Source: Bradyrhizobium guangxiense
GTDB taxonomy: Bacteria > Pseudomonadota > Alphaproteobacteria > Rhizobiales > Xanthobacteraceae
Length of the DNA stretch: 64,000 nt
Assembly (NCBI RefSeq): GCF_004114915.1
Contig: NZ_CP022219.1
Location: 3,068,501-3,132,500, forward strand
Reading direction: 5' to 3'
The notes under the pieces were generated by a model. It ran no database searches. It was not told the origin of the DNA and saw nothing but the letters and a program-made list of their open reading frames with translations. Both the position numbers and the translations under genes were made by a program. Each line of letters begins with the position of its first letter. Within the stretch, counting starts at the first letter, position 1. Positions 1 through 64,000 of this stretch are shown one piece after another.

Positions 1-2
1 CC

Positions 3-944
3 GCCGTGCTGCTGGCCTCCGCGCAAATCGTCGAGAAGGCCGATATCCTGGTGCTTCCAGGCTCCTACGGCGAGACGCTGGAGCTGATCCGGAGCCTTGT
101 TCCTCATCTGCGGCTCGTGGCTTTGAGTCTGCCGCTGGGCGATGCGTTTGCTGCAGCGAATTCGCCGCGAATTCTTCTGTTGGATTCCTGCTCCTTCGCC
201 GGCGCCTTCGAGGCGGCGCTCGGACATGACGGCTCGGGTCTCGATCTCCTTGTGTTCGACACGACATGTTTCACCGGCAGGGCAGGCCGGATCAGGCGTG
301 TGCTGCGGTGGGCCCGGCGAAACGGAATTCCTGTGGTCCTGGTGCGAAGCCACAACAAGCTCGACTCGCTCGGAGCGGAATATGGCCGGCTCGGCTCGGC
401 CGTGTTCGTCCACGGCAACGAGCACCGGCGGCGGGAACGGCGCCCCGACTGGACACGTCTCGCGGCCGAAACGCGCAACGCGGTGCGACTGCTCGGCGGC
501 GCGGCATTGCCGGCACACTTCCCGCCCTTCGTCGGCAGCGCGGTCTATTGGGTCCTTACGAAACGGCGTGTTGCGGCGATCTTGCGCAACGGCCGAAGCA
601 CGGCGCGATGCTTTACGGCGAAGCTCCCGGCGCTCTCCGGCGAGCTCCATTTCGCCCACGGTCTCTACGTTACCTTGCGGGGAAAGCGCCCCCTCGACGA
701 AGCGAGCGCGCGGCAGGCCGCCGAGGACATGAGCAACGAACTGCGCGAGGAGGGCTTTCCCATCCGCCATGCCGGCAGCTTCGGTTTCGATTTCGCAGCG
801 ACCGAATGGTTTCACGACGCGACCACGGACCAGTATAGCGTCCGAGTGGCGGTCCCGGATTTGCCGAGCGAGCTTTGGGATGATCTCGCCGCGGCGATTG
901 CACGGTGGTGGCGGGCCTATCAGTTGGCAGGTGATGGAGGATGA
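3..944 (+). CDS. PLP-dependent-transferase-like protein, 5' end outside window
   Basis: The reading frame is open from the first bases, so the true start is probably upstream; the GTG at position 6 is likely internal. About 313 residues are visible. The pattern of hydrophobic strands, an Asp at a strand end (LLVFDTTCFTGRAGRI) and a Lys in a RSHNKLDSLG segment followed by a Gly-rich turn resembles the large domain of a fold-type I PLP enzyme, with an alpha/beta C-terminal domain after it. I cannot name a substrate, and the fold call is inference. It converges on the minus-strand glycan operon that ends at 1525. Confidence 0.55.
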   Translation, partial: AVLLASAQIVEKADILVLPGSYGETLELIRSLVPHLRLVALSLPLGDAFAAANSPRILLLDSCSFAGAFEAALGHDGSGLDLLVFDTTCFTGRAGRIRRVLRWARRNGIPVVLVRSHNKLDSLGAEYGRLGSAVFVHGNEHRRRERRPDWTRLAAETRNAVRLLGGAALPAHFPPFVGSAVYWVLTKRRVAAILRNGRSTARCFTAKLPALSGELHFAHGLYVTLRGKRPLDEASARQAAEDMSNELREEGFPIRHAGSFGFDFAATEWFHDATTDQYSVRVAVPDLPSELWDDLAAAIARWWRAYQLAGDGG

Positions 945-977
945 ATGTTTCGCCGACAGCCGAGGAGGGCGCCGCGA

Positions 978-1220
978 TCAGTCGACCGCCAGGCAATGCT
1001 CCCGCTGCGGCTTGTCGTGCCCGCGACGCGCCCACTCCTGAACGGCGAAGGCGAGGTGATGCTGGCCCATCGCGGCTCCGACGATTGAGGCCTGAGCCAC
1101 CTTGATGGGCTTTGTGACCACATTGGTGTTCACGACACCTGCGTCGATTGCCAAATACGACATCGCGACGATCGCCACGGCAGATGCGATCGCCATTCTC
1201 GTCAACTCGGATAGCTGCAT
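978..1220 (-). CDS. small hypothetical protein with hydrophobic N-terminus
   Basis: An 80-residue reading frame starting at an ATG (MQLSELTRM). An ATG seven codons upstream, at 1241, is an alternative start. Residues about 9-30 are hydrophobic and Ala/Val-rich, like a signal peptide or single membrane helix, and the C-terminal half is polar. It is not recognised as a known family. It sits alone between convergent neighbours with no strong ribosome binding site, so it may be spurious. Confidence 0.35.
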   Translation of the reverse strand: MQLSELTRMAIASAVAIVAMSYLAIDAGVVNTNVVTKPIKVAQASIVGAAMGQHHLAFAVQEWARRGHDKPQREHCLAVD

Positions 1221-1423
1221 CAAAAAACCTGTCGGGCACATCCCGCCCGGCGCTTAGATAGGGCTGATCGGCGCCGTTCAAAGGCCGCAGGATGGTTACC
1301 CACGCGTTCGTGAAAGGCCTTGATTGGTAAATGACACTGGCGATCCCGGCAGAGGATATTTCGAGGTCGAAGGACGCGCCGATGAACCAGGCGCAGGGTC
1401 GCCAGGGAAGTCCGCTGCAGCGA

Positions 1424-1528
1424 CTAAAGCGCGATGCGATTAGGATGAATCGTCATCGCGCTTTAGGTTGTTGTTGATTCATGATCTTTTCGGAAAACCG
1501 CTGCGCACTTTTCCGGATCACGCTTTAG
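1424..1528. repeat. rhizobial intergenic palindromic repeat
   Basis: An imperfect inverted repeat (ctaaagcgcgatgcgat ... atcgtcatcgcgctttag) is followed by a block with atgatcttttcggaaaacc and acttttccggatcacgcttta. This matches, from memory, a repeat family scattered through Bradyrhizobium and related genomes. The last bases supply the stop codon of the adjacent minus-strand membrane protein. The rest of the intergenic stretch 1242-1423 shows nothing recognisable. Confidence 0.6.
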
Positions 1529-2976
1529 GTCGGACATTTTGGCAGTTGATTGGTATCCGCCAGCTGCTTGGCGCGCCAATCAATGCCCCAGGTGCTTGAC
1601 GCGCGTTCCAGGTCCGTCTGTGTGATCTCGGGATGATGCTTGCAGATCTCGCCGACCGCGTCGCGGTACTTCGCTTCGACTGTGCTCGCAATCACCACGG
1701 TTTCCTTGATCAAAGACCCCGTGTTCTTCAGGTAGGGTATGATCGCGCGCGAACTAACAACACCCAACACGATGGCAAGGGCAATATTCAAAGCGGTGCG
1801 GGTGGCCTGATCGCGGGTTCGCGTCCAGTGCCGCGCAAGAGCCAAAGCTCTCCCAATGCTGTTTATCGTTTCTCCAGCAATCAAGCCCGCGATAGAGCAG
1901 ATTGCCATGAAACTGTATTGCCCGGTGAAATGGTGAATGTGTGTGTGCTGAAACATGACGTAGTACCAGGAAAATCCGCCAGCCAGCAAAATGAGCGCTG
2001 AAATGGCGGAGCTTCGCTTGTGAAACCATAGCATGATGAGCACGCAGGCCGCGGCCCATGCAAACAGCTTTAAATCGATATTGTAGGCCCACTCCAGGCG
2101 GTATTTGACCAGGAACGGATAATTGGACCAGTCCGCGGCGAACATGAACTTTTGGTCCGGAAGCCAGGCGCCGCCGGGGACACGAGCATCGACTGTTCGG
2201 GCGGCAAGGATCTCGAGCAGTCGTAACCCTCCGCTCCTCATCCCTCCCGTAAGCGACATCACCATGATCATCGTAAGGCTGGCCGCCGCGAGCGGAGGCG
2301 TCGAGATCATGGCGATGTCGCGGAGGCGGGGTCTACCCCGGTACTGCCACCAGAGCCCGACCATGATGATCCAGGACGACATGTAATAGAACCAGTAGTT
2401 CATACATGTAAGGAACATCGCCACCAATGCGCCGACGAGATACGCGCGCACGTTCCTCTTTAGATAGAGGACGAACAGCAGCAGCGTGGCGTTAAAGAAG
2501 AAGAATTCGAACGGCATCGTATGCGTGACGCCGGGAAAGAACAGAAAAAATTGGGACAGCGCGAGAAATGACAGTGCAAATGCCGCGACAAGCAGGTCGC
2601 TGAACAGAAGATAGACCCAGAAGAAGAAGCAGAGCGCGCCGACATCAAACAAAACGATCGAGAGAATCTCCAGTGGCAGCGGCGTCGTTGCGCCAGCGCG
2701 CACAAACAGTTCCGCAACCAGCAGGAAGAAGCCAGGATTCCGAACATCGTAGATCGGCAGATATGCATCAGGGGCGCCAGGGCTGACTCTGGCGAGGGCG
2801 CGCTGGTGCATGTTGACGAGATGGCTTTCGTAATCGGGTTTGTCGACGATCCACCCGATTGCCGCCACCTCAGGCTTCAGCCGTAGCCAAGCGAAATAGT
2901 TGGCTACCGACAGAGAGATCAACACCAGGGTCGCAGCAAACAGAATACGGGCGGTCTTGATTGCGTCCAATTGCAT
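1525..2976 (-). CDS. polytopic membrane protein, GT-C-type glycosyltransferase-like
   Basis: The 483-residue protein has about ten hydrophobic helices and an N-terminal membrane segment followed by a large non-membrane loop containing DKPDYESH. This layout resembles lipid-linked-sugar GT-C transferases (GT39/GT83 type), although no family signature is clear enough to name one. It is the last gene of a minus-strand operon with two methyltransferases, asnB and a GtrB-like GT2. A GtrB enzyme normally supplies a polyprenyl-phosphate sugar to such a membrane transferase, so the pair probably cooperates in surface-glycan decoration (inference). Base composition looks more AT-rich than the chromosome to the right. 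The stop codon lies inside an intergenic repeat. Confidence 0.6.
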   Translation of the reverse strand: MQLDAIKTARILFAATLVLISLSVANYFAWLRLKPEVAAIGWIVDKPDYESHLVNMHQRALARVSPGAPDAYLPIYDVRNPGFFLLVAELFVRAGATTPLPLEILSIVLFDVGALCFFFWVYLLFSDLLVAAFALSFLALSQFFLFFPGVTHTMPFEFFFFNATLLLFVLYLKRNVRAYLVGALVAMFLTCMNYWFYYMSSWIIMVGLWWQYRGRPRLRDIAMISTPPLAAASLTMIMVMSLTGGMRSGGLRLLEILAARTVDARVPGGAWLPDQKFMFAADWSNYPFLVKYRLEWAYNIDLKLFAWAAACVLIMLWFHKRSSAISALILLAGGFSWYYVMFQHTHIHHFTGQYSFMAICSIAGLIAGETINSIGRALALARHWTRTRDQATRTALNIALAIVLGVVSSRAIIPYLKNTGSLIKETVVIASTVEAKYRDAVGEICKHHPEITQTDLERASSTWGIDWRAKQLADTNQLPKCPT

Positions 2977-3037
2977 TCCTTAGACCGCTTGGTGGATGAC
3001 AACGTCTCGATGGCTTCAGTGCTCGCCGGATGGATGT

Positions 3038-3886
3038 CTATTTCGATCCACAGACCGTCCACGAATATCCATGCCGATGGTGCAACCGTACATTGGTGAA
3101 ACCTGCGTCGCAAAGCAAGGCTTCGGCCTCATCGCGAGAATAATATTTGGCCCATCGCGGGTTGATCTGATCGAGAATGACGAGGCGGCGCTCGGCAGGT
3201 GAAAAGCGCATATAAACGTTCGAGAGATAATCCGACAGAGGTAATGCGGGCATGAGCCGAGTGAGAGCCGCGTAGGCCAGAACCACGGGATAGAGCAGCC
3301 ACGACAGGCCTTCGTTCACGACGACCGGCAGGTTGCGTGTGATCAAGCGCGCCGGGACGAAGATGCTCTGATAGGCGCGGCTGCCTTCGCGGCCGTAGAG
3401 CCAAACAAGCATCTGGCCGCCCGGCCGCAATGCCTCATACGCGGCCCGCACAACTGGCTCCGGTTCCGGAATATGATGAAGCACGCCGATCGACAGCACG
3501 ACGTCGAAGTCTTCCCTTGGAATGGCTTCGCCCGTCACATTCAAACAGCGTACCCGCTCGCCGGCGTAGGCGGTATTGCGGACCAGCACGTCGTAAGCCT
3601 GGCTCGGTTCGATGGCGGCCACCGACGCGGCGCCGGCTGCGAGCATCATCAGGACAATTCGCCCCGTACCTGATCCAATGTCGGCGCATTTGCGGTCTTT
3701 GATATCTTCGAGCGTCAGAAACGGCGCGATGATATCGGCCAGCAATTCGACGCTGCCGTAGTAGTCCGGATTCTCCGTATGGCGCGTCCATTGCTCTCCG
3801 AAGTCGCGAATCGTCTGATCGCGATCGCTGTTTCTTGCTGCCGGATCGTGCTGCATTATGTCGGTACGTTCCCTTTTCATTGTCAC
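3038..3886 (-). CDS. class I SAM-dependent methyltransferase
   Basis: A 282-residue protein with a Rossmann-type SAM-binding fold. Motif I is DIGSGTGRIVL at about residues 65-75, an acidic residue follows in AAIEPSQ, and a motif-IV-like strand reads DVVLSIGVLHHIPEPE. The C-terminal about 100 residues carry two hydrophobic stretches (around LPVVVNEGLSWLLYPVVLAY), so it may be membrane-associated. Its start overlaps the asnB stop by 4 bp (ATGA), which indicates translational coupling. In this context it probably methylates a sugar or lipid-linked glycan; the substrate is unknown. Confidence 0.8.
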   Translation of the reverse strand: MTMKRERTDIMQHDPAARNSDRDQTIRDFGEQWTRHTENPDYYGSVELLADIIAPFLTLEDIKDRKCADIGSGTGRIVLMMLAAGAASVAAIEPSQAYDVLVRNTAYAGERVRCLNVTGEAIPREDFDVVLSIGVLHHIPEPEPVVRAAYEALRPGGQMLVWLYGREGSRAYQSIFVPARLITRNLPVVVNEGLSWLLYPVVLAYAALTRLMPALPLSDYLSNVYMRFSPAERRLVILDQINPRWAKYYSRDEAEALLCDAGFTNVRLHHRHGYSWTVCGSK

Positions 3887-5826
3887 GTCCCGACGCCGAT
3901 CATGGTCAGATCGGCCGAGGTGGCCGAGCTGGATACCACACTACGCGACAATGTTCTTGAGATCCCGAAATGCAGGATCGGCCAAATCGCATAGGAATGG
4001 TCGCGCCGATGCTCGGCGTGTTCCCGCCAAAGTCGCCGCGCCTCGTCCGGTACGATGAAGGGGGCGAGGGCGTCGGCTTCGCGTTCAAAAATTCGCTCGG
4101 CGGTTGGCCGCAGCTCGTGGCGGAGCAGGCTGGCCAGCGGTGCATTGAAGCCGCGCTTGGCTCCCTCGGTGACGGCGCTGGGTGCTCTCAGCCGGCGGGC
4201 GAGTCGCCGCAACAGAGCCTTCTTTTCTCCCAGCCGCGAAAGCAGCAGATCGGCATGGCAGCGCCCCGCAAAGTCCATGATCCGCCGGTCGAGAAACGGG
4301 ACTCTTAGCTCGAGTGAGTGGGCCATGCTCATAGCGTCAGACTTCAGCAGAAGTCCGGCCGGCAGGTGCCAGCGCTGGTCGGCAACCAGACAACGATCGA
4401 TGAGATCGCCTTCCGCGTTTGCAATCTCGGCCTTGTAGCCGTGGAACGGATCCTCCTGGAGAAGTGGGCGCAGCGCACTGCCGTACAGTTTGGAAAGCAT
4501 GAACTGCGGGACGTAGCGGCGCCAGCAGGCATGCGCCTCGTGCGGACCAGCCGCCATGCCGAAGGCAAAGCGGGATGCGATGGCAGGCAGCGGGAGCCGC
4601 TTTTGTCCTGCCGCACCGAACCCGTAGAACAACCGGCCGACCCAGTTCCAGGCGCCTGACGGCAGAAGCGGGCCGATACGGGCCGCCCATTTCGATGCGG
4701 CATATGTCGGATAACCGGCAAAAAACTCATCGCCGCCGTCACCCGTGAGCGCCACCGTGACGTTCTTTCTCACTTCCTGTGAAAGCAGAAGCAGCGCCAG
4801 CGAAGCCTCGTCGCAGGATTGACCATCATAGTGGTGGACAACCGTCGCCAACAGGTCGCCGAGATCGGCGCGCATCTCGATTTGAACGGAGCGAAGCTTG
4901 GCCCCGATCGCATCGGCCACCGTTCGTGCGAGGGGCGTCTCGTCGAATTCCTGGTTGGCGAAGCTCGCTGTGAACATCGGCAGCTGGCCGTCGGACCGAT
5001 CGGCGCCCAAAGCGACAAGCGTACTGTCGATTCCGCCGCTGAGCAGCACGCCGACGGGGACGTCGCTCACCAGCTGGTCGGAAACAACCTTGCTCCACAA
5101 TTGCTCGAGCTCGACCGTCGCGTCGCCGATGTCAGTGATTTCACCAGTTCTGGTCGGTCGCCAAAATCGCCGTTCGGACCGCTTGCCCTCGCAGTAGGTG
5201 ACGACGGTCCCCGGCGCAATCTGGTGTACCCCCTCGAAGGTGGTGTCCTGTGGGCCGACATAGCCCATCGCGAAGAACGCATGAAGCCCCTCCGCCGAGA
5301 CCTGGCGGGGCTGATCCGGATCGGCGAAAATGCCTTTTATTTCGCTCGCGAAGCGAACCACTCCGTGGTCTTCGGCATAATAGAGCGGCTTGATGCCGAT
5401 GCCGTCCCGCGCCAGGATCAGACGCCGCTCGTCCCGATCCCATAGCGCGACGGCGAACATGCCCTCCAAGCGATCGAATATCCGATCGCCCCATGCCATG
5501 TAGCCCAGCGGAATGATCTCGGTGTCGCAACTGGTTCGGAACGTGAATCCGAAATCGCGCTCCAGTTCAGCCCGGATTTCCCGATCGTTGTAGATCTCGC
5601 CATTGTAGCTGACGATGACCCGACCAGAGGGATCGGTGAAGGGCTGCCGCCCATCGGCGCTGAGATCGCGGATCGCCAGCCTGGCATGGCCGAGCGCTAT
5701 TCCCGGAGCGATCAAGATGCCGCTGTCGTCTGGGCCGCGATGGTGCAGAGCGGCGATCATGGCGCGCACTGATCTCTCGCATGCGAGCCTGCGATCGTTC
5801 GAATAGATGCCCGCAATGCCGCACAT
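3883..5826 (-). CDS. asnB: asparagine synthase (glutamine-hydrolysing)
   Basis: The 647-residue protein starts MCGIAGIYS; after removal of Met, Cys2 is the N-terminal nucleophile of the class II glutamine amidotransferase domain (about 1-200). The synthetase domain follows, with the SGGIDST ATP-pyrophosphatase loop at about residue 265. It transfers amide nitrogen from glutamine to aspartate, or in glycan clusters to a related carboxylate. It is longer than housekeeping AsnB of about 550 residues and resembles the polysaccharide-cluster type. It lies 6 bp after the GT2 gene and overlaps the next methyltransferase by 4 bp. Modification of a uronic acid to an amide is a plausible role here (inference). 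Confidence 0.9.
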   Translation of the reverse strand: MCGIAGIYSNDRRLACERSVRAMIAALHHRGPDDSGILIAPGIALGHARLAIRDLSADGRQPFTDPSGRVIVSYNGEIYNDREIRAELERDFGFTFRTSCDTEIIPLGYMAWGDRIFDRLEGMFAVALWDRDERRLILARDGIGIKPLYYAEDHGVVRFASEIKGIFADPDQPRQVSAEGLHAFFAMGYVGPQDTTFEGVHQIAPGTVVTYCEGKRSERRFWRPTRTGEITDIGDATVELEQLWSKVVSDQLVSDVPVGVLLSGGIDSTLVALGADRSDGQLPMFTASFANQEFDETPLARTVADAIGAKLRSVQIEMRADLGDLLATVVHHYDGQSCDEASLALLLLSQEVRKNVTVALTGDGGDEFFAGYPTYAASKWAARIGPLLPSGAWNWVGRLFYGFGAAGQKRLPLPAIASRFAFGMAAGPHEAHACWRRYVPQFMLSKLYGSALRPLLQEDPFHGYKAEIANAEGDLIDRCLVADQRWHLPAGLLLKSDAMSMAHSLELRVPFLDRRIMDFAGRCHADLLLSRLGEKKALLRRLARRLRAPSAVTEGAKRGFNAPLASLLRHELRPTAERIFEREADALAPFIVPDEARRLWREHAEHRRDHSYAIWPILHFGISRTLSRSVVSSSATSADLTMIGVGT

Positions 5827-5832
5827 GATGCC

Positions 5833-6777
5833 TCAGACGCGCGTCATGCGATTTTCGCGAAGCGGCGGCGCTTCGTTGGGGCTGCCGGACTCGTAATTCT
5901 CCCGCTCCATTCGCGATGACTTGACCATGATCTGGCGGAGCAGCACCGCCAGTAATCCAAGCGAGAAGATGATGACGGACGAAATGATCCCGCCGACCCC
6001 GACGAAGAAGAACACGTTGAGCTTCGCGATCAGCGCGAGGGCAAAGCTGGCAAGCGAGGATACGAGCACGATGCACGCCAGCAGCGCGAACATCTTCAGC
6101 GGATTATAGTAGATCGCCGCTTCCACGATGTACTGAAGTGTCTTCATCGAGTCGCGCAGCAACCTGACCTTAGATTTTCCCCCCCGCCTGTGATACTCGA
6201 TCGGGATGTACGCCACGAACTTCCCGGTCATCATGTAGGCTAGCGTCATCGATGTGGTGAAGCTAAAGGTGTCGCAGAGATGGTCGAAGTATTCCAGCAC
6301 GCTGGACCGCTGGAACACGCGAAGGCCGGAGTTGATGTCCGGGATGGAGCGTCCGGCCGTGAACTCGACCAGGAAACGCAGCACCCGACGCAGCGGCATT
6401 TTGATGAGCGATTCGCGGTAGTGCTTGCCACTGCGCGCGCCCACGACCATGTCGTAGCCTTGGTTGTACCGCGCGAGGAGATCCGGAATGGCTTCGATCG
6501 GGTAGGTCCCATCGGCATCGTTGATAATGATCGTGTCGTAGTGGGCGGCCCGAATCCCATCCTTCAATGACCGGCCGTAGCCTATGTTGTGCGGATGGCG
6601 CAGCACGCGCGCTCCGGCCGCCTCGGCTCGAGCCGCAGTCTCGTCGGAAGAGCCGTCATCGACCACCACGACTTCATACGGGCCGATTGCACCATTGGAC
6701 ATGACCTGTCGCAGGCGTGCGATGGTCCTGCCGATCTCGTCCTGCTCGTTCAGTGCAGGTATGACGATCGAGATCAT
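5833..6777 (-). CDS. family 2 glycosyltransferase, GtrB/DPM1-like with two C-terminal membrane helices
   Basis: I place the start at the ATG of MISIVIPALNEQDEIG: it overlaps the upstream methyltransferase stop by 4 bp (ATGA), and the residues upstream of it are not family-like. That gives 314 residues. The GT-A domain shows VVVDDGSSDET at about residues 38-48 and the metal-binding-type IINDADGTYP at about residues 90-100. Two hydrophobic helices near residues 225-290 anchor it, as in polyprenyl-phosphate glycosyltransferases. The likely reaction is transfer of a sugar from a nucleotide sugar to undecaprenyl phosphate, feeding the polytopic protein at the end of the operon. Confidence 0.85.
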   Translation of the reverse strand: MISIVIPALNEQDEIGRTIARLRQVMSNGAIGPYEVVVVDDGSSDETAARAEAAGARVLRHPHNIGYGRSLKDGIRAAHYDTIIINDADGTYPIEAIPDLLARYNQGYDMVVGARSGKHYRESLIKMPLRRVLRFLVEFTAGRSIPDINSGLRVFQRSSVLEYFDHLCDTFSFTTSMTLAYMMTGKFVAYIPIEYHRRGGKSKVRLLRDSMKTLQYIVEAAIYYNPLKMFALLACIVLVSSLASFALALIAKLNVFFFVGVGGIISSVIIFSLGLLAVLLRQIMVKSSRMERENYESGSPNEAPPLRENRMTRV

Positions 6778-7508
6778 CGCTTGCGGCCTACCGCAATGAC
6801 CGACTGGCCAAAGACCTTCCTCGTCGCGGGGTCGGCAAGCCGCGAGAGCGGAACGAGCCATTTGTCGAACAGGACTATCTGCGAATTGACTGCCTTGTCG
6901 TTGAGCGAGCCATGGCGAACGGCGCGGTTGGCGAGCCAGCCAAGTCCGCCTATCGAATTGAAGTAGTCGCAGCGAACGACCTCGAGCCCGGCATCGGTCA
7001 GCCGCGATCGCACCTGGGCCCGGCTATAGCGGCGGTAATGGCCCGCCATACGGTCGAGATCGTTGAAGAGAAGCTCCAGAGCCGGAACGATCACGAGGAG
7101 ATGGCCACCAGGCTGAAGCGCCCGGGCGAGGTTCGTGACTGCCTGGCCATCGTCCTCGATGTGCTCGATCACGTTCAGGCACACAATCGTTCTCACCTTG
7201 CGCTCGTTGGCGAGCGCGACGAATTCCGGACTCGTGATGTCCGAAACGCGCAGATCGAGACCGGGAAACCGCTGGCGTCCTTCCTCGACCGAAGCCGGGT
7301 CGATATCGATACCAATATAGTCGCCGTAGCCGCGCAACACGCTGGCATAGCTGCCGTGTCCGACACCGATTTCGAGCACCGGCGCGGCAAGGTAATCCGA
7401 GAACGAGGCGAGAATCCACGAGATGTAGTTCTTCGCATCAGCCATCGCGGACGAGTATGTCTCCGCACCCTTAAGATTGGGTACGGACGCTATCCGGGCT
7501 TCACCCAT
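6774..7508 (-). CDS. class I SAM-dependent methyltransferase
   Basis: A 244-residue protein, first in the minus-strand glycan operon. Motif I reads VLEIGVGHGSYASVL at about residue 45, the acidic strand end is IGIDIDP, and the motif-IV region reads TIVCLNVIEHIEDDG, the usual arrangement in UbiE/COQ5-like Methyltransf_11 proteins. It probably methylates a small molecule or sugar intermediate of the same pathway as asnB and the GT2. The downstream GT2 start overlaps its stop by 4 bp. Confidence 0.85.
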   Translation of the reverse strand: MGEARIASVPNLKGAETYSSAMADAKNYISWILASFSDYLAAPVLEIGVGHGSYASVLRGYGDYIGIDIDPASVEEGRQRFPGLDLRVSDITSPEFVALANERKVRTIVCLNVIEHIEDDGQAVTNLARALQPGGHLLVIVPALELLFNDLDRMAGHYRRYSRAQVRSRLTDAGLEVVRCDYFNSIGGLGWLANRAVRHGSLNDKAVNSQIVLFDKWLVPLSRLADPATRKVFGQSVIAVGRKR

Positions 7509-7769
7509 CCTCGCATCCTAAACGTGATTTTAGCGCTTCCTTAGTCGCATACTACATAGGGCCAGGCCCGTCGAGCCCGGCCACCGACCTTGGATCACAC
7601 CCAATCCCGGCCAGGAGCAGCCTCGGTAGGAACCCGGTTGTGCAGACCAGGGGCAACTTTCTTGACGGAACTGGCGAAGCTACGCACGACGCCCAACGAC
7701 TCCCGAATCCACTGGCCAGTATCGAGTTGCGAAGATGGAGAAGTCGGACAGCCGTCACGCATGGGCCGA
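7509..7769. other. intergenic stretch upstream of the glycan operon
   Basis: No convincing gene was found. The region should hold the promoter of the minus-strand operon. Its right part may contain the eroded N-terminal half of the decayed integrase that follows, but I cannot align it by eye. Confidence 0.4.
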
Positions 7770-8112
7770 ACATGGGCCGAAGAAGATATCGCTCAGTACG
7801 AGAAGTGGCATGCTCCCGATACGAAGGCATGATCGGCGCTGAGCTGCGTTCTCAGCCGGGCATGCGAGGTCCGATGTCGTGAGCATGGGCGCCAGCACAT
7901 CAAGAGCGCCGAGAAGGCGAGTTGCTTGCGTCGCTGACCACGATAAGGGACGAGCCGAAGACGATCGGGGAGGCGCAGCTCTACATCGACGAAGCCAGCC
8001 GAATCGTGCTCGCCGAGCGAGCGGGCGATCAGACGATCTCAAGCGCAGAGATTGGCAAACCGATGAACAGTTCGCCGAAAACGGGCGTAAGGCATTGAAA
8101 AACAAAAGGTGA
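7770..8112 (+). pseudogene. decayed tyrosine recombinase (integrase) remnant
   Basis: Fragments of a rhizobial phage-type integrase appear in order but in different frames. The first is TWAEEDIAQYEKWHAPDTKA at 7770-7829, ended by a stop. The second, from about 7858, is GHARSDVVSMG, equivalent to the catalytic-Arg block TGQRRSDVVRMG of intact relatives. RQHIK follows one frame later. Several frameshifts and a stop make it non-functional. It lies directly left of the attL tRNA fragment, the position expected for the integrase of an earlier island at the same tRNA-Arg. Identification rests on remembered motif similarity. Confidence 0.6.
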
Positions 8113-8117
8113 AAACG

Positions 8118-8171
8118 AACTGGCGATCCCGGCAGGACTCGAACCTGCAACCCGCGGAGTAGAAATCCGCT
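8118..8171. repeat. attL: 54-bp direct repeat, tRNA-Arg 3' fragment
   Basis: Identical to 23673-23726. It corresponds on the minus strand to the tRNA-Arg 3' end, from CCA through the T arm to the anticodon stem; the 5' part of the tRNA is missing, so this copy is not functional. The match stops at g/t on the left and t/a on the right. Confidence 0.9.
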
Positions 8172-8266
8172 TTCATTTCTTGATTTTACTATCAAATTTC
8201 GCGTCATGTTGCGCCTTTGTCGCGCCTACCGTATACTCCCGGCAATTCTCAAGGCGAGGGTGCGAC

Positions 8267-8443
8267 ATGTCGATTGAAGATGAAATCGAACATCTTTTTT
8301 GGGGAGCGATCGAAACATTTCCGCAGGACAAACGCGATGCAGCGAAGAATTGGCTCGCGCAACGCATCTCAGCTTTTGAAACGATCGACGCGGCCCAGAC
8401 TGATGAATTGAGGGCTAGCATTCTTCCCGATGGAGAGGAGTGA
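8267..8443 (+). CDS. small acidic protein upstream of integrase
   Basis: 58 residues starting MSIEDEIEHLFWGAIE, with a purine-rich ribosome binding site (aaggcgaggg) just upstream. It is rich in Asp/Glu and predicted helical. It ends 6 bp before the integrase start and its last codons carry the integrase ribosome binding site (ggagaggag), so the two genes are probably co-transcribed. A recombination-directionality or regulatory role would fit the position, but I see no known domain. Confidence 0.6.
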   Translation: MSIEDEIEHLFWGAIETFPQDKRDAAKNWLAQRISAFETIDAAQTDELRASILPDGEE

Positions 8444-8449
8444 GTCGCA

Positions 8450-9706
8450 ATGTCGATCAGGAAGCGGGTGTGGACCACGGAGAGCGGCGAAGAGCGCTCG
8501 GCTTACGTCGTTCAATATTCAACGGCTGAACGGGATGCCCGCGGAAAGCGCAAGCGCCACATAAAGACCTTCGATCGCAAAAAAGATGCCGAGGACTTCC
8601 AGGCGCAAGTCCGGATCGATGTAAAGAAAGGAGTTCACACTCCTACAAGTCGTAGCATTACGGTCGAGCAAGCTGGCGACCTATGGATCGATGGTTGCGG
8701 CGATCTCGAACGTTCGTCAGTCGATCAATACCGCCAGCACCTGAAGTTTCACATCAATCCATATCTCGGGCCTTTGAAACTTGCAGCGCTGACAGTTGCG
8801 ATTGTTCGAGAGTGGCAGGACAAGCTTCGCAACGGTATTCCCGCACCGGGGCAGAAGGTCGGCGAGGTTCGTTCAGCGACAATGGTCAAGAAAGTCACCA
8901 CTTCGCTCTCCAGCTTGCTCAGCGACGCACTGGAACGCGGGAAGGTGGGGCACAACGTCGTGCGTTCGATGACCGCGAACCGCAGTAGAAAGCGCAAAGT
9001 CGAACGTCGACAAAAGCGCAAGCTGGTTATCGGGCGAGATATTCCCGAACCGCGGGAGGTGGACGCGCTGTTGCAGCATACCAACAGCGAGCGTTGGCGC
9101 GCATTCTTTCTTACGGCTGTTCGCTGCGGCCTGCGCGCCAGCGAACTACGCGGGCTGCGCTGGCAGGACGTCGATTTCAAAAAGAGCGAACTGCATGTTC
9201 GCCAGCGCGCTGATCGGTATAACACCATTGGCAATCCGAAGTCGGCCGATAGTCAACGAGTCGTTCCAGTCCCGCCTAAGACGCTCGCCGCGCTCAAAGC
9301 ATGGAAACTGCAATGTCCGAAGAATGAAGCCCAGCTACACCTGGTTTTTCCGAACGGCTCCGGAAAAGTCGAGACTCACTCGAACATCATCGAACGCGGG
9401 ATTATCCCCGCCTGGGAAACGGCCGGCATCACGGTGCCAATGCTGGATGAAGGTGGGAAGCCGCAGCGAGATGAGAAGGGCAGGCCAGTCGTACGAGCAA
9501 AATACACGGGTGCGCACAGCCTGCGGCACTACTTCGCCAGTTGGTGCCTCGCTCGGCCTCCAGTCGGTCTCGGCTTGAACCTGAAAGAGCTATCGGAGCG
9601 GATCGGTCACGCGTCTATTCAGATCACAATCGACACATACGCGCACTTGATCCCGCGAGCCGATCACGCCGAGGAATTGGCCGCGGCGGAAGGTAAATTT
9701 GGTTAG
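8450..9706 (+). CDS. site-specific tyrosine recombinase (integrase)
   Basis: A 418-residue integrase catalysing insertion and excision at the tRNA-Arg att site. The N-terminal AP2-like arm-binding region covers about residues 1-65, a SAM-like core-binding domain about 70-175, and the catalytic domain about 200-418. The active-site set is visible: Arg229 (CGLRASELR), Lys264, His356 and Arg359 (HSLRHYF), His387 (RIGHASI) and the nucleophile Tyr397 (DTYAHL). It appears intact. It starts 279 bp inside attL, the usual place for the integrase of a tRNA-targeted element. Confidence 0.95.
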   Translation: MSIRKRVWTTESGEERSAYVVQYSTAERDARGKRKRHIKTFDRKKDAEDFQAQVRIDVKKGVHTPTSRSITVEQAGDLWIDGCGDLERSSVDQYRQHLKFHINPYLGPLKLAALTVAIVREWQDKLRNGIPAPGQKVGEVRSATMVKKVTTSLSSLLSDALERGKVGHNVVRSMTANRSRKRKVERRQKRKLVIGRDIPEPREVDALLQHTNSERWRAFFLTAVRCGLRASELRGLRWQDVDFKKSELHVRQRADRYNTIGNPKSADSQRVVPVPPKTLAALKAWKLQCPKNEAQLHLVFPNGSGKVETHSNIIERGIIPAWETAGITVPMLDEGGKPQRDEKGRPVVRAKYTGAHSLRHYFASWCLARPPVGLGLNLKELSERIGHASIQITIDTYAHLIPRADHAEELAAAEGKFG

Positions 9707-9920
9707 GATTTTTTAACCGGCGCCATGTTTTAGTATTTTCACGTAGTTTCTAGCGGAAGTAGTCAAGCGTTTGCCGGGATGGCAACGACGGACGGGATGT
9801 CCTAGCGCTTTGGTGAAACCCGAACGACCGGGATGGTCGAGAGCGAACCAGCACAATATGTGCTCGCGCCTCGGCTATTTTTTTGCCCGATGTAGCGAGC
9901 CTCAATGGAGTCTCGCGGTC

Positions 9921-10124
9921 GTGAAAACCGAAAATCCAGAAACCGAACTTGTGTGGGGCGCTGCTGCTATCGGCAGAGTGATCGGCCGCACGGAGAAGGG
10001 CGCTTTCCATGCGCTAGAAAGCGGACGTGTGCCTGGCGCGAAAAAGATCGCCGGCCGCTGGGGACTTCACCTCCCGACATTCCTCGCGGCATTCCAAAAC
10101 GCAACCTCGGCCGCCGCTGCCTAA
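9921..10124 (+). CDS. small helix-turn-helix DNA-binding protein
   Basis: 67 residues from a GTG preceded by ggag at a 10-nt distance; the longer upstream reading frame is not protein-like. The segment VWGAAAIGRVIGRTEKGAFH followed by ALESGRVPGAKKIAGRWGLH is the pattern of short HTH proteins common in rhizobial prophages, with a recognition helix and a Trp-containing wing. It is probably a regulator or excisionase-like factor of the element. It precedes a 254-residue gene by 18 bp and is likely co-transcribed with it. Confidence 0.65.
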   Translation: MKTENPETELVWGAAAIGRVIGRTEKGAFHALESGRVPGAKKIAGRWGLHLPTFLAAFQNATSAAAA

Positions 10125-10142
10125 CTATCCAAAGGAAACATC

Positions 10143-10907
10143 ATGTCACTGATCGACGAACTTAGCCTGCGCTTTATGCGCCACAACAACACCAGGGCTG
10201 CGGAGCGCTTGCGTTCGCACTTCCTGAGTTCGATCGACGTTCTCGACAAAATCGAAGCCAAGCGAGCCGAAGCGAGAGCGGACAAGCGTTTGTCTGATCA
10301 TGGCCGCGCGGATCTAGTGCGGTCTCATGCCCCTAGCCTCGCTCCTCACCTGGTTCGAGCAAAGTCGGCCGTCGCTCTCGCTCGCCGGGAGATTAAGGCG
10401 CAGCGCGACGCAATGACGCCGCGCGTCACAGATCGGAAAGACACCGCCAGTGCGATGCTGCGCCTTGATCTCCGGCAATTTCTGCGTGGCAAAACGCAGG
10501 CTGAGATCGCCCGCATCGCGGAGCAAGACCGATCCGTTCTCGAAGCGGTATTCGAGGGACCGGCCGCGCTGAGCGGACTCACCGACGAGGTCCGGGAGCA
10601 CATTTTGACCGCCCATTTGAACCGGACCGCCGCGCCGCAGATGCAAGATCTGGCTGAGCAGGAGTCGGTGGTCGAAGTGCTGGAGACAGCGATCGCAGTG
10701 GCCTCGAATGCAGTTGCCGACGCGGCGGGCGTGATGCGCGACCACGTTGACGCTTGGTTGGTAGAGCAAGCACCGGCTGAAGCTAAAGCCGCGGCCGAAG
10801 CGCTTGGTACGCCGCCGAAGCCCGCGGCGTCAAATTCGATCGACGACACCTATGCTCGTCTGCTCGCTGAAGGCCGCGCTGAAATCGCCGCGATTATGGC
10901 GCGTTGA
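10143..10907 (+). CDS. hypothetical alpha-helical protein of the element
   Basis: A 254-residue protein with a good ribosome binding site (aaaggaaac). It is nearly all predicted helix, Ala- and Arg-rich, with heptad-like segments around residues 45-110 and 165-215; no membrane helix and no known motif. It could be structural or DNA-associated, but I do not recognise it. The C-terminal stretch after about residue 215 is Pro/Ala-rich and then helical again. Confidence 0.6.
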   Translation: MSLIDELSLRFMRHNNTRAAERLRSHFLSSIDVLDKIEAKRAEARADKRLSDHGRADLVRSHAPSLAPHLVRAKSAVALARREIKAQRDAMTPRVTDRKDTASAMLRLDLRQFLRGKTQAEIARIAEQDRSVLEAVFEGPAALSGLTDEVREHILTAHLNRTAAPQMQDLAEQESVVEVLETAIAVASNAVADAAGVMRDHVDAWLVEQAPAEAKAAAEALGTPPKPAASNSIDDTYARLLAEGRAEIAAIMAR

Positions 10908-10971
10908 GCCGTGAGCCTGGTTTCGAACCTCACGAATTTATTGAATTTGCCAGGGTGAATGGAACGGTCTG

Positions 10972-11208
10972 ATGTCGACATTTCGCGAAAAGCACATCGC
11001 TGCCGGTGAACGTTACCGCGCCGCAGTACTAGAACTCCGGGCGGCATACGGCGAGCTGGGCGCATTTGATCGCCGGGCCAGCGCACCGGGCTTCGGTGTG
11101 CCGCCGGAGATCGTGCCGCTACGGCATTCAGTCTTTGCTCCGAACGTCGCCGGATCTTTTGCTGAGGACGTCCGAGGGGCCTTCGAAGCTCGCCCGTGGG
11201 AGCGCTGA
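10972..11208 (+). CDS. small hypothetical protein
   Basis: 78 residues starting MSTFREKHIAAGERYRAAVL, with ggaacg about 8 nt upstream. The first 35 residues are helical; the rest contains a Pro/Gly-rich segment. No family is recognised. It continues the same strand as the preceding 254-residue gene with a 64-bp gap. Confidence 0.5.
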   Translation: MSTFREKHIAAGERYRAAVLELRAAYGELGAFDRRASAPGFGVPPEIVPLRHSVFAPNVAGSFAEDVRGAFEARPWER

Positions 11209-11296
11209 GGCGTCCACATCAGGGTCCCGCGGCTTCTTATGCGCGTCTGCTCTCTGAAGTCCGCGGAAATTGCCCCGCTATGCCGCTTCGAGCGGC

Positions 11297-11336
11297 AAAA
11301 AGGCCCCAGCCCGACAAAGGTATGTTGGGCCGGGGC
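11297..11336 (-). terminator. rho-independent terminator, minus strand
   Basis: A 14-bp stem (gccccagcccgaca / tgttgggccggggc, one mismatch and one G-T pair, 6-nt loop) at 11303-11336. Read on the minus strand it is followed by cttttt. It fits the end of the minus-strand coiled-coil gene at 11445-11660. A smaller hairpin (gccgct/agcggc) lies alongside at 11282-11296. Confidence 0.65.
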
Positions 11337-11444
11337 ACAAGTCACCTTCTTCCAAGCGCCCGGAGGATCTACCGAGCGCTTCGGGAAAACTTGGCAAGCC
11401 CAGCGTGGTTCCCGGACCAGCGGCGGCAACAAGCTCGGAGACCT

Positions 11445-11660
11445 TCAGGGCTGAAGCCGGGAAAGGAGACGTTGTCGGTCTTGATCGCGACGTCGCTGAT
11501 CTTGGCGCATCCGTTCAAGTTCAGCTTCTACTTTGGCTGTCTCCTGACCTTGGCGCTTCAATTCAAGAAGTAAGGCCTCTTGCTCAGCGAGCCGTCGTTC
11601 TCCTTCGACCACTTCGCACTCGATCCGCCTCAGCTCGTCAAATTGTGCAGTGTGATCCAT
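11445..11660 (-). CDS. small coiled-coil protein
   Basis: 71 residues, almost entirely charged heptads (FDELRRIECEVVEGERRLAE, then a run of Glu/Gln/Arg/Leu to residue 68), so a single long coiled coil is predicted. Short proteins of this type are familiar from Bradyrhizobium genomes but have no assigned function. A minus-strand terminator lies about 108 bp downstream, which supports expression as its own unit. Confidence 0.6.
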   Translation of the reverse strand: MDHTAQFDELRRIECEVVEGERRLAEQEALLLELKRQGQETAKVEAELERMRQDQRRRDQDRQRLLSRLQP

Positions 11661-11984
11661 TGGAAATCGATGCCACTAGGTTGCGAACGGCTATCTGCAG
11701 AGCGGAGCAATCAGCACACTTTTAACTCGACCAACATCTTGGATGTTCCGATTGATTGCGACGTTCAGGACTGACAACGCGCAGCATTGAACATATCGAC
11801 TGTTTAGCCGGAGCCGCGAGGTGGGGGTTTTGAGTTCGACTCCGCCGATCGTTCGGAAGATATGGGGAAGACACAGCTTCTCAGCCCACAGGAGCTGGCG
11901 GCACTCTTTGGAACCGACATCGTTACATCAGATTAGAGTCGAGCAGCCGGGAAAACCTGGCAATCTTTCTTGAAGGACGGGGTC
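11661..11984. other. intergenic stretch
   Basis: No gene or RNA is recognisable here. It should contain the promoter of the minus-strand coiled-coil gene. Confidence 0.3.
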
Positions 11985-12236
11985 ATGAAGAAGCCGGCGA
12001 AGGGGTTGTTTCGAAAAGACCAACTTAGATCAATTAGCGAAGTCGAACGGCGGCTCGCCGAAATTCAGGAGATGCAACGGCGCTTGGAAGCGGACGGTTT
12101 CCAACAGTCCGAGCATTGCCAACAGCCGCACCGCGCTAGATTGTGCTCGGGCGAGGATAGGAAGCAGGCCATCATCCCCGCTAATACGAGCAGTTTGAGC
12201 ACTTCGACGCCACCCTCCATCCTGAGAGGAAGGTGA
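11985..12236 (+). CDS. small hypothetical protein, possibly degenerate
   Basis: The first about 40 residues (MKKPAKGLFRKDQLRS, then a Glu/Arg-rich helix EVERRLAEIQEMQRRLEADG) look like a genuine small coiled-coil protein with ggacgggg as ribosome binding site. The remainder is Ser/His/Gln-rich and not protein-like, so a frameshift may have altered the C-terminus. A 51-residue Cys-rich frame lies antisense (12065-12220). Confidence 0.35.
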   Translation: MKKPAKGLFRKDQLRSISEVERRLAEIQEMQRRLEADGFQQSEHCQQPHRARLCSGEDRKQAIIPANTSSLSTSTPPSILRGR

Positions 12237-12428
12237 GTCCGCGTCAGATTGCGGCTCGCGGCGACCTTGGCTCAGAGCGTCGCGACGACTGCTTCCTGGT
12301 GGATCCCGAACAGATTTATGCAAGCTGGCGAAGGCAGCCTTTGACCCAAAGCCGACCTTTAGGGACCGCATCCGACATCCGCCCTTTGCCGCTTAGGAAC
12401 CAAGCAAACCGCTGTGCTTTTCAGTCCG

Positions 12429-12680
12429 ATGCAAGATGATCCGCTCTTTCGGCGAGCTGACAAAGCCATCCGCGAGTGCCAAGTTTCACGGAAACAGGCG
12501 CGCGACAATCTGGAGAGGGCATACGTGGCCGCCGCGCGCGTTAGGGCCACGCTGAAGGTGATACGCGCTATGCCTGACTATCCGTCTCCCCTGGAAATGG
12601 CTGATACGGCAGCCTCAGTTCTGGAAAATCCAGAGGCGAATAGAGTTTCATGCTCCGGGCATGAAAAGTCGTCCGAATAG
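12429..12680 (+). CDS. small hypothetical protein
   Basis: 83 residues starting MQDDPLFRRADKAIRECQ, mostly helical in the first 55 residues. There is no strong ribosome binding site. Its 3' third overlaps the opposite-strand frame 12568-12804, so at most one may be fully real. No family is recognised. Confidence 0.4.
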   Translation: MQDDPLFRRADKAIRECQVSRKQARDNLERAYVAAARVRATLKVIRAMPDYPSPLEMADTAASVLENPEANRVSCSGHEKSSE

Positions 12681-12804
12681 CCAAGCGCCGCAGATTGTAG
12701 AGAACTTCGGCCTGCCATTTGTCGTTTTCAGCCATTAGCCGTTTAGCCTCCTCAATCGCTGCGGAGGCACGCGCAAACAGTTCGGCATTCGTGGCGGGGG
12801 CCAT
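12568..12804 (-). CDS. small hypothetical protein
   Basis: 78 residues starting MAPATNAELFARASAAIEEA, an amphipathic helical N-terminal half, then a less regular tail containing LYSPLDFPELRLPYQ. It resembles a small rhizobial family I recall only loosely. It overlaps the plus-strand frame 12429-12680 tail to tail. The ribosome binding site is weak. Confidence 0.4.
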   Translation of the reverse strand: MAPATNAELFARASAAIEEAKRLMAENDKWQAEVLYNLRRLAIRTTFHARSMKLYSPLDFPELRLPYQPFPGETDSQA

Positions 12805-12963
12805 ACCGCTTAACCAACATAGGTTAATCTGAGTTCCGCCTCCTTTGCGATTTTGGAACAGAGGGTGCTGTTGGACATTTTCCCGCACCACCGATCGGGG
12901 CCCTAGCCGTAGGCGTCGGTGGCTGAGAGACACGCGCGCTCCCGCCTGCGTTGGGAGTGCCGG

Positions 12964-13206
12964 ATGCCCCTTTATTTCTTCGACTTCCGCGATGGGGAGG
13001 ACCTTATCCTCGATGAGGAAGGGTTGGATCTGCGGGACATGATGGCGGTCCAAAGAGAGGCGGCCCGCGCTCTGGCGGGACTGGCAGCGGATAGCATGGC
13101 AAGTTTCAAGGACTCGCAAGTCCATCAAATGGCAATCGCCGTGCGCGATAAAAGCGGCCCTGTGATGGAAGTCGAGTTCTCCTTTACGATCATCCACACG
13201 CAGTAA
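12964..13206 (+). CDS. DUF6894-like small protein
   Basis: 80 residues starting MPLYFFDFRDGEDLILDEEG, the typical opening of DUF6894 proteins, which are abundant in Bradyrhizobium (a Tyr/Phe-rich strand, then D-x-E-G and an AVQREAARALA helix). Function is unknown. I chose the internal ATG because the family begins there. A plus-strand terminator-like hairpin lies 245 bp downstream. Confidence 0.7.
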   Translation: MPLYFFDFRDGEDLILDEEGLDLRDMMAVQREAARALAGLAADSMASFKDSQVHQMAIAVRDKSGPVMEVEFSFTIIHTQ

Positions 13207-13450
13207 GCCCACCCCTGCTGGCGACGTCTTCGCCAATGTCGCCTGTTGGCCCTTAGCGGTCCTCGCTCTTAAACGCCGCGACGTCTGCTGTCATTCGGAC
13301 AAGGGACTCGTGTGGAATCTTGAGTTCAGTGGATGCTTGGCGGTCGTTGCCAACCAGCGGCCGGTTGAAGTAGGGAACGAATCGTAATCCCACGAATTGC
13401 TTCTGTGCTCCGGTGTCCACCACGCCCCCCTGAAGCCGGAGCAGACCCCA

Positions 13451-13487
13451 CGGCCCCGGCAGCCTGCCTGCTGGGGCCGCCGTTTTC
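13451..13487 (+). terminator. rho-independent terminator, plus strand
   Basis: A perfect 12-bp stem (cggccccggcag / ctgctggggccg with one G-T pair, loop cctgc) followed by ccgtttt. It probably ends transcription from the DUF6894 gene and shields it from the minus-strand block to the right. Confidence 0.6.
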
Positions 13488-13686
13488 ATAAACGCCTCTT
13501 TGTGTCCACGACGTAGCCGTCCGGCATTTCAGGCACATCGTCCGGATTGCCGGGCTCGGTCCTGTTGCAGATGGGGCAAGGCTCGCCGGGCGCACCGCAA
13601 GGACAGGCTCGGTGGCCGAACATCGGTCGGTCGGGGTGAGTCTCGCAGACCCACCGGATGTTGTCGCATCGTGCGCAGTACCTCAT
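13486..13686 (-). CDS. small CxxC zinc-ribbon-like protein
   Basis: 66 residues starting MRYCARCDNIRWVCETH. Pairs of Cys (CARC, CETH, CPC, CPIC) suggest a zinc-binding fold. It belongs to a type of short rhizobial protein often found in accessory DNA; function is unknown. It is the last gene of a minus-strand group of four small genes (14675 down to 13486). Confidence 0.6.
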   Translation of the reverse strand: MRYCARCDNIRWVCETHPDRPMFGHRACPCGAPGEPCPICNRTEPGNPDDVPEMPDGYVVDTKRRL

Positions 13687-13726
13687 GATGATGGTACGTG
13701 CTCGCGGCCCACGGGTTTCACACGGA

Positions 13727-13939
13727 CTACGCCGCATGGCTCCTGCCTTCCTCGCTTAGTTCGAAGCGCTGTCCGCTCCTGACGAGTAAGCCGGCCTCAA
13801 TCATCTGCTTGGCAAGCGACATGCTACAGACCGGGTGAGCGCTCCCGGGATGGTAGAGCTTGGAGCCGCGCGCCACGAGAACCCCATATAGTAGCGTGAG
13901 GCGCAGCGGCCGTAGCATTCCCGGCGAAACTTCTGGCAT
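13727..13939 (-). CDS. small hypothetical, possibly winged-helix, protein
   Basis: 70 residues starting MPEVSPGMLRPLRLTLLYGV. The segment SMSLAKQMIEAGLLVRSGQR followed by FELSEEGR looks like a helix plus beta-wing of a small DNA-binding protein (inference). It sits between two other small minus-strand genes with 40-45 bp gaps. Confidence 0.5.
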   Translation of the reverse strand: MPEVSPGMLRPLRLTLLYGVLVARGSKLYHPGSAHPVCSMSLAKQMIEAGLLVRSGQRFELSEEGRSHAA

Positions 13940-13983
13940 GTCCAGAAAAGTGCAAAGAGGGGCGGTCGTTCCTTTGAATCGCT

Positions 13984-14346
13984 TCAGGCGGCTCCGCGCA
14001 GAGGCAGCGCGAGTTGCAGACCAAACGGGCGGGAGCTGTTGGCGCGGACGAACGCTTCCAGCGCGGGCGGAAGTTCGATCCGTTCGTGCGACACTCGGTC
14101 GGCGAGCGCGTCTGCTATGTCCTCTGTGGCATCGCGGGACCACCCTTCGACAGCGTTGAAAGCGACAATTTTGATCGGATAGGCATACTGCCCCGACAGT
14201 AGGTCCCGCAGCACCGTTTCACGGTCTGTGTCCTGCTCGTCGGTTTCGCGCCAGGCGCAGCCAAGGCGCGCGCCGAAATCCTCAAGCACCAGATAGATGT
14301 CGCGGTCGAGACGATCTAGCGGGACAATCGATGGTGACTGACGCAT
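13984..14346 (-). CDS. conserved rhizobial hypothetical protein
   Basis: 120 residues starting MRQSPSIVPLDRLDRDIYLV. I recognise the layout (DxYLVLEDFG, AWRETDEQDTDRETV, LLSGQY, VAFNAVEGWSRD) as a widespread small family of Bradyrhizobium and relatives without known function. It is acidic in the middle and soluble. It is part of the minus-strand small-gene group of the element. Confidence 0.7.
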   Translation of the reverse strand: MRQSPSIVPLDRLDRDIYLVLEDFGARLGCAWRETDEQDTDRETVLRDLLSGQYAYPIKIVAFNAVEGWSRDATEDIADALADRVSHERIELPPALEAFVRANSSRPFGLQLALPLRGAA

Positions 14347-14381
14347 ACGCTACTCCGGAACTTCCATGGGAGAAGTCGTGT

Positions 14382-14675
14382 CTATGGCGCATTGTTCCGA
14401 CGATGGGCCGCGAGCGCAAGAGGCGGCTGACCGGTGTCGAAATCCGGCCTTACGTCGGCGCCGCGCCGGCCGCAGGCGGTGCAGGTGAAGCGGGGCTCGA
14501 CGTCGGAAAGCCGAAGCTCATCAGCCCAAAAATGGGCGCTGACTGAGGTGTTGTGGCCACAGCGGTAGTCGGCACAGTAGATCAAGACGTCACGTAGACC
14601 CATCTCGCGCAGCTCGCCGAAGGTAATCTTGACCGGGCGGCCGTCTGGGGGCGTGGTGCGTTTGGAGCGAGGCAT
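14382..14675 (-). CDS. small CxxC zinc-finger-like protein
   Basis: 97 residues. The ordered features are a basic N-terminus, FGELREMGLRDVLIYCADYR, then RLSDVEPRFTCTACGRRGAD. The Cys pairs (CADYRC and CTAC) suggest a zinc ribbon. This is a recurring rhizobial small-protein family of unknown role. It is first of the minus-strand block of four small genes. Confidence 0.65.
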   Translation of the reverse strand: MPRSKRTTPPDGRPVKITFGELREMGLRDVLIYCADYRCGHNTSVSAHFWADELRLSDVEPRFTCTACGRRGADVRPDFDTGQPPLALAAHRRNNAP

Positions 14676-14878
14676 CTCGCTAAGAATGGCGACGTACGCC
14701 GAGAGTCAAATTGTCAATTGCTAGTAGCTAAAAAGCTTGCCAGCCACAGCTCGTAGTCGTTCGCGCGTTGACAAATTACGCGCCATGTTGACAAATTACG
14801 GAAAATACGAAGTTGCCTTGACGGTACGCTGCTCCTGTGGTCTCATGTTCCCGGGAATCAGAAAGGGGCTTGCATCAC

Positions 14879-15097
14879 ATGCTCGATACGATCCGCGCCA
14901 ACTTTCCTGGCTTCGTTGCGCTGCACACTCTCGCTGACTTGGACAAATACGAGGACGCGGTCGAGGCGTTCGCCTGCGGTGGAAGCCGCAGCGAATTCAT
15001 GGCTTCCCTATTCGGGCTCGGCATTCCGGCAGATCAGATTCGGATCCTGGCGAGCTATCCGGGCCGATCTCTGCCGGGCACCGTTTGCTTCGAATAG
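14879..15097 (+). CDS. small hypothetical protein
   Basis: 72 residues starting MLDTIRANFPGFVALHTLAD, preceded by aaagggg. The fold looks alpha-helical, with short segments DKYEDAVEAFACGGSRSEF and FGLGIPADQIRILASYPG. No family is recognised. It lies 69 bp before the GYF membrane protein on the same strand. Confidence 0.55.
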   Translation: MLDTIRANFPGFVALHTLADLDKYEDAVEAFACGGSRSEFMASLFGLGIPADQIRILASYPGRSLPGTVCFE

Positions 15098-15165
15098 CAC
15101 CTCGACAATCAGGTGGCGCTTGCGGCATCCTACAACCCTTAGAATGGGCAACGGGGGCCGACGTC

Positions 15166-15684
15166 TTGAGTGAAGGTTGGTACTACGCCAATGGCGATCA
15201 ATCCTTGGGACCGGTATCGATCCAAGAGCTGGTGCGAGCTTTAAACTTACTTTCGGAGCCCGGCGCGGCGCTGATTTGGAAAAATGGGTTCTCTGAATGG
15301 CAAGCCGCACGGTCGGTGCCTGAAGTCGCGGCCTGGTTGGGGCAAAGACCTCCTCAGATTAGACCGACACCGCGTTTAGAGACGCCCAAAGCCAGGCGGG
15401 TCGTCCGGACAGAAAAGCGCAAGCGCGGGTTTTTCGGCTGGCTGTTTTTGATTGTTTTTCTTCTATTCAACGGCCTGATGGCGGCGTGGTTGTTTTCCTA
15501 CTGGTCCCAAGTCCTGCCGATGACGACAAATGGAAGCGATGCAGGACGAGCGGGTGCTGCTATCGGAACGACAATGGGAACTGGGCTCATCCTTTCGCTT
15601 TGGACCTGCGGCAGTCTCGTGCTCGGTCTCTTTGTGCTCTTCACCAGAGGACGCAAAGTCATCGTTGAGGAAGAGCGCAATTGA
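15166..15684 (+). CDS. GYF_2 (DUF4339) domain membrane protein
   Basis: 172 residues from a TTG; an upstream in-frame ATG at 15085 would add 27 residues that are not family-like. The N-terminus EGWYYANGDQSLGPVSIQEL is a GYF_2 domain, a protein-interaction module; a basic linker at about residues 90-110 and two hydrophobic helices (about 112-135 and 150-172) follow. The likely topology is a cytoplasmic GYF domain tethered to the inner membrane. Its role in the element is unknown. A strong terminator lies 77 bp downstream. Confidence 0.7.
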   Translation: MSEGWYYANGDQSLGPVSIQELVRALNLLSEPGAALIWKNGFSEWQAARSVPEVAAWLGQRPPQIRPTPRLETPKARRVVRTEKRKRGFFGWLFLIVFLLFNGLMAAWLFSYWSQVLPMTTNGSDAGRAGAAIGTTMGTGLILSLWTCGSLVLGLFVLFTRGRKVIVEEERN

Positions 15685-15721
15685 TGCCCCGATCGAAAGG
15701 GAGCAGTTAACGCGCCGTTAG

Positions 15722-15749
15722 TTTACTCGGCGTGCCTTTCGTGTATAAT
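15722..15749 (+). promoter_or_regulatory. candidate sigma-70 promoter
   Basis: A perfect TATAAT at 15744-15749 with tttact 16 bp upstream. The start site would fall about 12 bp before a terminator hairpin, so transcripts would be very short unless they read through into the HTH gene at 15820. Confidence 0.4.
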
Positions 15750-15760
15750 AGCGTCATCCA

Positions 15761-15798
15761 CCCGCCTGCGGCTTGAGTGCCCGCCGGCGGGGTTTTTT
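15761..15798 (+). terminator. rho-independent terminator
   Basis: A 10-bp GC stem (cccgcc-t-gcgg / ccgc-c-ggcggg, loop of about 9 nt) followed by a six-T run at 15793-15798. It ends the GYF gene transcript and lies between the candidate promoter and the HTH gene. Confidence 0.75.
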
Positions 15799-15819
15799 GC
15801 GTTCACCCGTGGAGGCAGA

Positions 15820-15999
15820 ATGTTGACAGTATCTGAGTTTTGCGAGCGCCACCGCATTGGCCGTCGGACATTCTACCGGCTTCTTGCCGATGGCCAAGGA
15901 CCGCGAGTGGTGCGGATTGGCAAACGAAGTACCCGCATCACCGAGGCCGCAGCGGCCGAATGGCTTGCAGCACACGAGTCTGCCCCAGCCAGCGCGTAG
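15820..15999 (+). CDS. AlpA/HTH_17-like DNA-binding protein
   Basis: 59 residues. Ribosome binding site ggagg lies four nt before the ATG. MLTVSEFCERHRIGRRTFYR is the canonical start of HTH_17/AlpA-type proteins, followed by a wing VVRIGKRSTRIT and a terminal helix EAAAAEWLAA. In P4-like elements and PICIs such proteins activate integrase or replication genes, or act as excisionases. Here it lies upstream of the cold-shock gene and the primase, so control of the replication module is a reasonable inference. Confidence 0.75.
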   Translation: MLTVSEFCERHRIGRRTFYRLLADGQGPRVVRIGKRSTRITEAAAAEWLAAHESAPASA

Positions 16000-16022
16000 C
16001 TCTCAAAGAAGGAAGAGGGAAA

Positions 16023-16226
16023 ATGAAAACCGGACGTATCATCTCCTACAACAACGACCGCGGTTTTGGATGGCTCCGCAACAGCGATGGCGGGCCCGAT
16101 CTATTCGTACATGTCTCGGAGTTTCCCCGAGGGTACGATCCCGTCATCGGTCAGAACGTTTCGTTTGAAATCGAATTCGACGATCGGCGCGGCAAGACGA
16201 AAGCCGTGGGAGTTCGACTGATCTGA
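16023..16226 (+). CDS. cold-shock-domain protein
   Basis: 67 residues, a single cold-shock domain. RNP1-like GFGWL at about residues 15-19 and RNP2-like LFVHVS at about 29-34 are present; the aromatic residues for single-stranded nucleic-acid binding are mostly kept. The ribosome binding site is ggaagaggg. It overlaps the next start by one base (TGATG). Located in the element's replication arm, it probably acts as an RNA or ssDNA chaperone for the element. Confidence 0.85.
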   Translation: MKTGRIISYNNDRGFGWLRNSDGGPDLFVHVSEFPRGYDPVIGQNVSFEIEFDDRRGKTKAVGVRLI

Positions 16227-16459
16227 TGATGATGCAAAACGATATCGATCTTGCGATCGCACACGCGACCGAACTGCTTCACGCTCACTGCGCGCTCTAC
16301 CTGAAAGAGATCGTTTGCGAACCCTGCGCTTGGCACCGTCGAGCGAAAGAACTCGCGGAAAACCTGTCCTGGCTGATCTTCTGCCGCGAACAGCGGTTGC
16401 CCTGGTCGCCTAAGACTCTCCCGCCCAGGTATCCCCCGCCGCCGCCACTCATGCGCTGA
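16226..16459 (+). CDS. small hypothetical protein
   Basis: 77 residues, translationally coupled to the cold-shock gene through TGATG. The first 55 residues are helical (DLAIAHATELLHAHCALYLK, WHRRAKELAENLSWLIF) with three Cys; the tail is Pro-rich. No family is recognised. A hairpin follows immediately. Confidence 0.5.
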   Translation: MMMQNDIDLAIAHATELLHAHCALYLKEIVCEPCAWHRRAKELAENLSWLIFCREQRLPWSPKTLPPRYPPPPPLMR

Positions 16460-16466
16460 AAAAGCA

Positions 16467-16496
16467 AGAGCCCCGCAACGGCAATTGCAGGGCTCT
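16467..16496 (-). terminator. hairpin, possible minus-strand terminator
   Basis: Inverted repeat agagcccc-gcaa / ttgc-agggctct at 16467-16496. On the minus strand it is followed by tgctttttc; on the plus strand it is followed by gtattgac without a T run. It may instead be a structural site before the primase gene. Confidence 0.4.
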
Positions 16497-16532
16497 GTAT
16501 TGACCTGACCGCGCCGAAGGAGGGCGCAATCG

Positions 16533-18932
16533 ATGCATAACACATACAACAATTCCGCCGGTATCGCAACGTTTTTCGATTACGCGCAGCAAAACGCCCT
16601 CGCGCTGTTTCCGCTCCGCGCCGACACGAAGACGCCGGCTTGCGAGCATGGATTTTACGACGCGACCTCGAACCCTGCGGATTGGAAAGCCTGGCTGGAG
16701 CAAGGGCATCAGCTCGGCATCAGCGCTTGCCTGTCCCGTGTGGTCCTAATCGATGTCGACGCGCATGGCGATCGCGACGAAGCATGGGCGCAGTTTGCCG
16801 CCTGGTGCGCCGAGATTGGTATCGACGTTCCGTCCCCCTACGGACATTCACCGAGCGGCGGGTGGCACTTCGCGTTCCGATGCCCCGACGGCTTCGATCC
16901 GCAGAAGCACCGTGGATTCCACAAGGTTAAAATTTCGCATTTCCGTCCCGAAACGGCGCCCGCGGACGACGCCGAGCGAATCTCGGTCCGCAATCTTGCC
17001 TACAACGTTGCGCCTGGATCGGCGTTTAGTGGCCGACCGTATCTGCTCGCCGCCGACGCGCCGCCGCCAGTTCCGTACAGTGACAAAACAGCGCCGTTGT
17101 TCGATTTACTGAAGCGACCGGAGGGCGGTTCCATCACCGGACCTGTGCCGGACGCGGTCGGTGGCGTCTCGCATGACGACGTCCGTTACGAACAACTTTG
17201 CTGGTGGATTGGAAAAAAGGTTGAACGCTGGACAAGCGGTCTCGAAACACTGGGCAACGATGAATGGATATCGATCGGCAAGCGGATTAAACTGAGCTTC
17301 CCGGGTGAGGACGGCCTGAAAGCATTCCTGGCGATGTGCTGGGCAGATCAGCACGAGGTGATCACGCGGCGCTGGTGGAATCCTGCTGACTTCAAGACCG
17401 AGGGCGAGAACCTTGAGACGCTGTTGGCTCTGTTGAAACGCGACATCACTTGGATGTTCAAAGAGCATTTCGGGTGCCCGCAGCCTCCGATTTGCCCTGT
17501 TCCGGTTCCAGTTCAGATCCCCGCCGAAATTCTCGAACGGCTCAGACTCGAGCGGGAGCAGTATCAAGCCGCGATGCTCGGTCCGCTTCCCGATCACCCC
17601 GAACTGCCGATCGATCAGGCGCACGCGCTGAACGAATATTGGGCGCATCTGCCGTCCGGCAAGATGATTTACGAACGCACTGGCGAGCTGTTTGCCTCCG
17701 GCAGCGTCGACAAGCATATCGGCCGCGTCAAGGACGCGATGAAAGCCGAAGGCCCGGGCACGCTCGCGAGCACCTGGCTGTCGCAGCATCGGTTTGTGAA
17801 ATCGATGGGTTGGGCACCGGGGGAGCCGAAGATTATCACTGACAAGGTTTTGACGAACGACGGATGGATCCGCAGCCCAGGAGACCGGACATTCAATCGT
17901 TACATCCCGTCTCATATCGAGCCCATTGAGGGCGATGTTTCGAAGTGGCTGAATCATATTAAGTCGATCTATCCCGGCGAGGCCGACCACATCGTCCATT
18001 GGCTCGCGCACCGCGTGCAGCGCCCGGGGGATAAGCTAAATCACGCGCTGGTCTTCATCGGGCCCCAAGGCATCGGCAAAGACACGATTCTGAAGCCAGT
18101 TGTAGCAGCAATTGGTTCGCACAATTTCAAGCAGATCACTGCGAAGACGTTCTTTCATTCGGAGTGGAACGACTACCTCGTGTCCGTCGTGTTGCGCATC
18201 AATGAAGTGCACGACCTTGGGGGCGAGTCGCGGTATGCCTTCTACGACGGTACCAAGGACGTGATCACCAATCCGCCCGAGGCCCACCGCATCAACACAA
18301 AGAACATCCCGCAATATGCCGCCGAGAACGTTTGCGGGGTGATCATGACCAGCAATCACCTCGACGCGCTTTACCTCGCTCCCGACGACCGCCGACACTT
18401 CGTTTGCGTCTCGACGAAGACGCAGGAAGACTTCGGACCGGCATATTGGGACGATATCAATGCGTGGTTCGAGAGGGGCGGTAACGAGGCTGTTGCGTAT
18501 TACCTGGCGCACCTAGACATTTCGAACTTCAACGCCAAGGCGCCCCCGCCGAAAACGGCAGCTTGGCATATGGTTGTGGCGGCCGGTGTTGCGCCTGAGA
18601 GCGGCGATCTGGCGGACGTGATCGAAACTATGGGCAAGCCCGACGCCCTGACGCTGCAAATGATCAGGGCGCGCACGCCCGGTGACAGCCAGCTGCGGCT
18701 TCTGTTTGAAGATGTAAAGCTTCGCAAGGCAGTCCCGAAACGGCTTGCGGAGTGCGGCTATGTGGCCGTTGCAAATCCCGACGCTCGGGACAGCGGCGGC
18801 CGGTGGCGCGTGTCAGGGGGCAAAACAACGATCTATGCGCGGCAGGAATTGACCGAAGACGGCCGCTTGGCTGCCGCCCGATCACTCAGTACTGCATCAC
18901 TGACTCCGCCGCCGACGCCGCTAAGGCAGTGA
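16533..18932 (+). CDS. primase-polymerase / SF3 helicase replication protein
   Basis: 799 residues with a perfect aaggagg ribosome binding site. The N-terminal domain (about 1-200) is an archaeo-eukaryotic prim-pol: Asp74/Asp76 in LIDVDAHGD, then SPSGGWHFAF. After a linker, the C-terminal half is an SF3/DUF5906-type helicase with Walker A GPQGIGKDT (Lys516), Walker B region RINEVHD (Glu558, Asp561) and a sensor block MTSNHLDALYLAPDDRRHF. This is a self-sufficient initiator for element replication, as in P4 alpha-like and NrS-1-like proteins. It appears intact. Confidence 0.9.
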   Translation: MHNTYNNSAGIATFFDYAQQNALALFPLRADTKTPACEHGFYDATSNPADWKAWLEQGHQLGISACLSRVVLIDVDAHGDRDEAWAQFAAWCAEIGIDVPSPYGHSPSGGWHFAFRCPDGFDPQKHRGFHKVKISHFRPETAPADDAERISVRNLAYNVAPGSAFSGRPYLLAADAPPPVPYSDKTAPLFDLLKRPEGGSITGPVPDAVGGVSHDDVRYEQLCWWIGKKVERWTSGLETLGNDEWISIGKRIKLSFPGEDGLKAFLAMCWADQHEVITRRWWNPADFKTEGENLETLLALLKRDITWMFKEHFGCPQPPICPVPVPVQIPAEILERLRLEREQYQAAMLGPLPDHPELPIDQAHALNEYWAHLPSGKMIYERTGELFASGSVDKHIGRVKDAMKAEGPGTLASTWLSQHRFVKSMGWAPGEPKIITDKVLTNDGWIRSPGDRTFNRYIPSHIEPIEGDVSKWLNHIKSIYPGEADHIVHWLAHRVQRPGDKLNHALVFIGPQGIGKDTILKPVVAAIGSHNFKQITAKTFFHSEWNDYLVSVVLRINEVHDLGGESRYAFYDGTKDVITNPPEAHRINTKNIPQYAAENVCGVIMTSNHLDALYLAPDDRRHFVCVSTKTQEDFGPAYWDDINAWFERGGNEAVAYYLAHLDISNFNAKAPPPKTAAWHMVVAAGVAPESGDLADVIETMGKPDALTLQMIRARTPGDSQLRLLFEDVKLRKAVPKRLAECGYVAVANPDARDSGGRWRVSGGKTTIYARQELTEDGRLAAARSLSTASLTPPPTPLRQ

Positions 18933-19068
18933 ACCCGGGCAAGGTGGGCGTGATGGGCGCGGTTTTTTATGTGGTGAAAAACTGAGTTCAAAAATATGTA
19001 GACAAGCGAATAGCGGAAAAAGAAGAGCACATGAGAAATCACGCCCATCACGCCCGACGTGCCCGGGG
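18932..19068. repeat. long interrupted inverted repeat
   Basis: The exact 14-nt arms are gggcgtgatgggcg at 18946-18959 and cgcccatcacgccc at 19042-19055. They extend outward with near-matching arms aacccgggc and gcccggggt, giving roughly 22 paired bases around an AT-rich centre of about 82 nt containing TTTTTT at 18964. It starts in the last codons of the primase gene. It could be a replication origin, a pac-like site or an RNA structure; the sequence does not decide. Confidence 0.55.
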
Positions 19069-19096
19069 TACGGCGACGGTGGAGAAAGCCTCTCGT

Positions 19097-19171
19097 TCAG
19101 CGCAGTCCAAAGAACGTCAGCACTGCACCGATGACGACTATAAGACCGATAATATAGATGATCCCGTTCAT
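19097..19171 (-). CDS. 24-residue single-helix membrane microprotein
   Basis: The 24-residue peptide is almost entirely one transmembrane helix (NGIIYIIGLIVVIGAVLTFF), ending in Gly-Leu-Arg. The ribosome binding site gaggag is well placed before the ATG. Very short proteins with this I/V/L-rich pattern and a FFGLR-type ending occur across Rhizobiales from memory, but their role is unknown. It is antisense to the flow of the element's packaging genes and lies between primase and small terminase. Confidence 0.6.
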   Translation of the reverse strand: MNGIIYIIGLIVVIGAVLTFFGLR

Positions 19172-19457
19172 AGCGTTGGCTCCTCTCGTTGTGTTCGAAG
19201 CCAAACATACAAACCTTGCTTATTGTTCCCGGTCGCAACGCTGCATCAATAGGGCGTGTCGCGCGTCAATCCGCGCCAGTTTTCCGGCGCTTTAGCGCTC
19301 GCCTTAGCCGCTTGGTCTATGGATTAACGGATTATATATCTTCTCCTCACGATAATAGCGCCGGATAATCAATGCTCTAATCTACTCTGTCGCGCCCATG
19401 TTGCGCCCCCGGCCGGTGATGCGGGTCGGTGGCGCAATTCGCATTGGAAAATTGCAG
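19172..19457. other. intergenic stretch upstream of the terminase genes
   Basis: No gene is evident. It should hold the promoter of the minus-strand microprotein (just right of 19171) and possibly that of the terminase pair. A pac or cos site could lie here, as in many phages, but no diagnostic motif is visible. Confidence 0.3.
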
Positions 19458-20087
19458 ATGAAAACCGGACCCCGATGTACCTGTTGCGCTCATGACGAGC
19501 GCTGGAGGATTGAACTGCTGCGTGCTGGTGGCGCCTCGCTCGATAGCCTGGCCACGAAGTTCGGCCTGTCGAAAGATGCAATTGGCCGGCACTGGCACAA
19601 CCATGTCAGCGCGGAAATGAAAGCGTCCTATCTCGTCGGGCCGGCGCAACTCGCCGAGCTGGCAGAAAAAGCCGCGGACGAGGGCGCGTCCGTACTCGAC
19701 CACTTCCGGGCGGTGCGCACGATGCTCATGTCACAGCTCGCCGCGACCACCGAAGCCGGGGACGCGCGCGGCGCAGCAATCGTGGCCGCACAATTGGTCG
19801 GCGTGCTCGAGAAGATCGGCAAGGTAACTGGCGAGATCGCGACGATTGCGCAGGGCACCATCAACATTCAGAACAACGTGGCGATCGTGAATAGCCCGCA
19901 GTTCGCCAAAGTGCAGGCGGCCATCCTGCGAGCCCTGGCACCTCACGGAGCGGCGCGCGCGGCCGTTGTGGCAGCGCTGCACGAACTGGACTCTGAGACG
20001 GCGGACCCGGGCAGGCCCCCCGTGGTGATCGATGCTGTAGCGGTGCCGACGCTGTGTCCTGTGCCACTGCCGGAGCCGGGCGCGTGA
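19458..20087 (+). CDS. small terminase subunit-like protein
   Basis: I start at the ATG of MKTGPRCTCCAHDERWRIEL (209 residues), since upstream residues are not conserved-looking. A CTCC pair and an HTH-like block (SLDSLATKFGLSKDAIGRHW) form a DNA-binding N-terminus; helices about 55-140 could oligomerise; the C-terminal 60 residues are Ala/Pro-rich. It overlaps the large terminase start by 4 bp (GTGA), the normal arrangement of terS-terL. The call relies mainly on that position and the HTH. It would recognise the element's packaging site. Confidence 0.65.
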   Translation: MKTGPRCTCCAHDERWRIELLRAGGASLDSLATKFGLSKDAIGRHWHNHVSAEMKASYLVGPAQLAELAEKAADEGASVLDHFRAVRTMLMSQLAATTEAGDARGAAIVAAQLVGVLEKIGKVTGEIATIAQGTINIQNNVAIVNSPQFAKVQAAILRALAPHGAARAAVVAALHELDSETADPGRPPVVIDAVAVPTLCPVPLPEPGA

Positions 20088-21337
20088 CCAGCATTGCCGC
20101 AGCACTCGCCGACGCACTGGAGGACGGTGGATGGCGCGCCAAAGCCCGTCCCAGCCAGCTACCGCCGTCCGGCGATTGGATTGGTTGGATGATCCTGGCC
20201 GGCCGCGGCTTCGGTAAGACGCGAGCCGGGGCAGGGTGGGTGCACGAACTGGTCGAGACCCGTCAGGCCGGCCGCATCGCGCTAGTGGCTGCCACCGCTG
20301 CAGACGCGCGCGATACGCTTGTCGAAGGCGTGTCCGGACTGCTCAACACCGCGCCGGCGTGGAATAGGCCGATCTACGAGTCGAGCAAACGCCGGCTGAC
20401 ATGGCCAAATGGGGCGGTTGCGACAACGTTTTCCAGCGAGGAAGCGGACCGGCTGCGCGGTCCCGAACATGACGCAGCGTGGGCGGACGAACTGGCCGCA
20501 TGGACCGACGTCCAAGGGACATGGGACATGCTGCAATTCGGCCTACGTCTCGGGAAGCGCCCGCGCTGGCTCGTTACGACCACGCCTCGACCAATCAAGC
20601 TGATCAAAGAGATATTGGCGCGTCAGGATATCGTGGTGACGCGTGGCTCGACGTTCGAAAACGAAGCTAACCTGGCGCCCACGTTCCTCGCTGCTGTTCG
20701 CCAGCGGTACGAAGGGACGCGCCTTGGCCGACAGGAGCTGAACGCCGAGCTGCTTTCGGACAATCCGGGCGCGCTATGGCAACTGGACTGGCTGGACCGC
20801 GACCGCGTTTCGGCGGTCCCGGAGCTGCGCCGCATCGTCGTGGCAATCGATCCAGCCGTTTCGAACAACGAAGGCTCAGACGAGACCGGAATCATTGTGG
20901 CCGGCGTCGCGCGCGGTGGCACGATCTACGTGCTGGAGGACTGCTCGGGCCGGTACGCGCCGCACGAGTGGGCGGCGAAAGCCATCGGAGCTTACCGACG
21001 GTGGAAGGCCGACCGGATCCTCGCCGAGGTGAACAATGGGGGCGCCATGGTCGAGGCAACCATTCGCGCGCTCGATGCGCGGGTGAGCTTCAAAGCGGTG
21101 CACGCCAGCCGCGGCAAAGTGGTGCGCGCCGAGCCGATCGCAGCGCTCTACGAACAGCGCAAGGTGCATCACGTCGGCGGATTCGATGTGCTCGAAGATC
21201 AGATGTGCGCGTTTACGACGGATTTCGATCGCGCTAAGGTCGGCTATTCGCCGGACCGGGTCGACGCCCTGGTGTGGGCGCTGACCGAACTGAGCGGTCC
21301 GCAGAACATCACGATGATCACGGAGCTGCGGCTTTGA
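20084..21337 (+). CDS. large terminase subunit (packaging ATPase-nuclease)
   Basis: 417 residues from the GTG that overlaps the terS-like stop. ATPase domain: Walker A AGRGFGKTRAG (Lys45) and Walker B AAWADE (Asp135, Glu136), then a coupling motif at VTTTPRP. RNase H-like nuclease domain: VVAIDPAVSNNEGSDETG, DRILAEVNNGG and PDRVDALVWAL carry the expected acidic residues. It packages DNA into proheads and cuts it. It looks complete, which is unusual for an element with no capsid or portal genes. Confidence 0.93.
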   Translation: MTSIAAALADALEDGGWRAKARPSQLPPSGDWIGWMILAGRGFGKTRAGAGWVHELVETRQAGRIALVAATAADARDTLVEGVSGLLNTAPAWNRPIYESSKRRLTWPNGAVATTFSSEEADRLRGPEHDAAWADELAAWTDVQGTWDMLQFGLRLGKRPRWLVTTTPRPIKLIKEILARQDIVVTRGSTFENEANLAPTFLAAVRQRYEGTRLGRQELNAELLSDNPGALWQLDWLDRDRVSAVPELRRIVVAIDPAVSNNEGSDETGIIVAGVARGGTIYVLEDCSGRYAPHEWAAKAIGAYRRWKADRILAEVNNGGAMVEATIRALDARVSFKAVHASRGKVVRAEPIAALYEQRKVHHVGGFDVLEDQMCAFTTDFDRAKVGYSPDRVDALVWALTELSGPQNITMITELRL

Positions 21338-21398
21338 CGAAACAGCTTTGATTCGACAGCTGTTCCTGCCTACTTTGCTGGCCGGGGAGCTGATCAAC

Positions 21399-22139
21399 AT
21401 GAATCTTGAAAAATTTCCTTCAATAATTGCGGCGTTCAGTTTCGCAGCGCTTTCAGTTGTAGTGGCATACGAATGGGGATACTTCGGCGTAGTCGGGAGA
21501 GACTTCCAATCCTACTTCACCACCTATGATTATTTCTCGGACCTGATTGTTGCGTCGGGGCCGGCTTTCGTTGTGATGCTAATCATTGTGGTCGTTCAGA
21601 TCGCCCTCTATCGAAAAGACAACTTCAAAAAGCCGGGCAAGCCCAAAAGCATAATAGGAAAGTGGTTCGATGAATGGTCGTTAGAAACGATCTACTTGGT
21701 ATTGGCGATTACGGCCATTTTGTTCTCGGATCAGACTCGCCTTTCCGCATTTTACCTGTTGCTGGCCTTCATCTATATCCGTGTCGCGAACTACATTCTG
21801 AGCTACGATGCTCTCAAGCCGCACAGGCTCCAACCTCTCGGCCTGGCGACGGTGATCTTGCCTGCTATGATGATCGCTTCGTATGGCGTTGGTCGCGACG
21901 GTGCATACTCTGATTTAGCGAATCTGAGATTTGAACATGAACTGCGGCTCAAAAATACTTTGGCTTCACGACCAATTCACCTCTTGCGACTGCTCGACAA
22001 GGGCGCACTCATAGTGGAGGCGGGATCATCTACCATCGACTTCATACCCAAGGAGGAGATCGTGCTGCTACGCCAGGCATTGCCAACCTGGGAAAAGCGC
22101 TCGCTCGCATGTCGCTATTGGGCCTGGGGTTGTAAATAG
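21399..22139 (+). CDS. membrane protein, possible cargo gene
   Basis: 246 residues; I chose the ATG of MNLEKFPSIIAA because ggggag lies 9 nt upstream. Four to five membrane helices occupy about residues 8-30, 55-75, 100-120, 125-145 and 155-175, followed by a soluble C-terminal region of about 70 residues with ALIVEAGSSTIDFIPKEEIV. The base composition is visibly lower in GC than the neighbouring terminase, suggesting separate acquisition. No known family is recognised. The position, after terL and before a toxin-antitoxin module at the element's end, is a common place for anti-phage cargo (inference). Confidence 0.6.
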   Translation: MNLEKFPSIIAAFSFAALSVVVAYEWGYFGVVGRDFQSYFTTYDYFSDLIVASGPAFVVMLIIVVVQIALYRKDNFKKPGKPKSIIGKWFDEWSLETIYLVLAITAILFSDQTRLSAFYLLLAFIYIRVANYILSYDALKPHRLQPLGLATVILPAMMIASYGVGRDGAYSDLANLRFEHELRLKNTLASRPIHLLRLLDKGALIVEAGSSTIDFIPKEEIVLLRQALPTWEKRSLACRYWAWGCK

Positions 22140-22316
22140 CCGCGATAGCTAACGCGTCGGGTGCCAACACGTCGTGATCGTGGGTAGGGAAGCACGACGA
22201 TATCGTGCTAGCGGTGAGCTACGGGATTTGGTGGGCGACGTCGGGGCCGCGGACGCTGCGAGAGGAGCTGCAGATTTTGCATAGATCCCGCGACACTGGT
22301 CAATGCGCCTGCAGCT

Positions 22317-22583
22317 TCATTTGGGCTTCTTCCGAGTAACCGGCTTCGCTGGTTCGACAATGGGTACGCCCGGAGGCGTGTCTGGCCCAGCCTGAACTAG
22401 TTGCACCCGGCCGACTTGCACCAATGCACTCGGCTTTATTGCCGTTGGAGATGCACCTGCCATCATCGCGGTAAAGTTGAACTCCACCCCCAAAGTCCAT
22501 CGGCCAGAAGTGAGCCCTTGTTTTCTGACGAGTGCTTCAGCCACCTCTTGTAAGTCGAAACTGTACTGAGTTGGATCAGCCAT
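22317..22583 (-). CDS. small hypothetical protein in the hicAB operon
   Basis: 88 residues starting MADPTQYSFDLQEVAEALVR; its start lies 8 bp inside the end of hicB, with aagg upstream, so it is translationally coupled to the toxin-antitoxin pair. Residues 8-20 look helical, then GRWTLGVEFNFTAMMAG suggests beta strands, and the tail is Pro/Lys-rich. No family is recognised. A third coupled gene is not usual for HicAB. Confidence 0.55.
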   Translation of the reverse strand: MADPTQYSFDLQEVAEALVRKQGLTSGRWTLGVEFNFTAMMAGASPTAIKPSALVQVGRVQLVQAGPDTPPGVPIVEPAKPVTRKKPK

Positions 22584-23190
22584 GTGTGGGGACCTTCGTT
22601 CGTCTGGCGGAACCGGGGTTGGACTTTTTAAAACCGCTGAAAACCATTCCTCCAGCCCCAGTGTGCAGAGGATAGTTTTTGAGTTCGAGGTATGCCATGC
22701 CGCCCAAGGTAGAAACGACAGCTTGATCGTGCGGGACAATCTTCGTCACATAAGTAGCGCTTTGTCTTGACACATCCACAAGGGCCGCGCGGGACGACCC
22801 AGCCAAGTGCCCGTGTGAGCCGATCGTGGTCGCACGTGAGTAGACATTTTCAAGTGTCGCCGTCGCCAGGATAGTGCCGACGTATTGGTTTAAGCTGATA
22901 CCCTCGCGCTGAGCAGCCGCAGATAGTTGAGCATGAACGGTCTTAGCGACACGAACTAGGAATTTACCACTGGGAAGCTCATCATCTAATGAGGCGGGGG
23001 GAGGCACCGGATTTCCGGCCGCTTCCGCTGCCGAGATCCATGCTTTGATAGCTGGTCCAATCTCGTTGAGCGCCTCTGCGGCTGTGGCACCGAATGCCGA
23101 GCAGCCGGGCAGTTCGGGAACGGTGGCAATATAGCCCTCATCTTCCGCACTGTACGCGATGCGCGTGGAGTATTTCGCTACGTCTGCCAT
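22576..23190 (-). CDS. hicB: HicB-family antitoxin with C-terminal extension
   Basis: 204 residues. The N-terminus (RIAYSAEDEGYIATVPELPG, then AFGATAAEALNEI) is the HicB fold that binds and blocks HicA. About residues 75-110 (GKFLVRVAKTVHAQLSAAAQ, then EGISLNQYV) form a ribbon-helix-helix DNA-binding domain for autoregulation. The remaining about 95 residues are extra relative to most HicB proteins and have no recognised domain. Its start shares one base with the hicA stop (TGATG). HicA comes first, the common order. Confidence 0.85.
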   Translation of the reverse strand: MADVAKYSTRIAYSAEDEGYIATVPELPGCSAFGATAAEALNEIGPAIKAWISAAEAAGNPVPPPASLDDELPSGKFLVRVAKTVHAQLSAAAQREGISLNQYVGTILATATLENVYSRATTIGSHGHLAGSSRAALVDVSRQSATYVTKIVPHDQAVVSTLGGMAYLELKNYPLHTGAGGMVFSGFKKSNPGSARRTKVPTHG

Positions 23191-23447
23191 CAGTCGATTC
23201 CAATCTCGTGGCCGTATCGTTCGATCATTTCGATCAGTTGTCGCGCCTGATAAGGCACAATTTTCCCGCCGCGGTTTTGAAAGTTCAGACCTGTCGGCTC
23301 ACCTGGCCGGGAATATGCTCGATGCGAACCGCCCGAATTCTTGTCGGAAAGAAAGCCGAGCCAAGTTGCCACCTTGCATGCATCCTCGAACCGAACATCT
23401 CGCGGGTTATTGCAGATGTCGGCAATTAGTTTCGCGCGCTGCGACAA
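23190..23447 (-). CDS. hicA: HicA-family mRNA interferase toxin
   Basis: 85 residues from a TTG. The family signature is clear: GGSHRAYSRPGEPTGLNFQN followed by RGGKIVPYQARQLIEMIERY, with the catalytic His42 in GSHRAY. Members have a dsRBD-like fold and cleave mRNA when free of HicB. It lies near the attR end of the element and would help to stabilise it (inference from general TA biology). Confidence 0.85.
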   Translation of the reverse strand: MSQRAKLIADICNNPRDVRFEDACKVATWLGFLSDKNSGGSHRAYSRPGEPTGLNFQNRGGKIVPYQARQLIEMIERYGHEIGID

Positions 23448-23672
23448 TGGATGATACCGTATGTAATATCAATAACCGGAAAGTTAAGGCAGGTGGGATG
23501 TGCGGCGACTCGGGACATTTTCAGCGCGACTGTACCGAAATTGCAACCTTGTTGCGCCTCGTGTCGCGCCGACCAGCCGGGAGTTGTGGGGAATCGTTGG
23601 AAATATTAGGGAATCAAGCGCAACAAGCGCAACACGACTTACTGACGGGAAAATCATGTAAGTAATTGAAAT

Positions 23673-23726
23673 AACTGGCGATCCCGGCAGGACTCGAACC
23701 TGCAACCCGCGGAGTAGAAATCCGCT
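23673..23726. repeat. attR: 54-bp direct repeat within tRNA-Arg
   Basis: Identical to 8118-8171. It restores the 3' half of the interrupted tRNA gene, so the tRNA on this side is complete. The gap between the end of hicA (23447) and this site shows no gene. Confidence 0.9.
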
Positions 23727-23752
23727 ACTCTATCCAGTTGAGCTACGGGACC
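23676..23752 (-). tRNA. tRNA-Arg (anticodon UCU)
   Basis: 77 nt with encoded CCA. Acceptor stem GGTCCCG pairs with CGGGATC, the discriminator is G, the D-arm region reads AGCTCAACTGGATAGAG, the anticodon stem GCGGA/TCCGC encloses loop TTTCTAC giving anticodon TCT, and the T arm reads GCAGGTTCGAGTCCTGC. It reads AGA codons. It is the integration target of the element to its left. Confidence 0.95.
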
Positions 23753-24156
23753 GTCTTCAGCCGCCCCGGCGTGGGGGCTTGGCTGTACGTCTACCATGCC
23801 ATTATGAAAAATTGGGTGTTTCGCCAAGCCTGAACCGAACCGTTTTCCTCGATGCCGCGACAAAGCGAGACGGTGGCGTGTCAGGGTGCCGGGTTGAGCG
23901 GCAGCGGACTGGACGATGGATCACATCGCCGGGAACGCTGGCCAGCTTCCGGGATGCGGCCGCCGGTCGACGGATCTGGTATTGCTGCGCCACAGGACGG
24001 CGTGCGCGACGGTACCTTGATCGGTCTCCTCCGGGCTTGCCTTTTCATGGCGAACGCGACGATTTGCAGCTTTGGTTCCATCGCCTTGAGTCCGTCACCT
24101 TTCCGCGCACTTCATGCGGCCAGCGGGCAGCTGTCCGCGATTTCCGGGAGTCCATC
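23753..24156. other. intergenic stretch between tRNA-Arg and A2M gene
   Basis: No gene is convincing. It carries the tRNA promoter region and the leader of the alpha-2-macroglobulin gene. Open frames here lack protein-like composition. Confidence 0.4.
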
Positions 24157-27100
24157 ATGATCGGTCTTGTTCGCGCCGTCACAATCTGCGCCACGCTGGC
24201 GCTCGGCCTCAGCGCAGCCCAGGCCGCTGACAAGGCCTTCAAGCGCGACGACCTCGCCGATTCCGCGATCAAGCTGGAGGCGCAGATCAAGAGCGAAGCG
24301 GGGCCGGTCGCCAAGACAAATGCGACGCTGAAGACGGACGCCGACGCCGCCTTCCGGCGCAACGACTACCGCACGGGACTGTCGGTGCTCGGCCAGATCG
24401 CGGCCACCACGCCGGAAGATACCGGCAACTGGCTGCGGCTCGCCAAGGTCATCTTCCAGATCTCGCCGAAGAGCTCGAGCGAGCAGACTTTCCTGCTGGA
24501 GCGCGCCTCGACCGCGGCTTACATCGCCTATCAACGCGCCGGCAATGCGGGCGAGGAGGCCGACGCGCTCGCCGTGCTCGGCAAGGCGCTGGCCGAACGC
24601 AAGCTGTGGCGGCCGGCGCTGGATGCGCTGCGGCTGTCGCTCGACATGCGGGAGGTCGCCGACGTCCGCGGCCAATATGAGAAGATGCGCGACGAGCACG
24701 GCTTCCGCCTGCTCGACTATACCGTGGATTCGGACTCGGCCAGCCCGCGCGTCTGCTTTCAGTTCTCCGAGGAATTGGCAAAACGCACCGATTTCGCGCC
24801 GTTCCTGGCGCTGGCCGGGCAGGACAAGCCGGCGCTGTCGGCCGAGGCCAAGCAGCTCTGCGTCGACGGGCTGAAGCACGGGGAACGCTACAACATCAAC
24901 CTGCGCGCCGGCTTGCCGTCCACGGTGAAGGAAGGTCTGCCGAAATCGGCGGAGTTCAATGTCTATGTGCGCGACCGCAAGCCCTTCGTGCGCTTCACCA
25001 GCCGGGCCTATGTGCTTCCCAAGACCGGTCAGCGCGGCATTCCCGTTGTCAGCGTCAACACGCCCGCGGTCAACATCAACGTGTTCCGGATCGGCGACCG
25101 CAATCTGATCAACACGGTGGTTGACAGCGATTTCCAGAAGACGCTGTCCAAGTACCAGCTCTCCGATCTCGGCGACGAGCGTGGCGTCAAGGTCTGGTCC
25201 GGCGACCTTTCGACCGCGATGACGCTGAATCAGGACGTCACCACGGCATTCCCGGTCGAGGAGGCGCTCGGCGAGCTTCAGCCCGGCGTTTACGTCATGA
25301 CCGCTGCGGCCAAGGGCCCGGGCTCGGACGACGATTATCAGCTCGCCACGCAATGGTTCATCGTCTCCGATCTCGGCGTGTCGGCCTATTCCGGCAATGA
25401 CGGTATCCATGTGTTCGTCAACTCGCTGGCTTCGACCGATCCGGTCGGCAAGGCCGAGGTGCGACTGGTCGCCCGCAACAACGAGATCCTGGCGACCCGC
25501 AAGACCGACGACAGCGGCCACGTGCTGTTCGAGGCGGGCCTTGCACGCGGCGAGGGCGGTCTGTCGCCGGCGATGCTCACCGTCACCGGCGAGAAGGCAG
25601 ACTATGCCTTCCTGAGCCTGAAGACGTCGGCCTTCGACCTGTCCGACCGCGGCGTTGCGGGTCGCGCCGTGCCCGCCGGCGCCGATGCCTTCGTCTATGC
25701 CGAGCGCGGCGTCTACCGCTCCAGCGAGACAGTCTATCTCACCGCACTCTTGCGCGATGGGCAGGGCAACGCCGTCACCGGCGGGCCTCTGACGCTGGTG
25801 ATCGAACGCCCCGATGGCGTCGAATTCCGCCGTGCCGTGCTGCCCGACCAGGGCGCCGGCGGTCGCACGCTGGCCGTGCCGCTCAACTCGGCCGTGCCGA
25901 CAGGCACCTGGCGGGCGCGCGCCTTCACCGATCCGAAGGGCTCCTCGGTTGGCGAGACCACCTTCATGGTCGAGGATTACGTTCCTGATCGGATCGAATT
26001 CGACTTGTCCGCCAAGGACAAGCTGATCAAGGCTAACACTCCAGTGGAGCTTAAGGCGGACGGCCATTTCCTCTACGGCGCGCCGGCTTCGGGCCTCGCG
26101 CTCGAAGGCGACATGCTGGTCGCGCCTGCGGCCGAGCGTCCGGGCTTTGCCGGCTACCAGTTCGGCGTCGCCGACGAGGAGACCACCTCGAACGAGCGTA
26201 CGCCGCTGGAGAACCTGCCCGAGGCCGACGCCAACGGCGTTGCGACCTTCCCGGTGACGCTGGACAAGCAGCCGGCCTCGACCCGGCCGCAGGAGGCCCA
26301 GATCTTCGTCCGCATGGTCGAGACCGGCGGCCGTGCCGTCGAGCGCAAGATCGTGCTCCCGGTCGCGCCCGCGGCGGCGCAGATCGGCGTCAGGCCGCTG
26401 TTCGGCGACAAGAACGTCGCGGAAGGCGACAAGGCCGAGTTTGATGTCGTGTTCGTCTCGCCCGAGGGCGAGAAGCTGCGCCGCGACGGTCTGCGCTACG
26501 AGCTTCTGAAGATGGAGTCGCGCTACCAATGGTATCGCCAGAACAACTACTGGGAGTACGAGCCGGTCAAATCGACCTCGCGCGTTGCCGACGGTGACGT
26601 GGCGGTCGCGCCCGACAAGCCCGCGCGGATTTCACTCAGCCCGCAGCCCGGCCGCTACCGGCTCGATGTGAAGTCGAACGACGCCGATGGCCCGGTGACC
26701 TCGGTGCAGTTCGACGTCGGCTGGTATTCCGACGGCAGCGCCGACACGCCGGACCTCCTGGAGCCCTCGATCGACAAGCCGCAATACACTTCCGGCGACA
26801 CCATGACCGTGTCGGTCAATGTCCGCAGCGCCGGCAAGCTCACCATCAACGTGCTCGGTGACCGCCTGCTGACGACGCAGACCGTCGATGTCAAGGAAGG
26901 CACCGCGCAGGTGAAGCTCCCAGTCGGCAAGGATTGGGGCACTGGTGCCTATGTGGTGGCGACGCTGCGCCGTCCGCTCGATGCCGCGGCGCAGCGCATG
27001 CCGGGCCGGGCGATCGGGTTGAAATGGTTCGGCATCGACAAGCAGACCCGCACCTTGCAGGTGAAGCTGTCGCCGCCGGCGCTGGTCCGGCCGAATTCGG

Positions 27101-29361
27101 CGCTGAAGATCCCGGTCAAGCTCGACGGGCTCAATCCGGGCGAGGACGCCAAGATCGTGATCGCCGCGGTCGACGTCGGCATCCTCAACCTCACCAATTA
27201 CAAGCCGCCGGCGCCTGACGATTACTATCTCGGCCAGCGGCGGCTGAGCGCGGAGATCCGCGATCTCTATGGACAGCTGATCGACGGCATGTCCGGCACG
27301 CGCGGCCAGATCAAGTCCGGCGGTGACGCCGGGGCCGCCGAGTTGCAGGGCTCGCCGCCCACGCAGAAGCCGCTGGCTCTCTATTCCGGCATCGTGACCA
27401 TTGCCGCCGACGGCACCGCGGAAGTGAGCTTCGACATTCCGGAGTTCGCCGGCACCGCGCGCGTGATGGCGGTGGCCTGGACCGCGACCAAGCTCGGCCG
27501 CGCCAACACCGACGTCGTGATCCGCGATCCCGTCGTGCTGACCACGACGCTGCCGCGCTTCCTCCTCAACGGCGACCACGGCACGGTCAACCTTGAGATC
27601 GACAATGTCGAGGGCCAGGCCGGCGACTACGTCATCAACGCCAAGACCGGCGGCCCGGTGAAGATGACGGGCAATCCCGCCACCACGGTCAAGCTCGCCG
27701 CCAAGCAGCGCAATGCGTTCTCGCTCGCCATCGACGCGACCGCGGCGGGGCAGGCGACGCTCGACGTCGACATCAAGGGACCGAACGGGCTGGCGCTGGC
27801 GCGCCATTATGCGTTCGACGTCAAGGCGGCGACGCAGGTGCTGGCACGGCGCTCGATCCGCACGCTGGCGAAGGGCGAGAGCCTGACGCTGACCTCGGAC
27901 ATGTTCTCCGACCTCGTGCCGGGCACCGGGAGTGTCTCGGTCTCGGCGAGCCTGTCGACCGCGCTCGACGCCGCGACGATCCTGAAAGCGCTCGACCGCT
28001 ATCCCTATGGCTGCTCGGAACAGATCACGAGCCGCGCGATGCCGCTGCTCTATGTCAACGAGCTCGCGGCCGGCGCGCACCTCGCCATGGATACCGAGGT
28101 CGACCAGCGCATCCGCGACGCGATCGAGCGGCTGCTGGCGCGTCAGGGCTCGAACGGCTCGTTCGGCCTGTGGTCGGCCGGCGGCGATGATGCCTGGCTC
28201 GATGCCTATGTCACCGACTTCCTGACGCGTGCCCGTGAGAAAGGTTTTGCGGTGCCGGACGTGCTGTTCAAGAACGCGCTCGACCGCATCCGCAACTCCG
28301 TCGTCAATGCGAACGAGCCAGAGAAGGATGGCGGGCGTGATCTCGCTTATGGCCTCTACGTACTCGCCCGCAACGGCGCGGCGCCGATCGGCGATCTCCG
28401 CTATCTCGCCGACACCAAGCTCGCCAACCTCGCAACTCCGATCGCGAAATCGCAGCTTGCGGCCGCGCTGGCTCTGGTCGGCGATCGTAACCGCGCGGAG
28501 CGTGTCTATGGTGCCGCGCTGGACAGCCTTGCACCGAAGCCTGTGCTGGAGTTCGGCCGCACCGACTACGGTTCGCAGCTCCGCGATGCCGCAGCGCTGG
28601 TCTCGCTGGCCAGCGAAGGCAACGCGCCGAAAGCGACGCTGACGCAAGCGGTGTCGCGGGTCGAGACCGCGCGCGGGCTGACGCCCTACACCTCGACGCA
28701 GGAGAATGCGTGGCTGGGGCTGGCGGCGCGGGCGCTCGCCAGGGAGAACCTATCCATGGAAGTCGACGGCCAACCGGTCAAGACCGCGCTCTATCGCAGC
28801 TACAAGGCTGCAACGCTGGACGGCAAGCCGCTGAAGATCACCAACACAGGTGATGCGCCGGTGCAGGCGGTGGTCTCGGTGTCGGGCTCGCCGGTGACGC
28901 CTGAGCCGGCTGCGTCGAACGGCTTCAAGATCGAGCGCAACTACTTCACGCTCGACGGCAAGCCGGCCGACATCAGCAAGGTCAAGCAGAACCAGCGCTT
29001 CGCGGTGGTGCTGAAGATCACCGAGGCCAAGCCCGAGTACGGCCATATCATGGTGTCGGACTATCTGCCCGCCGGGCTCGAGATCGACAATCCACAGCTG
29101 GTCTCTTCCGGCGACAGCGGTACGCTGGACTGGATCGAGGACGGCGAAGAGCCGGAAAATACCGAGTTCCGCGACGACCGCTTTACCGCGGCGATCGATC
29201 GGGCCTCGGATTCCAAATCGGTCTTCACCGTCGCCTACATCGTACGCGCCGTCTCACCCGGCAAATACGTGCTGCCGCAGGCCTATGTCGAGGACATGTA
29301 TAATCCCTCGCGCTACGGGCGGACGGGCACGGGAACGGTCGAGGTGCGGGCGGCGAAGTGA
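24157..29361 (+). CDS. alpha-2-macroglobulin family protein
   Basis: 1734 residues from the ATG preceded by gggag; longer upstream starts are not supported. A signal peptide (MIGLVRAVTICATLALGLSA) directs it to the periplasm, without a lipobox Cys. Macroglobulin-like beta domains fill most of the length. The thioester motif is present (YPYGCSEQ, Cys1286, Glu1288-Gln1289) followed by the helical thioester domain and a C-terminal receptor-like domain. Such proteins trap invading proteases. It is translationally coupled (GTGA) to PBP1C, the standard bacterial partnership with cell-wall repair. Confidence 0.92.
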   Translation: MIGLVRAVTICATLALGLSAAQAADKAFKRDDLADSAIKLEAQIKSEAGPVAKTNATLKTDADAAFRRNDYRTGLSVLGQIAATTPEDTGNWLRLAKVIFQISPKSSSEQTFLLERASTAAYIAYQRAGNAGEEADALAVLGKALAERKLWRPALDALRLSLDMREVADVRGQYEKMRDEHGFRLLDYTVDSDSASPRVCFQFSEELAKRTDFAPFLALAGQDKPALSAEAKQLCVDGLKHGERYNINLRAGLPSTVKEGLPKSAEFNVYVRDRKPFVRFTSRAYVLPKTGQRGIPVVSVNTPAVNINVFRIGDRNLINTVVDSDFQKTLSKYQLSDLGDERGVKVWSGDLSTAMTLNQDVTTAFPVEEALGELQPGVYVMTAAAKGPGSDDDYQLATQWFIVSDLGVSAYSGNDGIHVFVNSLASTDPVGKAEVRLVARNNEILATRKTDDSGHVLFEAGLARGEGGLSPAMLTVTGEKADYAFLSLKTSAFDLSDRGVAGRAVPAGADAFVYAERGVYRSSETVYLTALLRDGQGNAVTGGPLTLVIERPDGVEFRRAVLPDQGAGGRTLAVPLNSAVPTGTWRARAFTDPKGSSVGETTFMVEDYVPDRIEFDLSAKDKLIKANTPVELKADGHFLYGAPASGLALEGDMLVAPAAERPGFAGYQFGVADEETTSNERTPLENLPEADANGVATFPVTLDKQPASTRPQEAQIFVRMVETGGRAVERKIVLPVAPAAAQIGVRPLFGDKNVAEGDKAEFDVVFVSPEGEKLRRDGLRYELLKMESRYQWYRQNNYWEYEPVKSTSRVADGDVAVAPDKPARISLSPQPGRYRLDVKSNDADGPVTSVQFDVGWYSDGSADTPDLLEPSIDKPQYTSGDTMTVSVNVRSAGKLTINVLGDRLLTTQTVDVKEGTAQVKLPVGKDWGTGAYVVATLRRPLDAAAQRMPGRAIGLKWFGIDKQTRTLQVKLSPPALVRPNSALKIPVKLDGLNPGEDAKIVIAAVDVGILNLTNYKPPAPDDYYLGQRRLSAEIRDLYGQLIDGMSGTRGQIKSGGDAGAAELQGSPPTQKPLALYSGIVTIAADGTAEVSFDIPEFAGTARVMAVAWTATKLGRANTDVVIRDPVVLTTTLPRFLLNGDHGTVNLEIDNVEGQAGDYVINAKTGGPVKMTGNPATTVKLAAKQRNAFSLAIDATAAGQATLDVDIKGPNGLALARHYAFDVKAATQVLARRSIRTLAKGESLTLTSDMFSDLVPGTGSVSVSASLSTALDAATILKALDRYPYGCSEQITSRAMPLLYVNELAAGAHLAMDTEVDQRIRDAIERLLARQGSNGSFGLWSAGGDDAWLDAYVTDFLTRAREKGFAVPDVLFKNALDRIRNSVVNANEPEKDGGRDLAYGLYVLARNGAAPIGDLRYLADTKLANLATPIAKSQLAAALALVGDRNRAERVYGAALDSLAPKPVLEFGRTDYGSQLRDAAALVSLASEGNAPKATLTQAVSRVETARGLTPYTSTQENAWLGLAARALARENLSMEVDGQPVKTALYRSYKAATLDGKPLKITNTGDAPVQAVVSVSGSPVTPEPAASNGFKIERNYFTLDGKPADISKVKQNQRFAVVLKITEAKPEYGHIMVSDYLPAGLEIDNPQLVSSGDSGTLDWIEDGEEPENTEFRDDRFTAAIDRASDSKSVFTVAYIVRAVSPGKYVLPQAYVEDMYNPSRYGRTGTGTVEVRAAK

Positions 29362-31559
29362 ATATGTCGATGGTTGCGGCTAACAGTGAAATTCGTCATT
29401 CCGGGGCGGCTCGAAGAGCCGAACCCGGAATCTCGAGATTCCGGGTCTGGTCCTTCGGACCATCCCGGAATGACGGCAGTGGAGCGAGGGGCGGAGGCTA
29501 TCGCCTCCTCTCCGCAGTCGCCTTCACCCTCATCCTCGCCATGATCGGCTTCGTCGGCTGGGTCTACTCCCTCGGTCCTCTCCCGCTTGGCGAAGCGCGG
29601 CAGGTCTCCACCACCATCGTCGACCGCAACGGCAAGCTGCTGCGCGCCTATGCGATGGCGGATGGCCGCTGGAGGCTGCCGGTCGATGCCGCGTCCAGCG
29701 TCGATCCGACCTACCTGAAACTGCTGCTCGCCTACGAGGACCAGCGCTTCTACGCTCATGACGGCATCGACCCGTTGGCACTGGGGCGCGCTGCGCTGCA
29801 GCTCGGAACGCGCGGCCACATCGTCTCCGGCGGCTCGACCATCACCATGCAGCTGGCGCGGCTGATGGAGCCGCGGCGGCAGCGCTCGCTTTATGCCAAG
29901 CTGCGGCAGATGGTGCGCGCGATCGAGATCGAGCGCAGCTTGAGCAAGGAGCAGATTCTCGATCTTTATCTTGCGCTGGCCCCTTATGGCGGCAATCTCG
30001 AAGGCATCCGCGCCGCCTCGATCGGCTATCTCGGCAAGGAGCCGAAGCGCCTGTCTCTGGCTGAAGCTGCGCTGCTGGTCGCGCTGCCGCAATCGCCGGA
30101 GACGCGCCGGCTCGACCGCCATCCCGAGGCCGCGCGCAAGGCGCGCGACCGCGTGCTCGACCGCATGGTCGAGGAGCAGGTGGTCAGCGCAGAGGACGCC
30201 AGGCAGGCCAAGGCCGTGCCTGTGCCGAAACTGCGCAAGCCGATGCCGATCCTGGCCCCGCACGCTTCCGACACCGCGCTGTCGACGGTCAAGGACACGC
30301 CGATCGTCAAGCTCACGCTCGATGCGAACTTGCAGAAGGTGCTGGAGCCGCTGGCGCGCGACCGCGCCATTGCGTTGGGTCCGAACATCTCGGTCGGCAT
30401 CATCGTGGTCGACAACGAGAGCGGCGACGTGCTCGCCCGCGTCGGCTCGGCCGATTATTTCGACCAGAGCCGGGCAGGGCAGGTCGACATGACCCGCGCG
30501 GTGCGCTCGCCGGGCTCGACGCTGAAGCCCTTCATCTACGGGCTCGCCTTCGAGGACGGTTTCGTCCATCCGGAAAGCCTGATCGACGACCGGCCGGTTC
30601 GCTTCGGCTCCTACGCGCCGGAAAATTTCGACATGACCTTCCAGGGCACGGTGCCCGTGAGGAAGGCGCTGCAACTGTCGCTGAATGTGCCGGCGATCGT
30701 GCTGCTCGACCGCGTCGGCTCCAGCCGGCTCGCGGCGCGGCTGCGGCAGGCCGGCGGCCATCTGGTTCTGCCCAAGGACGAAGCGCCGGGGCTCGCCATG
30801 GGGCTCGGCGGCGTCGGCGTGACGCTGCAGGATCTCGCCCAGCTCTATGCGGGCTTCGCCCGGCTCGGCAGCACCAAGCCGCTGCGTGAGCTCATGGCGG
30901 ACAAGGACGATCGGGAGCCGCTCCGGCTGCTGGATCAGGTCGCCGCCTGGCAAGTCGGCAACGTGCTGCTGGGAACGCCGCCGCCGGAGAATGCCGCCCA
31001 CAACCGCATCGCCTTCAAGACCGGGACCTCCTACGGCTATCGCGACGCCTGGTCGGTCGGGTTCGACGGCCGGATCACCATCGGCGTCTGGGTCGGCCGG
31101 CCCGACGGCGCGCCGGTTCCGGGCCTGATCGGGCGCGTTGCCGCCGCACCGATCCTGTTCGACGCCTTTGCCCGCAGCGGCAAGACGCTCGCCCCATTGC
31201 CGAAGCCGCCGAGGGGAACCCTGGTCGCCAGCAACGCCAAGCTGCCGCTGCCGCTGAAGCGGTTCCGCCCGGTCGGGGAACTGGTGCGGACCGGCCGCGA
31301 GCAGGCACTGCATATCCAGTTTCCGCTGAATGGCTCGCGCATCGATGTCGATCGTTCCGGCGGGCAGGAGAGCGCCGCGATGCCGGTCAAGGTCGCCGGC
31401 GGCGTTCTGCCTATGACCGTCATGGTTAACGGCACGGCACTCGGCGAGATCGACGGCCGTCGCCAACGCCTGATCGATCCGCCCGGCCCGGGCTTTGCAC
31501 GGCTCACCGTGATCGATGCCACGGGCGCCGCGGACACAGTCGTCATTCGAATTCAATGA
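29358..31559 (+). CDS. pbpC: penicillin-binding protein 1C
   Basis: 733 residues from GTG. After a cytoplasmic tail, one membrane helix spans about residues 50-72. Transglycosylase domain: EDQRFYAHDGID and GGSTITMQLARL. Transpeptidase domain: SPGSTLKPF (Ser-x-x-Lys), SLN, KTGTSYG. A C-terminal BiPBP_C-like beta domain ends the protein. It synthesises or repairs peptidoglycan at the inner membrane. Its N-terminal tail (about residues 13-39) is encoded by a palindromic intergenic-type repeat, an odd feature; the only later ATG, at 29541, would cut the membrane helix. Confidence 0.92.
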   Translation: MNMSMVAANSEIRHSGAARRAEPGISRFRVWSFGPSRNDGSGARGGGYRLLSAVAFTLILAMIGFVGWVYSLGPLPLGEARQVSTTIVDRNGKLLRAYAMADGRWRLPVDAASSVDPTYLKLLLAYEDQRFYAHDGIDPLALGRAALQLGTRGHIVSGGSTITMQLARLMEPRRQRSLYAKLRQMVRAIEIERSLSKEQILDLYLALAPYGGNLEGIRAASIGYLGKEPKRLSLAEAALLVALPQSPETRRLDRHPEAARKARDRVLDRMVEEQVVSAEDARQAKAVPVPKLRKPMPILAPHASDTALSTVKDTPIVKLTLDANLQKVLEPLARDRAIALGPNISVGIIVVDNESGDVLARVGSADYFDQSRAGQVDMTRAVRSPGSTLKPFIYGLAFEDGFVHPESLIDDRPVRFGSYAPENFDMTFQGTVPVRKALQLSLNVPAIVLLDRVGSSRLAARLRQAGGHLVLPKDEAPGLAMGLGGVGVTLQDLAQLYAGFARLGSTKPLRELMADKDDREPLRLLDQVAAWQVGNVLLGTPPPENAAHNRIAFKTGTSYGYRDAWSVGFDGRITIGVWVGRPDGAPVPGLIGRVAAAPILFDAFARSGKTLAPLPKPPRGTLVASNAKLPLPLKRFRPVGELVRTGREQALHIQFPLNGSRIDVDRSGGQESAAMPVKVAGGVLPMTVMVNGTALGEIDGRRQRLIDPPGPGFARLTVIDATGAADTVVIRIQ
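29394..29475. repeat. palindromic Bradyrhizobium-type repeat inside pbpC
   Basis: Terminal inverted repeat cgtcattccggg / cccggaatgacg with an inner perfect palindrome cccggaatctcgagattccggg-like core (shown here in two halves: cccggaatctc, gagattccggg). This matches, from memory, an abundant intergenic repeat of Bradyrhizobium. Here it is read through in frame as part of PBP1C. Confidence 0.75.
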
Positions 31560-31609
31560 CCCTGCCTCAAGCGGTTGTGGCGATGGCGGTTTCAGCGTAA
31601 GCGGAACCA

Positions 31610-33352
31610 ATGGCCGAGACCTACCCAGCCCCCCGTTTTGGAGCGCCCCGCGAGCCGAAATCGCCTGCAAACCCGGGCAGCGGGCTCGTGAGCATGCTCG
31701 ACATCGTCACGGCCAGCCACGCCCGCGCCGTCGCCTTCCTGCTGCTGTGCGCGCTGCTGTTGTTCCTGCCGGGCTTCTTCACGATTCCGCCGATCGATCG
31801 CGACGAGGCGCGGTTCGCCCAGGCCACCAAGCAGATGGTCGAGAGCGGCGACTATGTCGATATCCGCTTCCAGGAGGACGTCCGCTACAAGAAGCCGGTC
31901 GGCATCTACTGGCTGCAATCGGCGACGGTGGAAGCCGCCTCGATGCTCAAGCTGCCGAAGGCCGAATTGCGGATCTGGGTCTATCGGCTGCCGTCGCTGT
32001 TCGGGGCGATCGGCGCCGTGCTCATGACCTATTGGGCCGCGCTCGGCTTCGTCACGCGGCGCGCCGCGGTGCTGGCGGCGCTGATGATGTGCGCCTCGGT
32101 GCTGCTCGGCGTCGAGGCGCGGCTCGCCAAGACCGATGCGATGCTGCTGCTCTGCGTGGTCGCCGCGATGGGGGCGATGGCGCGGGCCTATCTGTCCTGG
32201 CAGCGCGCCGAAGACGAGACGCGCCCGCCCTGGAGCTGGCCCGCGATCTTCTGGAGCGCGCTTGCGGTCGGCATCCTGATCAAGGGGCCGCTGATCCTGA
32301 TGTTCGCAGGGCTGACCATCGTTGCGCTCGCGATCCAGGACCGCGATTCCTCCTGGCTGTGGCGACTGCGCCCGGTCTGGGGCCTGATGTGGATGCTGGT
32401 GCTGGTGCTGCCCTGGTTCGTCGCGATCTTCTGGCGCGCGGGCGATGCTTTTTTCGCCGACTCCGTCGGCGGCGACATGCTGAGCAAGATCGGCGCCCAG
32501 GAATCCCATGGCGCGCCGCCCGGACTTTACCTGGCGTTGTTCTGGGTCACGTTCTGGCCAGGTGCGCCACTCGCGGCAATGGCGGCGCCCGCGGTGTGGC
32601 GGGCGCGGCGTGAGCCCGGCGCGCAGTTTCTGCTGGCCTGGCTGATCCCGTCCTGGATCGTGTTCGAGGCGGTGCTGACCAAGCTGCCGCATTACGTGCT
32701 GCCGCTCTACCCGGCGATCGCCATTCTCACCGCCGGTGCGGTGGAGCGGCGCGTGCTGTCACGCTCCTGGCTGATGCGCGGTTCGGCCTGGTGGTTCGCC
32801 ATCCCCGCGGCAGCCTCGATCATCGCGGTGATCGGCGCGGTGATGCTGACGCGGCAGCCGGCCTTCGCGGCCTGGCCGTTCATCGCGGCCTCGCTGATCT
32901 TCGGCCTGTTCGCCTGGTGGCTCTACGACAACAATCGTGCCGAGCGCTCGCTGCTCAACGCGCTGGTCGCGGCCCTGATGCTGGCGGTGACGGTGTACGG
33001 CATCGTGCTGCCGTCGCTGACGCCGCTGTTTCCGAGCATCGAGGTGGCGCGCGCGCTCCGCAACGTCACCTGCGTCGGGCCGAAGGCGGCTGCTGCCGGC
33101 TATCACGAGCCCAGCCTCGTCTTCCTGACGGGCACCCAGACCCTGCTCACCGACGGTTCGGGCGCGGCGGACTTCCTGCGGCAAGGAAGCTGTCGTTTTG
33201 CGCTGATCGAGCAGCGCTCGGAGCGCAGCTTCGTGCAGCGCGCCGAGGCGATCGGGCTGCGCTACAAGGTCGGTACCCGCATCGACGGCTACAATTTCTC
33301 GCAAGGCCGCGCGATCTCGATCTCGATCTTCCGCTCGGAAGGTACCGAATAG
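31610..33352 (+). CDS. GT39/ArnT-like lipid-linked glycosyltransferase
   Basis: 580 residues, about ten to twelve membrane helices. The signature near the N-terminus is PPIDRDEARFAQATKQMVES and VRYKKPVGIYWLQ, typical of ArnT/PMT enzymes, where the Asp-Glu acts in catalysis. It transfers a sugar from polyprenyl phosphate to lipid A, LPS core or protein on the periplasmic face. An alternative start lies at 31694. The operon continues with PAP2 phosphatase, GT2 and an LpxB-N-like protein, so lipid A or core glycosylation (for example with galacturonate or mannose, as in rhizobia) is the best inference. Confidence 0.85.
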   Translation: MAETYPAPRFGAPREPKSPANPGSGLVSMLDIVTASHARAVAFLLLCALLLFLPGFFTIPPIDRDEARFAQATKQMVESGDYVDIRFQEDVRYKKPVGIYWLQSATVEAASMLKLPKAELRIWVYRLPSLFGAIGAVLMTYWAALGFVTRRAAVLAALMMCASVLLGVEARLAKTDAMLLLCVVAAMGAMARAYLSWQRAEDETRPPWSWPAIFWSALAVGILIKGPLILMFAGLTIVALAIQDRDSSWLWRLRPVWGLMWMLVLVLPWFVAIFWRAGDAFFADSVGGDMLSKIGAQESHGAPPGLYLALFWVTFWPGAPLAAMAAPAVWRARREPGAQFLLAWLIPSWIVFEAVLTKLPHYVLPLYPAIAILTAGAVERRVLSRSWLMRGSAWWFAIPAAASIIAVIGAVMLTRQPAFAAWPFIAASLIFGLFAWWLYDNNRAERSLLNALVAALMLAVTVYGIVLPSLTPLFPSIEVARALRNVTCVGPKAAAAGYHEPSLVFLTGTQTLLTDGSGAADFLRQGSCRFALIEQRSERSFVQRAEAIGLRYKVGTRIDGYNFSQGRAISISIFRSEGTE

Positions 33353-33353
33353 G

Positions 33354-34199
33354 ATGTCGGCCCCGACCAGCACTGCGCCGCATCCGGGCTACCCCGCGCA
33401 ATTGCTCGCCGTGTCGGGCCGCGCGCTGGCGCAGCTCGTTCGCACGCCCTCACATTCGCGCCGCGCGGAAGCCGCGAGAAAACTGGCGCGCCATTCGTTG
33501 TGGCTCCCCGCGGCGGGCGCAGCCCTCGTCATCGCCCTGATGGTCGCGTTCGACCAGACCGAGATCCAGCTGATGCCGGCGCGCGGCTCGCCCGGCCTGT
33601 GGCCGATCCGCATCCTCACCGATTTCGGCAAGGACGAGTATCTGCTGTTGGTGATGGGAGCTGCGCTGGTCGCTCTGGCGTTCGTTGCGGCAGGGCTTCA
33701 CGGCACACGCCGCGCGCTGCTGCTCGGATTCGGCACGCGTCTCCAGTTCATGTTTCTGTCCGTTGCCGTGTCGGCGTTGGTTGCCGAGGTCCTGAAATTC
33801 ATCATCGGGCGCGGACGTCCGTTTGTCGGTGGCAAGGCCAATCCTTTCAACTTCGTGCCGTTCGAGGGGACCGGCGCCTATGCCAGCCTGCCGTCGGGCC
33901 ATGCCGTGGCGGCGTTCGCCCTGGCGTTTGCCGTGTCGGCATTGTGGCCGCGCCTGCGCGTCTTCATGTTCACTTACGCAATCGTGATCTTGTTGACGCG
34001 GCTGGCGCTGCTCGCGCATCACCCGAGCGACGTCGTGGCCGGCGCCCTGGTCGGCACGGTCGGCGCCATGGCGGTGCGCTACTGGTTCGCGGCGCGAAGG
34101 CTGGGCTTTGCCATCCGGGGCGATGGCACCATCGTGCCTCTTGCGGGGGCGGTCTCGGGCCGTCTCAAAAGGGTTGCCCACGGGGCATCCGCCCCATAA
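33354..34199 (+). CDS. PAP2-family lipid phosphatase
   Basis: 281 residues with about five membrane helices. The three phosphatase motifs are present: KFIIGRGRP, PSGHAV and RLALLAHHPSDV. It hydrolyses phosphate from a lipid such as undecaprenyl pyrophosphate, phosphatidate or lipid A. It starts 2 bp after the GT39 stop. In this operon, recycling of the polyprenyl carrier or dephosphorylation of lipid A before sugar addition are both plausible. Confidence 0.88.
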   Translation: MSAPTSTAPHPGYPAQLLAVSGRALAQLVRTPSHSRRAEAARKLARHSLWLPAAGAALVIALMVAFDQTEIQLMPARGSPGLWPIRILTDFGKDEYLLLVMGAALVALAFVAAGLHGTRRALLLGFGTRLQFMFLSVAVSALVAEVLKFIIGRGRPFVGGKANPFNFVPFEGTGAYASLPSGHAVAAFALAFAVSALWPRLRVFMFTYAIVILLTRLALLAHHPSDVVAGALVGTVGAMAVRYWFAARRLGFAIRGDGTIVPLAGAVSGRLKRVAHGASAP

Positions 34200-34244
34200 A
34201 AGCGGCTGCCTGCCGGGGCCTCGGTTCCCCCGGGTCGCGGGCCA

Positions 34245-35015
34245 ATGCCAACCACGAGCTTTGATTTGTCGACGTCCCAGCCGGTTTCCCCGCCTTCGGT
34301 TTCCATCGTCGTTCCCGTGCGCAACGAAGCCGACAACATCGCGCCGCTGATCGCGGAGATCGGCGCGGCGCTCGATGGCCGCTGGGCCTATGAGATCATC
34401 TACGTCAACGATGGCTCGACCGATGCGACCGGCGAACGGATCGCGGCGATCATGGCGCAGCGGGACAATCTGCGGCAGCTGCGCCATGCCAGATCAGGCG
34501 GCCAATCAGCGGCGGTGCGCAGCGGCGTGCGCGCGGCGCGCGGGGAGATCGTGGCGACGCTCGACGGCGACGGCCAGAACAATCCGGCCTTCCTGCCTGA
34601 TCTGATCGCGGCGGTCGAGAAGGGCGCAGGGCGCGTCGGCCTCGCTGCCGGGCAGCGCGTCGGGCGCAAGGATACCGGCTTCAAGAAATTCCAGTCGCGC
34701 GTGGCCAACGGCGTCCGCAACGCCATCCTGAAGGACGGCACCCGCGACACCGGCTGTGGGCTGAAGGCGTTCCGGCGCGAGGTCTTCCTGATGATGCCCT
34801 ATTTCGACGGGCTGCATCGCTTCCTGCCGGCGCTGGTCCGCCGCGAAGGCTACGACATTGCCTATGTCGACGTGATCGACCGGCCGCGCCATTCCGGCGT
34901 GTCCAATTACGGTTTCTTCGATCGACTGTGGATCGGCATCATGGATCTCGCCGGCGTTTGGTGGCTGATCCGCCGCAAGAAGCCGACACCAGAAGTGACT
35001 GAGGTGAACGCATGA
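34245..35015 (+). CDS. family 2 glycosyltransferase (polyprenyl-phosphate sugar synthase type)
   Basis: 256 residues. GT-A motifs: SIVVPVRNEADNI at about residue 23, IYVNDGSTDATGE, and a DGDGQNNP metal-binding segment at about residue 110. It has no long C-terminal membrane domain; only a short hydrophobic stretch near the end. It likely makes the polyprenyl-phosphate sugar donor for the GT39 enzyme of the same operon (RgtE-like role in rhizobia, inference). Its stop overlaps the next start by 4 bp. Confidence 0.85.
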   Translation: MPTTSFDLSTSQPVSPPSVSIVVPVRNEADNIAPLIAEIGAALDGRWAYEIIYVNDGSTDATGERIAAIMAQRDNLRQLRHARSGGQSAAVRSGVRAARGEIVATLDGDGQNNPAFLPDLIAAVEKGAGRVGLAAGQRVGRKDTGFKKFQSRVANGVRNAILKDGTRDTGCGLKAFRREVFLMMPYFDGLHRFLPALVRREGYDIAYVDVIDRPRHSGVSNYGFFDRLWIGIMDLAGVWWLIRRKKPTPEVTEVNA

Positions 35016-35350
35016 TCATCCAATACGGTCAGGCGCTGAGCAACTATCTCTACGACGTCTTCGTCGCCAAGTTCGATTTCTGGCTGGCATTCGGCCTCGT
35101 CGCGCAGCTGTTCTTCACCGCGCGCTTCCTGGTGCAGTGGATCGCGAGCGAGCGCGCCGGCAACAGCGTGGTGCCGATGGCGTTCTGGTTCTGCTCGATG
35201 GGCGGCGGGCTGATGACGCTGGTCTACGGCGTCGTGAAGCGCGAGCCGGTCATCATCCTCGGACAATCGCTGGCGACGATCATCTATGTTCGCAACATCA
35301 TGCTGATCATCAAGAACCGCGGCAAGGCGTCCAAGACGTTGGAGCGCTGA
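35012..35350 (+). CDS. LpxB N-terminal-domain-like small membrane protein
   Basis: 112 residues with three membrane helices. The sequence FWLAFGLVAQLFFTARFLVQ followed by ASERAGNSVVP and FWFCSMGGGLMTL is the LAB_N domain, found at the N-terminus of lipid-A-disaccharide synthase and as stand-alone proteins next to GT2/GT39 genes. It is thought to assist the lipid-linked sugar synthase. It is coupled to the GT2 by ATGA. Confidence 0.85.
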   Translation: MIIQYGQALSNYLYDVFVAKFDFWLAFGLVAQLFFTARFLVQWIASERAGNSVVPMAFWFCSMGGGLMTLVYGVVKREPVIILGQSLATIIYVRNIMLIIKNRGKASKTLER

Positions 35351-35419
35351 ACCCAAACCAGCCTCCGGGGCTTCTCCTGAAACCGTTGATATGTGACTGA
35401 TCGACACTTGCTATTTTAA

Positions 35420-35431
35420 GACCGACTGGTT
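35420..35431. promoter_or_regulatory. candidate TetR operator upstream of tetR
   Basis: gaccgactggtt, a semi-palindrome with GACC-N3-4-GGT(T/C) spacing, 11 bp before the regulator start. It matches in form the site at 36099-36110 before the transporter gene, and TAGACC-N-GGTCTA-like operators known for this TetR subgroup. Confidence 0.45.
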
Positions 35432-35442
35432 CATATATCCTT

Positions 35443-36057
35443 ATGCGCCGCCCCGCCCCAGTACAGCTGCCCCGTGGCCGCCCCCGGAGTTTCGACACGG
35501 AAGCCGCTGTCGAACACGCGATGAATGTATTCTGGTCGCTCGGCTATCACGCCACGGCGCTGCCGGACCTGCTTCGGGCGACGAAACTCTCGCGTGGCAG
35601 CCTTTACGCCGCTTTTGGTGACAAGCACTCGCTGTTCTTGCGGGCGCTCGATCGCTACATTGCCATTGCCTTGATGCGGATGGATACCGAACTTGACCAC
35701 CGCAGAGAGCCAGTCGAGGGCCTAAGGGCCTACCTTGCCGGCTACGTCGACCGCAACAGCGGTGCTAATGGTCGGCGCGGATGCCTGCTGGTAGCCACAG
35801 CCATGGAACTGGCTGGCCGTGACGTCGAGGTCGATCGTCGCATCGAGAGCTTTTTCAAAGCCATGGAGACCCGGGTGGCTGGTGCGTTTTCCCGTGCAAA
35901 GGCAGCGGGCAAACTGGCCGATGGTGTCGAGCCTTCGAGTGCCGCGCGAATTCTCGTCTGCTTCGTCGAGGGCCTGCGAGTGGTCGGTAAGACGGCTCCG
36001 ACACGAATCATTTCGCAAGCCACCGTCGACGCTCTTCTTGACCGCTTCATCAGGTAG
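35443..36057 (+). CDS. TetR/AcrR family transcriptional regulator
   Basis: 204 residues. The N-terminal HTH is clear (HAMNVFWSLGYHATALPDLL, then SRGSLYAAFGDKHSLF). The C-terminal ligand domain contains GANGRRGCLLVATAMELAGR, typical of the YxaF/NemR-like subgroup. There is no Shine-Dalgarno sequence before the ATG, so it may be leaderless. It probably represses itself and the EamA transporter gene downstream. Confidence 0.88.
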   Translation: MRRPAPVQLPRGRPRSFDTEAAVEHAMNVFWSLGYHATALPDLLRATKLSRGSLYAAFGDKHSLFLRALDRYIAIALMRMDTELDHRREPVEGLRAYLAGYVDRNSGANGRRGCLLVATAMELAGRDVEVDRRIESFFKAMETRVAGAFSRAKAAGKLADGVEPSSAARILVCFVEGLRVVGKTAPTRIISQATVDALLDRFIR

Positions 36058-36098
36058 ACAAACCATGGAGGTTTCCCCCGTGCGCAGGCCTATATCTG

Positions 36099-36110
36099 GA
36101 CCAAATGGTC
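36099..36110. promoter_or_regulatory. candidate TetR operator upstream of EamA gene
   Basis: gaccaaatggtc, arms gacca/tggtc, next to a tatat box. It lies 17 bp before the chosen transporter start and resembles the site upstream of tetR. An alternative transporter start at 36065 would put it inside the coding sequence, so 36128 is preferred. Confidence 0.45.
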
Positions 36111-36127
36111 TTGAAGGTAACGATGCT

Positions 36128-36988
36128 ATGTCCGCCATGCAGATTGTCTGCGCGGTGGTCGTTCCTTTGCTCTGGGGTTATCAATTCGTGGTCATCAAAG
36201 TGGGCGTGGGGGAGTTTCCGCCTCTCTTCTTCCTCGCACTGCGCTTCCTGGCAATCGCGCTGCTGCTTGTTCCGTTCGTCGAAAGGCCGAGGCGCAGGCA
36301 GCTCGGACCTGTCGCAGCCATTTCGCTTTTCCTTGGTGGATTGAACTTCGGCCTGTTCTACGTTGGTCTCGGGCTCGGCTCGGGAAGTATGTCAGCCGTC
36401 GCATATCAACTCGCCCCACCATTCACCGTCTTGTTGGCTTGGCCGCTGCTCGCGGAGAGGCCGTCTCTAACTACGTCAGCCGGCGTGGTACTTGCCTTCA
36501 TCGGTGTGGTCGTGCTGGCAGCGGGGCCTGGCGTATCGGCAACCGCGCTTCCGCTGCTGCTTGTGGTCGGGGCAGCTTTCGCATTTGCGGTGTCCAACGT
36601 CTTGACTAAGCGTTATGGCCCGTTTGATCCCCTGATGTTGATGGCCTGGTCGTCGCTGCTCACGGTGCCGCAGGTCATGCTGATGTCGTTGCTGCTCGAA
36701 TCTGGACAAATGGCGAGCCTTGTCACGGCAGACGAACGTGGCTGGCTGGCGCTCGCCTACACAATCTTCATCGGCGGAATTGTTGGGTTTGGCCTTTGGT
36801 TCTGGCTGATCGCCCGTTGCTCGATGGTACGCGTCGCGCCCTTTGGTCTGCTGCTGCCGGTGTTCGCATTGACTTCCAGCGTCATCTTCCTTGACGAACG
36901 CATAAGCCCAAAGCTGATCGCCGGCGGGCTGCTCGCGATCTCAGGCGTCGCCATCACGCAGCTGCGCCCACGCGCCCAACCAGCCTGA
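36128..36988 (+). CDS. EamA/DMT-family transporter
   Basis: 286 residues from the ATG of MSAMQIVCAVVVPLLWGYQF, with aagg about 10 nt upstream. Ten membrane helices form the two EamA repeats. It probably exports an amino acid, metabolite or toxic compound; the substrate cannot be read from sequence. Likely controlled by the neighbouring TetR protein through a shared operator. Confidence 0.85.
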   Translation: MSAMQIVCAVVVPLLWGYQFVVIKVGVGEFPPLFFLALRFLAIALLLVPFVERPRRRQLGPVAAISLFLGGLNFGLFYVGLGLGSGSMSAVAYQLAPPFTVLLAWPLLAERPSLTTSAGVVLAFIGVVVLAAGPGVSATALPLLLVVGAAFAFAVSNVLTKRYGPFDPLMLMAWSSLLTVPQVMLMSLLLESGQMASLVTADERGWLALAYTIFIGGIVGFGLWFWLIARCSMVRVAPFGLLLPVFALTSSVIFLDERISPKLIAGGLLAISGVAITQLRPRAQPA

Positions 36989-37033
36989 TCGTCGGGCATC
37001 GTGTCGTGCCGACTTCAGTCGGTGCCCGGCCGG

Positions 37034-38725
37034 CTAGCGCGGCACTGCCGACGCCGCGCCTGAGGTGGGCAGGGCAGCCGACTCCGCTTCGGTCCGGCGA
37101 TAAGGCTCGCCGGCCGCGTCGAGCACGGGATAGGCGACCGAGCAGATGTGCGAGTGGATGCGCCTGAGATCGCGCAGCACGTCGAGATGCAGCGACGTCG
37201 TTTCGATGGTTTCGGGGCGCCCCTCGCGCAGGCGGTCGAGATGGCGCTCGACGGCCGCAAGCTCGGTGTTGCGCAGCGCCGTCTTCTCCACCAGCAGCTT
37301 GCGAGCCTCGTTGGCGTCGCCCGACATGAAAACGCCGAAGGCGATCCGCAGCGAGTCCATGGTGCGCTTGTGGAAGGCGGCGAGCTCGTCGGCCCCTTCC
37401 GCTGAGAACTGGAAGCGCCGCTTGATCTTCTTGGTGGCGAGCTCGCTCAGACTCTTGTCGATGATGTCGCCGATATGTTCGAGGTTGATGGCGAAGGAGA
37501 TGATCTCCATCGCGCGCCGTCCTTCGCTCTCGTCGAGGCTGCCCCGCATCAGCTTGGTCACGTAGAGCTTGATGGCCTCGTCGAGACCGTCGACCAAATT
37601 GTCCATCTTGGAGACCTGGTCGACCAGCGCACGGTCGCCCGTCATCATCGCGGCCATCACCTTGCGCAGCATGACCTCGACGAAATCGCCCATGCGCAAC
37701 GTCTCGCGGGCGGCGTCGGCGAGCGCCAGTGACGGCGTCTCCAGCGCGGTCTCGTCGAGATAGCGCGGCCGGGCCGGGTCGGCCTCCTGCACGCGATCCG
37801 GCAAGAGGCAGGTGAGCAGGCGCGACATGGCGTCGAGCAGGCCGATGAAGACGACAGCCGTGCCGACATTGAAGGCGATGTGGAAAGCTGCCGTCATCTT
37901 GGCGAGATCGGGCTGCCAGGCATGCATGTGATCGGCGATCGTGCCCAGGAAAGGCAGGACTAGAGCGATCCCGACCACGCGGTTGACGAGATTGCCGACG
38001 GGCAGTCGATAGCTCGCGGCATCGTCGTGCCTGGCGCCCTCGAACACCGGATTGATGGCGCTGCCGAGATTGGCCCCGAGCACCAGCGCCATCGCCGCGT
38101 AAGGCGTGATGAACTGCGAGTAGGCCAGCGACATGATCAAGAGCACGCTGGCGACGCTCGAATGCACCGCCCAGGTGATGAGGGCGGCGATAACGATGCA
38201 CAGGATCGGATCGCCCGTGATGGCCGACATCGCGACGCGGACGCCGGGCGCGTTCTCGGCGGGCGCAAGCGTGTCGAGCAGGATGTGCAGCGAGAGCAGC
38301 ATCAGGCCAAGGCCGATGCAGATGCGGCCGACGTCCTTGATCCGCGAGCGCGGGCCGGAGCGGAACGCGACGAGGCCAAGCACGAACAAGACCGGCGCAA
38401 CGGCTGCGATGTTGAACGACAGCACCTGCACGATCAGCGTCGTGCCGACATTGGCCCCGAGCATGATGGCGAGGGCGGCGGCAAGGCTGACGAGGCCTTC
38501 GGCTGCGAACGAGCTCGTGATCAAGGCGGTCGCCGTGCTGCTCTGGAGCAGCGCGGTGAGCCCGAGGCCCGCGGCGAAGGCGCTGACGCGGTTGCTCAGC
38601 GCCTTGCCGAGCAGGCGCCTGAGGTCAGGACCGAAGGCGCGCAGAATTCCGCTGTGGACCATGTGCAGGCCCCACAGCAACAGCGCCACCCCGCCCATGA
38701 GGTCGAGCAGAACCAACGTTCCCAT
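37034..38725 (-). CDS. Na/Pi cotransporter family protein with PhoU-like domain
   Basis: 563 residues. The N-terminal two thirds hold the two NptA/Na_Pi_cotrans repeats, each with a conserved glutamine-serine segment (ALLQSSTATALITSSF near residue 60 and SSVASVLLIMSLAYSQF further on). The C-terminal about 200 residues are helical and PhoU-like. It probably takes up or exports phosphate with sodium and may sense phosphate state. It converges on the EamA gene, with no clear terminator between them. Confidence 0.85.
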   Translation of the reverse strand: MGTLVLLDLMGGVALLLWGLHMVHSGILRAFGPDLRRLLGKALSNRVSAFAAGLGLTALLQSSTATALITSSFAAEGLVSLAAALAIMLGANVGTTLIVQVLSFNIAAVAPVLFVLGLVAFRSGPRSRIKDVGRICIGLGLMLLSLHILLDTLAPAENAPGVRVAMSAITGDPILCIVIAALITWAVHSSVASVLLIMSLAYSQFITPYAAMALVLGANLGSAINPVFEGARHDDAASYRLPVGNLVNRVVGIALVLPFLGTIADHMHAWQPDLAKMTAAFHIAFNVGTAVVFIGLLDAMSRLLTCLLPDRVQEADPARPRYLDETALETPSLALADAARETLRMGDFVEVMLRKVMAAMMTGDRALVDQVSKMDNLVDGLDEAIKLYVTKLMRGSLDESEGRRAMEIISFAINLEHIGDIIDKSLSELATKKIKRRFQFSAEGADELAAFHKRTMDSLRIAFGVFMSGDANEARKLLVEKTALRNTELAAVERHLDRLREGRPETIETTSLHLDVLRDLRRIHSHICSVAYPVLDAAGEPYRRTEAESAALPTSGAASAVPR

Positions 38726-38901
38726 TCTCCGTGTCCGGATTGGAGTCGATTGGTGAGGCTAGCGCCAAATGCTTGAGGATCAAACCATTTGTTGGCGCGT
38801 CGGCGTTAACGTTTGCGACACGTGGGCGTTCCCAAGCGCGCGCGTTGCGCGTCCGCCGGCGCGATTGGCGCATTCTCAGGCGCGATGCTTTGTGCGCAGG
38901 C

Positions 38902-40086
38902 TCACATTGCCGCCTTGAGGGCAGCGAAGCCGCGATCGAGATCGGCCTTGAGATCGTCGGTGCTTTCGAGCCCGATGTGCAGACGCAGGGTCGGCCCGCC
39001 GGGTGCCCACTTCGTCGCGGTGCGATAGGCGTCGCAATCGAAGGGAATGGCCAGGCTCTCGAAGCCGCCCCAGGAGAAGCCCATGCCGAACAGCTTGAGC
39101 GTGTTCAGCATGGTGTCGACCGCCTTCTGCGGCGCCGCCTTCAGCACGATGCTGAACAGGCCCGAGGCGCCGCTGAAATCGCGCTTCCAGATCGCATGAC
39201 CCGGATCGGTCTCGAGTCCCGGATGCAGCACGCGCGCGACCTCGGGTCGGGCAGCGAGCCAGCGCGCCATCTCGAGCCCGGAGCGATGATGCTGCGCCAG
39301 GCGCACCGACAACGTGCGCAGGCCGCGCAGTGCGAGAAAGACGTCGTCGGGACCGGCGCAGACGCCGAGCAGGCGGATGCCTTCGGCGACCGTCGGCCAC
39401 GCCCTGGCATTCGCCGAGATCGTGCCGAACATGATGTCGGAATGACCACCGATATATTTCGTTGCGGCCTGCATGCTGATGTCGACGCCCTGTTCGAGCG
39501 AGCGGTGATAGAGCGGGGTGGCCCAGGTGTTGTCGTCGATGACCAGCGCACCGCGCGCATGGGCGACCTCGGCGATGGCGCGGATATCGGGCATTTCGAA
39601 CGATTGCGAGCCCGGCGCCTCCACCAGCACCGCGCGGGTGTTGGGCTTGAACAGCCTGTCGATGCCGGCGCCGATCAGCGGATCGAAATAGGTGGTCTCG
39701 ACGCCGTAGCGGGTGAGCATGCCGTTGCAGAAGTTGCGCGAGGGCCGGTAGACATTGTCGCAGACCAGAATGTGGTCGCCGGCCTTCAGAACCGCGAGCA
39801 GGGTGGTGGAGATCGCCGACAGCCCCGACGGGACGATGCCGACGCCGGCGCACTGCGGCCCCTCCAGCGCCATCAGCGTCTCCTGGAACGCCTTGGTGGT
39901 GGGGGAACCGTGGCGGCCATAGGTGAACTCGCCGCGATGGGCGTGCAGGTCCTCGGCGGTCGGATAGAGCACGGTCGAGCCGTGAAAGACCGGTGGATTG
40001 ACGAACCCCTTCTGCGCCTTGGTGTCGCGGCCGGAAGTGACCAGTCGGGTCTCGGCGTGCTGCTCTTGGGGGTGCGAGGAATCCAT
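38902..40086 (-). CDS. metC: cystathionine beta-lyase
   Basis: 394 residues from the ATG of MDSSHPQEQHAETRLV; the longer frame upstream is not conserved-looking. It is a Cys/Met-metabolism fold-type I PLP enzyme. The Schiff-base lysine is Lys210 in MQAATKYIGGHSD; YGRHGSPTT and EAPGSQSFEMPD are other family blocks. It cleaves cystathionine to homocysteine, pyruvate and ammonia in methionine synthesis. Rhizobial MetC has about this length. Confidence 0.88.
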   Translation of the reverse strand: MDSSHPQEQHAETRLVTSGRDTKAQKGFVNPPVFHGSTVLYPTAEDLHAHRGEFTYGRHGSPTTKAFQETLMALEGPQCAGVGIVPSGLSAISTTLLAVLKAGDHILVCDNVYRPSRNFCNGMLTRYGVETTYFDPLIGAGIDRLFKPNTRAVLVEAPGSQSFEMPDIRAIAEVAHARGALVIDDNTWATPLYHRSLEQGVDISMQAATKYIGGHSDIMFGTISANARAWPTVAEGIRLLGVCAGPDDVFLALRGLRTLSVRLAQHHRSGLEMARWLAARPEVARVLHPGLETDPGHAIWKRDFSGASGLFSIVLKAAPQKAVDTMLNTLKLFGMGFSWGGFESLAIPFDCDAYRTATKWAPGGPTLRLHIGLESTDDLKADLDRGFAALKAAM

Positions 40087-40476
40087 GCGTCTGCTTTCAA
40101 AACCGCGTTTCCGCTCGGGCTTGGCGCCCAGCGGGCTGGCCGAAAGGCCGCTGTCGTTAATAACAGAACACAGAAGAGTCCCGTCAACCCCTTGACCCGG
40201 CACGCCAGTCGTTCTGTGATGCGCAGGTGCTATTCAGTCGCCGCATGTTGAGGGGCCTGCCGCGACCTTCGATCCATCGTCTGACCGGACCTTGCGTCAC
40301 AGCCATATCGGCGGACGCCTGCGGCGGGGATTAAGGTATGGCCTCCCGGGATCGGCGGGTGTTCGGCAAGGTTTTCCAGCATGACTCTTGCAAGGGTTGG
40401 TCTTGATACGTCTGGCCCCCGCAGGGTTGATCCTGAGATAACGTTCCTTGAGACGACTTTGAAAGGCCCAAAGCCC
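40087..40476. other. divergent intergenic region metC/aapJ
   Basis: This 390-bp region should contain the promoters of both genes. I see no convincing gene, riboswitch or strong operator palindrome; a ttgacc-like element near 40190 is not matched by a good -10 box. Confidence 0.4.
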
Positions 40477-41493
40477 ATGAAACGCGTAACCCTGGCTCTC
40501 ACCCTTGCTCTCGCCGCCGGCCTCTCCTCCCAAGCCGCCGATGCGCAAACGCTCAAGACCGTCAAGGACCGAGGCATGCTGTCCTGCGGCGTCAGTCAGG
40601 GCCTGCCGGGATTCTCCTCGCCCGACGACAAGGGCAACTGGACCGGCCTCGACGTCGACGTCTGCAAGGCGATCGCCGGCGCGATCTTCAACGATGCGAG
40701 CAAGGTCAAGTACGTGCCGTTGTCCGCCAAGGACCGCTTCACCGCGCTGCAATCCGGCGAAATCGACGTGCTCTCGCGCAACACCACCTGGACCATCTCG
40801 CGCGATACCTCGCTCGGCGCCAACTTTACCGGCGTGACCTATTATGACGGGCAGGGCTTCATGGTGAAGAAGTCGCTCAAGGTGAACTCGGCGCTGGAGC
40901 TCAACAGCGCCTCGGTCTGCGTGCAGACCGGTACCACCACCGAGCAGAATCTCGCCGACTACTTCAAGGCTAACAACATGAAGTACGAGGTGATCGCGTT
41001 CGGCACCAACGATGAAACCGTCAAGGCGTATGAAGCCGGGCGCTGCGACGTCTTCACCACCGACCAGTCGGGCCTCTACGCCAATCGCCTGAAGCTCGCC
41101 AATCCCAACGACCACATGGTGCTGCCCGAGATCATCTCGAAGGAACCGCTCGGCCCGATGGTACGCCACGGCGACGACCAGTGGTTCGACATCGTCAAGT
41201 GGACTCTGTTCGCGATGCTCACCGCCGAGGAGCTCGGCGTGACCTCGAAGAACGTCGACGAGAAGGCCAAGCTGGAAAATCCCGAGCTGAAGCGCGTGCT
41301 CGGCACCGACGGCAATTTCGGCGAACAGCTCGGCTTGACCAAGGACTGGGTGGTGCGGATCGTGAAGGCGGTCGGCAATTACGGCGAAGTGTTCGATCGC
41401 AATGTCGGCGCGGGCTCGCCGCTCGCCATCAACCGCGGTCTCAACAATCTCTGGAACAAGGGCGGTCTTCAGTACGCGCCGCCGATCCGCTGA
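40477..41493 (+). CDS. aapJ: general L-amino acid ABC transporter substrate-binding protein
   Basis: 338 residues starting MKRVTLALTLALAAGLSSQA, a signal peptide cleaved after ADA. It is an SBP_bac_3 family periplasmic protein with DRGMLSCGVSQGLPGFSS, GNWTGLDVDVCKAIAGAIF and GRCDVFTTDQSGLYANR. It binds polar and basic L-amino acids and delivers them to AapQM. It is the first gene of aapJQMP; gene order and lengths match the Rhizobium system. Confidence 0.93.
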   Translation: MKRVTLALTLALAAGLSSQAADAQTLKTVKDRGMLSCGVSQGLPGFSSPDDKGNWTGLDVDVCKAIAGAIFNDASKVKYVPLSAKDRFTALQSGEIDVLSRNTTWTISRDTSLGANFTGVTYYDGQGFMVKKSLKVNSALELNSASVCVQTGTTTEQNLADYFKANNMKYEVIAFGTNDETVKAYEAGRCDVFTTDQSGLYANRLKLANPNDHMVLPEIISKEPLGPMVRHGDDQWFDIVKWTLFAMLTAEELGVTSKNVDEKAKLENPELKRVLGTDGNFGEQLGLTKDWVVRIVKAVGNYGEVFDRNVGAGSPLAINRGLNNLWNKGGLQYAPPIR

Positions 41494-41519
41494 TCGCGCG
41501 CTGATCCGCTGGCAGCGGC

Positions 41520-42725
41520 ATGAGCACCGAGGCCCGAAAACCGCCGCCCCAGATCGCGCTGAAGATCAGGCGCCTTCTGGGTGGCAAGGCAGGCTGGAAC
41601 GGCGTCGCCGTCCAGTTTGCCTTCGCGGCGATCCTGGGCTGGATCGGCTATGAGATCGTCTCGAACGCTCGCGCCAACCTCGAAAACCAGCATATTGCCG
41701 CCGGCTTCGGTTTCCTGCGCAACAATGCCGGCTTCGACGTCAACCAGACCCTGATCTCCTATACCGGTTCGGACACGTTCCTGCGCGTGTTCGTGGTCGG
41801 GCTCCTGAACACGCTGGTCGTCTCGGTGGTGGGCATCGTGTTCGCCACGTTGATCGGCTTCATCGTCGCACTGTGCCGGCTGTCGCCCAATTGGCTGTTG
41901 TCGCGCGTCGGCGAGATCTATGTCGAGATCATCCGCAACCTTCCGCTGCTGTTCCAGATCCTGTTCTGGTACCTGGCGGTGCTCGCCGCCCTGCCCAATC
42001 CGCGGCAGAGCATCTCGCTGCTCGGCATCGCCTTTCTCAGCAATCGCGGCCTCGTCATTCCGAGTCTGATCGGCCAGAGCGGCCTCGGGCCGTTCCTGGC
42101 AATGCTGGCGCTCGGCATCGTGGCAGCGCTGGTCCTGCGCGTCCATGCTCGGCGGGCGTTGCTCCAGCAGGGGCGGGTGATCCGGATCTGGCCCTATGTG
42201 CTGGCTCTGCTGTTCGGCCTGCCGCTCGCCACCACGCTGGCGGTCGGGCTGCCATTCACCTTCGAGCTGCCGCAGCTTAGGGGCTTCAACTTCGCAGGCG
42301 GCTCGCGGATCATTCCGGAATTCGTGGCGCTGACGCTGGCACTGTCGACCTACACTGCCGCCTTCATCGCCGAAATCGTGCGCGCCGGCATCCTGTCGGT
42401 CCACAAGGGGCAGATGGAGGCGGGATCGTCGCTGGGCCTCAGCCGGGGCAACACGCTCCGCCTGATCGTGGTGCCGCAGGCCATGCGCGTCATCGTGCCG
42501 CCGTTGACCAACCAGTACCTCAATCTCACCAAGAACTCGTCGCTGGCGGTCGCGATCGGCTATCCCGACCTCGTCTCGGTTTTCGCCGGCACCTCGTTGA
42601 GCCAGACCGGGCAGGCGATCGAGATCATCGCGATGACGATGGGCATCTATTTGCTGATCTCGCTCCTCACCAGCGCGATCATGAGCGTCTACGGTTGGCG
42701 CGTCAGCCGGAGTCTGGGCGCATGA
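41520..42725 (+). CDS. aapQ: general L-amino acid ABC transporter permease
   Basis: 401 residues with about eight membrane helices. The long N-terminal extension and the C-terminal permease core with the EAA-type loop (AGILSVHKGQMEAGSSLGLS, then RLIVVPQAMRVIVPPL) are typical of AapQ. It forms the channel with AapM. It lies 26 bp after aapJ and its stop overlaps the aapM start by 4 bp. Confidence 0.93.
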   Translation: MSTEARKPPPQIALKIRRLLGGKAGWNGVAVQFAFAAILGWIGYEIVSNARANLENQHIAAGFGFLRNNAGFDVNQTLISYTGSDTFLRVFVVGLLNTLVVSVVGIVFATLIGFIVALCRLSPNWLLSRVGEIYVEIIRNLPLLFQILFWYLAVLAALPNPRQSISLLGIAFLSNRGLVIPSLIGQSGLGPFLAMLALGIVAALVLRVHARRALLQQGRVIRIWPYVLALLFGLPLATTLAVGLPFTFELPQLRGFNFAGGSRIIPEFVALTLALSTYTAAFIAEIVRAGILSVHKGQMEAGSSLGLSRGNTLRLIVVPQAMRVIVPPLTNQYLNLTKNSSLAVAIGYPDLVSVFAGTSLSQTGQAIEIIAMTMGIYLLISLLTSAIMSVYGWRVSRSLGA

Positions 42726-44242
42726 GCGATATCGCCTCGAGCAGCTTCGTCCGCCAGGACTTGCTCACCGAACGTCCCGCGCCGGTGAAGACCACGGGCT
42801 TCGTCGGATTGATGCGCCCCCGCCTGTTCAACTCGCCGACCAATATCCTGCTCACGATCGTGGGCGCCCTGCTGCTGTGGTTCACCATCGTTCCCTCGGT
42901 CAAGTTCCTGATGGTCGATGCGGTGTGGAGCGGCAAGGACCGCACGGCATGCCTGACGGAAAACGCCGGCTTTGCGGTCGGCGCCTGCTGGCCTTACATC
43001 CAGGCCAAGCTGCCGCAATTGGTCTACGGCTTTTACCCCGAATCCGAGCGCTGGCGGGTCAACCTGACATTCGTCCTGGCGGTGATCCTGCTGATACCGT
43101 TGCTTGTGCCGCGTCTGCCGGCGAAGGGGCTCAACGCCAGTCTGTTCTTCGCCGCATTTCCGGTGGTCGCGTTCTTCCTGCTGCACGGCGGCGGTATCAA
43201 GGGTTTTGGCCTCAGCTGGACGGCCGGTCTGCTGGAACTGTTCGACGACAGCATCGTCGGCGCCGGGCAGGCCCTGCTCAGTCTCAGCAAGACATCGAAC
43301 CTCGGGCCACTGCTTTGGGCCGTCGGCCAACTCATCGTGCTGGCTGGCACGGTGATCTCCTGGCTTATCTTCCCCCTGATCTGGCTGCGCGACCAGATTC
43401 AAGGCACCGGCCAGTCAGTCTGGACCGATTTCGCCATCACGTCCCTCGTCGTGTCCCTGATCGCGTTTGTCCTCGGCGGCGGCCTGCGGACAGGATGGCG
43501 CGCGTTCCTGTCGAGCGTCGCCACCTTCGTCGCGATTGCCGTCGTCATCAAGCTGATGGGGCTCGATCACGGCGGGTTGCCTATTGTGACCACGAATCTG
43601 TGGGGCGGGTTGCTGGTGACGTTGGTGGTCTCCGTCACCGGCATCGTCACCTCGCTGCCGATCGGCATCGCGCTGGCACTGGGGCGGCGTTCCACCATTC
43701 CGCTGATCCGGATCTTCTCGATCGCCTTCATCGAGTTCTGGCGCGGGGTGCCCCTGATCACCGTGCTGTTCTTCGCCACCTACATGCTGCCGCTGTTCCT
43801 GCCAGGCAATTTCACGGTCGATGGCCTCGTCCGCGCGCTGATCGGCATTGCGCTGTTCACGGGCGCCTACCAGGCCGAGAACGTCCGCGGCGGGCTCGCG
43901 GCGATTCCGCGCGGGCAGGGCGAGGCCGCGGCAGCCCTGGGGCTGTCCTGGTGGAAGACGACCTCGCTGATCGTGCTGCCGCAGGCGCTTCGCCACGTCA
44001 TTCCGAACCTCGTCAACAGCTTCATCTCGCTGTTGAAGGACACGTCGCTGGTCTCGATCGTGGCGCTGTTTGATCTGCTGGGCTCGCTCAGGGCCTCGTT
44101 CTCGGATCCGAAATGGTCGACGCCTTCGACTGCGTTCACCGGCTTCGCCTTCGCCGGGGTCATCTACTTCATCTTCTGCTTTGGAATGTCGCGCTACTCG
44201 CTGTTCGTCGAGCACCGCCTCAACGCCCACCGTCGCAACTGA
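42722..44242 (+). CDS. aapM: general L-amino acid ABC transporter permease
   Basis: 506 residues from the ATGA-overlapping start. About ten membrane helices; a periplasmic loop near residues 60-110 with two Cys ([19 protein letters not shown]) and the permease core with [20 protein letters not shown] and [14 protein letters not shown]. It is somewhat longer than AapM of Rhizobium leguminosarum as I recall it. It pairs with AapQ. Confidence 0.92.
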
Positions 44243-44253
44243 TCGAGGTCCCC

Positions 44254-44991
44254 ATGTCCGACCCCATCGTCAAGATTTCCGGCCTCAACAAATGGTACGG
44301 CGACTTTCACGTGCTGCGCGACATCGACCTCGACGTCCGCAAGGGCGAGCGCATCGTGATCTGCGGGCCCTCGGGCTCCGGCAAATCGACGTTGATCCGC
44401 TGCATCAACGCGCTCGAGGAATTCCAGGAGGGCGAGATCGTCGTCGATGGCATCGAGCTCGGGCCGAACCTGAAGCACATCGATGCGGTGCGCCGCGAGG
44501 TCGGCATGGTGTTCCAGAGCTTCAACCTGTTCCCGCACCTCACGGTGCTCGACAATTGCACGCTGGCGCCGATCTGGGTGCGCAACATCCCGAAGAGGGA
44601 CGCCGAGGCGACGGCGATGAAATTCCTGGAGCGGGTCAAGATCCCGCATCAGGCCAACAAGTTTCCGGGCCAGATGTCCGGCGGCCAGCAGCAGCGCGTC
44701 GCTATCGCCCGCGCCCTGACCATGAATCCGAAAGTCATGCTGTTCGACGAGCCGACCTCGGCGCTCGACCCCGAGATGGTCAAGGAGGTGCTGGACACCA
44801 TGGTCGACCTCGCCGAGGAGGGTATGACCATGCTGGTCGTCACCCACGAGATGGGTTTTGCCCGCGAGGTCGCCAACCGCGTGGTGTTCATGGATGCCGG
44901 CCAGATCATCGAGGCCAACACCCCGAACGAGTTTTTTGCAGCGCCTCAGCACGCCCGCACGAAACTGTTCCTGAGCCAGATTCTGCGCTGA
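44254..44991 (+). CDS. aapP: general L-amino acid ABC transporter ATP-binding protein
   Basis: 245 residues with ribosome binding site gaggtc. Walker [11 protein letters not shown]-loop [12 protein letters not shown], signature MSGGQQQRV, Walker [14 protein letters not shown]-loop VVTHEMGFA. It energises AapJQMP uptake. It closes the operon. Confidence 0.95.
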
Positions 44992-45091
44992 ACACTCGCC
45001 ATTCCATGGCCGCGCCGGCCTGACTGACACGCCAGCTTGGCACCATCCGAATCAGCTTTGCCTCTTTTCGGGCCATCCCCGGAGAGAGACG

Positions 45092-47332
45092 TTGCAGAGC
45101 AGTGTCGGCGCGCGCGCCTACCAGAATGCGCGATTGCAGAAGAAGTTGAGGAAGCAGGCGGACGCCGTGTTGTCCTTCGCAATCGAGGCGCTCGGGCAGG
45201 GCCGATTTGCGGAGGCCGAGGCACTCTGCCGCGAGATTCTGAAGGAGGTGCCGGATCATTTCCACGCCACGCACCTGCTCGGCCTGCGCGCGTTTGAGGA
45301 TGGGCAGCTCGAGGAAGCGCAACAGCTGTTCGAGCGCGCGATTGCACTCGATCCGCGCTCGCCGGATGCCCATGGCAATCTCGGGGCCGTGTATTTCGAT
45401 CTGCAGAGATTTCAGGATGCCCGCGCCTGCCAGGAGAAGGCCATTGCGCTGAAGCCGAATTGTCCGATCACCCTGACAAATCTCGGCAATACGCTGCTCA
45501 ACATCGGCCTCGGCGAGCAGGCCATCGGGCTGCACGAACGTGCGATCAGGCTGCGGCCGGACTATGCCGATGCATTTTGCAACCGAGGCATGGCCGAGCT
45601 GATGATCGGCCGCCTCGAACGTGCCAAGGAGAGTTTCGACCGCGCCCTCGTGTTTCAGCCGCGTCATGCGGAAGCGCTTGCCGGCAAGGGCATGGTGTGC
45701 ATCGAGCTCCGGCACTACGAGGAGGCGGAGGCCGCCCTTGTGGCAGGGCTTTCGATCAAGCCGGGTTCACCGCGGATTCTGGCGCAGCGCGGACGGCTCA
45801 ACTTCGATCTGTACCGGCTGGAGCAGGCGGCGGCGGACTTCGACGCGGCGCTGACGCAATCGCCGCGGCTCGAGCTCGCGCTACGTGGGAAGGCGCAAGT
45901 CAGCCTCCTGTTGGGGAACACGACGCAGGCGATTGCGGCCGTCAAGACCCTGCTCGAGGACAATCCGCGGTCCGATTACGCAATCGTGCTGCTCGGCGCC
46001 TGCTATGCCAACCAGGGAGACGTCGCGACGGCACTCGAGCATCTTGATGCGGCACTCGCGATCTCGCCGGATTATGCGGATGCCATCGCACGCAAGATCT
46101 TCATCCTGGACTATCTGCCGGAGGCCGATTTCGCGGTCCAGCAGGCGGTGCGAAAATCCTGGTGGGATGTGATCGGCGCCAAACTGCCGCAAAGGATATT
46201 GCCGCCCCGGCAGCTCGATCCGGACAGGCGGATCGTCGTCGGATATGTCGCCTCGGAATTCAGGAACCACTCGGCAGCGTTCGCTCTGTTGCCGGTGCTT
46301 CGCCATCATGATCATACGAGGTTCGAGATCGTCTGCTATTCCTGCTGGCCGTTGCAGGACGAGATCACCGAGCGGTTCAAGCCTCTCGCCGACGTCTGGG
46401 TCGACGCCGCGCAGCTGTCGGACGACGAGCTGGCCGACCGCATCCAGGCAGACAAGATCGACATCCTGATCGACGTGTCAGGGCATACGGCCGGCAACAG
46501 GCTCGCTGTCTTCGCCCGCAAGCCGGCCCCGATCCAGGTCACAGGCTTTGGACACGCCACGGGAACCGGTCTTCAGACCATGGACTACGTGCTCGCGGAT
46601 CCCATCTTCATCCCGCAATCGGCCCGCCATCTGCTGGCCGAGGAGGTCCACGATCTGCCGTGCCTGATCACGATCGATCCGATCCAGGACGTGCCGCCTT
46701 CGGAGCTCCCCATGCTCCGCAACGGTCATGTCACCTTCGGCGTCTTCAACCGCATCTACAAGATCTCGGATGAGGCGATCCGGGTCTGGTCGAAGGTGAT
46801 GCGTGAGGTGACGGGCTCGAAGATCATCATCAAGCACGGGCTGCTCGACGATCCCTTGCTGCGCGACGGCTTGATCGCGCGGTTTATGGACCAGGGCATT
46901 GCCGAAGAGAGTATCACTTGCCTCGGCTCGACCTCGCGCCATGAGCATCTGCTGGCCTTTGCGAAGGTCGATATCTCCCTCGATACATTTCCGCAAAACG
47001 GCGGCATCAGCACCTGGGAATCGCTCTATGCGGGCGTTCCGGTCGTCGCCAAGCTCGGCCTCGGCGCCTCGTCGCGCGCCGGCGGCTCGATCGTGGCGGC
47101 GGTCGGCCTCGACGACTGGGTCGCCGAGGATGACGACGACTATGCCGCGATCGCTTGCAAATACGCGGCGCAGCCCGCGCATCTGGCGAAGTTGCGGGCG
47201 GAGCTGCCGGCGCGGATCGCAGCTTCGCCGGCCGGAAACGTCGAACGCTATACGCGTGAGGTCGAAGCGGCCTATCGCCGGTTCTGGCGCGATCATTGTG
47301 CCGCGGCCTCGGAACGCGGTGAGGTGGCGTAG
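45092..47332 (+). CDS. TPR protein with GT41 (SPINDLY/OGT-like) domain, copy 1
   Basis: 746 residues from TTG preceded by ggagagag. About residues 15-330 hold eight to nine TPR units; about 375-740 is the Glyco_transf_41 domain (DRRIVVGYVASEFRNHS, IDVSGHTAGNRLAVFARKPA, TFGVFNRIYKIS, LDTFPQNGGISTWESLY). Family members are O-linked sugar transferases acting on proteins or related acceptors in the cytoplasm. The donor and target here are unknown. It is followed by a closely related copy, a tandem duplication. Confidence 0.88.
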   Translation: MQSSVGARAYQNARLQKKLRKQADAVLSFAIEALGQGRFAEAEALCREILKEVPDHFHATHLLGLRAFEDGQLEEAQQLFERAIALDPRSPDAHGNLGAVYFDLQRFQDARACQEKAIALKPNCPITLTNLGNTLLNIGLGEQAIGLHERAIRLRPDYADAFCNRGMAELMIGRLERAKESFDRALVFQPRHAEALAGKGMVCIELRHYEEAEAALVAGLSIKPGSPRILAQRGRLNFDLYRLEQAAADFDAALTQSPRLELALRGKAQVSLLLGNTTQAIAAVKTLLEDNPRSDYAIVLLGACYANQGDVATALEHLDAALAISPDYADAIARKIFILDYLPEADFAVQQAVRKSWWDVIGAKLPQRILPPRQLDPDRRIVVGYVASEFRNHSAAFALLPVLRHHDHTRFEIVCYSCWPLQDEITERFKPLADVWVDAAQLSDDELADRIQADKIDILIDVSGHTAGNRLAVFARKPAPIQVTGFGHATGTGLQTMDYVLADPIFIPQSARHLLAEEVHDLPCLITIDPIQDVPPSELPMLRNGHVTFGVFNRIYKISDEAIRVWSKVMREVTGSKIIIKHGLLDDPLLRDGLIARFMDQGIAEESITCLGSTSRHEHLLAFAKVDISLDTFPQNGGISTWESLYAGVPVVAKLGLGASSRAGGSIVAAVGLDDWVAEDDDDYAAIACKYAAQPAHLAKLRAELPARIAASPAGNVERYTREVEAAYRRFWRDHCAAASERGEVA

Positions 47333-47447
47333 GCAGCCCTTGCGCTGAGACCCCGGGAAATCCCGGAGCCGATGCCGGTCCGCTGACCGGCCGGCCGGGT
47401 CCGCGAATCAGTTAGACTCGCACCAGGGCATCCTCCGGAGAGACACC

Positions 47448-49697
47448 TTGCAGAAGAGCGGCGGCGGCGGCGGCGCGCGCGCATTCCAAAATGCGCGATT
47501 GCAGAAGAAGTTGATGAAGCAGGCCGACGCCGTGATTGCCGCCGCGGCGAACGCCTATGGCCAAGGTCGATATGCCGAAACCGAGGCGCTGTGCCGTGAA
47601 ATCCTGAAAGCCCTTCCGGATCATGTCGACGCCATCCACCTGCTCGGCATGTGCGCCCATGACGGCCGGCGCCTCGAGGAGGCACAGCAGCTGCTCGAGC
47701 GCGTGATTGCGCTCGATCCGCGCCTGCACGATGCCCACAACAACCTTGCGACCGTGCATTTCGACCTCGGCAATTACGAGGAGGCGCGGCGATCCCAGGA
47801 GAGGGCGATCGCGCTGAAGCCGAATTTCGCCGTCGCGCTGACCAATCTCGGCAACACGCTGATGCATCTGGGGCTATACGAGCAGGCGCTCGAGATGCAC
47901 GAGCGCTCCATCAAGATCAAACCGGATTATGCCGACGCGCTCTGCAATCGCGGCATGGTCGAGATCGTGCTTGGGCAGACCATGCGCGCCAAGGAGAGTT
48001 TCGATCGCGCCCTGCTGTTTCAGCCGCGTCACGCCGAGGCCATCGTCGGCAGCGGCATGGTCAGCATGGACTTGCGGCACCACGAGGAGGCCGCAGCCAA
48101 GTTCGCCCAGGCACTCGCAATCAAGCCGGGCGCGCCGCGGATCCTGGCCCAGCGCGGACGGCTCAGTTTCGAACTGCAGCGCTTGGACGAGGCGCTGGCA
48201 GATTTCGATGCGGCGCTTGCGATTTCGCCCAAGCTCGAGCTGGCCCTTCGGGGCAAGGCGCAGGTCTGCCTCATCATGGGAAGGACCGCGCAGGCGATGG
48301 CGGCCGCGACGACCTTGATCGAGCGAAATCCTCGCTCCGAGATGGGGTTGGCGCTGATGGGCTTCGCTTATTCGAACCAGGGAGACATGGACGCTGCGAT
48401 CGAATATCTCGATCGCGCGCTGGCGCTCCGACCGGACTATGGCGACGCGATCAGGGGCAAGATCTTCTTGCTGGACTACCTTGCGGAGGCGGATTTCGCG
48501 GTCCAGCAGGCGGTGCGAAAGTCCTGGTGGGATGCGATCGGCTCGAAGATTTTGCAAAGGACGCTGCCGAAGCGGCCGCTGGATCCGGACAAGCAGATTG
48601 TGATCGGATATGTCGCGGCCGAATTCCGGCAGCATTCGGCGGGGCTCACCGTGCTGCCCGTGTTGCGCCATCATGATCACGCCAAGTTCAAGATCATCTG
48701 CTATTACTCCTGGCCGGGGGCGGACGAGTACACCGCCAAGTTCAAGCAAATGGCGGACGTCTGGGTCGAGGCTTGGCAGATGTCGGACGATGAGCTCGCC
48801 GATCGCATTCAGGCCGACAATGTCGACGTCCTGATCGACATCTCGGGCCACACGACCGGCAACAGGCTCCCGGTCTTCGCGCGGAAGCCGGCCCCGATCC
48901 AGGCCACCGGTTTCGGGCACGCGACGGGCACGGGCATGCCGACGATGGACTATGTGCTCGCGGATCCCATCTTCATTCCGCCATCGGCGCGGCATCTGTT
49001 CCCGGAAAAGATCTACGATCTGCCGTGCCTGATCACGATGGAGCCCGTCACCAATCTGCAGCCGTCCGAGCTGCCGATGCTCCGCAACGGCTATGTCACC
49101 TTCGGCGTATTCAACCGCATCTACAAGATCTCGGATGACGCGATCCGTGTGTGGTCGCGCATCATGCGGGAGGTGCCGGGATCGAAGATCGTCCTCAAGC
49201 ATAGTTTGCTCGACGATCCCTTGCTGCGCGACAGCCTGGTCGCACGCTTCGTCGCGCAGGGCATCCCCGAGGAGGACATCACGTGCCTCGGCACCACTTC
49301 ACGCGACGACCATCTGAGGGCCTTCGATCGGATCGATATTTCGCTCGACACGTTCCCGCAGAATGGCGGCATCAGCACCTGGGAATCCCTCTACAAGGGC
49401 GTGCCCGTCGTCGCCAAGCTCGGCAATGGCGCCTCCTCGCGCGCCGGCGCTTCGATCGTGGCGGCCGTCGGTCTCGGCGACTGGGTCGCCGAGGATGACG
49501 ACGGCTATGTCGAGATCGCCCGCAAATATGCCTCGCAGCCCGAGCATCTGGCGAAGTTGCGCGCGGGTTTGCCGGCTCAGATCGCAGCCTCGCCCGCCGG
49601 CAATGTCGAGATCTACACACGCGAGCTCGAAGCGGGCTACCGCAAGTTCTGGCGCGATTATTGCGCCGCGGCCCCGGAAAGCGGGGAGGTCGCCTAA
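47448..49697 (+). CDS. TPR protein with GT41 (SPINDLY/OGT-like) domain, copy 2
   Basis: 749 residues, also from a TTG with ccggagagac upstream. It has the same architecture as its neighbour: N-terminal leader ARAFQNARLQKKLMKQADAV, TPRs to about residue 330, then GT41 with IVIGYVAAEFRQHS, IDISGHTTGNRLPVFARKPA and LDTFPQNGGISTWESLY. Identity to copy 1 is high over the whole length, highest in the GT domain. The divergence lies mainly in the TPR surface, which would alter partner choice (inference). Confidence 0.88.
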   Translation: MQKSGGGGGARAFQNARLQKKLMKQADAVIAAAANAYGQGRYAETEALCREILKALPDHVDAIHLLGMCAHDGRRLEEAQQLLERVIALDPRLHDAHNNLATVHFDLGNYEEARRSQERAIALKPNFAVALTNLGNTLMHLGLYEQALEMHERSIKIKPDYADALCNRGMVEIVLGQTMRAKESFDRALLFQPRHAEAIVGSGMVSMDLRHHEEAAAKFAQALAIKPGAPRILAQRGRLSFELQRLDEALADFDAALAISPKLELALRGKAQVCLIMGRTAQAMAAATTLIERNPRSEMGLALMGFAYSNQGDMDAAIEYLDRALALRPDYGDAIRGKIFLLDYLAEADFAVQQAVRKSWWDAIGSKILQRTLPKRPLDPDKQIVIGYVAAEFRQHSAGLTVLPVLRHHDHAKFKIICYYSWPGADEYTAKFKQMADVWVEAWQMSDDELADRIQADNVDVLIDISGHTTGNRLPVFARKPAPIQATGFGHATGTGMPTMDYVLADPIFIPPSARHLFPEKIYDLPCLITMEPVTNLQPSELPMLRNGYVTFGVFNRIYKISDDAIRVWSRIMREVPGSKIVLKHSLLDDPLLRDSLVARFVAQGIPEEDITCLGTTSRDDHLRAFDRIDISLDTFPQNGGISTWESLYKGVPVVAKLGNGASSRAGASIVAAVGLGDWVAEDDDGYVEIARKYASQPEHLAKLRAGLPAQIAASPAGNVEIYTRELEAGYRKFWRDYCAAAPESGEVA

Positions 49698-49755
49698 ACC
49701 GGCCGAACCGCGCAGAGCTTGTGGACGTGCGCTCTTGCCCCGAGTAGCGTGACGG

Positions 49756-50790
49756 TCACACGAAAGGCGGCTTGATGTTGCTGCGCTTCTCGAGCCACTC
49801 CGGCACCGGAAGGTTCTTGGCGCGCATGAAATCCGCGTTGAACAGCTTCGACTGGTAGCGGCTGCCGGAATCGCACAGCACGGTGACGATCGTCTTGCCG
49901 GGCCCGAGCTGCTTGGCGAGGCGCATCGCACCGACGATGTTGATGCCGGTCGAGCCGCCAAGGCAGAGACCTTCATGCTGGAGCAGCTCATAGATCACGC
50001 TGACGGCTTCACCGTCGGGGATGAGATAGGCGTCATCCACCTTCGCGGTCTCGACGATGGCGGTCGCGCGGTTGAGGCCGATGCCTTCGGTGATCGAGCC
50101 GCCCGGCGTCGCCTTGGCGTCGCCGGTTCTGAAATATTCGTACATGCCGGCGCCGTGGGGATCGGCACACGCGATCCGCACGTTCTTGCTCTTTTCCTTC
50201 AGAAAGCGGCTGGTGCCGGCGAGCGTGCCGCCGCTACCGACCGAGCAGACGAAGCCGTCGACCTTGCCACCGGTCTGCTCCCAGATCTCCGGCCCCGTGG
50301 ATTCGTAATGCGCCTTCGCGTTGTCGAGGTTGTTCCACTGGTCGGCGAACAGCACGCCGTTCGGCTCGGTCTTGCGCAGCTCGTCCGCAAGACGGCGACC
50401 GACATGCTGGTAGTTGTTGGGATTGGCGTAAGGAAGGGCCGGGACCTCGATCAGCTCGGCGCCGCACAGCTTCAAGAAGTCCTTCTTCTCTTGGCTCTGC
50501 GTCTCCGGGATCACGATCAGGGTGCGGTAGCCACGCGCGCTGGCGACGACCGCAAGGCCGATGCCGGTATTGCCGGCGGTCGCTTCCACCACGAGACCGC
50601 CGGGCTTGAGCTCGCCGCGCTTCTCGGCCTCGAGGATCATCCATTTGCCGGCGCGATCCTTCACCGACTGACCTGGGTTCATGAATTCGGCCTTGCCGAG
50701 AATGGTGCAGCCGGTCAGTTCCGAGGCGCGCTTCAGCTTGATCAGCGGGGTGTTGCCGATGGCTTCGACAACGTCGTTTCGAATGGTCAT
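49756..50790 (-). CDS. cysK: cysteine synthase A
   Basis: 344 residues. PLP lysine is Lys44 in NPGQSVKDRAG; the substrate loop EATAGNTGIGLAVVA and the PLP-phosphate loop VGSGGTLAGTS are present. It makes cysteine from O-acetylserine and sulfide. It is slightly longer than E. coli CysK (323) with extra C-terminal residues ending VPEWLEKRSNIKPPFV. It converges on the GT41 gene. Confidence 0.9.
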   Translation of the reverse strand: MTIRNDVVEAIGNTPLIKLKRASELTGCTILGKAEFMNPGQSVKDRAGKWMILEAEKRGELKPGGLVVEATAGNTGIGLAVVASARGYRTLIVIPETQSQEKKDFLKLCGAELIEVPALPYANPNNYQHVGRRLADELRKTEPNGVLFADQWNNLDNAKAHYESTGPEIWEQTGGKVDGFVCSVGSGGTLAGTSRFLKEKSKNVRIACADPHGAGMYEYFRTGDAKATPGGSITEGIGLNRATAIVETAKVDDAYLIPDGEAVSVIYELLQHEGLCLGGSTGINIVGAMRLAKQLGPGKTIVTVLCDSGSRYQSKLFNADFMRAKNLPVPEWLEKRSNIKPPFV

Positions 50791-51537
50791 GTCTGGGAAA
50801 TCGCTACCAAGGGGTTTGATCTGGTTGGCCAGAACCTAGTGCTTGGAAGACCAAAGGGGAAGGCTTTTGCGCTGCGGCGAAACCGGCTGAAACGCCTGTC
50901 CAGTCAATGGATTTTCTCGAGCGGTGCGAGCTCCGATGATGGACTTGGGCGCGCGGCGGGACAGCTATAGGCGGAAATGGCTGAACTCCGTCGCAGCACG
51001 GAAGATGACGGTCGCCGCCAGCCATTTCACGATCGCTTTCTTCCAATGGCGAAACGAGCGGCCATCGAGGCTGTGGATGGCGCTTGGATGGCCGAAGTCA
51101 TATCTCCCTCCAGAAGCAAGCATCCTTTTCGGCCATTGACGGCCTTGAGACCTGGCTCGGTTGGATCGCGAAACTGAACCGACGCCGTGCGGTGGACAAG
51201 GGCACGGCCGGATGGAAAGGCTCAGGTGCCGGTGTGGCAGCAATATCACATGAAATCTTGGTAAGCTTGATCGCGCCTTCTCCGGTTTTGGGAATGAGAG
51301 AAGTCACTGCAGGACAGGCATTTTTTGCATTTTTTCCGGGTTGTTTCCGGCGCGTTGGCATGACCATCTCGCAACTGCGGGACTGTCCGGCAGTTCACCG
51401 CCCGGCTAGTATCGATGTCGAGGTTCCGCAGAAAGCATCACCCCTGTGAACGAGTTGTCCAAAGCCTCCCGACCGTCCCGCCGCGAATCGGTTAATCCGG
51501 TTGCGCGGCGGCATGATCTGCCCGGCGGGGGGTGGAT
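50791..51537. other. divergent intergenic region cysK/efflux operon
   Basis: About 750 bp without a convincing gene. Open frames, the longest 51084-51449 on the plus strand, have no protein-like composition or ribosome binding site. The promoters of cysK and of the RND efflux operon must lie here; no regulator gene is adjacent. Confidence 0.4.
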
Positions 51538-53016
51538 GTGACACAGGATGTTCCGGCGATCGCCATGCGGCGGTCCGAAGGTGCTGCATCCCGGGCGTTG
51601 CGTGCGGCCCGCTGGCTTGCGGTGCTGAGCTTCGCTGCCGCCTCGGGTGCTTGCGTGCTGACCCAGGACCTTCCCGATCCCGCCCTGGACGTTCCCACGC
51701 AGTACAAATACGGCGGCAAGGGCGATGCGCCACCGTCATTGGATTGGTGGCGCGGCTTTCGCTCCGCGGAGCTGACCCAGCTGATGGAAGAGGCCCAGAC
51801 CGTCAACCTCGACATCGCCGCCGCCGTTGCGCGCATCGTCCAGGCCGACGCCCAGGCACGGCAGGCGGGCGCGGCGCTGCTGCCGAGCGTGTCGACGGGC
51901 GGGTCGGAAACCTATTCGCGCACCTCGGGCTCGAGCGCGTCCGGCCTGTCCATCGGCGGCCGCGAGGTCGTCAATTATTCGGCTTCGCTGAGCGCGAGCT
52001 ATCAGCTCGACTTCTGGGGCCAGAACCGCGACGCGCTGCAATCGGCCGAGGAGACGGCGAACGCCAACCGTTTCGATCGCGACACCGTCGCGCTGACGAC
52101 GCTGGCGGCCGTCGCCAACGCCTATTTCCAGGTGCTGGCCTCGCAGGACCGCATCAGGACCTCACAGCGCAACATCGCGAGCGCGCAGCGCATCCTCGAT
52201 GCCGTGAGGGAGCGGCGCAAGGCCGGCACCGGCACGGATCTCGACGTCGCCCAGCAGGAGAGCGTTCTTGCCAATCAGAAGGCCTTGGTGCCGCCGCTGC
52301 GCCAGACGCTGGACCAGAATGTCAACGCGCTCGCCGTGCTGGTCTCGCGTCCGCCGGAGAGCGTGCGCGTGCAGGGCGGCTCCCTCGACCGGATCGCGAC
52401 CCCGCGCGTGACGTCCGGCCTGCCGTCGGAGCTGCTGACGCAGCGGCCGGATATCCGCCGCCAGGAGGCGCAGCTTGCGTCTGCGACCGCCAACATCGGC
52501 AATGCCCGGGCCCAGTTCTTTCCGACCATCCAGCTGACCGGCAATGGCGGCTATCAGAGCTCGGCGCTGGTCTCGCTGTTCCAGCCGCATGCGGCGTTCT
52601 TCCAGCTCGTCGGCAGCGCCACGCAACCGATCTTCGACGGTGGCAAGATCCTTGGCAATTTCGAATTGGCCAAGGCGCGGCAGGACGAGCTGCTCCAGAC
52701 CTACCGCAAGACCATCGTGCAGGCCTTCGCCGACGTCGACAATGCGCTGTTCTCGATCAAGCAGACCACGATCAAGCTGCAATTGCAGCGCGACGTCGTC
52801 GCCGCCTCGCGCCGCGCCTTCGATCTGTCCGAGCAGCAATTGCGGGCCGGCACCGCCGACATCGTGACCGTGCTCAACACTCAACTGACCCTGTTCCAGG
52901 CGGAAGACGCGCTGTCACAGGCGCAACTGGCCCGCCTGCTCGCCATCGTCAGCCTCTATCAGGCCCTCGGCGGCGGCTGGGAGCCGCGAATGGAGAAACC
53001 GGTCAATGCTCTTTAA
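51538..53016 (+). CDS. RND efflux outer membrane lipoprotein (OMF, NodT/OprM type)
   Basis: About 493 residues from GTG; another GTG lies two codons earlier. The N-terminal lipobox ASGAC indicates lipidation. Two OEP repeats follow: LTQLMEEAQTVNLDIAAAVA, SASYQLDFWGQNRDALQSAE, the RPDIRRQEAQLASATANIG block and FEIL-like FELAKARQDELLQTYRK. It forms the trimeric outer membrane channel. It is the first gene of a four-gene tripartite pump operon, overlapping the MFP gene by 11 bp. Confidence 0.9.
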   Translation: MTQDVPAIAMRRSEGAASRALRAARWLAVLSFAAASGACVLTQDLPDPALDVPTQYKYGGKGDAPPSLDWWRGFRSAELTQLMEEAQTVNLDIAAAVARIVQADAQARQAGAALLPSVSTGGSETYSRTSGSSASGLSIGGREVVNYSASLSASYQLDFWGQNRDALQSAEETANANRFDRDTVALTTLAAVANAYFQVLASQDRIRTSQRNIASAQRILDAVRERRKAGTGTDLDVAQQESVLANQKALVPPLRQTLDQNVNALAVLVSRPPESVRVQGGSLDRIATPRVTSGLPSELLTQRPDIRRQEAQLASATANIGNARAQFFPTIQLTGNGGYQSSALVSLFQPHAAFFQLVGSATQPIFDGGKILGNFELAKARQDELLQTYRKTIVQAFADVDNALFSIKQTTIKLQLQRDVVAASRRAFDLSEQQLRAGTADIVTVLNTQLTLFQAEDALSQAQLARLLAIVSLYQALGGGWEPRMEKPVNAL

Positions 53017-54412
53017 GCCGGATGGTAAGCAAGCTGCGGAGGAGGGGACGGCGAAAAGGTCGCGCGGCCGCGGTTTCATCATGACCCTGGTCACGCTCGC
53101 GATCCTCGGCGGACTCGGTTATCTCGGCTGGACCGTCACGCATCAGCAGCAGGCCAACAATCGCAACAATCAGCGGCTCGATCTGCCGGTGCCCGTGCTG
53201 GCGGCGAGCCCGCGGGTGCAGGACGTTCCGGTCTATCTCGACGGTGTCGGCGCGATCCGCGCGCTCAACACCGTGACCGTGCGCTCGCAGGTCGATGGCA
53301 AGCTGATCGCGGTGAACTTCACGGAAGGCCAGGACGTCAAGAAGGGCGACGTGCTCGGCGAGATCGATCCCGCACTCTATCAGGCCACTTACGACCAAGC
53401 GGTCGCCAAGAAGGCGCAGGATCAGGCTCAGCTCGCCAACCAGCGCATCGACCTGACACGCTACGAGCAGCTTGCTGCCTCCAACGCCGGCTCCAAGCAG
53501 CAGGCCGACACCCAGCGCGCGCTGGTCGCGCAGACCGAGGCGCTGGTCAAGGCCGATCAGGCCGCGATCGACAACGCGGCGGCGACGCTGAGCTACACCA
53601 AGATCGTGGCGCCGATCTCGGGGCGCGCCGGCTTGCGCCAGGTCGACCAGGGCAACATTATCCATGCTTCCGACACCACGGGCCTTGTGGTGATCACGCA
53701 ATTGCAGCCGATCGCGGTGTGGTTCAGCCTGCCGCAGCAACAGATCATGCGCGTCAATGCGGCCGCGGCGAAGGGCCCGCTCGCAGTCGACGTGTTCGGC
53801 AATGACGGCATCACCGTGATCGACACCGGCAAGCTCACCGGCATCGACAACCAGGTCGACCAGACCACCGGCACGCTCAAGCTCAAGGCAGAATTCCCCA
53901 ACGCCAATTACCAGCTCTGGCCCGGCCAGTTCGTCAATGTCCGCCTCAAGGTCGAGACGTTGACCCAGGCGTTGGTGGTGCCGACCTCTGCGGTGCAGCG
54001 CGGCCCGATCGGGACTTTCAGTTACGTCATCGGCGGGGACAACATTGTCTCGGCCAAGCCCGTGACGGTGACCCAGCAGAACGAGCATGACGCCGTGATC
54101 GCCAGCGGCCTGTCGGCGAACGACAGGGTCGTCACCACGGGCTTTGCCAATCTGTCCGACGGCTCCAAGGTGATCGTCGGCCGTGACGACCAGACCCCGT
54201 CGGCTGATCTCGCCCCACGCAAGCGCTCGCGCGGGCCTGACGCCCAGAGGAAGGATGGCGCCAAGGAGAGTCAGAACGAAGGGCAGAAGGACGGACAAGG
54301 CAAGGACGGCGAGTTCCGCGCCAAGCGCAAGAGCAGCGAGGGCGACCAGAAGGGACAGACCGGGCCGGCACCGGGGCCGGGGGCATCGGGATCTGGAGCC
54401 AAGCAGCCATGA
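53006..54412 (+). CDS. RND efflux periplasmic adaptor (MdtA/AcrA-like)
   Basis: 468 residues. A single membrane anchor at about residues 28-47, the barrel-sandwich block TVTVRSQVDGKLIAVNFTEG and QDVKKGDVLGEIDPALYQAT, a helical hairpin and the second lipoyl half SYTKIVAPISGRAGLRQVDQG. The C-terminal about 70 residues are a Lys/Glu/Gln/Gly-rich, disorder-like tail not usual in MdtA. It links the pump to the outer membrane channel. Confidence 0.9.
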   Translation: MLFKPDGKQAAEEGTAKRSRGRGFIMTLVTLAILGGLGYLGWTVTHQQQANNRNNQRLDLPVPVLAASPRVQDVPVYLDGVGAIRALNTVTVRSQVDGKLIAVNFTEGQDVKKGDVLGEIDPALYQATYDQAVAKKAQDQAQLANQRIDLTRYEQLAASNAGSKQQADTQRALVAQTEALVKADQAAIDNAAATLSYTKIVAPISGRAGLRQVDQGNIIHASDTTGLVVITQLQPIAVWFSLPQQQIMRVNAAAAKGPLAVDVFGNDGITVIDTGKLTGIDNQVDQTTGTLKLKAEFPNANYQLWPGQFVNVRLKVETLTQALVVPTSAVQRGPIGTFSYVIGGDNIVSAKPVTVTQQNEHDAVIASGLSANDRVVTTGFANLSDGSKVIVGRDDQTPSADLAPRKRSRGPDAQRKDGAKESQNEGQKDGQGKDGEFRAKRKSSEGDQKGQTGPAPGPGASGSGAKQP

Positions 54413-54449
54413 TCCCGTCAACAGCCGCCTGAAGCGGCAGGCAGATCCC

Positions 54450-57400
54450 ATGGGTGTCTCCGAACCCTTCATCCGCCGGCCGATCGCAACCTCGCTGCTC
54501 GGCATCGCGCTTCTGATCGGCGGGCTGCTGGGCTATTTCGCGCTGCCAGTCTCGGCGCTGCCGCAGGTCGATTTCCCGACCGTGCAGGTGACGACGCAGC
54601 TGCCGGGCGCGAGCCCCGACGTGATCGCCTCGCTGATCACCGCGCCGCTGGAGCGGCAGCTCGGGCAGATCCCGTCGCTGTCGGCGATGAACTCGACGAG
54701 CTCGTTCGGCGTCAGCCAGATCTCGCTCCAGTTCGACCTCAACCGCGACATCGATGGCGCGACGCAGGACGTGCAGGCCGCGATCAACGCCGCAGCCGGC
54801 GTGCTGCCCAAGACGCTGCCTTATCCGCCGACCTACGCCAAGGTGAACCCGGCAGACGCGCCTGTCATGACGCTGGCGCTGCGCTCGGACACGATCTCGC
54901 TGCGGGCGATGAGCGACATTGCCGACACCATACTGGCGCAACGTTTGAGCCAGATTTCCGGTGTCGGACGGGTCTCGGTGCTCGGCGGATTGAAACCGGC
55001 CGTGCGCATCCAGGCTGACCTGGCGCGGCTCGCCGCCTACGGCATTGCGATGGAAGATCTGCGCACCGCCATCGCCAATGCCAATGTCTCGGGGCCGAAA
55101 GGCTCGCTCGACGGCGCGCAGCAATCCTACATCATCGCGGCCAATGACCAGATCGCCGCGGCCGACGCCTACAAGCCCGTCATCATCGCCTATCGCAACG
55201 GCTCGCCGGTCACCATCGCCGACGTCGCGCACATCGTTGACGGGCTGGAGAACGACCGCACCGGCGGCTGGTACCAGGGCACGCCGGCCGTCATCATCGA
55301 CATCCAGCGCCAGCCCGGCGCCAACGTGATCGACGTCGTCAGGCAGATCCGCGCCGAAATCCCCAAAGTGCAGCGCGCGATCCCGGCCGGTGTGAACCTG
55401 ACCATCGTCTCCGACCGCACCGTCACCATCCGAGCCTCGGTGCGCGACGTGCAGTTCACGCTGGTCCTTGCGGTCGTGCTGGTGACCCTGGTGGTGCTGC
55501 TGTTCCTGCGTTCGCTGCGCGCGACCATAATCGCGGGCGTGGCACTGCCGCTGTCCCTGATCACGAGCTTCGGCATCATGTATTTCGCCGGGTTCAGTCT
55601 CGACAATCTGTCGCTGATGGCGCTGACGATCGGCACCGGCTTCGTGGTCGACGACGCCATCGTCATGATCGAGAACATCGTGCGCCACATGGAGAACGGC
55701 GATGGCGCGATGGAGGCCTCGCTCAAGGGCGCCAGCGAAATCGGCTTCACCGTGATCTCGCTGACGGTCTCGCTGATCGCGGTGTTCATCCCGCTGTTGT
55801 TCATGTCGGGCCTCGTCGGGCGCATGTTCCGCGAATTCGCGCTGACCTTGACCATTGCGGTCGTGACCTCGGCCGTGGTCTCGCTGACGCTGACGCCGAT
55901 GATGTGTTCACGCCTGCTCAAGCACGCCCATGAGGAGCTGGCGGTGCCGGGACTTGCCGCCGTCAGTCGCTTCATCGACCGCACCGTCGAGGCCTATCAT
56001 CGCTCGCTGCTGTGGGTGCTGGAGCGCCAGCGCGCGACGCTGGTCGTGACTTTCGTCACCCTGATCGCAACCCTGGTCCTTTATGTCGTCGCGCCAAAAG
56101 GCTTCCTGCCGCTGCAGGACACCGCCTCGATCACGGCAGTCACGGAGGCCGGAGCAGACGTGTCGTTTGCGGAGATGCAGAGGCGGCAGGCCGAGGCGGC
56201 CGACGCCATTAAGGCCGACCCTGATGTCGTCGGCGTGGTCTCGGTGATCGGGGCAGGCTCAGTCAATCCGACCACCAATGTCGGCCGGCTCGTCATGAGC
56301 TTAAGGCCGCGCGGCGAGCGGCGCGACGATGTCGCGGTCGTCATCACTCGGTTGAAGGAGAGGGTGGCGGGTATCCCCGGAATGACCGTCTATTTCCAGC
56401 CGGTGCAGGACGTGCAGATCTCGACCCAGTCGAGCCGCTCGCAATACCAGTACACGCTGACCGGGACCGATGCGACGCTGGTGTCGGAATGGGCGCGCAA
56501 GCTGGTTACTGAGATGCGGCGCGATCCCTTGTTCCGCGACGTCTCCTCCGAGGCGCAGGAAGGCGGCCTGCGGGCGCAGCTCGACGTCGATCGCACCCGC
56601 GCGGGCCAGCTCGGCGTGAGCCTGCAAGGAATTACCGATACGCTCAACGACGCGTTCGCGCAGCGCCAGATCTCGACCATTTACGGCCAGGCCAACCAGT
56701 ACCGCGTGGTGCTGGAGGCGCTGCCGATGTACCAGCGCGATCCCTCGATCCTCTCGAAGCTCTATCTGCCGGGCGCGGCGAGCACCGTCGCCGGAGCGCC
56801 GAGCGCCCAGGTGCCGCTGTCGGCCGTGGCGACACTGAAGCGCACCACTGCGCCGCTCGCGATCTCGCACCAGGCGCAATTCCCCTCCGTATCGCTCAGC
56901 TTCAACCTCGCGCCGGGCGCCGCGCTCGGCGATGCGGTCGAGGCTGTGAAGACAATCGAGACCCGGATCGGCATGCCCAACAGCATCGTCGGCGTCTATG
57001 CCGGCGACGCCGCCGAATTCGCCAAGGCGCTCGCCGGGCAGCCCTGGCTGCTGCTTGCCGCCGTGATCACGATCTATATCGTGCTCGGCGTGCTCTACGA
57101 GAGCTACATCCACCCGATCACGATCCTGTCGACGCTGCCTTCGGCCGGCGTCGGCGCCATCCTGGCGCTGGTGCTGTGCGGGCAGGACCTCTCGGTGATC
57201 GGCCTGATCGGCATCATTCTCCTGATGGGCATTGTCAAGAAGAACGCGATCATGATGATCGATTTCGCGCTCGAGGCCGAGCGCGGGCAGGGCATGTCGC
57301 CCGACGAAGCCATCGTGCAGGCCTGCCTCTTGCGCTTCCGCCCGATCATGATGACGACGCTGGCGGCGTTGTTCGGCGCGCTGCCGCTCGCGATCGAGAG

Positions 57401-57599
57401 CGGCACCGGCGCCGAGCTGCGCTTTCCGCTCGGCATCTCCATCATCGGCGGCCTACTGCTGAGCCAGCTGCTGACGCTCTATACGACGCCCGTGATCTAT
57501 CTCGCGCTCGACCGCATCAACCGCCGCCTCGAGCAGGCGCTGCCGCCGGCTGAATCCGGTGGCCCGCCGGTCGCGGGCGCGACCGAGGGGATGCAGTGA
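54450..57599 (+). CDS. RND multidrug efflux pump, MdtB-like
   Basis: 1049 residues from the ATG of MGVSEPFIRRPIATSLLGIA. It has the twelve-helix HAE1 layout with two large periplasmic loops. Proton-relay Asp pair in TM4 (GFVVDDAIVMIEN) is present. It starts 37 bp after the adaptor and shares one base with the next pump start (TGATG). The MdtB/MdtC-like tandem suggests a mixed trimer. Confidence 0.92.
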   Translation: MGVSEPFIRRPIATSLLGIALLIGGLLGYFALPVSALPQVDFPTVQVTTQLPGASPDVIASLITAPLERQLGQIPSLSAMNSTSSFGVSQISLQFDLNRDIDGATQDVQAAINAAAGVLPKTLPYPPTYAKVNPADAPVMTLALRSDTISLRAMSDIADTILAQRLSQISGVGRVSVLGGLKPAVRIQADLARLAAYGIAMEDLRTAIANANVSGPKGSLDGAQQSYIIAANDQIAAADAYKPVIIAYRNGSPVTIADVAHIVDGLENDRTGGWYQGTPAVIIDIQRQPGANVIDVVRQIRAEIPKVQRAIPAGVNLTIVSDRTVTIRASVRDVQFTLVLAVVLVTLVVLLFLRSLRATIIAGVALPLSLITSFGIMYFAGFSLDNLSLMALTIGTGFVVDDAIVMIENIVRHMENGDGAMEASLKGASEIGFTVISLTVSLIAVFIPLLFMSGLVGRMFREFALTLTIAVVTSAVVSLTLTPMMCSRLLKHAHEELAVPGLAAVSRFIDRTVEAYHRSLLWVLERQRATLVVTFVTLIATLVLYVVAPKGFLPLQDTASITAVTEAGADVSFAEMQRRQAEAADAIKADPDVVGVVSVIGAGSVNPTTNVGRLVMSLRPRGERRDDVAVVITRLKERVAGIPGMTVYFQPVQDVQISTQSSRSQYQYTLTGTDATLVSEWARKLVTEMRRDPLFRDVSSEAQEGGLRAQLDVDRTRAGQLGVSLQGITDTLNDAFAQRQISTIYGQANQYRVVLEALPMYQRDPSILSKLYLPGAASTVAGAPSAQVPLSAVATLKRTTAPLAISHQAQFPSVSLSFNLAPGAALGDAVEAVKTIETRIGMPNSIVGVYAGDAAEFAKALAGQPWLLLAAVITIYIVLGVLYESYIHPITILSTLPSAGVGAILALVLCGQDLSVIGLIGIILLMGIVKKNAIMMIDFALEAERGQGMSPDEAIVQACLLRFRPIMMTTLAALFGALPLAIESGTGAELRFPLGISIIGGLLLSQLLTLYTTPVIYLALDRINRRLEQALPPAESGGPPVAGATEGMQ

Positions 57600-60500
57600 T
57601 GGCGTCGATCTCGGAGCCCTTCATCCGCCGCCCGGTCGCCACCACGCTGCTGTCGATCGGATTGTTCCTGCTGGGTGTGGTCGCCTACGAGTTCCTTCCC
57701 GTCGCCTCGGTCCCGAACGTCGACTTCCCCGCCATCTTCGTCTCGGCCAGCCGGCCCGGCGCCGACCCGTCGGTGATGGCGGCGACGGTGGCGTCTCCAT
57801 TGGAGCGGCGGCTAGGGGAGATCGCCGGCATCAACCAGATCACCTCGACCTCGACGCTCGGCAACACCAGCATCCAGCTCCAGTTCGACATCGGCCGCAG
57901 CATCGACAAGGCCGCGCGCGACGTGCAGGCGGCGATCAATGCCGCGATGGTCGATCTGCCGAGCGACCTGCCGACGCTGCCGCGCTTCCGCAAGGCCAAC
58001 ACGGCCGGCGCGCCCGTCTTCGTGCTGGCGTTGACCTCGAAGACGCTGTCGGCCAGCGCGATTTATGACGTCGCCGACACGGTGCTGGCGCAGCGCATCT
58101 CGCAGGTTCCGGGTGTCGGCGACGTCACGGTGTCCGGAGCCGACCAGCCAGCGGTGCGGGTCCAGCTCAATCCGGTCGCGCTTTCGAATGCCGGCATCGC
58201 CACCGACGACGTCCGGACCGCGATCGTCAACGCCAACCCGCTGGGTCCCGTCGGCATCTTCAACGGCGAGCGCCAGAGCGAGACGCTGGCGCTCAATCGG
58301 CAGATGCGCACGGCGAAAGAATTCCGCGACATCGTCATCAAGAGCTCCAACGGCAATTTCGTGCGGCTATCCGACGTCGCCGACATCGAGGATTCCGTCC
58401 GCAACGCGCGGTCGATCGCCTGGTTCAACAAGCAGCCGGCGGTGCTGATCCAGATCACCAAGCAGGGCGACGCCAACGTCATCGATACCGTCGACAGGGT
58501 GAAGGCGCTGGTTCCCCAGCTGAAGCAGTGGATTCCCGCCGGAGTCGAGATCTCGACCCTGGTCGACCGCACCGGCACGATTCGCGCCAGCGTGCTGGAC
58601 ATGCAATGGACATTGCTTGCGACCGCGGTCCTGGTGATGCTCGTGGTGTTCGTGTTCCTGCGGCGGTTGACGCCGACGATCGCGGCCGGCATCTCGGTGC
58701 CGTTGGCGCTGGCCGGCACCTGCGCCGGCATGTGGGTGGCGGGCTTCTCGATCGACAATCTGTCGCTGATGGCGCTCGCGATTTCCGTCGGCTTCGTGGT
58801 CGACGATGCCATCGTCATGATCGAGAACATGTATCGCAATCTCGAGCACGGCATGCGACCGTTTCGGGCGGCGCAGGAGGGCGCGAAGCAGATCGGCTTC
58901 ACGGTGGTCTCGATCAGCCTGTCGCTGGTCGCGGCGTTCACGCCGCTGATCTTCATGGACGGCATCGTCGGCCGCCTGCTGCGGGAATTCTCGCTGACGT
59001 TGACGTTCGCCATTCTGGTGTCGACGCTGGTGTCGCTCACGGTCACGCCGATGATCTGCGCCCATTACATCCGGCAGACCACGTCCGGCACGGCCACCCT
59101 GTTCGATCGGCTGATCGAGGGCTCGCTGTCGCGCATCGTCGCCTTCTACGCCCGAACGCTGCGTACCGTGCTGGACTATCCGCTGGCAACGCTGCTGGTG
59201 TTCTTCGCCACCATCGGTCTCACCGTGACGCTCTACATCAAGGTTCCCAAGGGCTATTTCCCGACCGACGATTCCGGCTTCGTCATCGGAGCGACGCGGG
59301 CCTCGGCCGACATCTCGTTCCAGTCGATGCTTGGCCTCCAGCAGCGGCTCGCCGACATCGTCATGCAGGATCCGGCCGTGGCGGGCATCGGTTCGACCGT
59401 CGGCGCCGGCGGCGGGCCGGGGGGGGCGACCTCGAACCGCGGCGTCATGTACATCAGCCTGAAGCCGCCGGAGGAGCGCGACCACGTCTCGACGCAGACC
59501 GTGATCGACCGCCTGAGGCGCGCGCTGTACCCCGTGCCCGGCATCCGCCTCTTCATGTTCGCCGCCCAGGACGTCCGTGCCGGCGGCCGGCAGAGCGATT
59601 CCGACTACCAGTACACGCTGACCAGCACCGATCTCGGACTGCTGCAGAAGTGGGCGCCGATCGTGGCCAAGCGGATGGAGAGTGTCGAAGGCATCACCGA
59701 CATCTCCAGCGACCGCGACCCAGGCGGCCTTCAGCTCACGCTCGCGATCGATCGGCAGAAGGCCTCGGCGCTCGGCGTCAGGGTTCAGGACATCGACAAC
59801 GCGCTGAACAACGCCTTCTCGCAGCGCCAGATCTCGATCATCTACACCCAGCGCAACCAGTACATGACCGTGCTGGAGATCGATCCGAAATTCCAGGTCG
59901 ATCCCGCCAACCTCGATCGCATCTATGTCGCCGGCGCGGGCGACGCGCAGGTGCCGCTATCGGCCGTGGTGTACGCCACGCGCGGCCTTGCCGCGCTCGC
60001 GGTCTATCACTCGCAATCGTTTCCCTCGACCACGGTGTCGTTCAACCTCCTGCCGAACGTGCAGCTCCAGGCGGCGACGCAAAACATCCAGCGGGCGGTG
60101 GAGGAGCTGCACATGCCCGAAGGCATCCGCGGCAGCTTCGACGGCAATGCCGGCGACTTCGCCAGGACCAGCGGCCGCCAGCCGCTTCTGATCCTCGGTG
60201 CGCTGGTGGCGATGTACATTGTGTTAGGGGTGCTCTACGAGAGCCTCGCCCATCCGCTCACGATCATCTCGACGCTGCCTTCGGCCGGGCTCGGTGCGCT
60301 GCTCGCCCTGCAGCTCACCGACACGCCGCTGACGGTGATCGCCTTCGTCGGCATCATCCTCTTGATCGGTATCGTCAAGAAGAACGGCATCATGATGGTG
60401 GATTTCGCGCTCGACGCCGAGCGCCGACGCGGCCTGTCCTCGGCGGAGGCGATCTTCGAGGCTTGCCAGGCGCGCTTCCGCCCGATCCTGATGACGACCA

Positions 60501-60703
60501 TGGCGGCACTGTTCGCCGGCATTCCGCTCGTGGTGGCGACCGGCCCCGGTACGGAGCTGCGCCGTCCGCTCGGCATCACCATCATCGGGGGCCTGTTCGT
60601 TTCGCAGATCCTGACACTCTACACCACGCCCGTGATCTATCTCTTGATCGACCGCCTGCGGCGGCGGTCCGAACCGCGTCCAGTGCCTGCGCCCGCGGAA
60701 TAG
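57599..60703 (+). CDS. RND multidrug efflux pump, MdtC-like
   Basis: 1034 residues from the ATG; a GTG one codon earlier is an alternative. Same HAE1 layout, with TM4 GFVVDDAIVMIENMYRNLEH and later GIVKKNGIMMVDFAL. It resembles but clearly differs from the preceding pump, as in MdtB/MdtC. Probable export of bile-salt-like, flavonoid or antibiotic compounds (family inference). Confidence 0.92.
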   Translation: MASISEPFIRRPVATTLLSIGLFLLGVVAYEFLPVASVPNVDFPAIFVSASRPGADPSVMAATVASPLERRLGEIAGINQITSTSTLGNTSIQLQFDIGRSIDKAARDVQAAINAAMVDLPSDLPTLPRFRKANTAGAPVFVLALTSKTLSASAIYDVADTVLAQRISQVPGVGDVTVSGADQPAVRVQLNPVALSNAGIATDDVRTAIVNANPLGPVGIFNGERQSETLALNRQMRTAKEFRDIVIKSSNGNFVRLSDVADIEDSVRNARSIAWFNKQPAVLIQITKQGDANVIDTVDRVKALVPQLKQWIPAGVEISTLVDRTGTIRASVLDMQWTLLATAVLVMLVVFVFLRRLTPTIAAGISVPLALAGTCAGMWVAGFSIDNLSLMALAISVGFVVDDAIVMIENMYRNLEHGMRPFRAAQEGAKQIGFTVVSISLSLVAAFTPLIFMDGIVGRLLREFSLTLTFAILVSTLVSLTVTPMICAHYIRQTTSGTATLFDRLIEGSLSRIVAFYARTLRTVLDYPLATLLVFFATIGLTVTLYIKVPKGYFPTDDSGFVIGATRASADISFQSMLGLQQRLADIVMQDPAVAGIGSTVGAGGGPGGATSNRGVMYISLKPPEERDHVSTQTVIDRLRRALYPVPGIRLFMFAAQDVRAGGRQSDSDYQYTLTSTDLGLLQKWAPIVAKRMESVEGITDISSDRDPGGLQLTLAIDRQKASALGVRVQDIDNALNNAFSQRQISIIYTQRNQYMTVLEIDPKFQVDPANLDRIYVAGAGDAQVPLSAVVYATRGLAALAVYHSQSFPSTTVSFNLLPNVQLQAATQNIQRAVEELHMPEGIRGSFDGNAGDFARTSGRQPLLILGALVAMYIVLGVLYESLAHPLTIISTLPSAGLGALLALQLTDTPLTVIAFVGIILLIGIVKKNGIMMVDFALDAERRRGLSSAEAIFEACQARFRPILMTTMAALFAGIPLVVATGPGTELRRPLGITIIGGLFVSQILTLYTTPVIYLLIDRLRRRSEPRPVPAPAE

Positions 60704-60740
60704 GTTGTTGAAGCCCCGCTTCAAGCGTATAGCCGCGCCC

Positions 60741-61472
60741 ATGTCGAACCCGCCCGATACGGCCGCCGCCGATCCGATTCCCGAGTGCCCGCATTGCCAG
60801 AAGCCGATGCCGCTGTGCATCTGCGACAGCGTTACGCCGATCGAAAATCGGCTGTCGCTCCTGATCCTGCAGCATCCGCAGGAGCAGGACAGGGCGCTCG
60901 GCACCGCGCGCCTGCTGGCCAGGCATTTCGCCGATGCCACGGTGCGCGTCGGTCTGTCCTGGCCGAGCCTGTCCAAGGCGCTGGGACGGCCGGTCGAGAA
61001 TGCCGCGCGCTGGGCCGTGCTCTATCTCGGCTCGGCGCGCGCCGCCGATCTCGAAGCCGAAGGCGAGGTCATCGCGCTCAACCGCAAGGGTGAGATCGCG
61101 GAGAACCAGCGCGCGATCCTCAGCAAGCTCGAAGGGGTCGTGCTGCTCGACGGCACCTGGAGCCAGGCCAAGGCGCTGTGGTGGCGCAATCCCTGGATGC
61201 TCAAATGCCAGCGCGTGATCCTCAACCCGGCGCATCCCTCGCGCTATGGGCGCCTGCGCCGCGAGCCGCGCCGCGACGGGCTCTCGACCATAGAGGCCGC
61301 GGCGACGGTTCTCGCCGGCCTCGAGCGACGTCCCGACATCGCCGAGACCCTGCATGCCAGTTTTGAACGACTGCTGACACGCTACCGCGAGGTCCAGGCC
61401 GATATGCCGGAATTGGCGCCCAAACCCGCCCCGAAGGGCCGGCGTGACTTCCGTCGTCGCAAACGAGCCTGA
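60741..61472 (+). CDS. tRNA-uridine aminocarboxypropyltransferase (DTW domain)
   Basis: 243 residues from the ATG of MSNPPDTAAADP; an upstream in-frame start at 60705 exists. The zinc-type block CPHCQKPMPLCICDSV, then ILQHPQE and the DTW-type motif VLLDGTWSQAKAL. Members (TapT/YfiP) add the acp group to uridine 47 or related positions of tRNA using SAM. It lies 37 bp after the efflux operon and 120 bp before tRNA-Cys. Confidence 0.88.
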   Translation: MSNPPDTAAADPIPECPHCQKPMPLCICDSVTPIENRLSLLILQHPQEQDRALGTARLLARHFADATVRVGLSWPSLSKALGRPVENAARWAVLYLGSARAADLEAEGEVIALNRKGEIAENQRAILSKLEGVVLLDGTWSQAKALWWRNPWMLKCQRVILNPAHPSRYGRLRREPRRDGLSTIEAAATVLAGLERRPDIAETLHASFERLLTRYREVQADMPELAPKPAPKGRRDFRRRKRA

Positions 61473-61592
61473 CTTCGGCCGGCATCATCTGAGCGGTTGC
61501 GATCATAACGACCGCGCCGGGGGCTACGAGCCAAACTCAGACGAAGGCAGTTGCCTAAGCCATTGATCCCCTATATTGGTCCGCCCTTACGG

Positions 61593-61666
61593 GGCCACGT
61601 GGCGGAGTGGTTACGCAACGGTCTGCAAAACCGTGTACACCAGTTCAATTCTGGTCGTGGCCTCCA
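61593..61666 (+). tRNA. tRNA-Cys (anticodon GCA)
   Basis: 74 nt with encoded CCA. Acceptor stem GGCCACG/CGTGGCC, anticodon loop CTGCAAA between ACGGT/ACCGT arms, T loop TTCAATT. No truncated copy or direct repeat was seen next to it. Confidence 0.95.
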
Positions 61667-61865
61667 TCACAATACTCTGATTTCCCAGCACAATTTTACC
61701 TTGCGTCGGTTCCGCCGATGCGGCGCGCGGCGCTCCGCGAGGTGCAGGATGGCGCGGCCACCGGGTTTGCCCGGGGCTTGCCGGAAACCCGCGATTCAGC
61801 CCGTTGGCATAGTGTTCGCATCTGCGAAGTGAAGCATCTCGTCACCCCGAGCACTGGAGCCACAA

Positions 61866-62012
61866 GTGGGCGACATCGTCCGATTTGTCCCGAAATCCGA
61901 GCTGGAGCGAGCCCGCCTCATTCGTGAGGCCCGCGCGATCTACGACAGTATCTTTCCATCGGCCCCACCGGACCGGGCGCCGCAGGATGGCGAGGATCGC
62001 GTCAAAAATTGA
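61866..62012 (+). CDS. small conserved hypothetical protein
   Basis: 48 residues from GTG, ribosome binding site tggag 6 nt upstream. The peptide begins VRFVPKSELERARLIREARA (after the first three residues) and continues IYDSIFP. This matches from memory a short conserved protein of Bradyrhizobium. Basic helical N-terminus; function unknown. Confidence 0.55.
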   Translation: MGDIVRFVPKSELERARLIREARAIYDSIFPSAPPDRAPQDGEDRVKN

Positions 62013-62095
62013 CCATTGCCGGGCCGGGTTCCGGCGCAGGCCGCGCGGCAACACGCCCGCGAGGCGGGCGGTTCGGGTCGCGGTGAAAGCAGGCC

Positions 62096-62305
62096 TTAGC
62101 CGGCCGCGTACCAGCCGTCGGGAAATGGCAGGAGAGGCCAGGCACCATCATTGTCGTTGGCGGCCATCGGGGCTGTCCTGGACATCGCGTCAAAGTTCCC
62201 CGAGCGCGGCACGAATTCCTGCTCCGGAGCGGAAGCGAAATCTTCAATGACCATGGCGTTCCGGACGGCATCCAGCAGCAAGTTGAATTCGGCTTCGCTT
62301 CTCAT
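62096..62305 (-). CDS. small hypothetical protein
   Basis: 69 residues starting MRSEAEFNLLLDAVRNAMV, then a Gly/Pro-containing tail with APMAANDNDGAWPLLPFP. It is preceded by gcgaggatgcg. Composition is protein-like and the type is familiar from Bradyrhizobium, with no function assigned. Acts probably in the cytoplasm. Confidence 0.5.
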   Translation of the reverse strand: MRSEAEFNLLLDAVRNAMVIEDFASAPEQEFVPRSGNFDAMSRTAPMAANDNDGAWPLLPFPDGWYAAG

Positions 62306-62568
62306 CGCATCCTCGCAAAACGCGGATGGCGCAATGTCGCAAAGCCGGTTTGTTACCCGATTGAGCCGATCGTTCGCATTTTAACGACCCGGCGATCTGG
62401 GTTCGATTGGTTAGCGATTTCCAAATAATCCCCTGAGAAACGCTACGTTCCGTCCGGCCGTCCCCCGTGTGAAAGGGATCACATTCCGCGCAATTTTTTT
62501 CTCCTACCCCTCTGCACGAGACCGGCCGAGAAAGCCGGGAGGCGGGCAGGGCAGAGAGGAGATTGGTC

Positions 62569-62824
62569 ATGCAGGCGAGGTTCTTACGGTCTGCAGGTGT
62601 GAAGAGCCGGGCGCGTCGCGCCTCGACGGTCGGGCTGTTCCTGACGCTATTTGCTTCCGTCGCCCACGCGCAGGGAACGGCCGAGCAGCGCCGGGCCTGT
62701 GCGCCCGATGTCTATCGGCTTTGCGCGGGCGAAGTTCCCAACGTCCGCGCCATCACCGTCTGCTGCGGCATAACCGGTCGAATCTGAGCGAGGCCTGCGC
62801 TCCGTCTTCGATCAGGGTGGCTGA
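62569..62824 (+). pseudogene. Cys-rich secreted protein with two 1-bp deletions
   Basis: Start ATG at 62569 with gagagga upstream. A signal peptide (about residues 1-33, ending AHAQG) is followed by TAEQRRACAPDVYRLCAGEV, a family of small periplasmic Cys-rich proteins. After ITVC the frame breaks. Restoring one base gives LRHNRSNLSEACAP, and restoring a second gives VFDQGG and a stop at 62822-62824. Two missing bases therefore separate this from an intact gene; real decay and sequencing error are both possible. Confidence 0.6.
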
Positions 62825-63255
62825 ACCGCCCTGCTTGTGGGTTTGTGCGCAGCAAGTGCCTCGCAGGGGCTCGCGAATCCGCCATGGTCGGCCTGTGGAT
62901 ATGCTGTGGAAGACCAGTGAATTTGCTGCGGATGCCGGACGTGGATGCTTCGGTTCGGCGTCAGATCTCAATCGGCGATGTCGTATCTCTGTCAAACAGG
63001 TTCACCGAATGATGCGCCGATCGCGCAAATCGCTGCGTCGGCGGAGATGATGTGTCTATCCCGAATTCGGAATCCCTACCCGCGCCGCTGTGGCCTGCGA
63101 ACAGTTTTTGGGCAGCCGTTTGCCCAAATGTCGGGCGCGCTCCATCCAATTTTTTGTACGCCCGCGGACAAGCTTTTCGCGCCGCGCTCCCGCACGCTTC
63201 CTCTCCGATCACTGGACCATGGCAGGCGCCATGACATTTCGGAGGAACTGGCGAG
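62825..63255. other. intergenic stretch
   Basis: 431 bp without a gene that I can support. It should hold the promoter of the downstream binding-protein gene. No strong palindrome was seen. Confidence 0.4.
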
Positions 63256-64000
63256 ATGGAGAAATCGGTTTGGCCCCAGGCGCGGCGGGGAACGGCGCGC
63301 GCATCATTGCCACAGCGCAAGCTCATGCTCGGTGCCGCCATCGCTTTCGGCCTCGTCGTCGCCGCGCCGCTGAGCGCGCAGGCCGCTGCGCCCGCCGCCT
63401 GCGCCACGCTCCAGGAGAAGTACCCGGACTGGAAGGGCAAGACGCTCGTCAACGCCATCAACCCGCACACGCCGGGCTATGAGACGATCGATCCCAAGGA
63501 CCCCAGCAAGTACATCGGATTCGATATCGATCTCGGTGAAGCCATCGGCGAATGCCTCGGCTTCAAGCTGACCTACAAGCCCGTAGTGTTTGCGGCACTC
63601 CTGACCACGCTCGCGGCCGGCCAGGCCGACATCGTGATCTCCGACATCTACGCCACCAAGGAGCGTGCCAAGGCGGCCGACTTCATCACCTATTCGAAAG
63701 TGTTCGACGGCGTGCTGGTCGCCAAGGGCAATCCGAAGGGCATCAACGGCATCAACATGTCGATGTGCGGCGCGGCTGCCGCCGAGAACACCGGCTATGT
63801 CGAGGTGCCCCTGATTCAGGCCTTGATCCCGGAGTGCAAGAAGGCCGGCAAGGCGGAGCCGACCATCCAGCTCTACGACAACAACGCCAACTGCATCCAG
63901 GCGATCCTCGCCGGCCGTGCCGACACCTATGTCAACGACGTCAACACCGTCGACAGCGCGGTGAAGGCCTATCCGGACAAGCTGGAGAAGGCGATCGCGG
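63256..64000 (+). CDS. ABC transporter substrate-binding protein (SBP_bac_3), 3' end outside window
   Basis: 248 residues are visible and the frame is open to the window end. A signal peptide (hydrophobic about residues 24-42, ending AQAAA) follows a basic N-terminus. The domain has YIGFDIDLGEAIGECLGF, ADIVISDIYATKERAKAADF and GRADTYVNDVNTVD, the pattern of polar amino-acid-binding proteins. Two Cys-containing segments are seen. Permease and ATPase genes probably follow outside the window. Confidence 0.9.
   Translation, partial: MEKSVWPQARRGTARASLPQRKLMLGAAIAFGLVVAAPLSAQAAAPAACATLQEKYPDWKGKTLVNAINPHTPGYETIDPKDPSKYIGFDIDLGEAIGECLGFKLTYKPVVFAALLTTLAAGQADIVISDIYATKERAKAADFITYSKVFDGVLVAKGNPKGINGINMSMCGAAAAENTGYVEVPLIQALIPECKKAGKAEPTIQLYDNNANCIQAILAGRADTYVNDVNTVDSAVKAYPDKLEKAIA

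Follow-up and report, generated by a model that had tools for sequence, protein, structure and literature searches.

We identified an island of 15.6 kb (positions 8118–23726) in the window, the whole 64-kb stretch of Bradyrhizobium guangxiense DNA that was analysed, with ends formed by a perfect 54-bp direct repeat (Table 1). This pair was the sole direct repeat of at least 20 bp reported when positions 7000–25500 were searched with a 14-base seed. A sequence-only reading of this DNA had placed the att repeat at a tRNA-Arg gene, and the right copy indeed lies in tRNA-Arg(TCT). The GC content of the island is 0.585, compared with 0.643 for the remainder of the window. Its right flank is kept in relatives. 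An exact empty site was not recovered: the left flank (7300–8117) did not turn up adjoining tRNA-Arg(TCT) at 30 loci, each covered to approximately 1.5 kb beyond the match.

Table 1. Features of the island, in window coordinates.
Feature	Position	Strand	Basis and remarks
attL	8118–8171		54 bp, perfect direct repeat
Tyrosine integrase, 418 aa	8450–9706	+	PF00589 (E=3e-19), PF14659, phrog_1; intact
Small HTH gene; AlpA/excisionase-like in appearance only	9921–10124	+	Family-less; position, conservation
fam6 protein, 254 aa	10143–10907	+	Recurs in related islands; predicted all-helical, pLDDT 83
Small accessory ORF, 120 aa	13984–14346	-	Gene call; related stretch in G012 C90
Accessory ORF, 97 aa	14382–14675	-	Common to G147, G180, G107
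GYF_2-domain protein, 199 aa	15085–15684	+	PF14237; phrog_6586
Cold-shock-like protein	16023–16226	+	phrog_729
PrimPol + SF3/VapE-type helicase, 799 aa	16533–18932	+	PF09250 (6e-18), DUF5906 PF19263 (7e-10); intact
40-nt imperfect inverted repeat	18934–19067		Repeat search; arms 18934–18973, 19028–19067
Conserved 34-bp block, upstream of terS	19266–19299		Candidate packaging site for TerS, or a control site of terS
terS-like gene	19398–20087	+	Start 19398 or 19419; overlaps terL; marker family of capsid-less islands
terL, complete	20054–21337	+	ATG 20084 or GTG 20054; PF03237 2e-26, PF17289 9e-18
Cargo slot: hydrophobic protein, 246 aa	21399–22139	+	No PADLOC match
Cargo slot: HicB-like antitoxin	22576–23190	-	PF05534, PF15919
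Cargo slot: small toxin partner, weakly HicA-like	23190–23447	-	phrog_8887 E=0.028; no Pfam match
attR	23673–23726		54 bp, perfect direct repeat; mostly within tRNA gene
tRNA-Arg(TCT), integration target	23676–23752	-	ARAGORN

The integrase and the PrimPol-SF3 helicase named in the earlier reading are both intact genes with family matches. The integrase is 92% identical to the copy in G002, with a dN/dS of 0.044, and the primase-helicase is 81–87% identical in G147, G155, G056 and G005. A small HTH gene directly 3' of the integrase gene also occurs in G002, G147, G155, G106 and G001. The earlier reading called it AlpA-like; the conserved small HTH frame is there, but its product gave nothing above family cut-offs in Pfam or PHROGs to carry that name. 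The fam6 protein has few relatives (at least two other Bradyrhizobium-type proteins among the matches listed), no fold match at E≤0.001 and no match among 50,697 phage records. An imperfect inverted repeat lies between the primase-helicase and the terS-like gene. The slot between terL and attR would be a cargo site, with toxin-antitoxin or restriction genes among its contents. The longer frame of the hydrophobic-protein gene there, from 21348, matched no Pfam family over its cut-off. Cargo in some relatives is defence-like, with type II restriction-modification plus Vsr in G102 and a PIN protein in G147; G002 carries a HEPN-like protein that falls below the Pfam cut-off.

The terL gene is intact, and A1 shows no variation at the Walker A or other motif positions in either TerL domain. 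If terL begins at ATG 20084, it overlaps the terS-like gene by 4 bp. The coupled pair described earlier thus stands as to terL and the overlap, but the name terS lacks a family or fold match: the product gave nothing above cut-off in Pfam or PHROGs, and its low-confidence model (pLDDT 59) matched nothing in the PDB. We call the gene terS-like from the look of its sequence, its position and its conservation. The 34-bp block adjoins terS in eight islands, has no other occurrence in 3.33 Mb of fetched DNA, and is retained with fused and with split TerL alike.

Neither the 20 island ORFs compared with PHROGs nor the 10 compared with Pfam matched a family of portal, scaffold, capsid or tail proteins; a few small ORFs lay outside both sets. 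Apart from the integrase, primase, terS and terL, the largest non-overlapping ORF is at most 263 aa, whereas the portals met in this analysis are 420–565 aa; because all ORFs lacking a family are this short, the island has no room for a portal. The claim that its 15.6 kb hold no portal, scaffold, capsid or tail gene is therefore borne out, and a cryptic capsid gene was rejected on ORF length. We regard it as very unlikely that portal and capsid genes are present in forms too divergent to recognise, which would make the island a capsid-forming satellite of the cf-PICI kind. Several proteins lack an assignment, and fam6, with its scarce relatives and lack of a fold match, might be thought a candidate; however, the family-less ORFs fall below portal length and fam6 is predicted to be all-helical. 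The HK97-type shell protein is unlike such a fold.

The carrier genome contains no PF05065 or PF04860 gene, and a gene transfer agent, which would have a capsid-portal-tail cluster with terL, was rejected on this ground. Neither these two families nor PF06381 was found on the island's contig in ten carriers, seven of which had no match anywhere; the PF06381 profile gave no signal in any control genome either. In G073, portal and capsid genes exist on contigs other than that of the island.

Of 195 Bradyrhizobium genomes, 20 carry the terS-like gene. In the 19 that were examined (all but G112, and excluding a second G012 locus, C146), its surroundings showed no portal or capsid gene, with weaker tests in nine. 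Eight islands with split TerL were judged capsid-less from seed comparisons and ORF sizes rather than from Pfam or PHROGs (two large ORFs of G081, in this set, being checked individually), and G027 from its gene list alone. G056 has ORFs of 422 and 1123 aa lacking an assignment, toward the side where the island end was not located. Fourteen islands, of 10.3–18.5 kb and mostly in tRNA genes, have repeat-bounded ends: 12 in Bradyrhizobium genomes, one in a genome of another family, and one in an IMG/VR record with a short end repeat of 12 bp. One of the fourteen sits inside a prophage. In a search covering the genomes other than G027, ends were not located in G107, G189, G012, G073, G149 or G056; the G073 contig stops 2.8 kb beyond terL. 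Looking through Bradyrhizobium genomes for the same gene order without capsid genes, as had been proposed, thus uncovered recurrent islands, at tRNA-Arg and at other tRNA genes. Some relatives retain short tape-measure-like or tail-fibre-like genes, which could alter a stolen tail.

Across five islands, strong purifying selection acts on both terminase genes, with dN/dS of 0.034–0.093 for terL and 0.050–0.116 for terS (10 pairs each, dS 0.6–1.2). These values and the recurrence of the plan without portal or capsid led us to reject a simple deletion and favour a satellite, the choice that the sequence-only reading had left between the two. A full prophage carrying the same genes plus structural genes at tRNA-Arg was not seen among other occupants, read to 1.5 kb; nor did we find decaying genes in the island or, over that distance, relatives with a structural arm at the site. 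With three prophage-like loci of the same genus that have related TerLs, the islands have in common, within the fetched stretches, no more than TerL, a cold-shock gene and a weak match to a helicase. A decaying prophage that has lost its structural arm would account for a TerL of phage origin, for the tail-type genes of some relatives and for the disrupted terL copy of G027. We nevertheless hold it to be very improbable, since dN/dS lies far under 1, the plan is repeated at several tRNA genes and again in another family, and among the loci read no full prophage combines this int, primase and terS.

A single terS family goes with all island TerL types. Its profile also matches L065, L066, L145 and L146, loci that were found through TerL and excluded from the profile; the gene lists used to call them capsid-less also showed their terS genes, and the L066 contig stops about 0.95 kb beyond terL. 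Conversely, none of 79 structural-gene (phage-type) loci with at least 1.2 kb upstream matched, even at E≤10. Among 138 TerL loci with at least 3 kb downstream, 47 had no structural-seed match, and the terS family occurs in L065, L145 and L146 only of these.

In the tree with phage TerLs, the fused TerLs of the islands fall into three groups, and 0% of 200 bootstrap trees place them in one. The 54-row tree had all unknown-context rows removed, phages thinned and G244 added, and the 95-row tree comprised the first 95 of 115 rows remaining after 169 were thinned; in both, a phage is a row with a structural-seed match anywhere in its fetched locus. In eight islands TerL is split, its ATPase and its nuclease being encoded by different genes. 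G155 has a split TerL on the shared backbone (int 60%, primase 82%, terS 35%, plus the 34-bp block). Its short TerL-tail match need not be a scar, because similar matches occur in G094 and G127. Two spontaneously produced Bradyrhizobium phages (PMC10127595) gave no significant TerL match. The TerL groups could stem from separate origins instead of exchange. On that account each group would be a separate satellite invention, with a terS-terL cassette acquired from a phage source of its own, as the three groups in the tree would allow. We consider this unlikely: one terS family absent from the phage-type loci runs throughout, although fast-changing phage TerS could be missed, and fused-TerL and split-TerL islands have int and primase families in common.

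The island is probably an integrated phage satellite with a complete terminase of its own, in which TerS and its site stay constant, TerL is exchanged and particles are borrowed. The anatomy, the recurrence without recognised capsid genes, the purifying selection and the several TerL lineages with one terS family are observed, whereas satellite status, with helper dependence and packaging, is inferred. From the anatomy, the integrase and an excision factor would move the island into and out of tRNA-Arg, and the PrimPol-helicase would replicate its DNA. TerS may bind a site beside its gene, the 34-bp block being the candidate, and pass the DNA to the island's TerL, which would dock on the portal of helper-made procapsids and fill them. 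TerL may be swapped occasionally around this constant core, perhaps to fit the portals of available helpers. Because the carrier lacks PF05065 and PF04860 genes, any helper would have to enter from elsewhere or belong to a different type. Alternatively, the terminase may be kept for interference or defence, blocking helper portals as a decoy or cutting helper DNA, while the island would be transferred by another route. The defence-like cargo of G102, G147 and G002 fits this account, but TerL keeps its motif residues unchanged in both domains, and interference alone would require no dedicated site such as the block that stays beside terS; we think it very unlikely.

Relatives with the same plan suggest a type of phage parasite that comes equipped with a packaging motor but steals its shells. 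We give roughly even chances to a broad satellite class with a fixed, class-specific TerS and packaging site and a replaceable TerL (fused, of three lineages, or split), in which the island's own motor works in stolen procapsids and follows helper portals, and some members carry tape-measure-like and tail-fibre-like genes that may modify the tail. Such satellites would make it testable which part of TerL must fit a foreign portal, why TerS stays while TerL changes, and whether satellites of the ~15-kb class travel as multimers. They also point to a route of gene movement, including defence genes, among nitrogen-fixing soil bacteria.

The island resembles PICIs (SaPI-like, Gram-negative) in its size within 10–20 kb, tRNA-type att site, integrase, small HTH gene and primase-helicase replication module, in its lack of capsid genes, and in terS, which some PICIs have. 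The counterpart of the AlpA/Stl-type regulator of PICIs would be the small HTH ORF after int, which matches no family. PICIs are also induced by a helper phage and packaged in its particles. The hallmarks of P4-like satellites are psu, sid, delta and epsilon genes. According to PMC9026076, known PICIs depend on the helper's TerL for packaging, whereas this island has a whole TerL of its own. It shares terL and, by position and conservation, terS with cf-PICIs, but these additionally encode portal, protease, capsid and connectors according to PMC10690885, and no portal or capsid gene was found here. The Streptomyces satellites Mulch and Flayer likewise have terS and terL; the same paper describes portal and capsid genes in them and no primases. 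PICMIs are similarly small and have no capsid-remodelling gene, but the authors who described them (PMC10803314) found neither terS nor any other homologue that redirects packaging. VEIMEs and tycheposons, as named in PMC10803314 and PMC11389934, are also integrated and virion-borne or suspected to be so, a likeness of description rather than gene content. Among the matches listed in open-licence literature, with subscription papers mostly outside, there was no report of a satellite with TerL but without capsid. The satellites in the literature consulted rely on the helper's TerL or else encode both motor and shell, whereas a motor-without-shell satellite separates the packaging motor from the capsid.

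On re-examination, the window island does have the features that the sequence-only reading had described: the repeat, the tRNA gene, the integrase, the primase-helicase and the pair of terminase genes. The terminase genes overlap by 4 bp if terL starts at the ATG at 20084, and the putative terS gene is named from its position and conservation. A PHROGs scan of 20 ORFs of the island, called with a simple custom script, gave no match to portal, capsid, scaffold or tail families. The longest non-overlapping ORF besides integrase, primase, terS and terL is 263 aa, whereas the portals met in this analysis have 420–565 aa. The carrier genome (8.2 Mb, two contigs) contains a single match to the island's TerL and none to the capsid family PF05065 or the portal family PF04860; a second Terminase_6N match, barely above the cut-off, falls in a 348-aa open frame. 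An imperfect inverted repeat lies between primase and terS, and a cold-shock-like gene that shortly precedes the primase region is found again in many islands, as well as in two prophage-like loci whose TerL is related.

A search of the genus with TerL found matches in 24 of 195 genomes, near full length in 13 including the carrier, and the surrounding loci were read for up to 20 kb per side where the contig allowed. In ten genomes (G000, G002, G107, G147, G180, G083, G012, G189, G102 and G073) we found terS and terL and neither portal nor capsid, the weakest case being G073, where the contig stops 2.8 kb past terL. The other three loci are prophage-like: G139 and G042 carry portal-type genes downstream of terL (DUF4055, Phage_portal_3), and a 7.8-kb contig of G100 carries phage-like genes and a match to a structural-gene seed. 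PF05065, PF04860 and PF06381, the last of which matched in no control, are absent from the island's contig in all ten carriers and from the entire genome in seven; in G012, G073 and G083 members of this set occur on other contigs. PHROGs comparison of 30 further proteins, from nine of these islands and locus L145, matched no head, portal or capsid family, and L145 gave a tail-completion/neck connector match.

Besides the window island, five of these islands are bounded by direct repeats at tRNA genes (Table). The TerL-related element of B. nanningense (L065) also has an end at tRNA-Arg(TCT), and in G244, from another family of the same order, 55-bp repeats at tRNA-Lys(CTT) enclose an island of 15.85 kb. 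All 14 islands with repeat-bounded ends measure 10.3–18.5 kb (mean 16.0, s.d. 2.0). An 18.5-kb int-terS-terL island on an IMG/VR contig lies within a prophage that has its own, different TerL. It splits a DUF6260 gene, with profile positions 1–105 on one side and 124–301 on the other, behind the portal gene in the head-gene cluster; from its place, this is probably a capsid gene. A 12-bp repeat at the junctions is by itself not significant.

Positions and contents of features in the islands and related loci (G, genomes; C, contigs; L, fetched loci)
Island or locus	Feature	Coordinates	Detail
Window (G000)	Cold-shock-like gene	window 16023-16226	
Window (G000)	Inverted repeat	window 18934-19067	40 nt, imperfect
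Window (G000)	34-bp block	window 19266-19299	
Window (G000)	Cargo slot after terL		HicB-like gene, weak HicA-like partner
G000	Second Terminase_6N match	C1:4677790-4678212	
G002	Ends		57-bp direct repeat, tRNA-Arg TCT
G002	Cargo slot after terL		HEPN-like protein (below cut-off)
G002	Tape-measure-like and tail-fibre-like genes	L041:9521-12080	
G147	Ends		47-bp direct repeat, tRNA-Gln
G147	Cargo ahead of terS		PIN protein
G180	Ends		25-bp direct repeat at 96%, tRNA-Ser
G083	Ends		49-bp direct repeat, tRNA-Lys
G102	Ends		54-bp direct repeat at 98%, tRNA-Arg TCT
G102	Cargo, terL to attR	L054:5033-7595	Type II restriction enzyme, methyltransferase, Vsr
Split-TerL islands (these and others)	TerL gene pairs	L302:986-2415 (G155); L306:1134-2560; L308:981-2416; L300:17319-18748	
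G155	36-codon match to fused TerL tail	L302:3037-3144	
G027	Disrupted terL beside terS	C1:8027500-8029090	
IMG/VR contig (L229, L146, L230)	Prophage-borne island	G195 C1, about 26.08-44.55 kb	

We built a terS profile from ten TerS proteins, and it also matches L065, L066, L145 and L146, loci that entered through TerL and lie outside the profile. Among 79 structural-gene loci that extend 1.2 kb or more upstream of terL it has no match even at E≤10, although phage TerS genes evolve fast and the profile could miss them. It matches 20 of 195 genomes in the genus; across the order, in a draw of 397 genomes, it matches two, namely G244 and the carrier itself. In G027, judged from its gene list, a disrupted terL adjoins a terS of the same family. 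Four IMG/VR fragments (L261, L263, L264, L265), too short to separate satellite from phage, place the terS family beside long frames resembling still other TerL types.

Eight genomes were first noticed through terS (G149, G056, G005, G155, G001, G106, G133 and G081), and in these terS precedes a pair of genes encoding roughly 250 and 228 aa; in six of the genomes the pair has a 10-bp overlap. TerL is therefore split in these islands: homologues of the first gene bear PF03237, the ATPase half, a few homologues of the second bear PF17289, and a profile of the second matches phage TerL nuclease domains of known structure (5m1q, E=2e-8). Six of the eight end in 46–57-bp repeats at tRNA-Gln, -Pro or -Arg. 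For these eight, and likewise for G027 and G073, the tests for capsid genes were weaker. G155 resembles the window island in int (60%), HTH (54%), primase (82%) and terS (35%), and the primases of G005 and G056 are 82–87% identical to that of the window; G133 and G149 have little besides terS in common with it. By these comparisons, the window island and split-TerL islands such as G155 have a common backbone. Downstream of its split genes, G155 has a short stretch that matches the tail of the fused (one-gene) TerL and may be a scar of TerL replacement; short matches of this kind exist in G094 and G127 too.

A 34-bp block lies 130–190 bp ahead of the terS start in the window, G002, G147, G107, G027 and B. 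nanningense, and a search of 3.33 Mb of fetched DNA, allowing up to nine mismatches, gave no other occurrence. It also adjoins terS in the split-TerL islands G155, where the longest terS frame starts upstream of it, and G106, and was not found in more distant islands. The block goes with terS rather than with terL. It is a candidate packaging site, and could equally be a control site for terS.

For the window, G002, G147, G107 and B. nanningense (ten pairs for each gene, dS 0.62–1.19), dN/dS is 0.034–0.093 for terL and 0.050–0.116 for terS; it is 0.044 for int (window versus G002) and 0.082 for primase (window versus G147). Invariant across all ten TerLs are glycines, lysine and threonine, an Asp-Glu pair and aspartates, which we take to be the Walker A, Asp-Glu and nuclease motifs. 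The island terminases evidently serve some function. In a maximum-likelihood tree of 54 TerLs (15 island, 39 phage-type, the latter label denoting homology to a few structural seeds), island TerLs require three label changes, against an average of 13 for shuffled labels, and form a single group in none of 200 bootstrap trees. One nine-member group unites Bradyrhizobium, a Rhodoblastus MAG, an IMG/VR contig and the prophage-borne island. Against phage records, TerL has 339 matches, every one below 60% identity, and primase has none covering 80% of its length.

The putative cargo varies among islands (Table). Short tape-measure-like and tail-fibre-like proteins are encoded in the middle of G002 and of L299 and L305, and L307 has the former without the latter. 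Over residues 285–498, the G002 fibre-like protein shares 47% identity with a protein that Bradyrhizobium phage ppBjS10J-1 encodes and that is annotated as hypothetical.

In the mechanism we propose, Int would integrate and excise the island, the primase-helicase would replicate its DNA, TerS would select that DNA at the 34-bp block, and the island's own TerL would translocate it into procapsids of another phage; the steps beyond integration are deduced from family functions. One study reports that the heads of Bradyrhizobium phages measure about 60 nm, which suggests genomes of 45–60 kb, and expects two prophage TerLs that cluster with terminase-3 or terminase-6 TerLs to package by the headful mechanism (PMC10127595). 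With a size of about 16 kb, the islands might therefore move as multimers or in smaller heads, which is a guess. The island is proposed to work like a PICI, but brings its own TerL where PICIs use that of the helper. In cf-PICIs and the satellites of Streptomyces, motor and shell come together (PMC10690885), whereas our islands, in which capsid genes were not found, would carry a motor without a shell. This layout fits neither the PICI plan nor the cf-PICI/Streptomyces plan, and we regard it as a new variant among the phage satellites.
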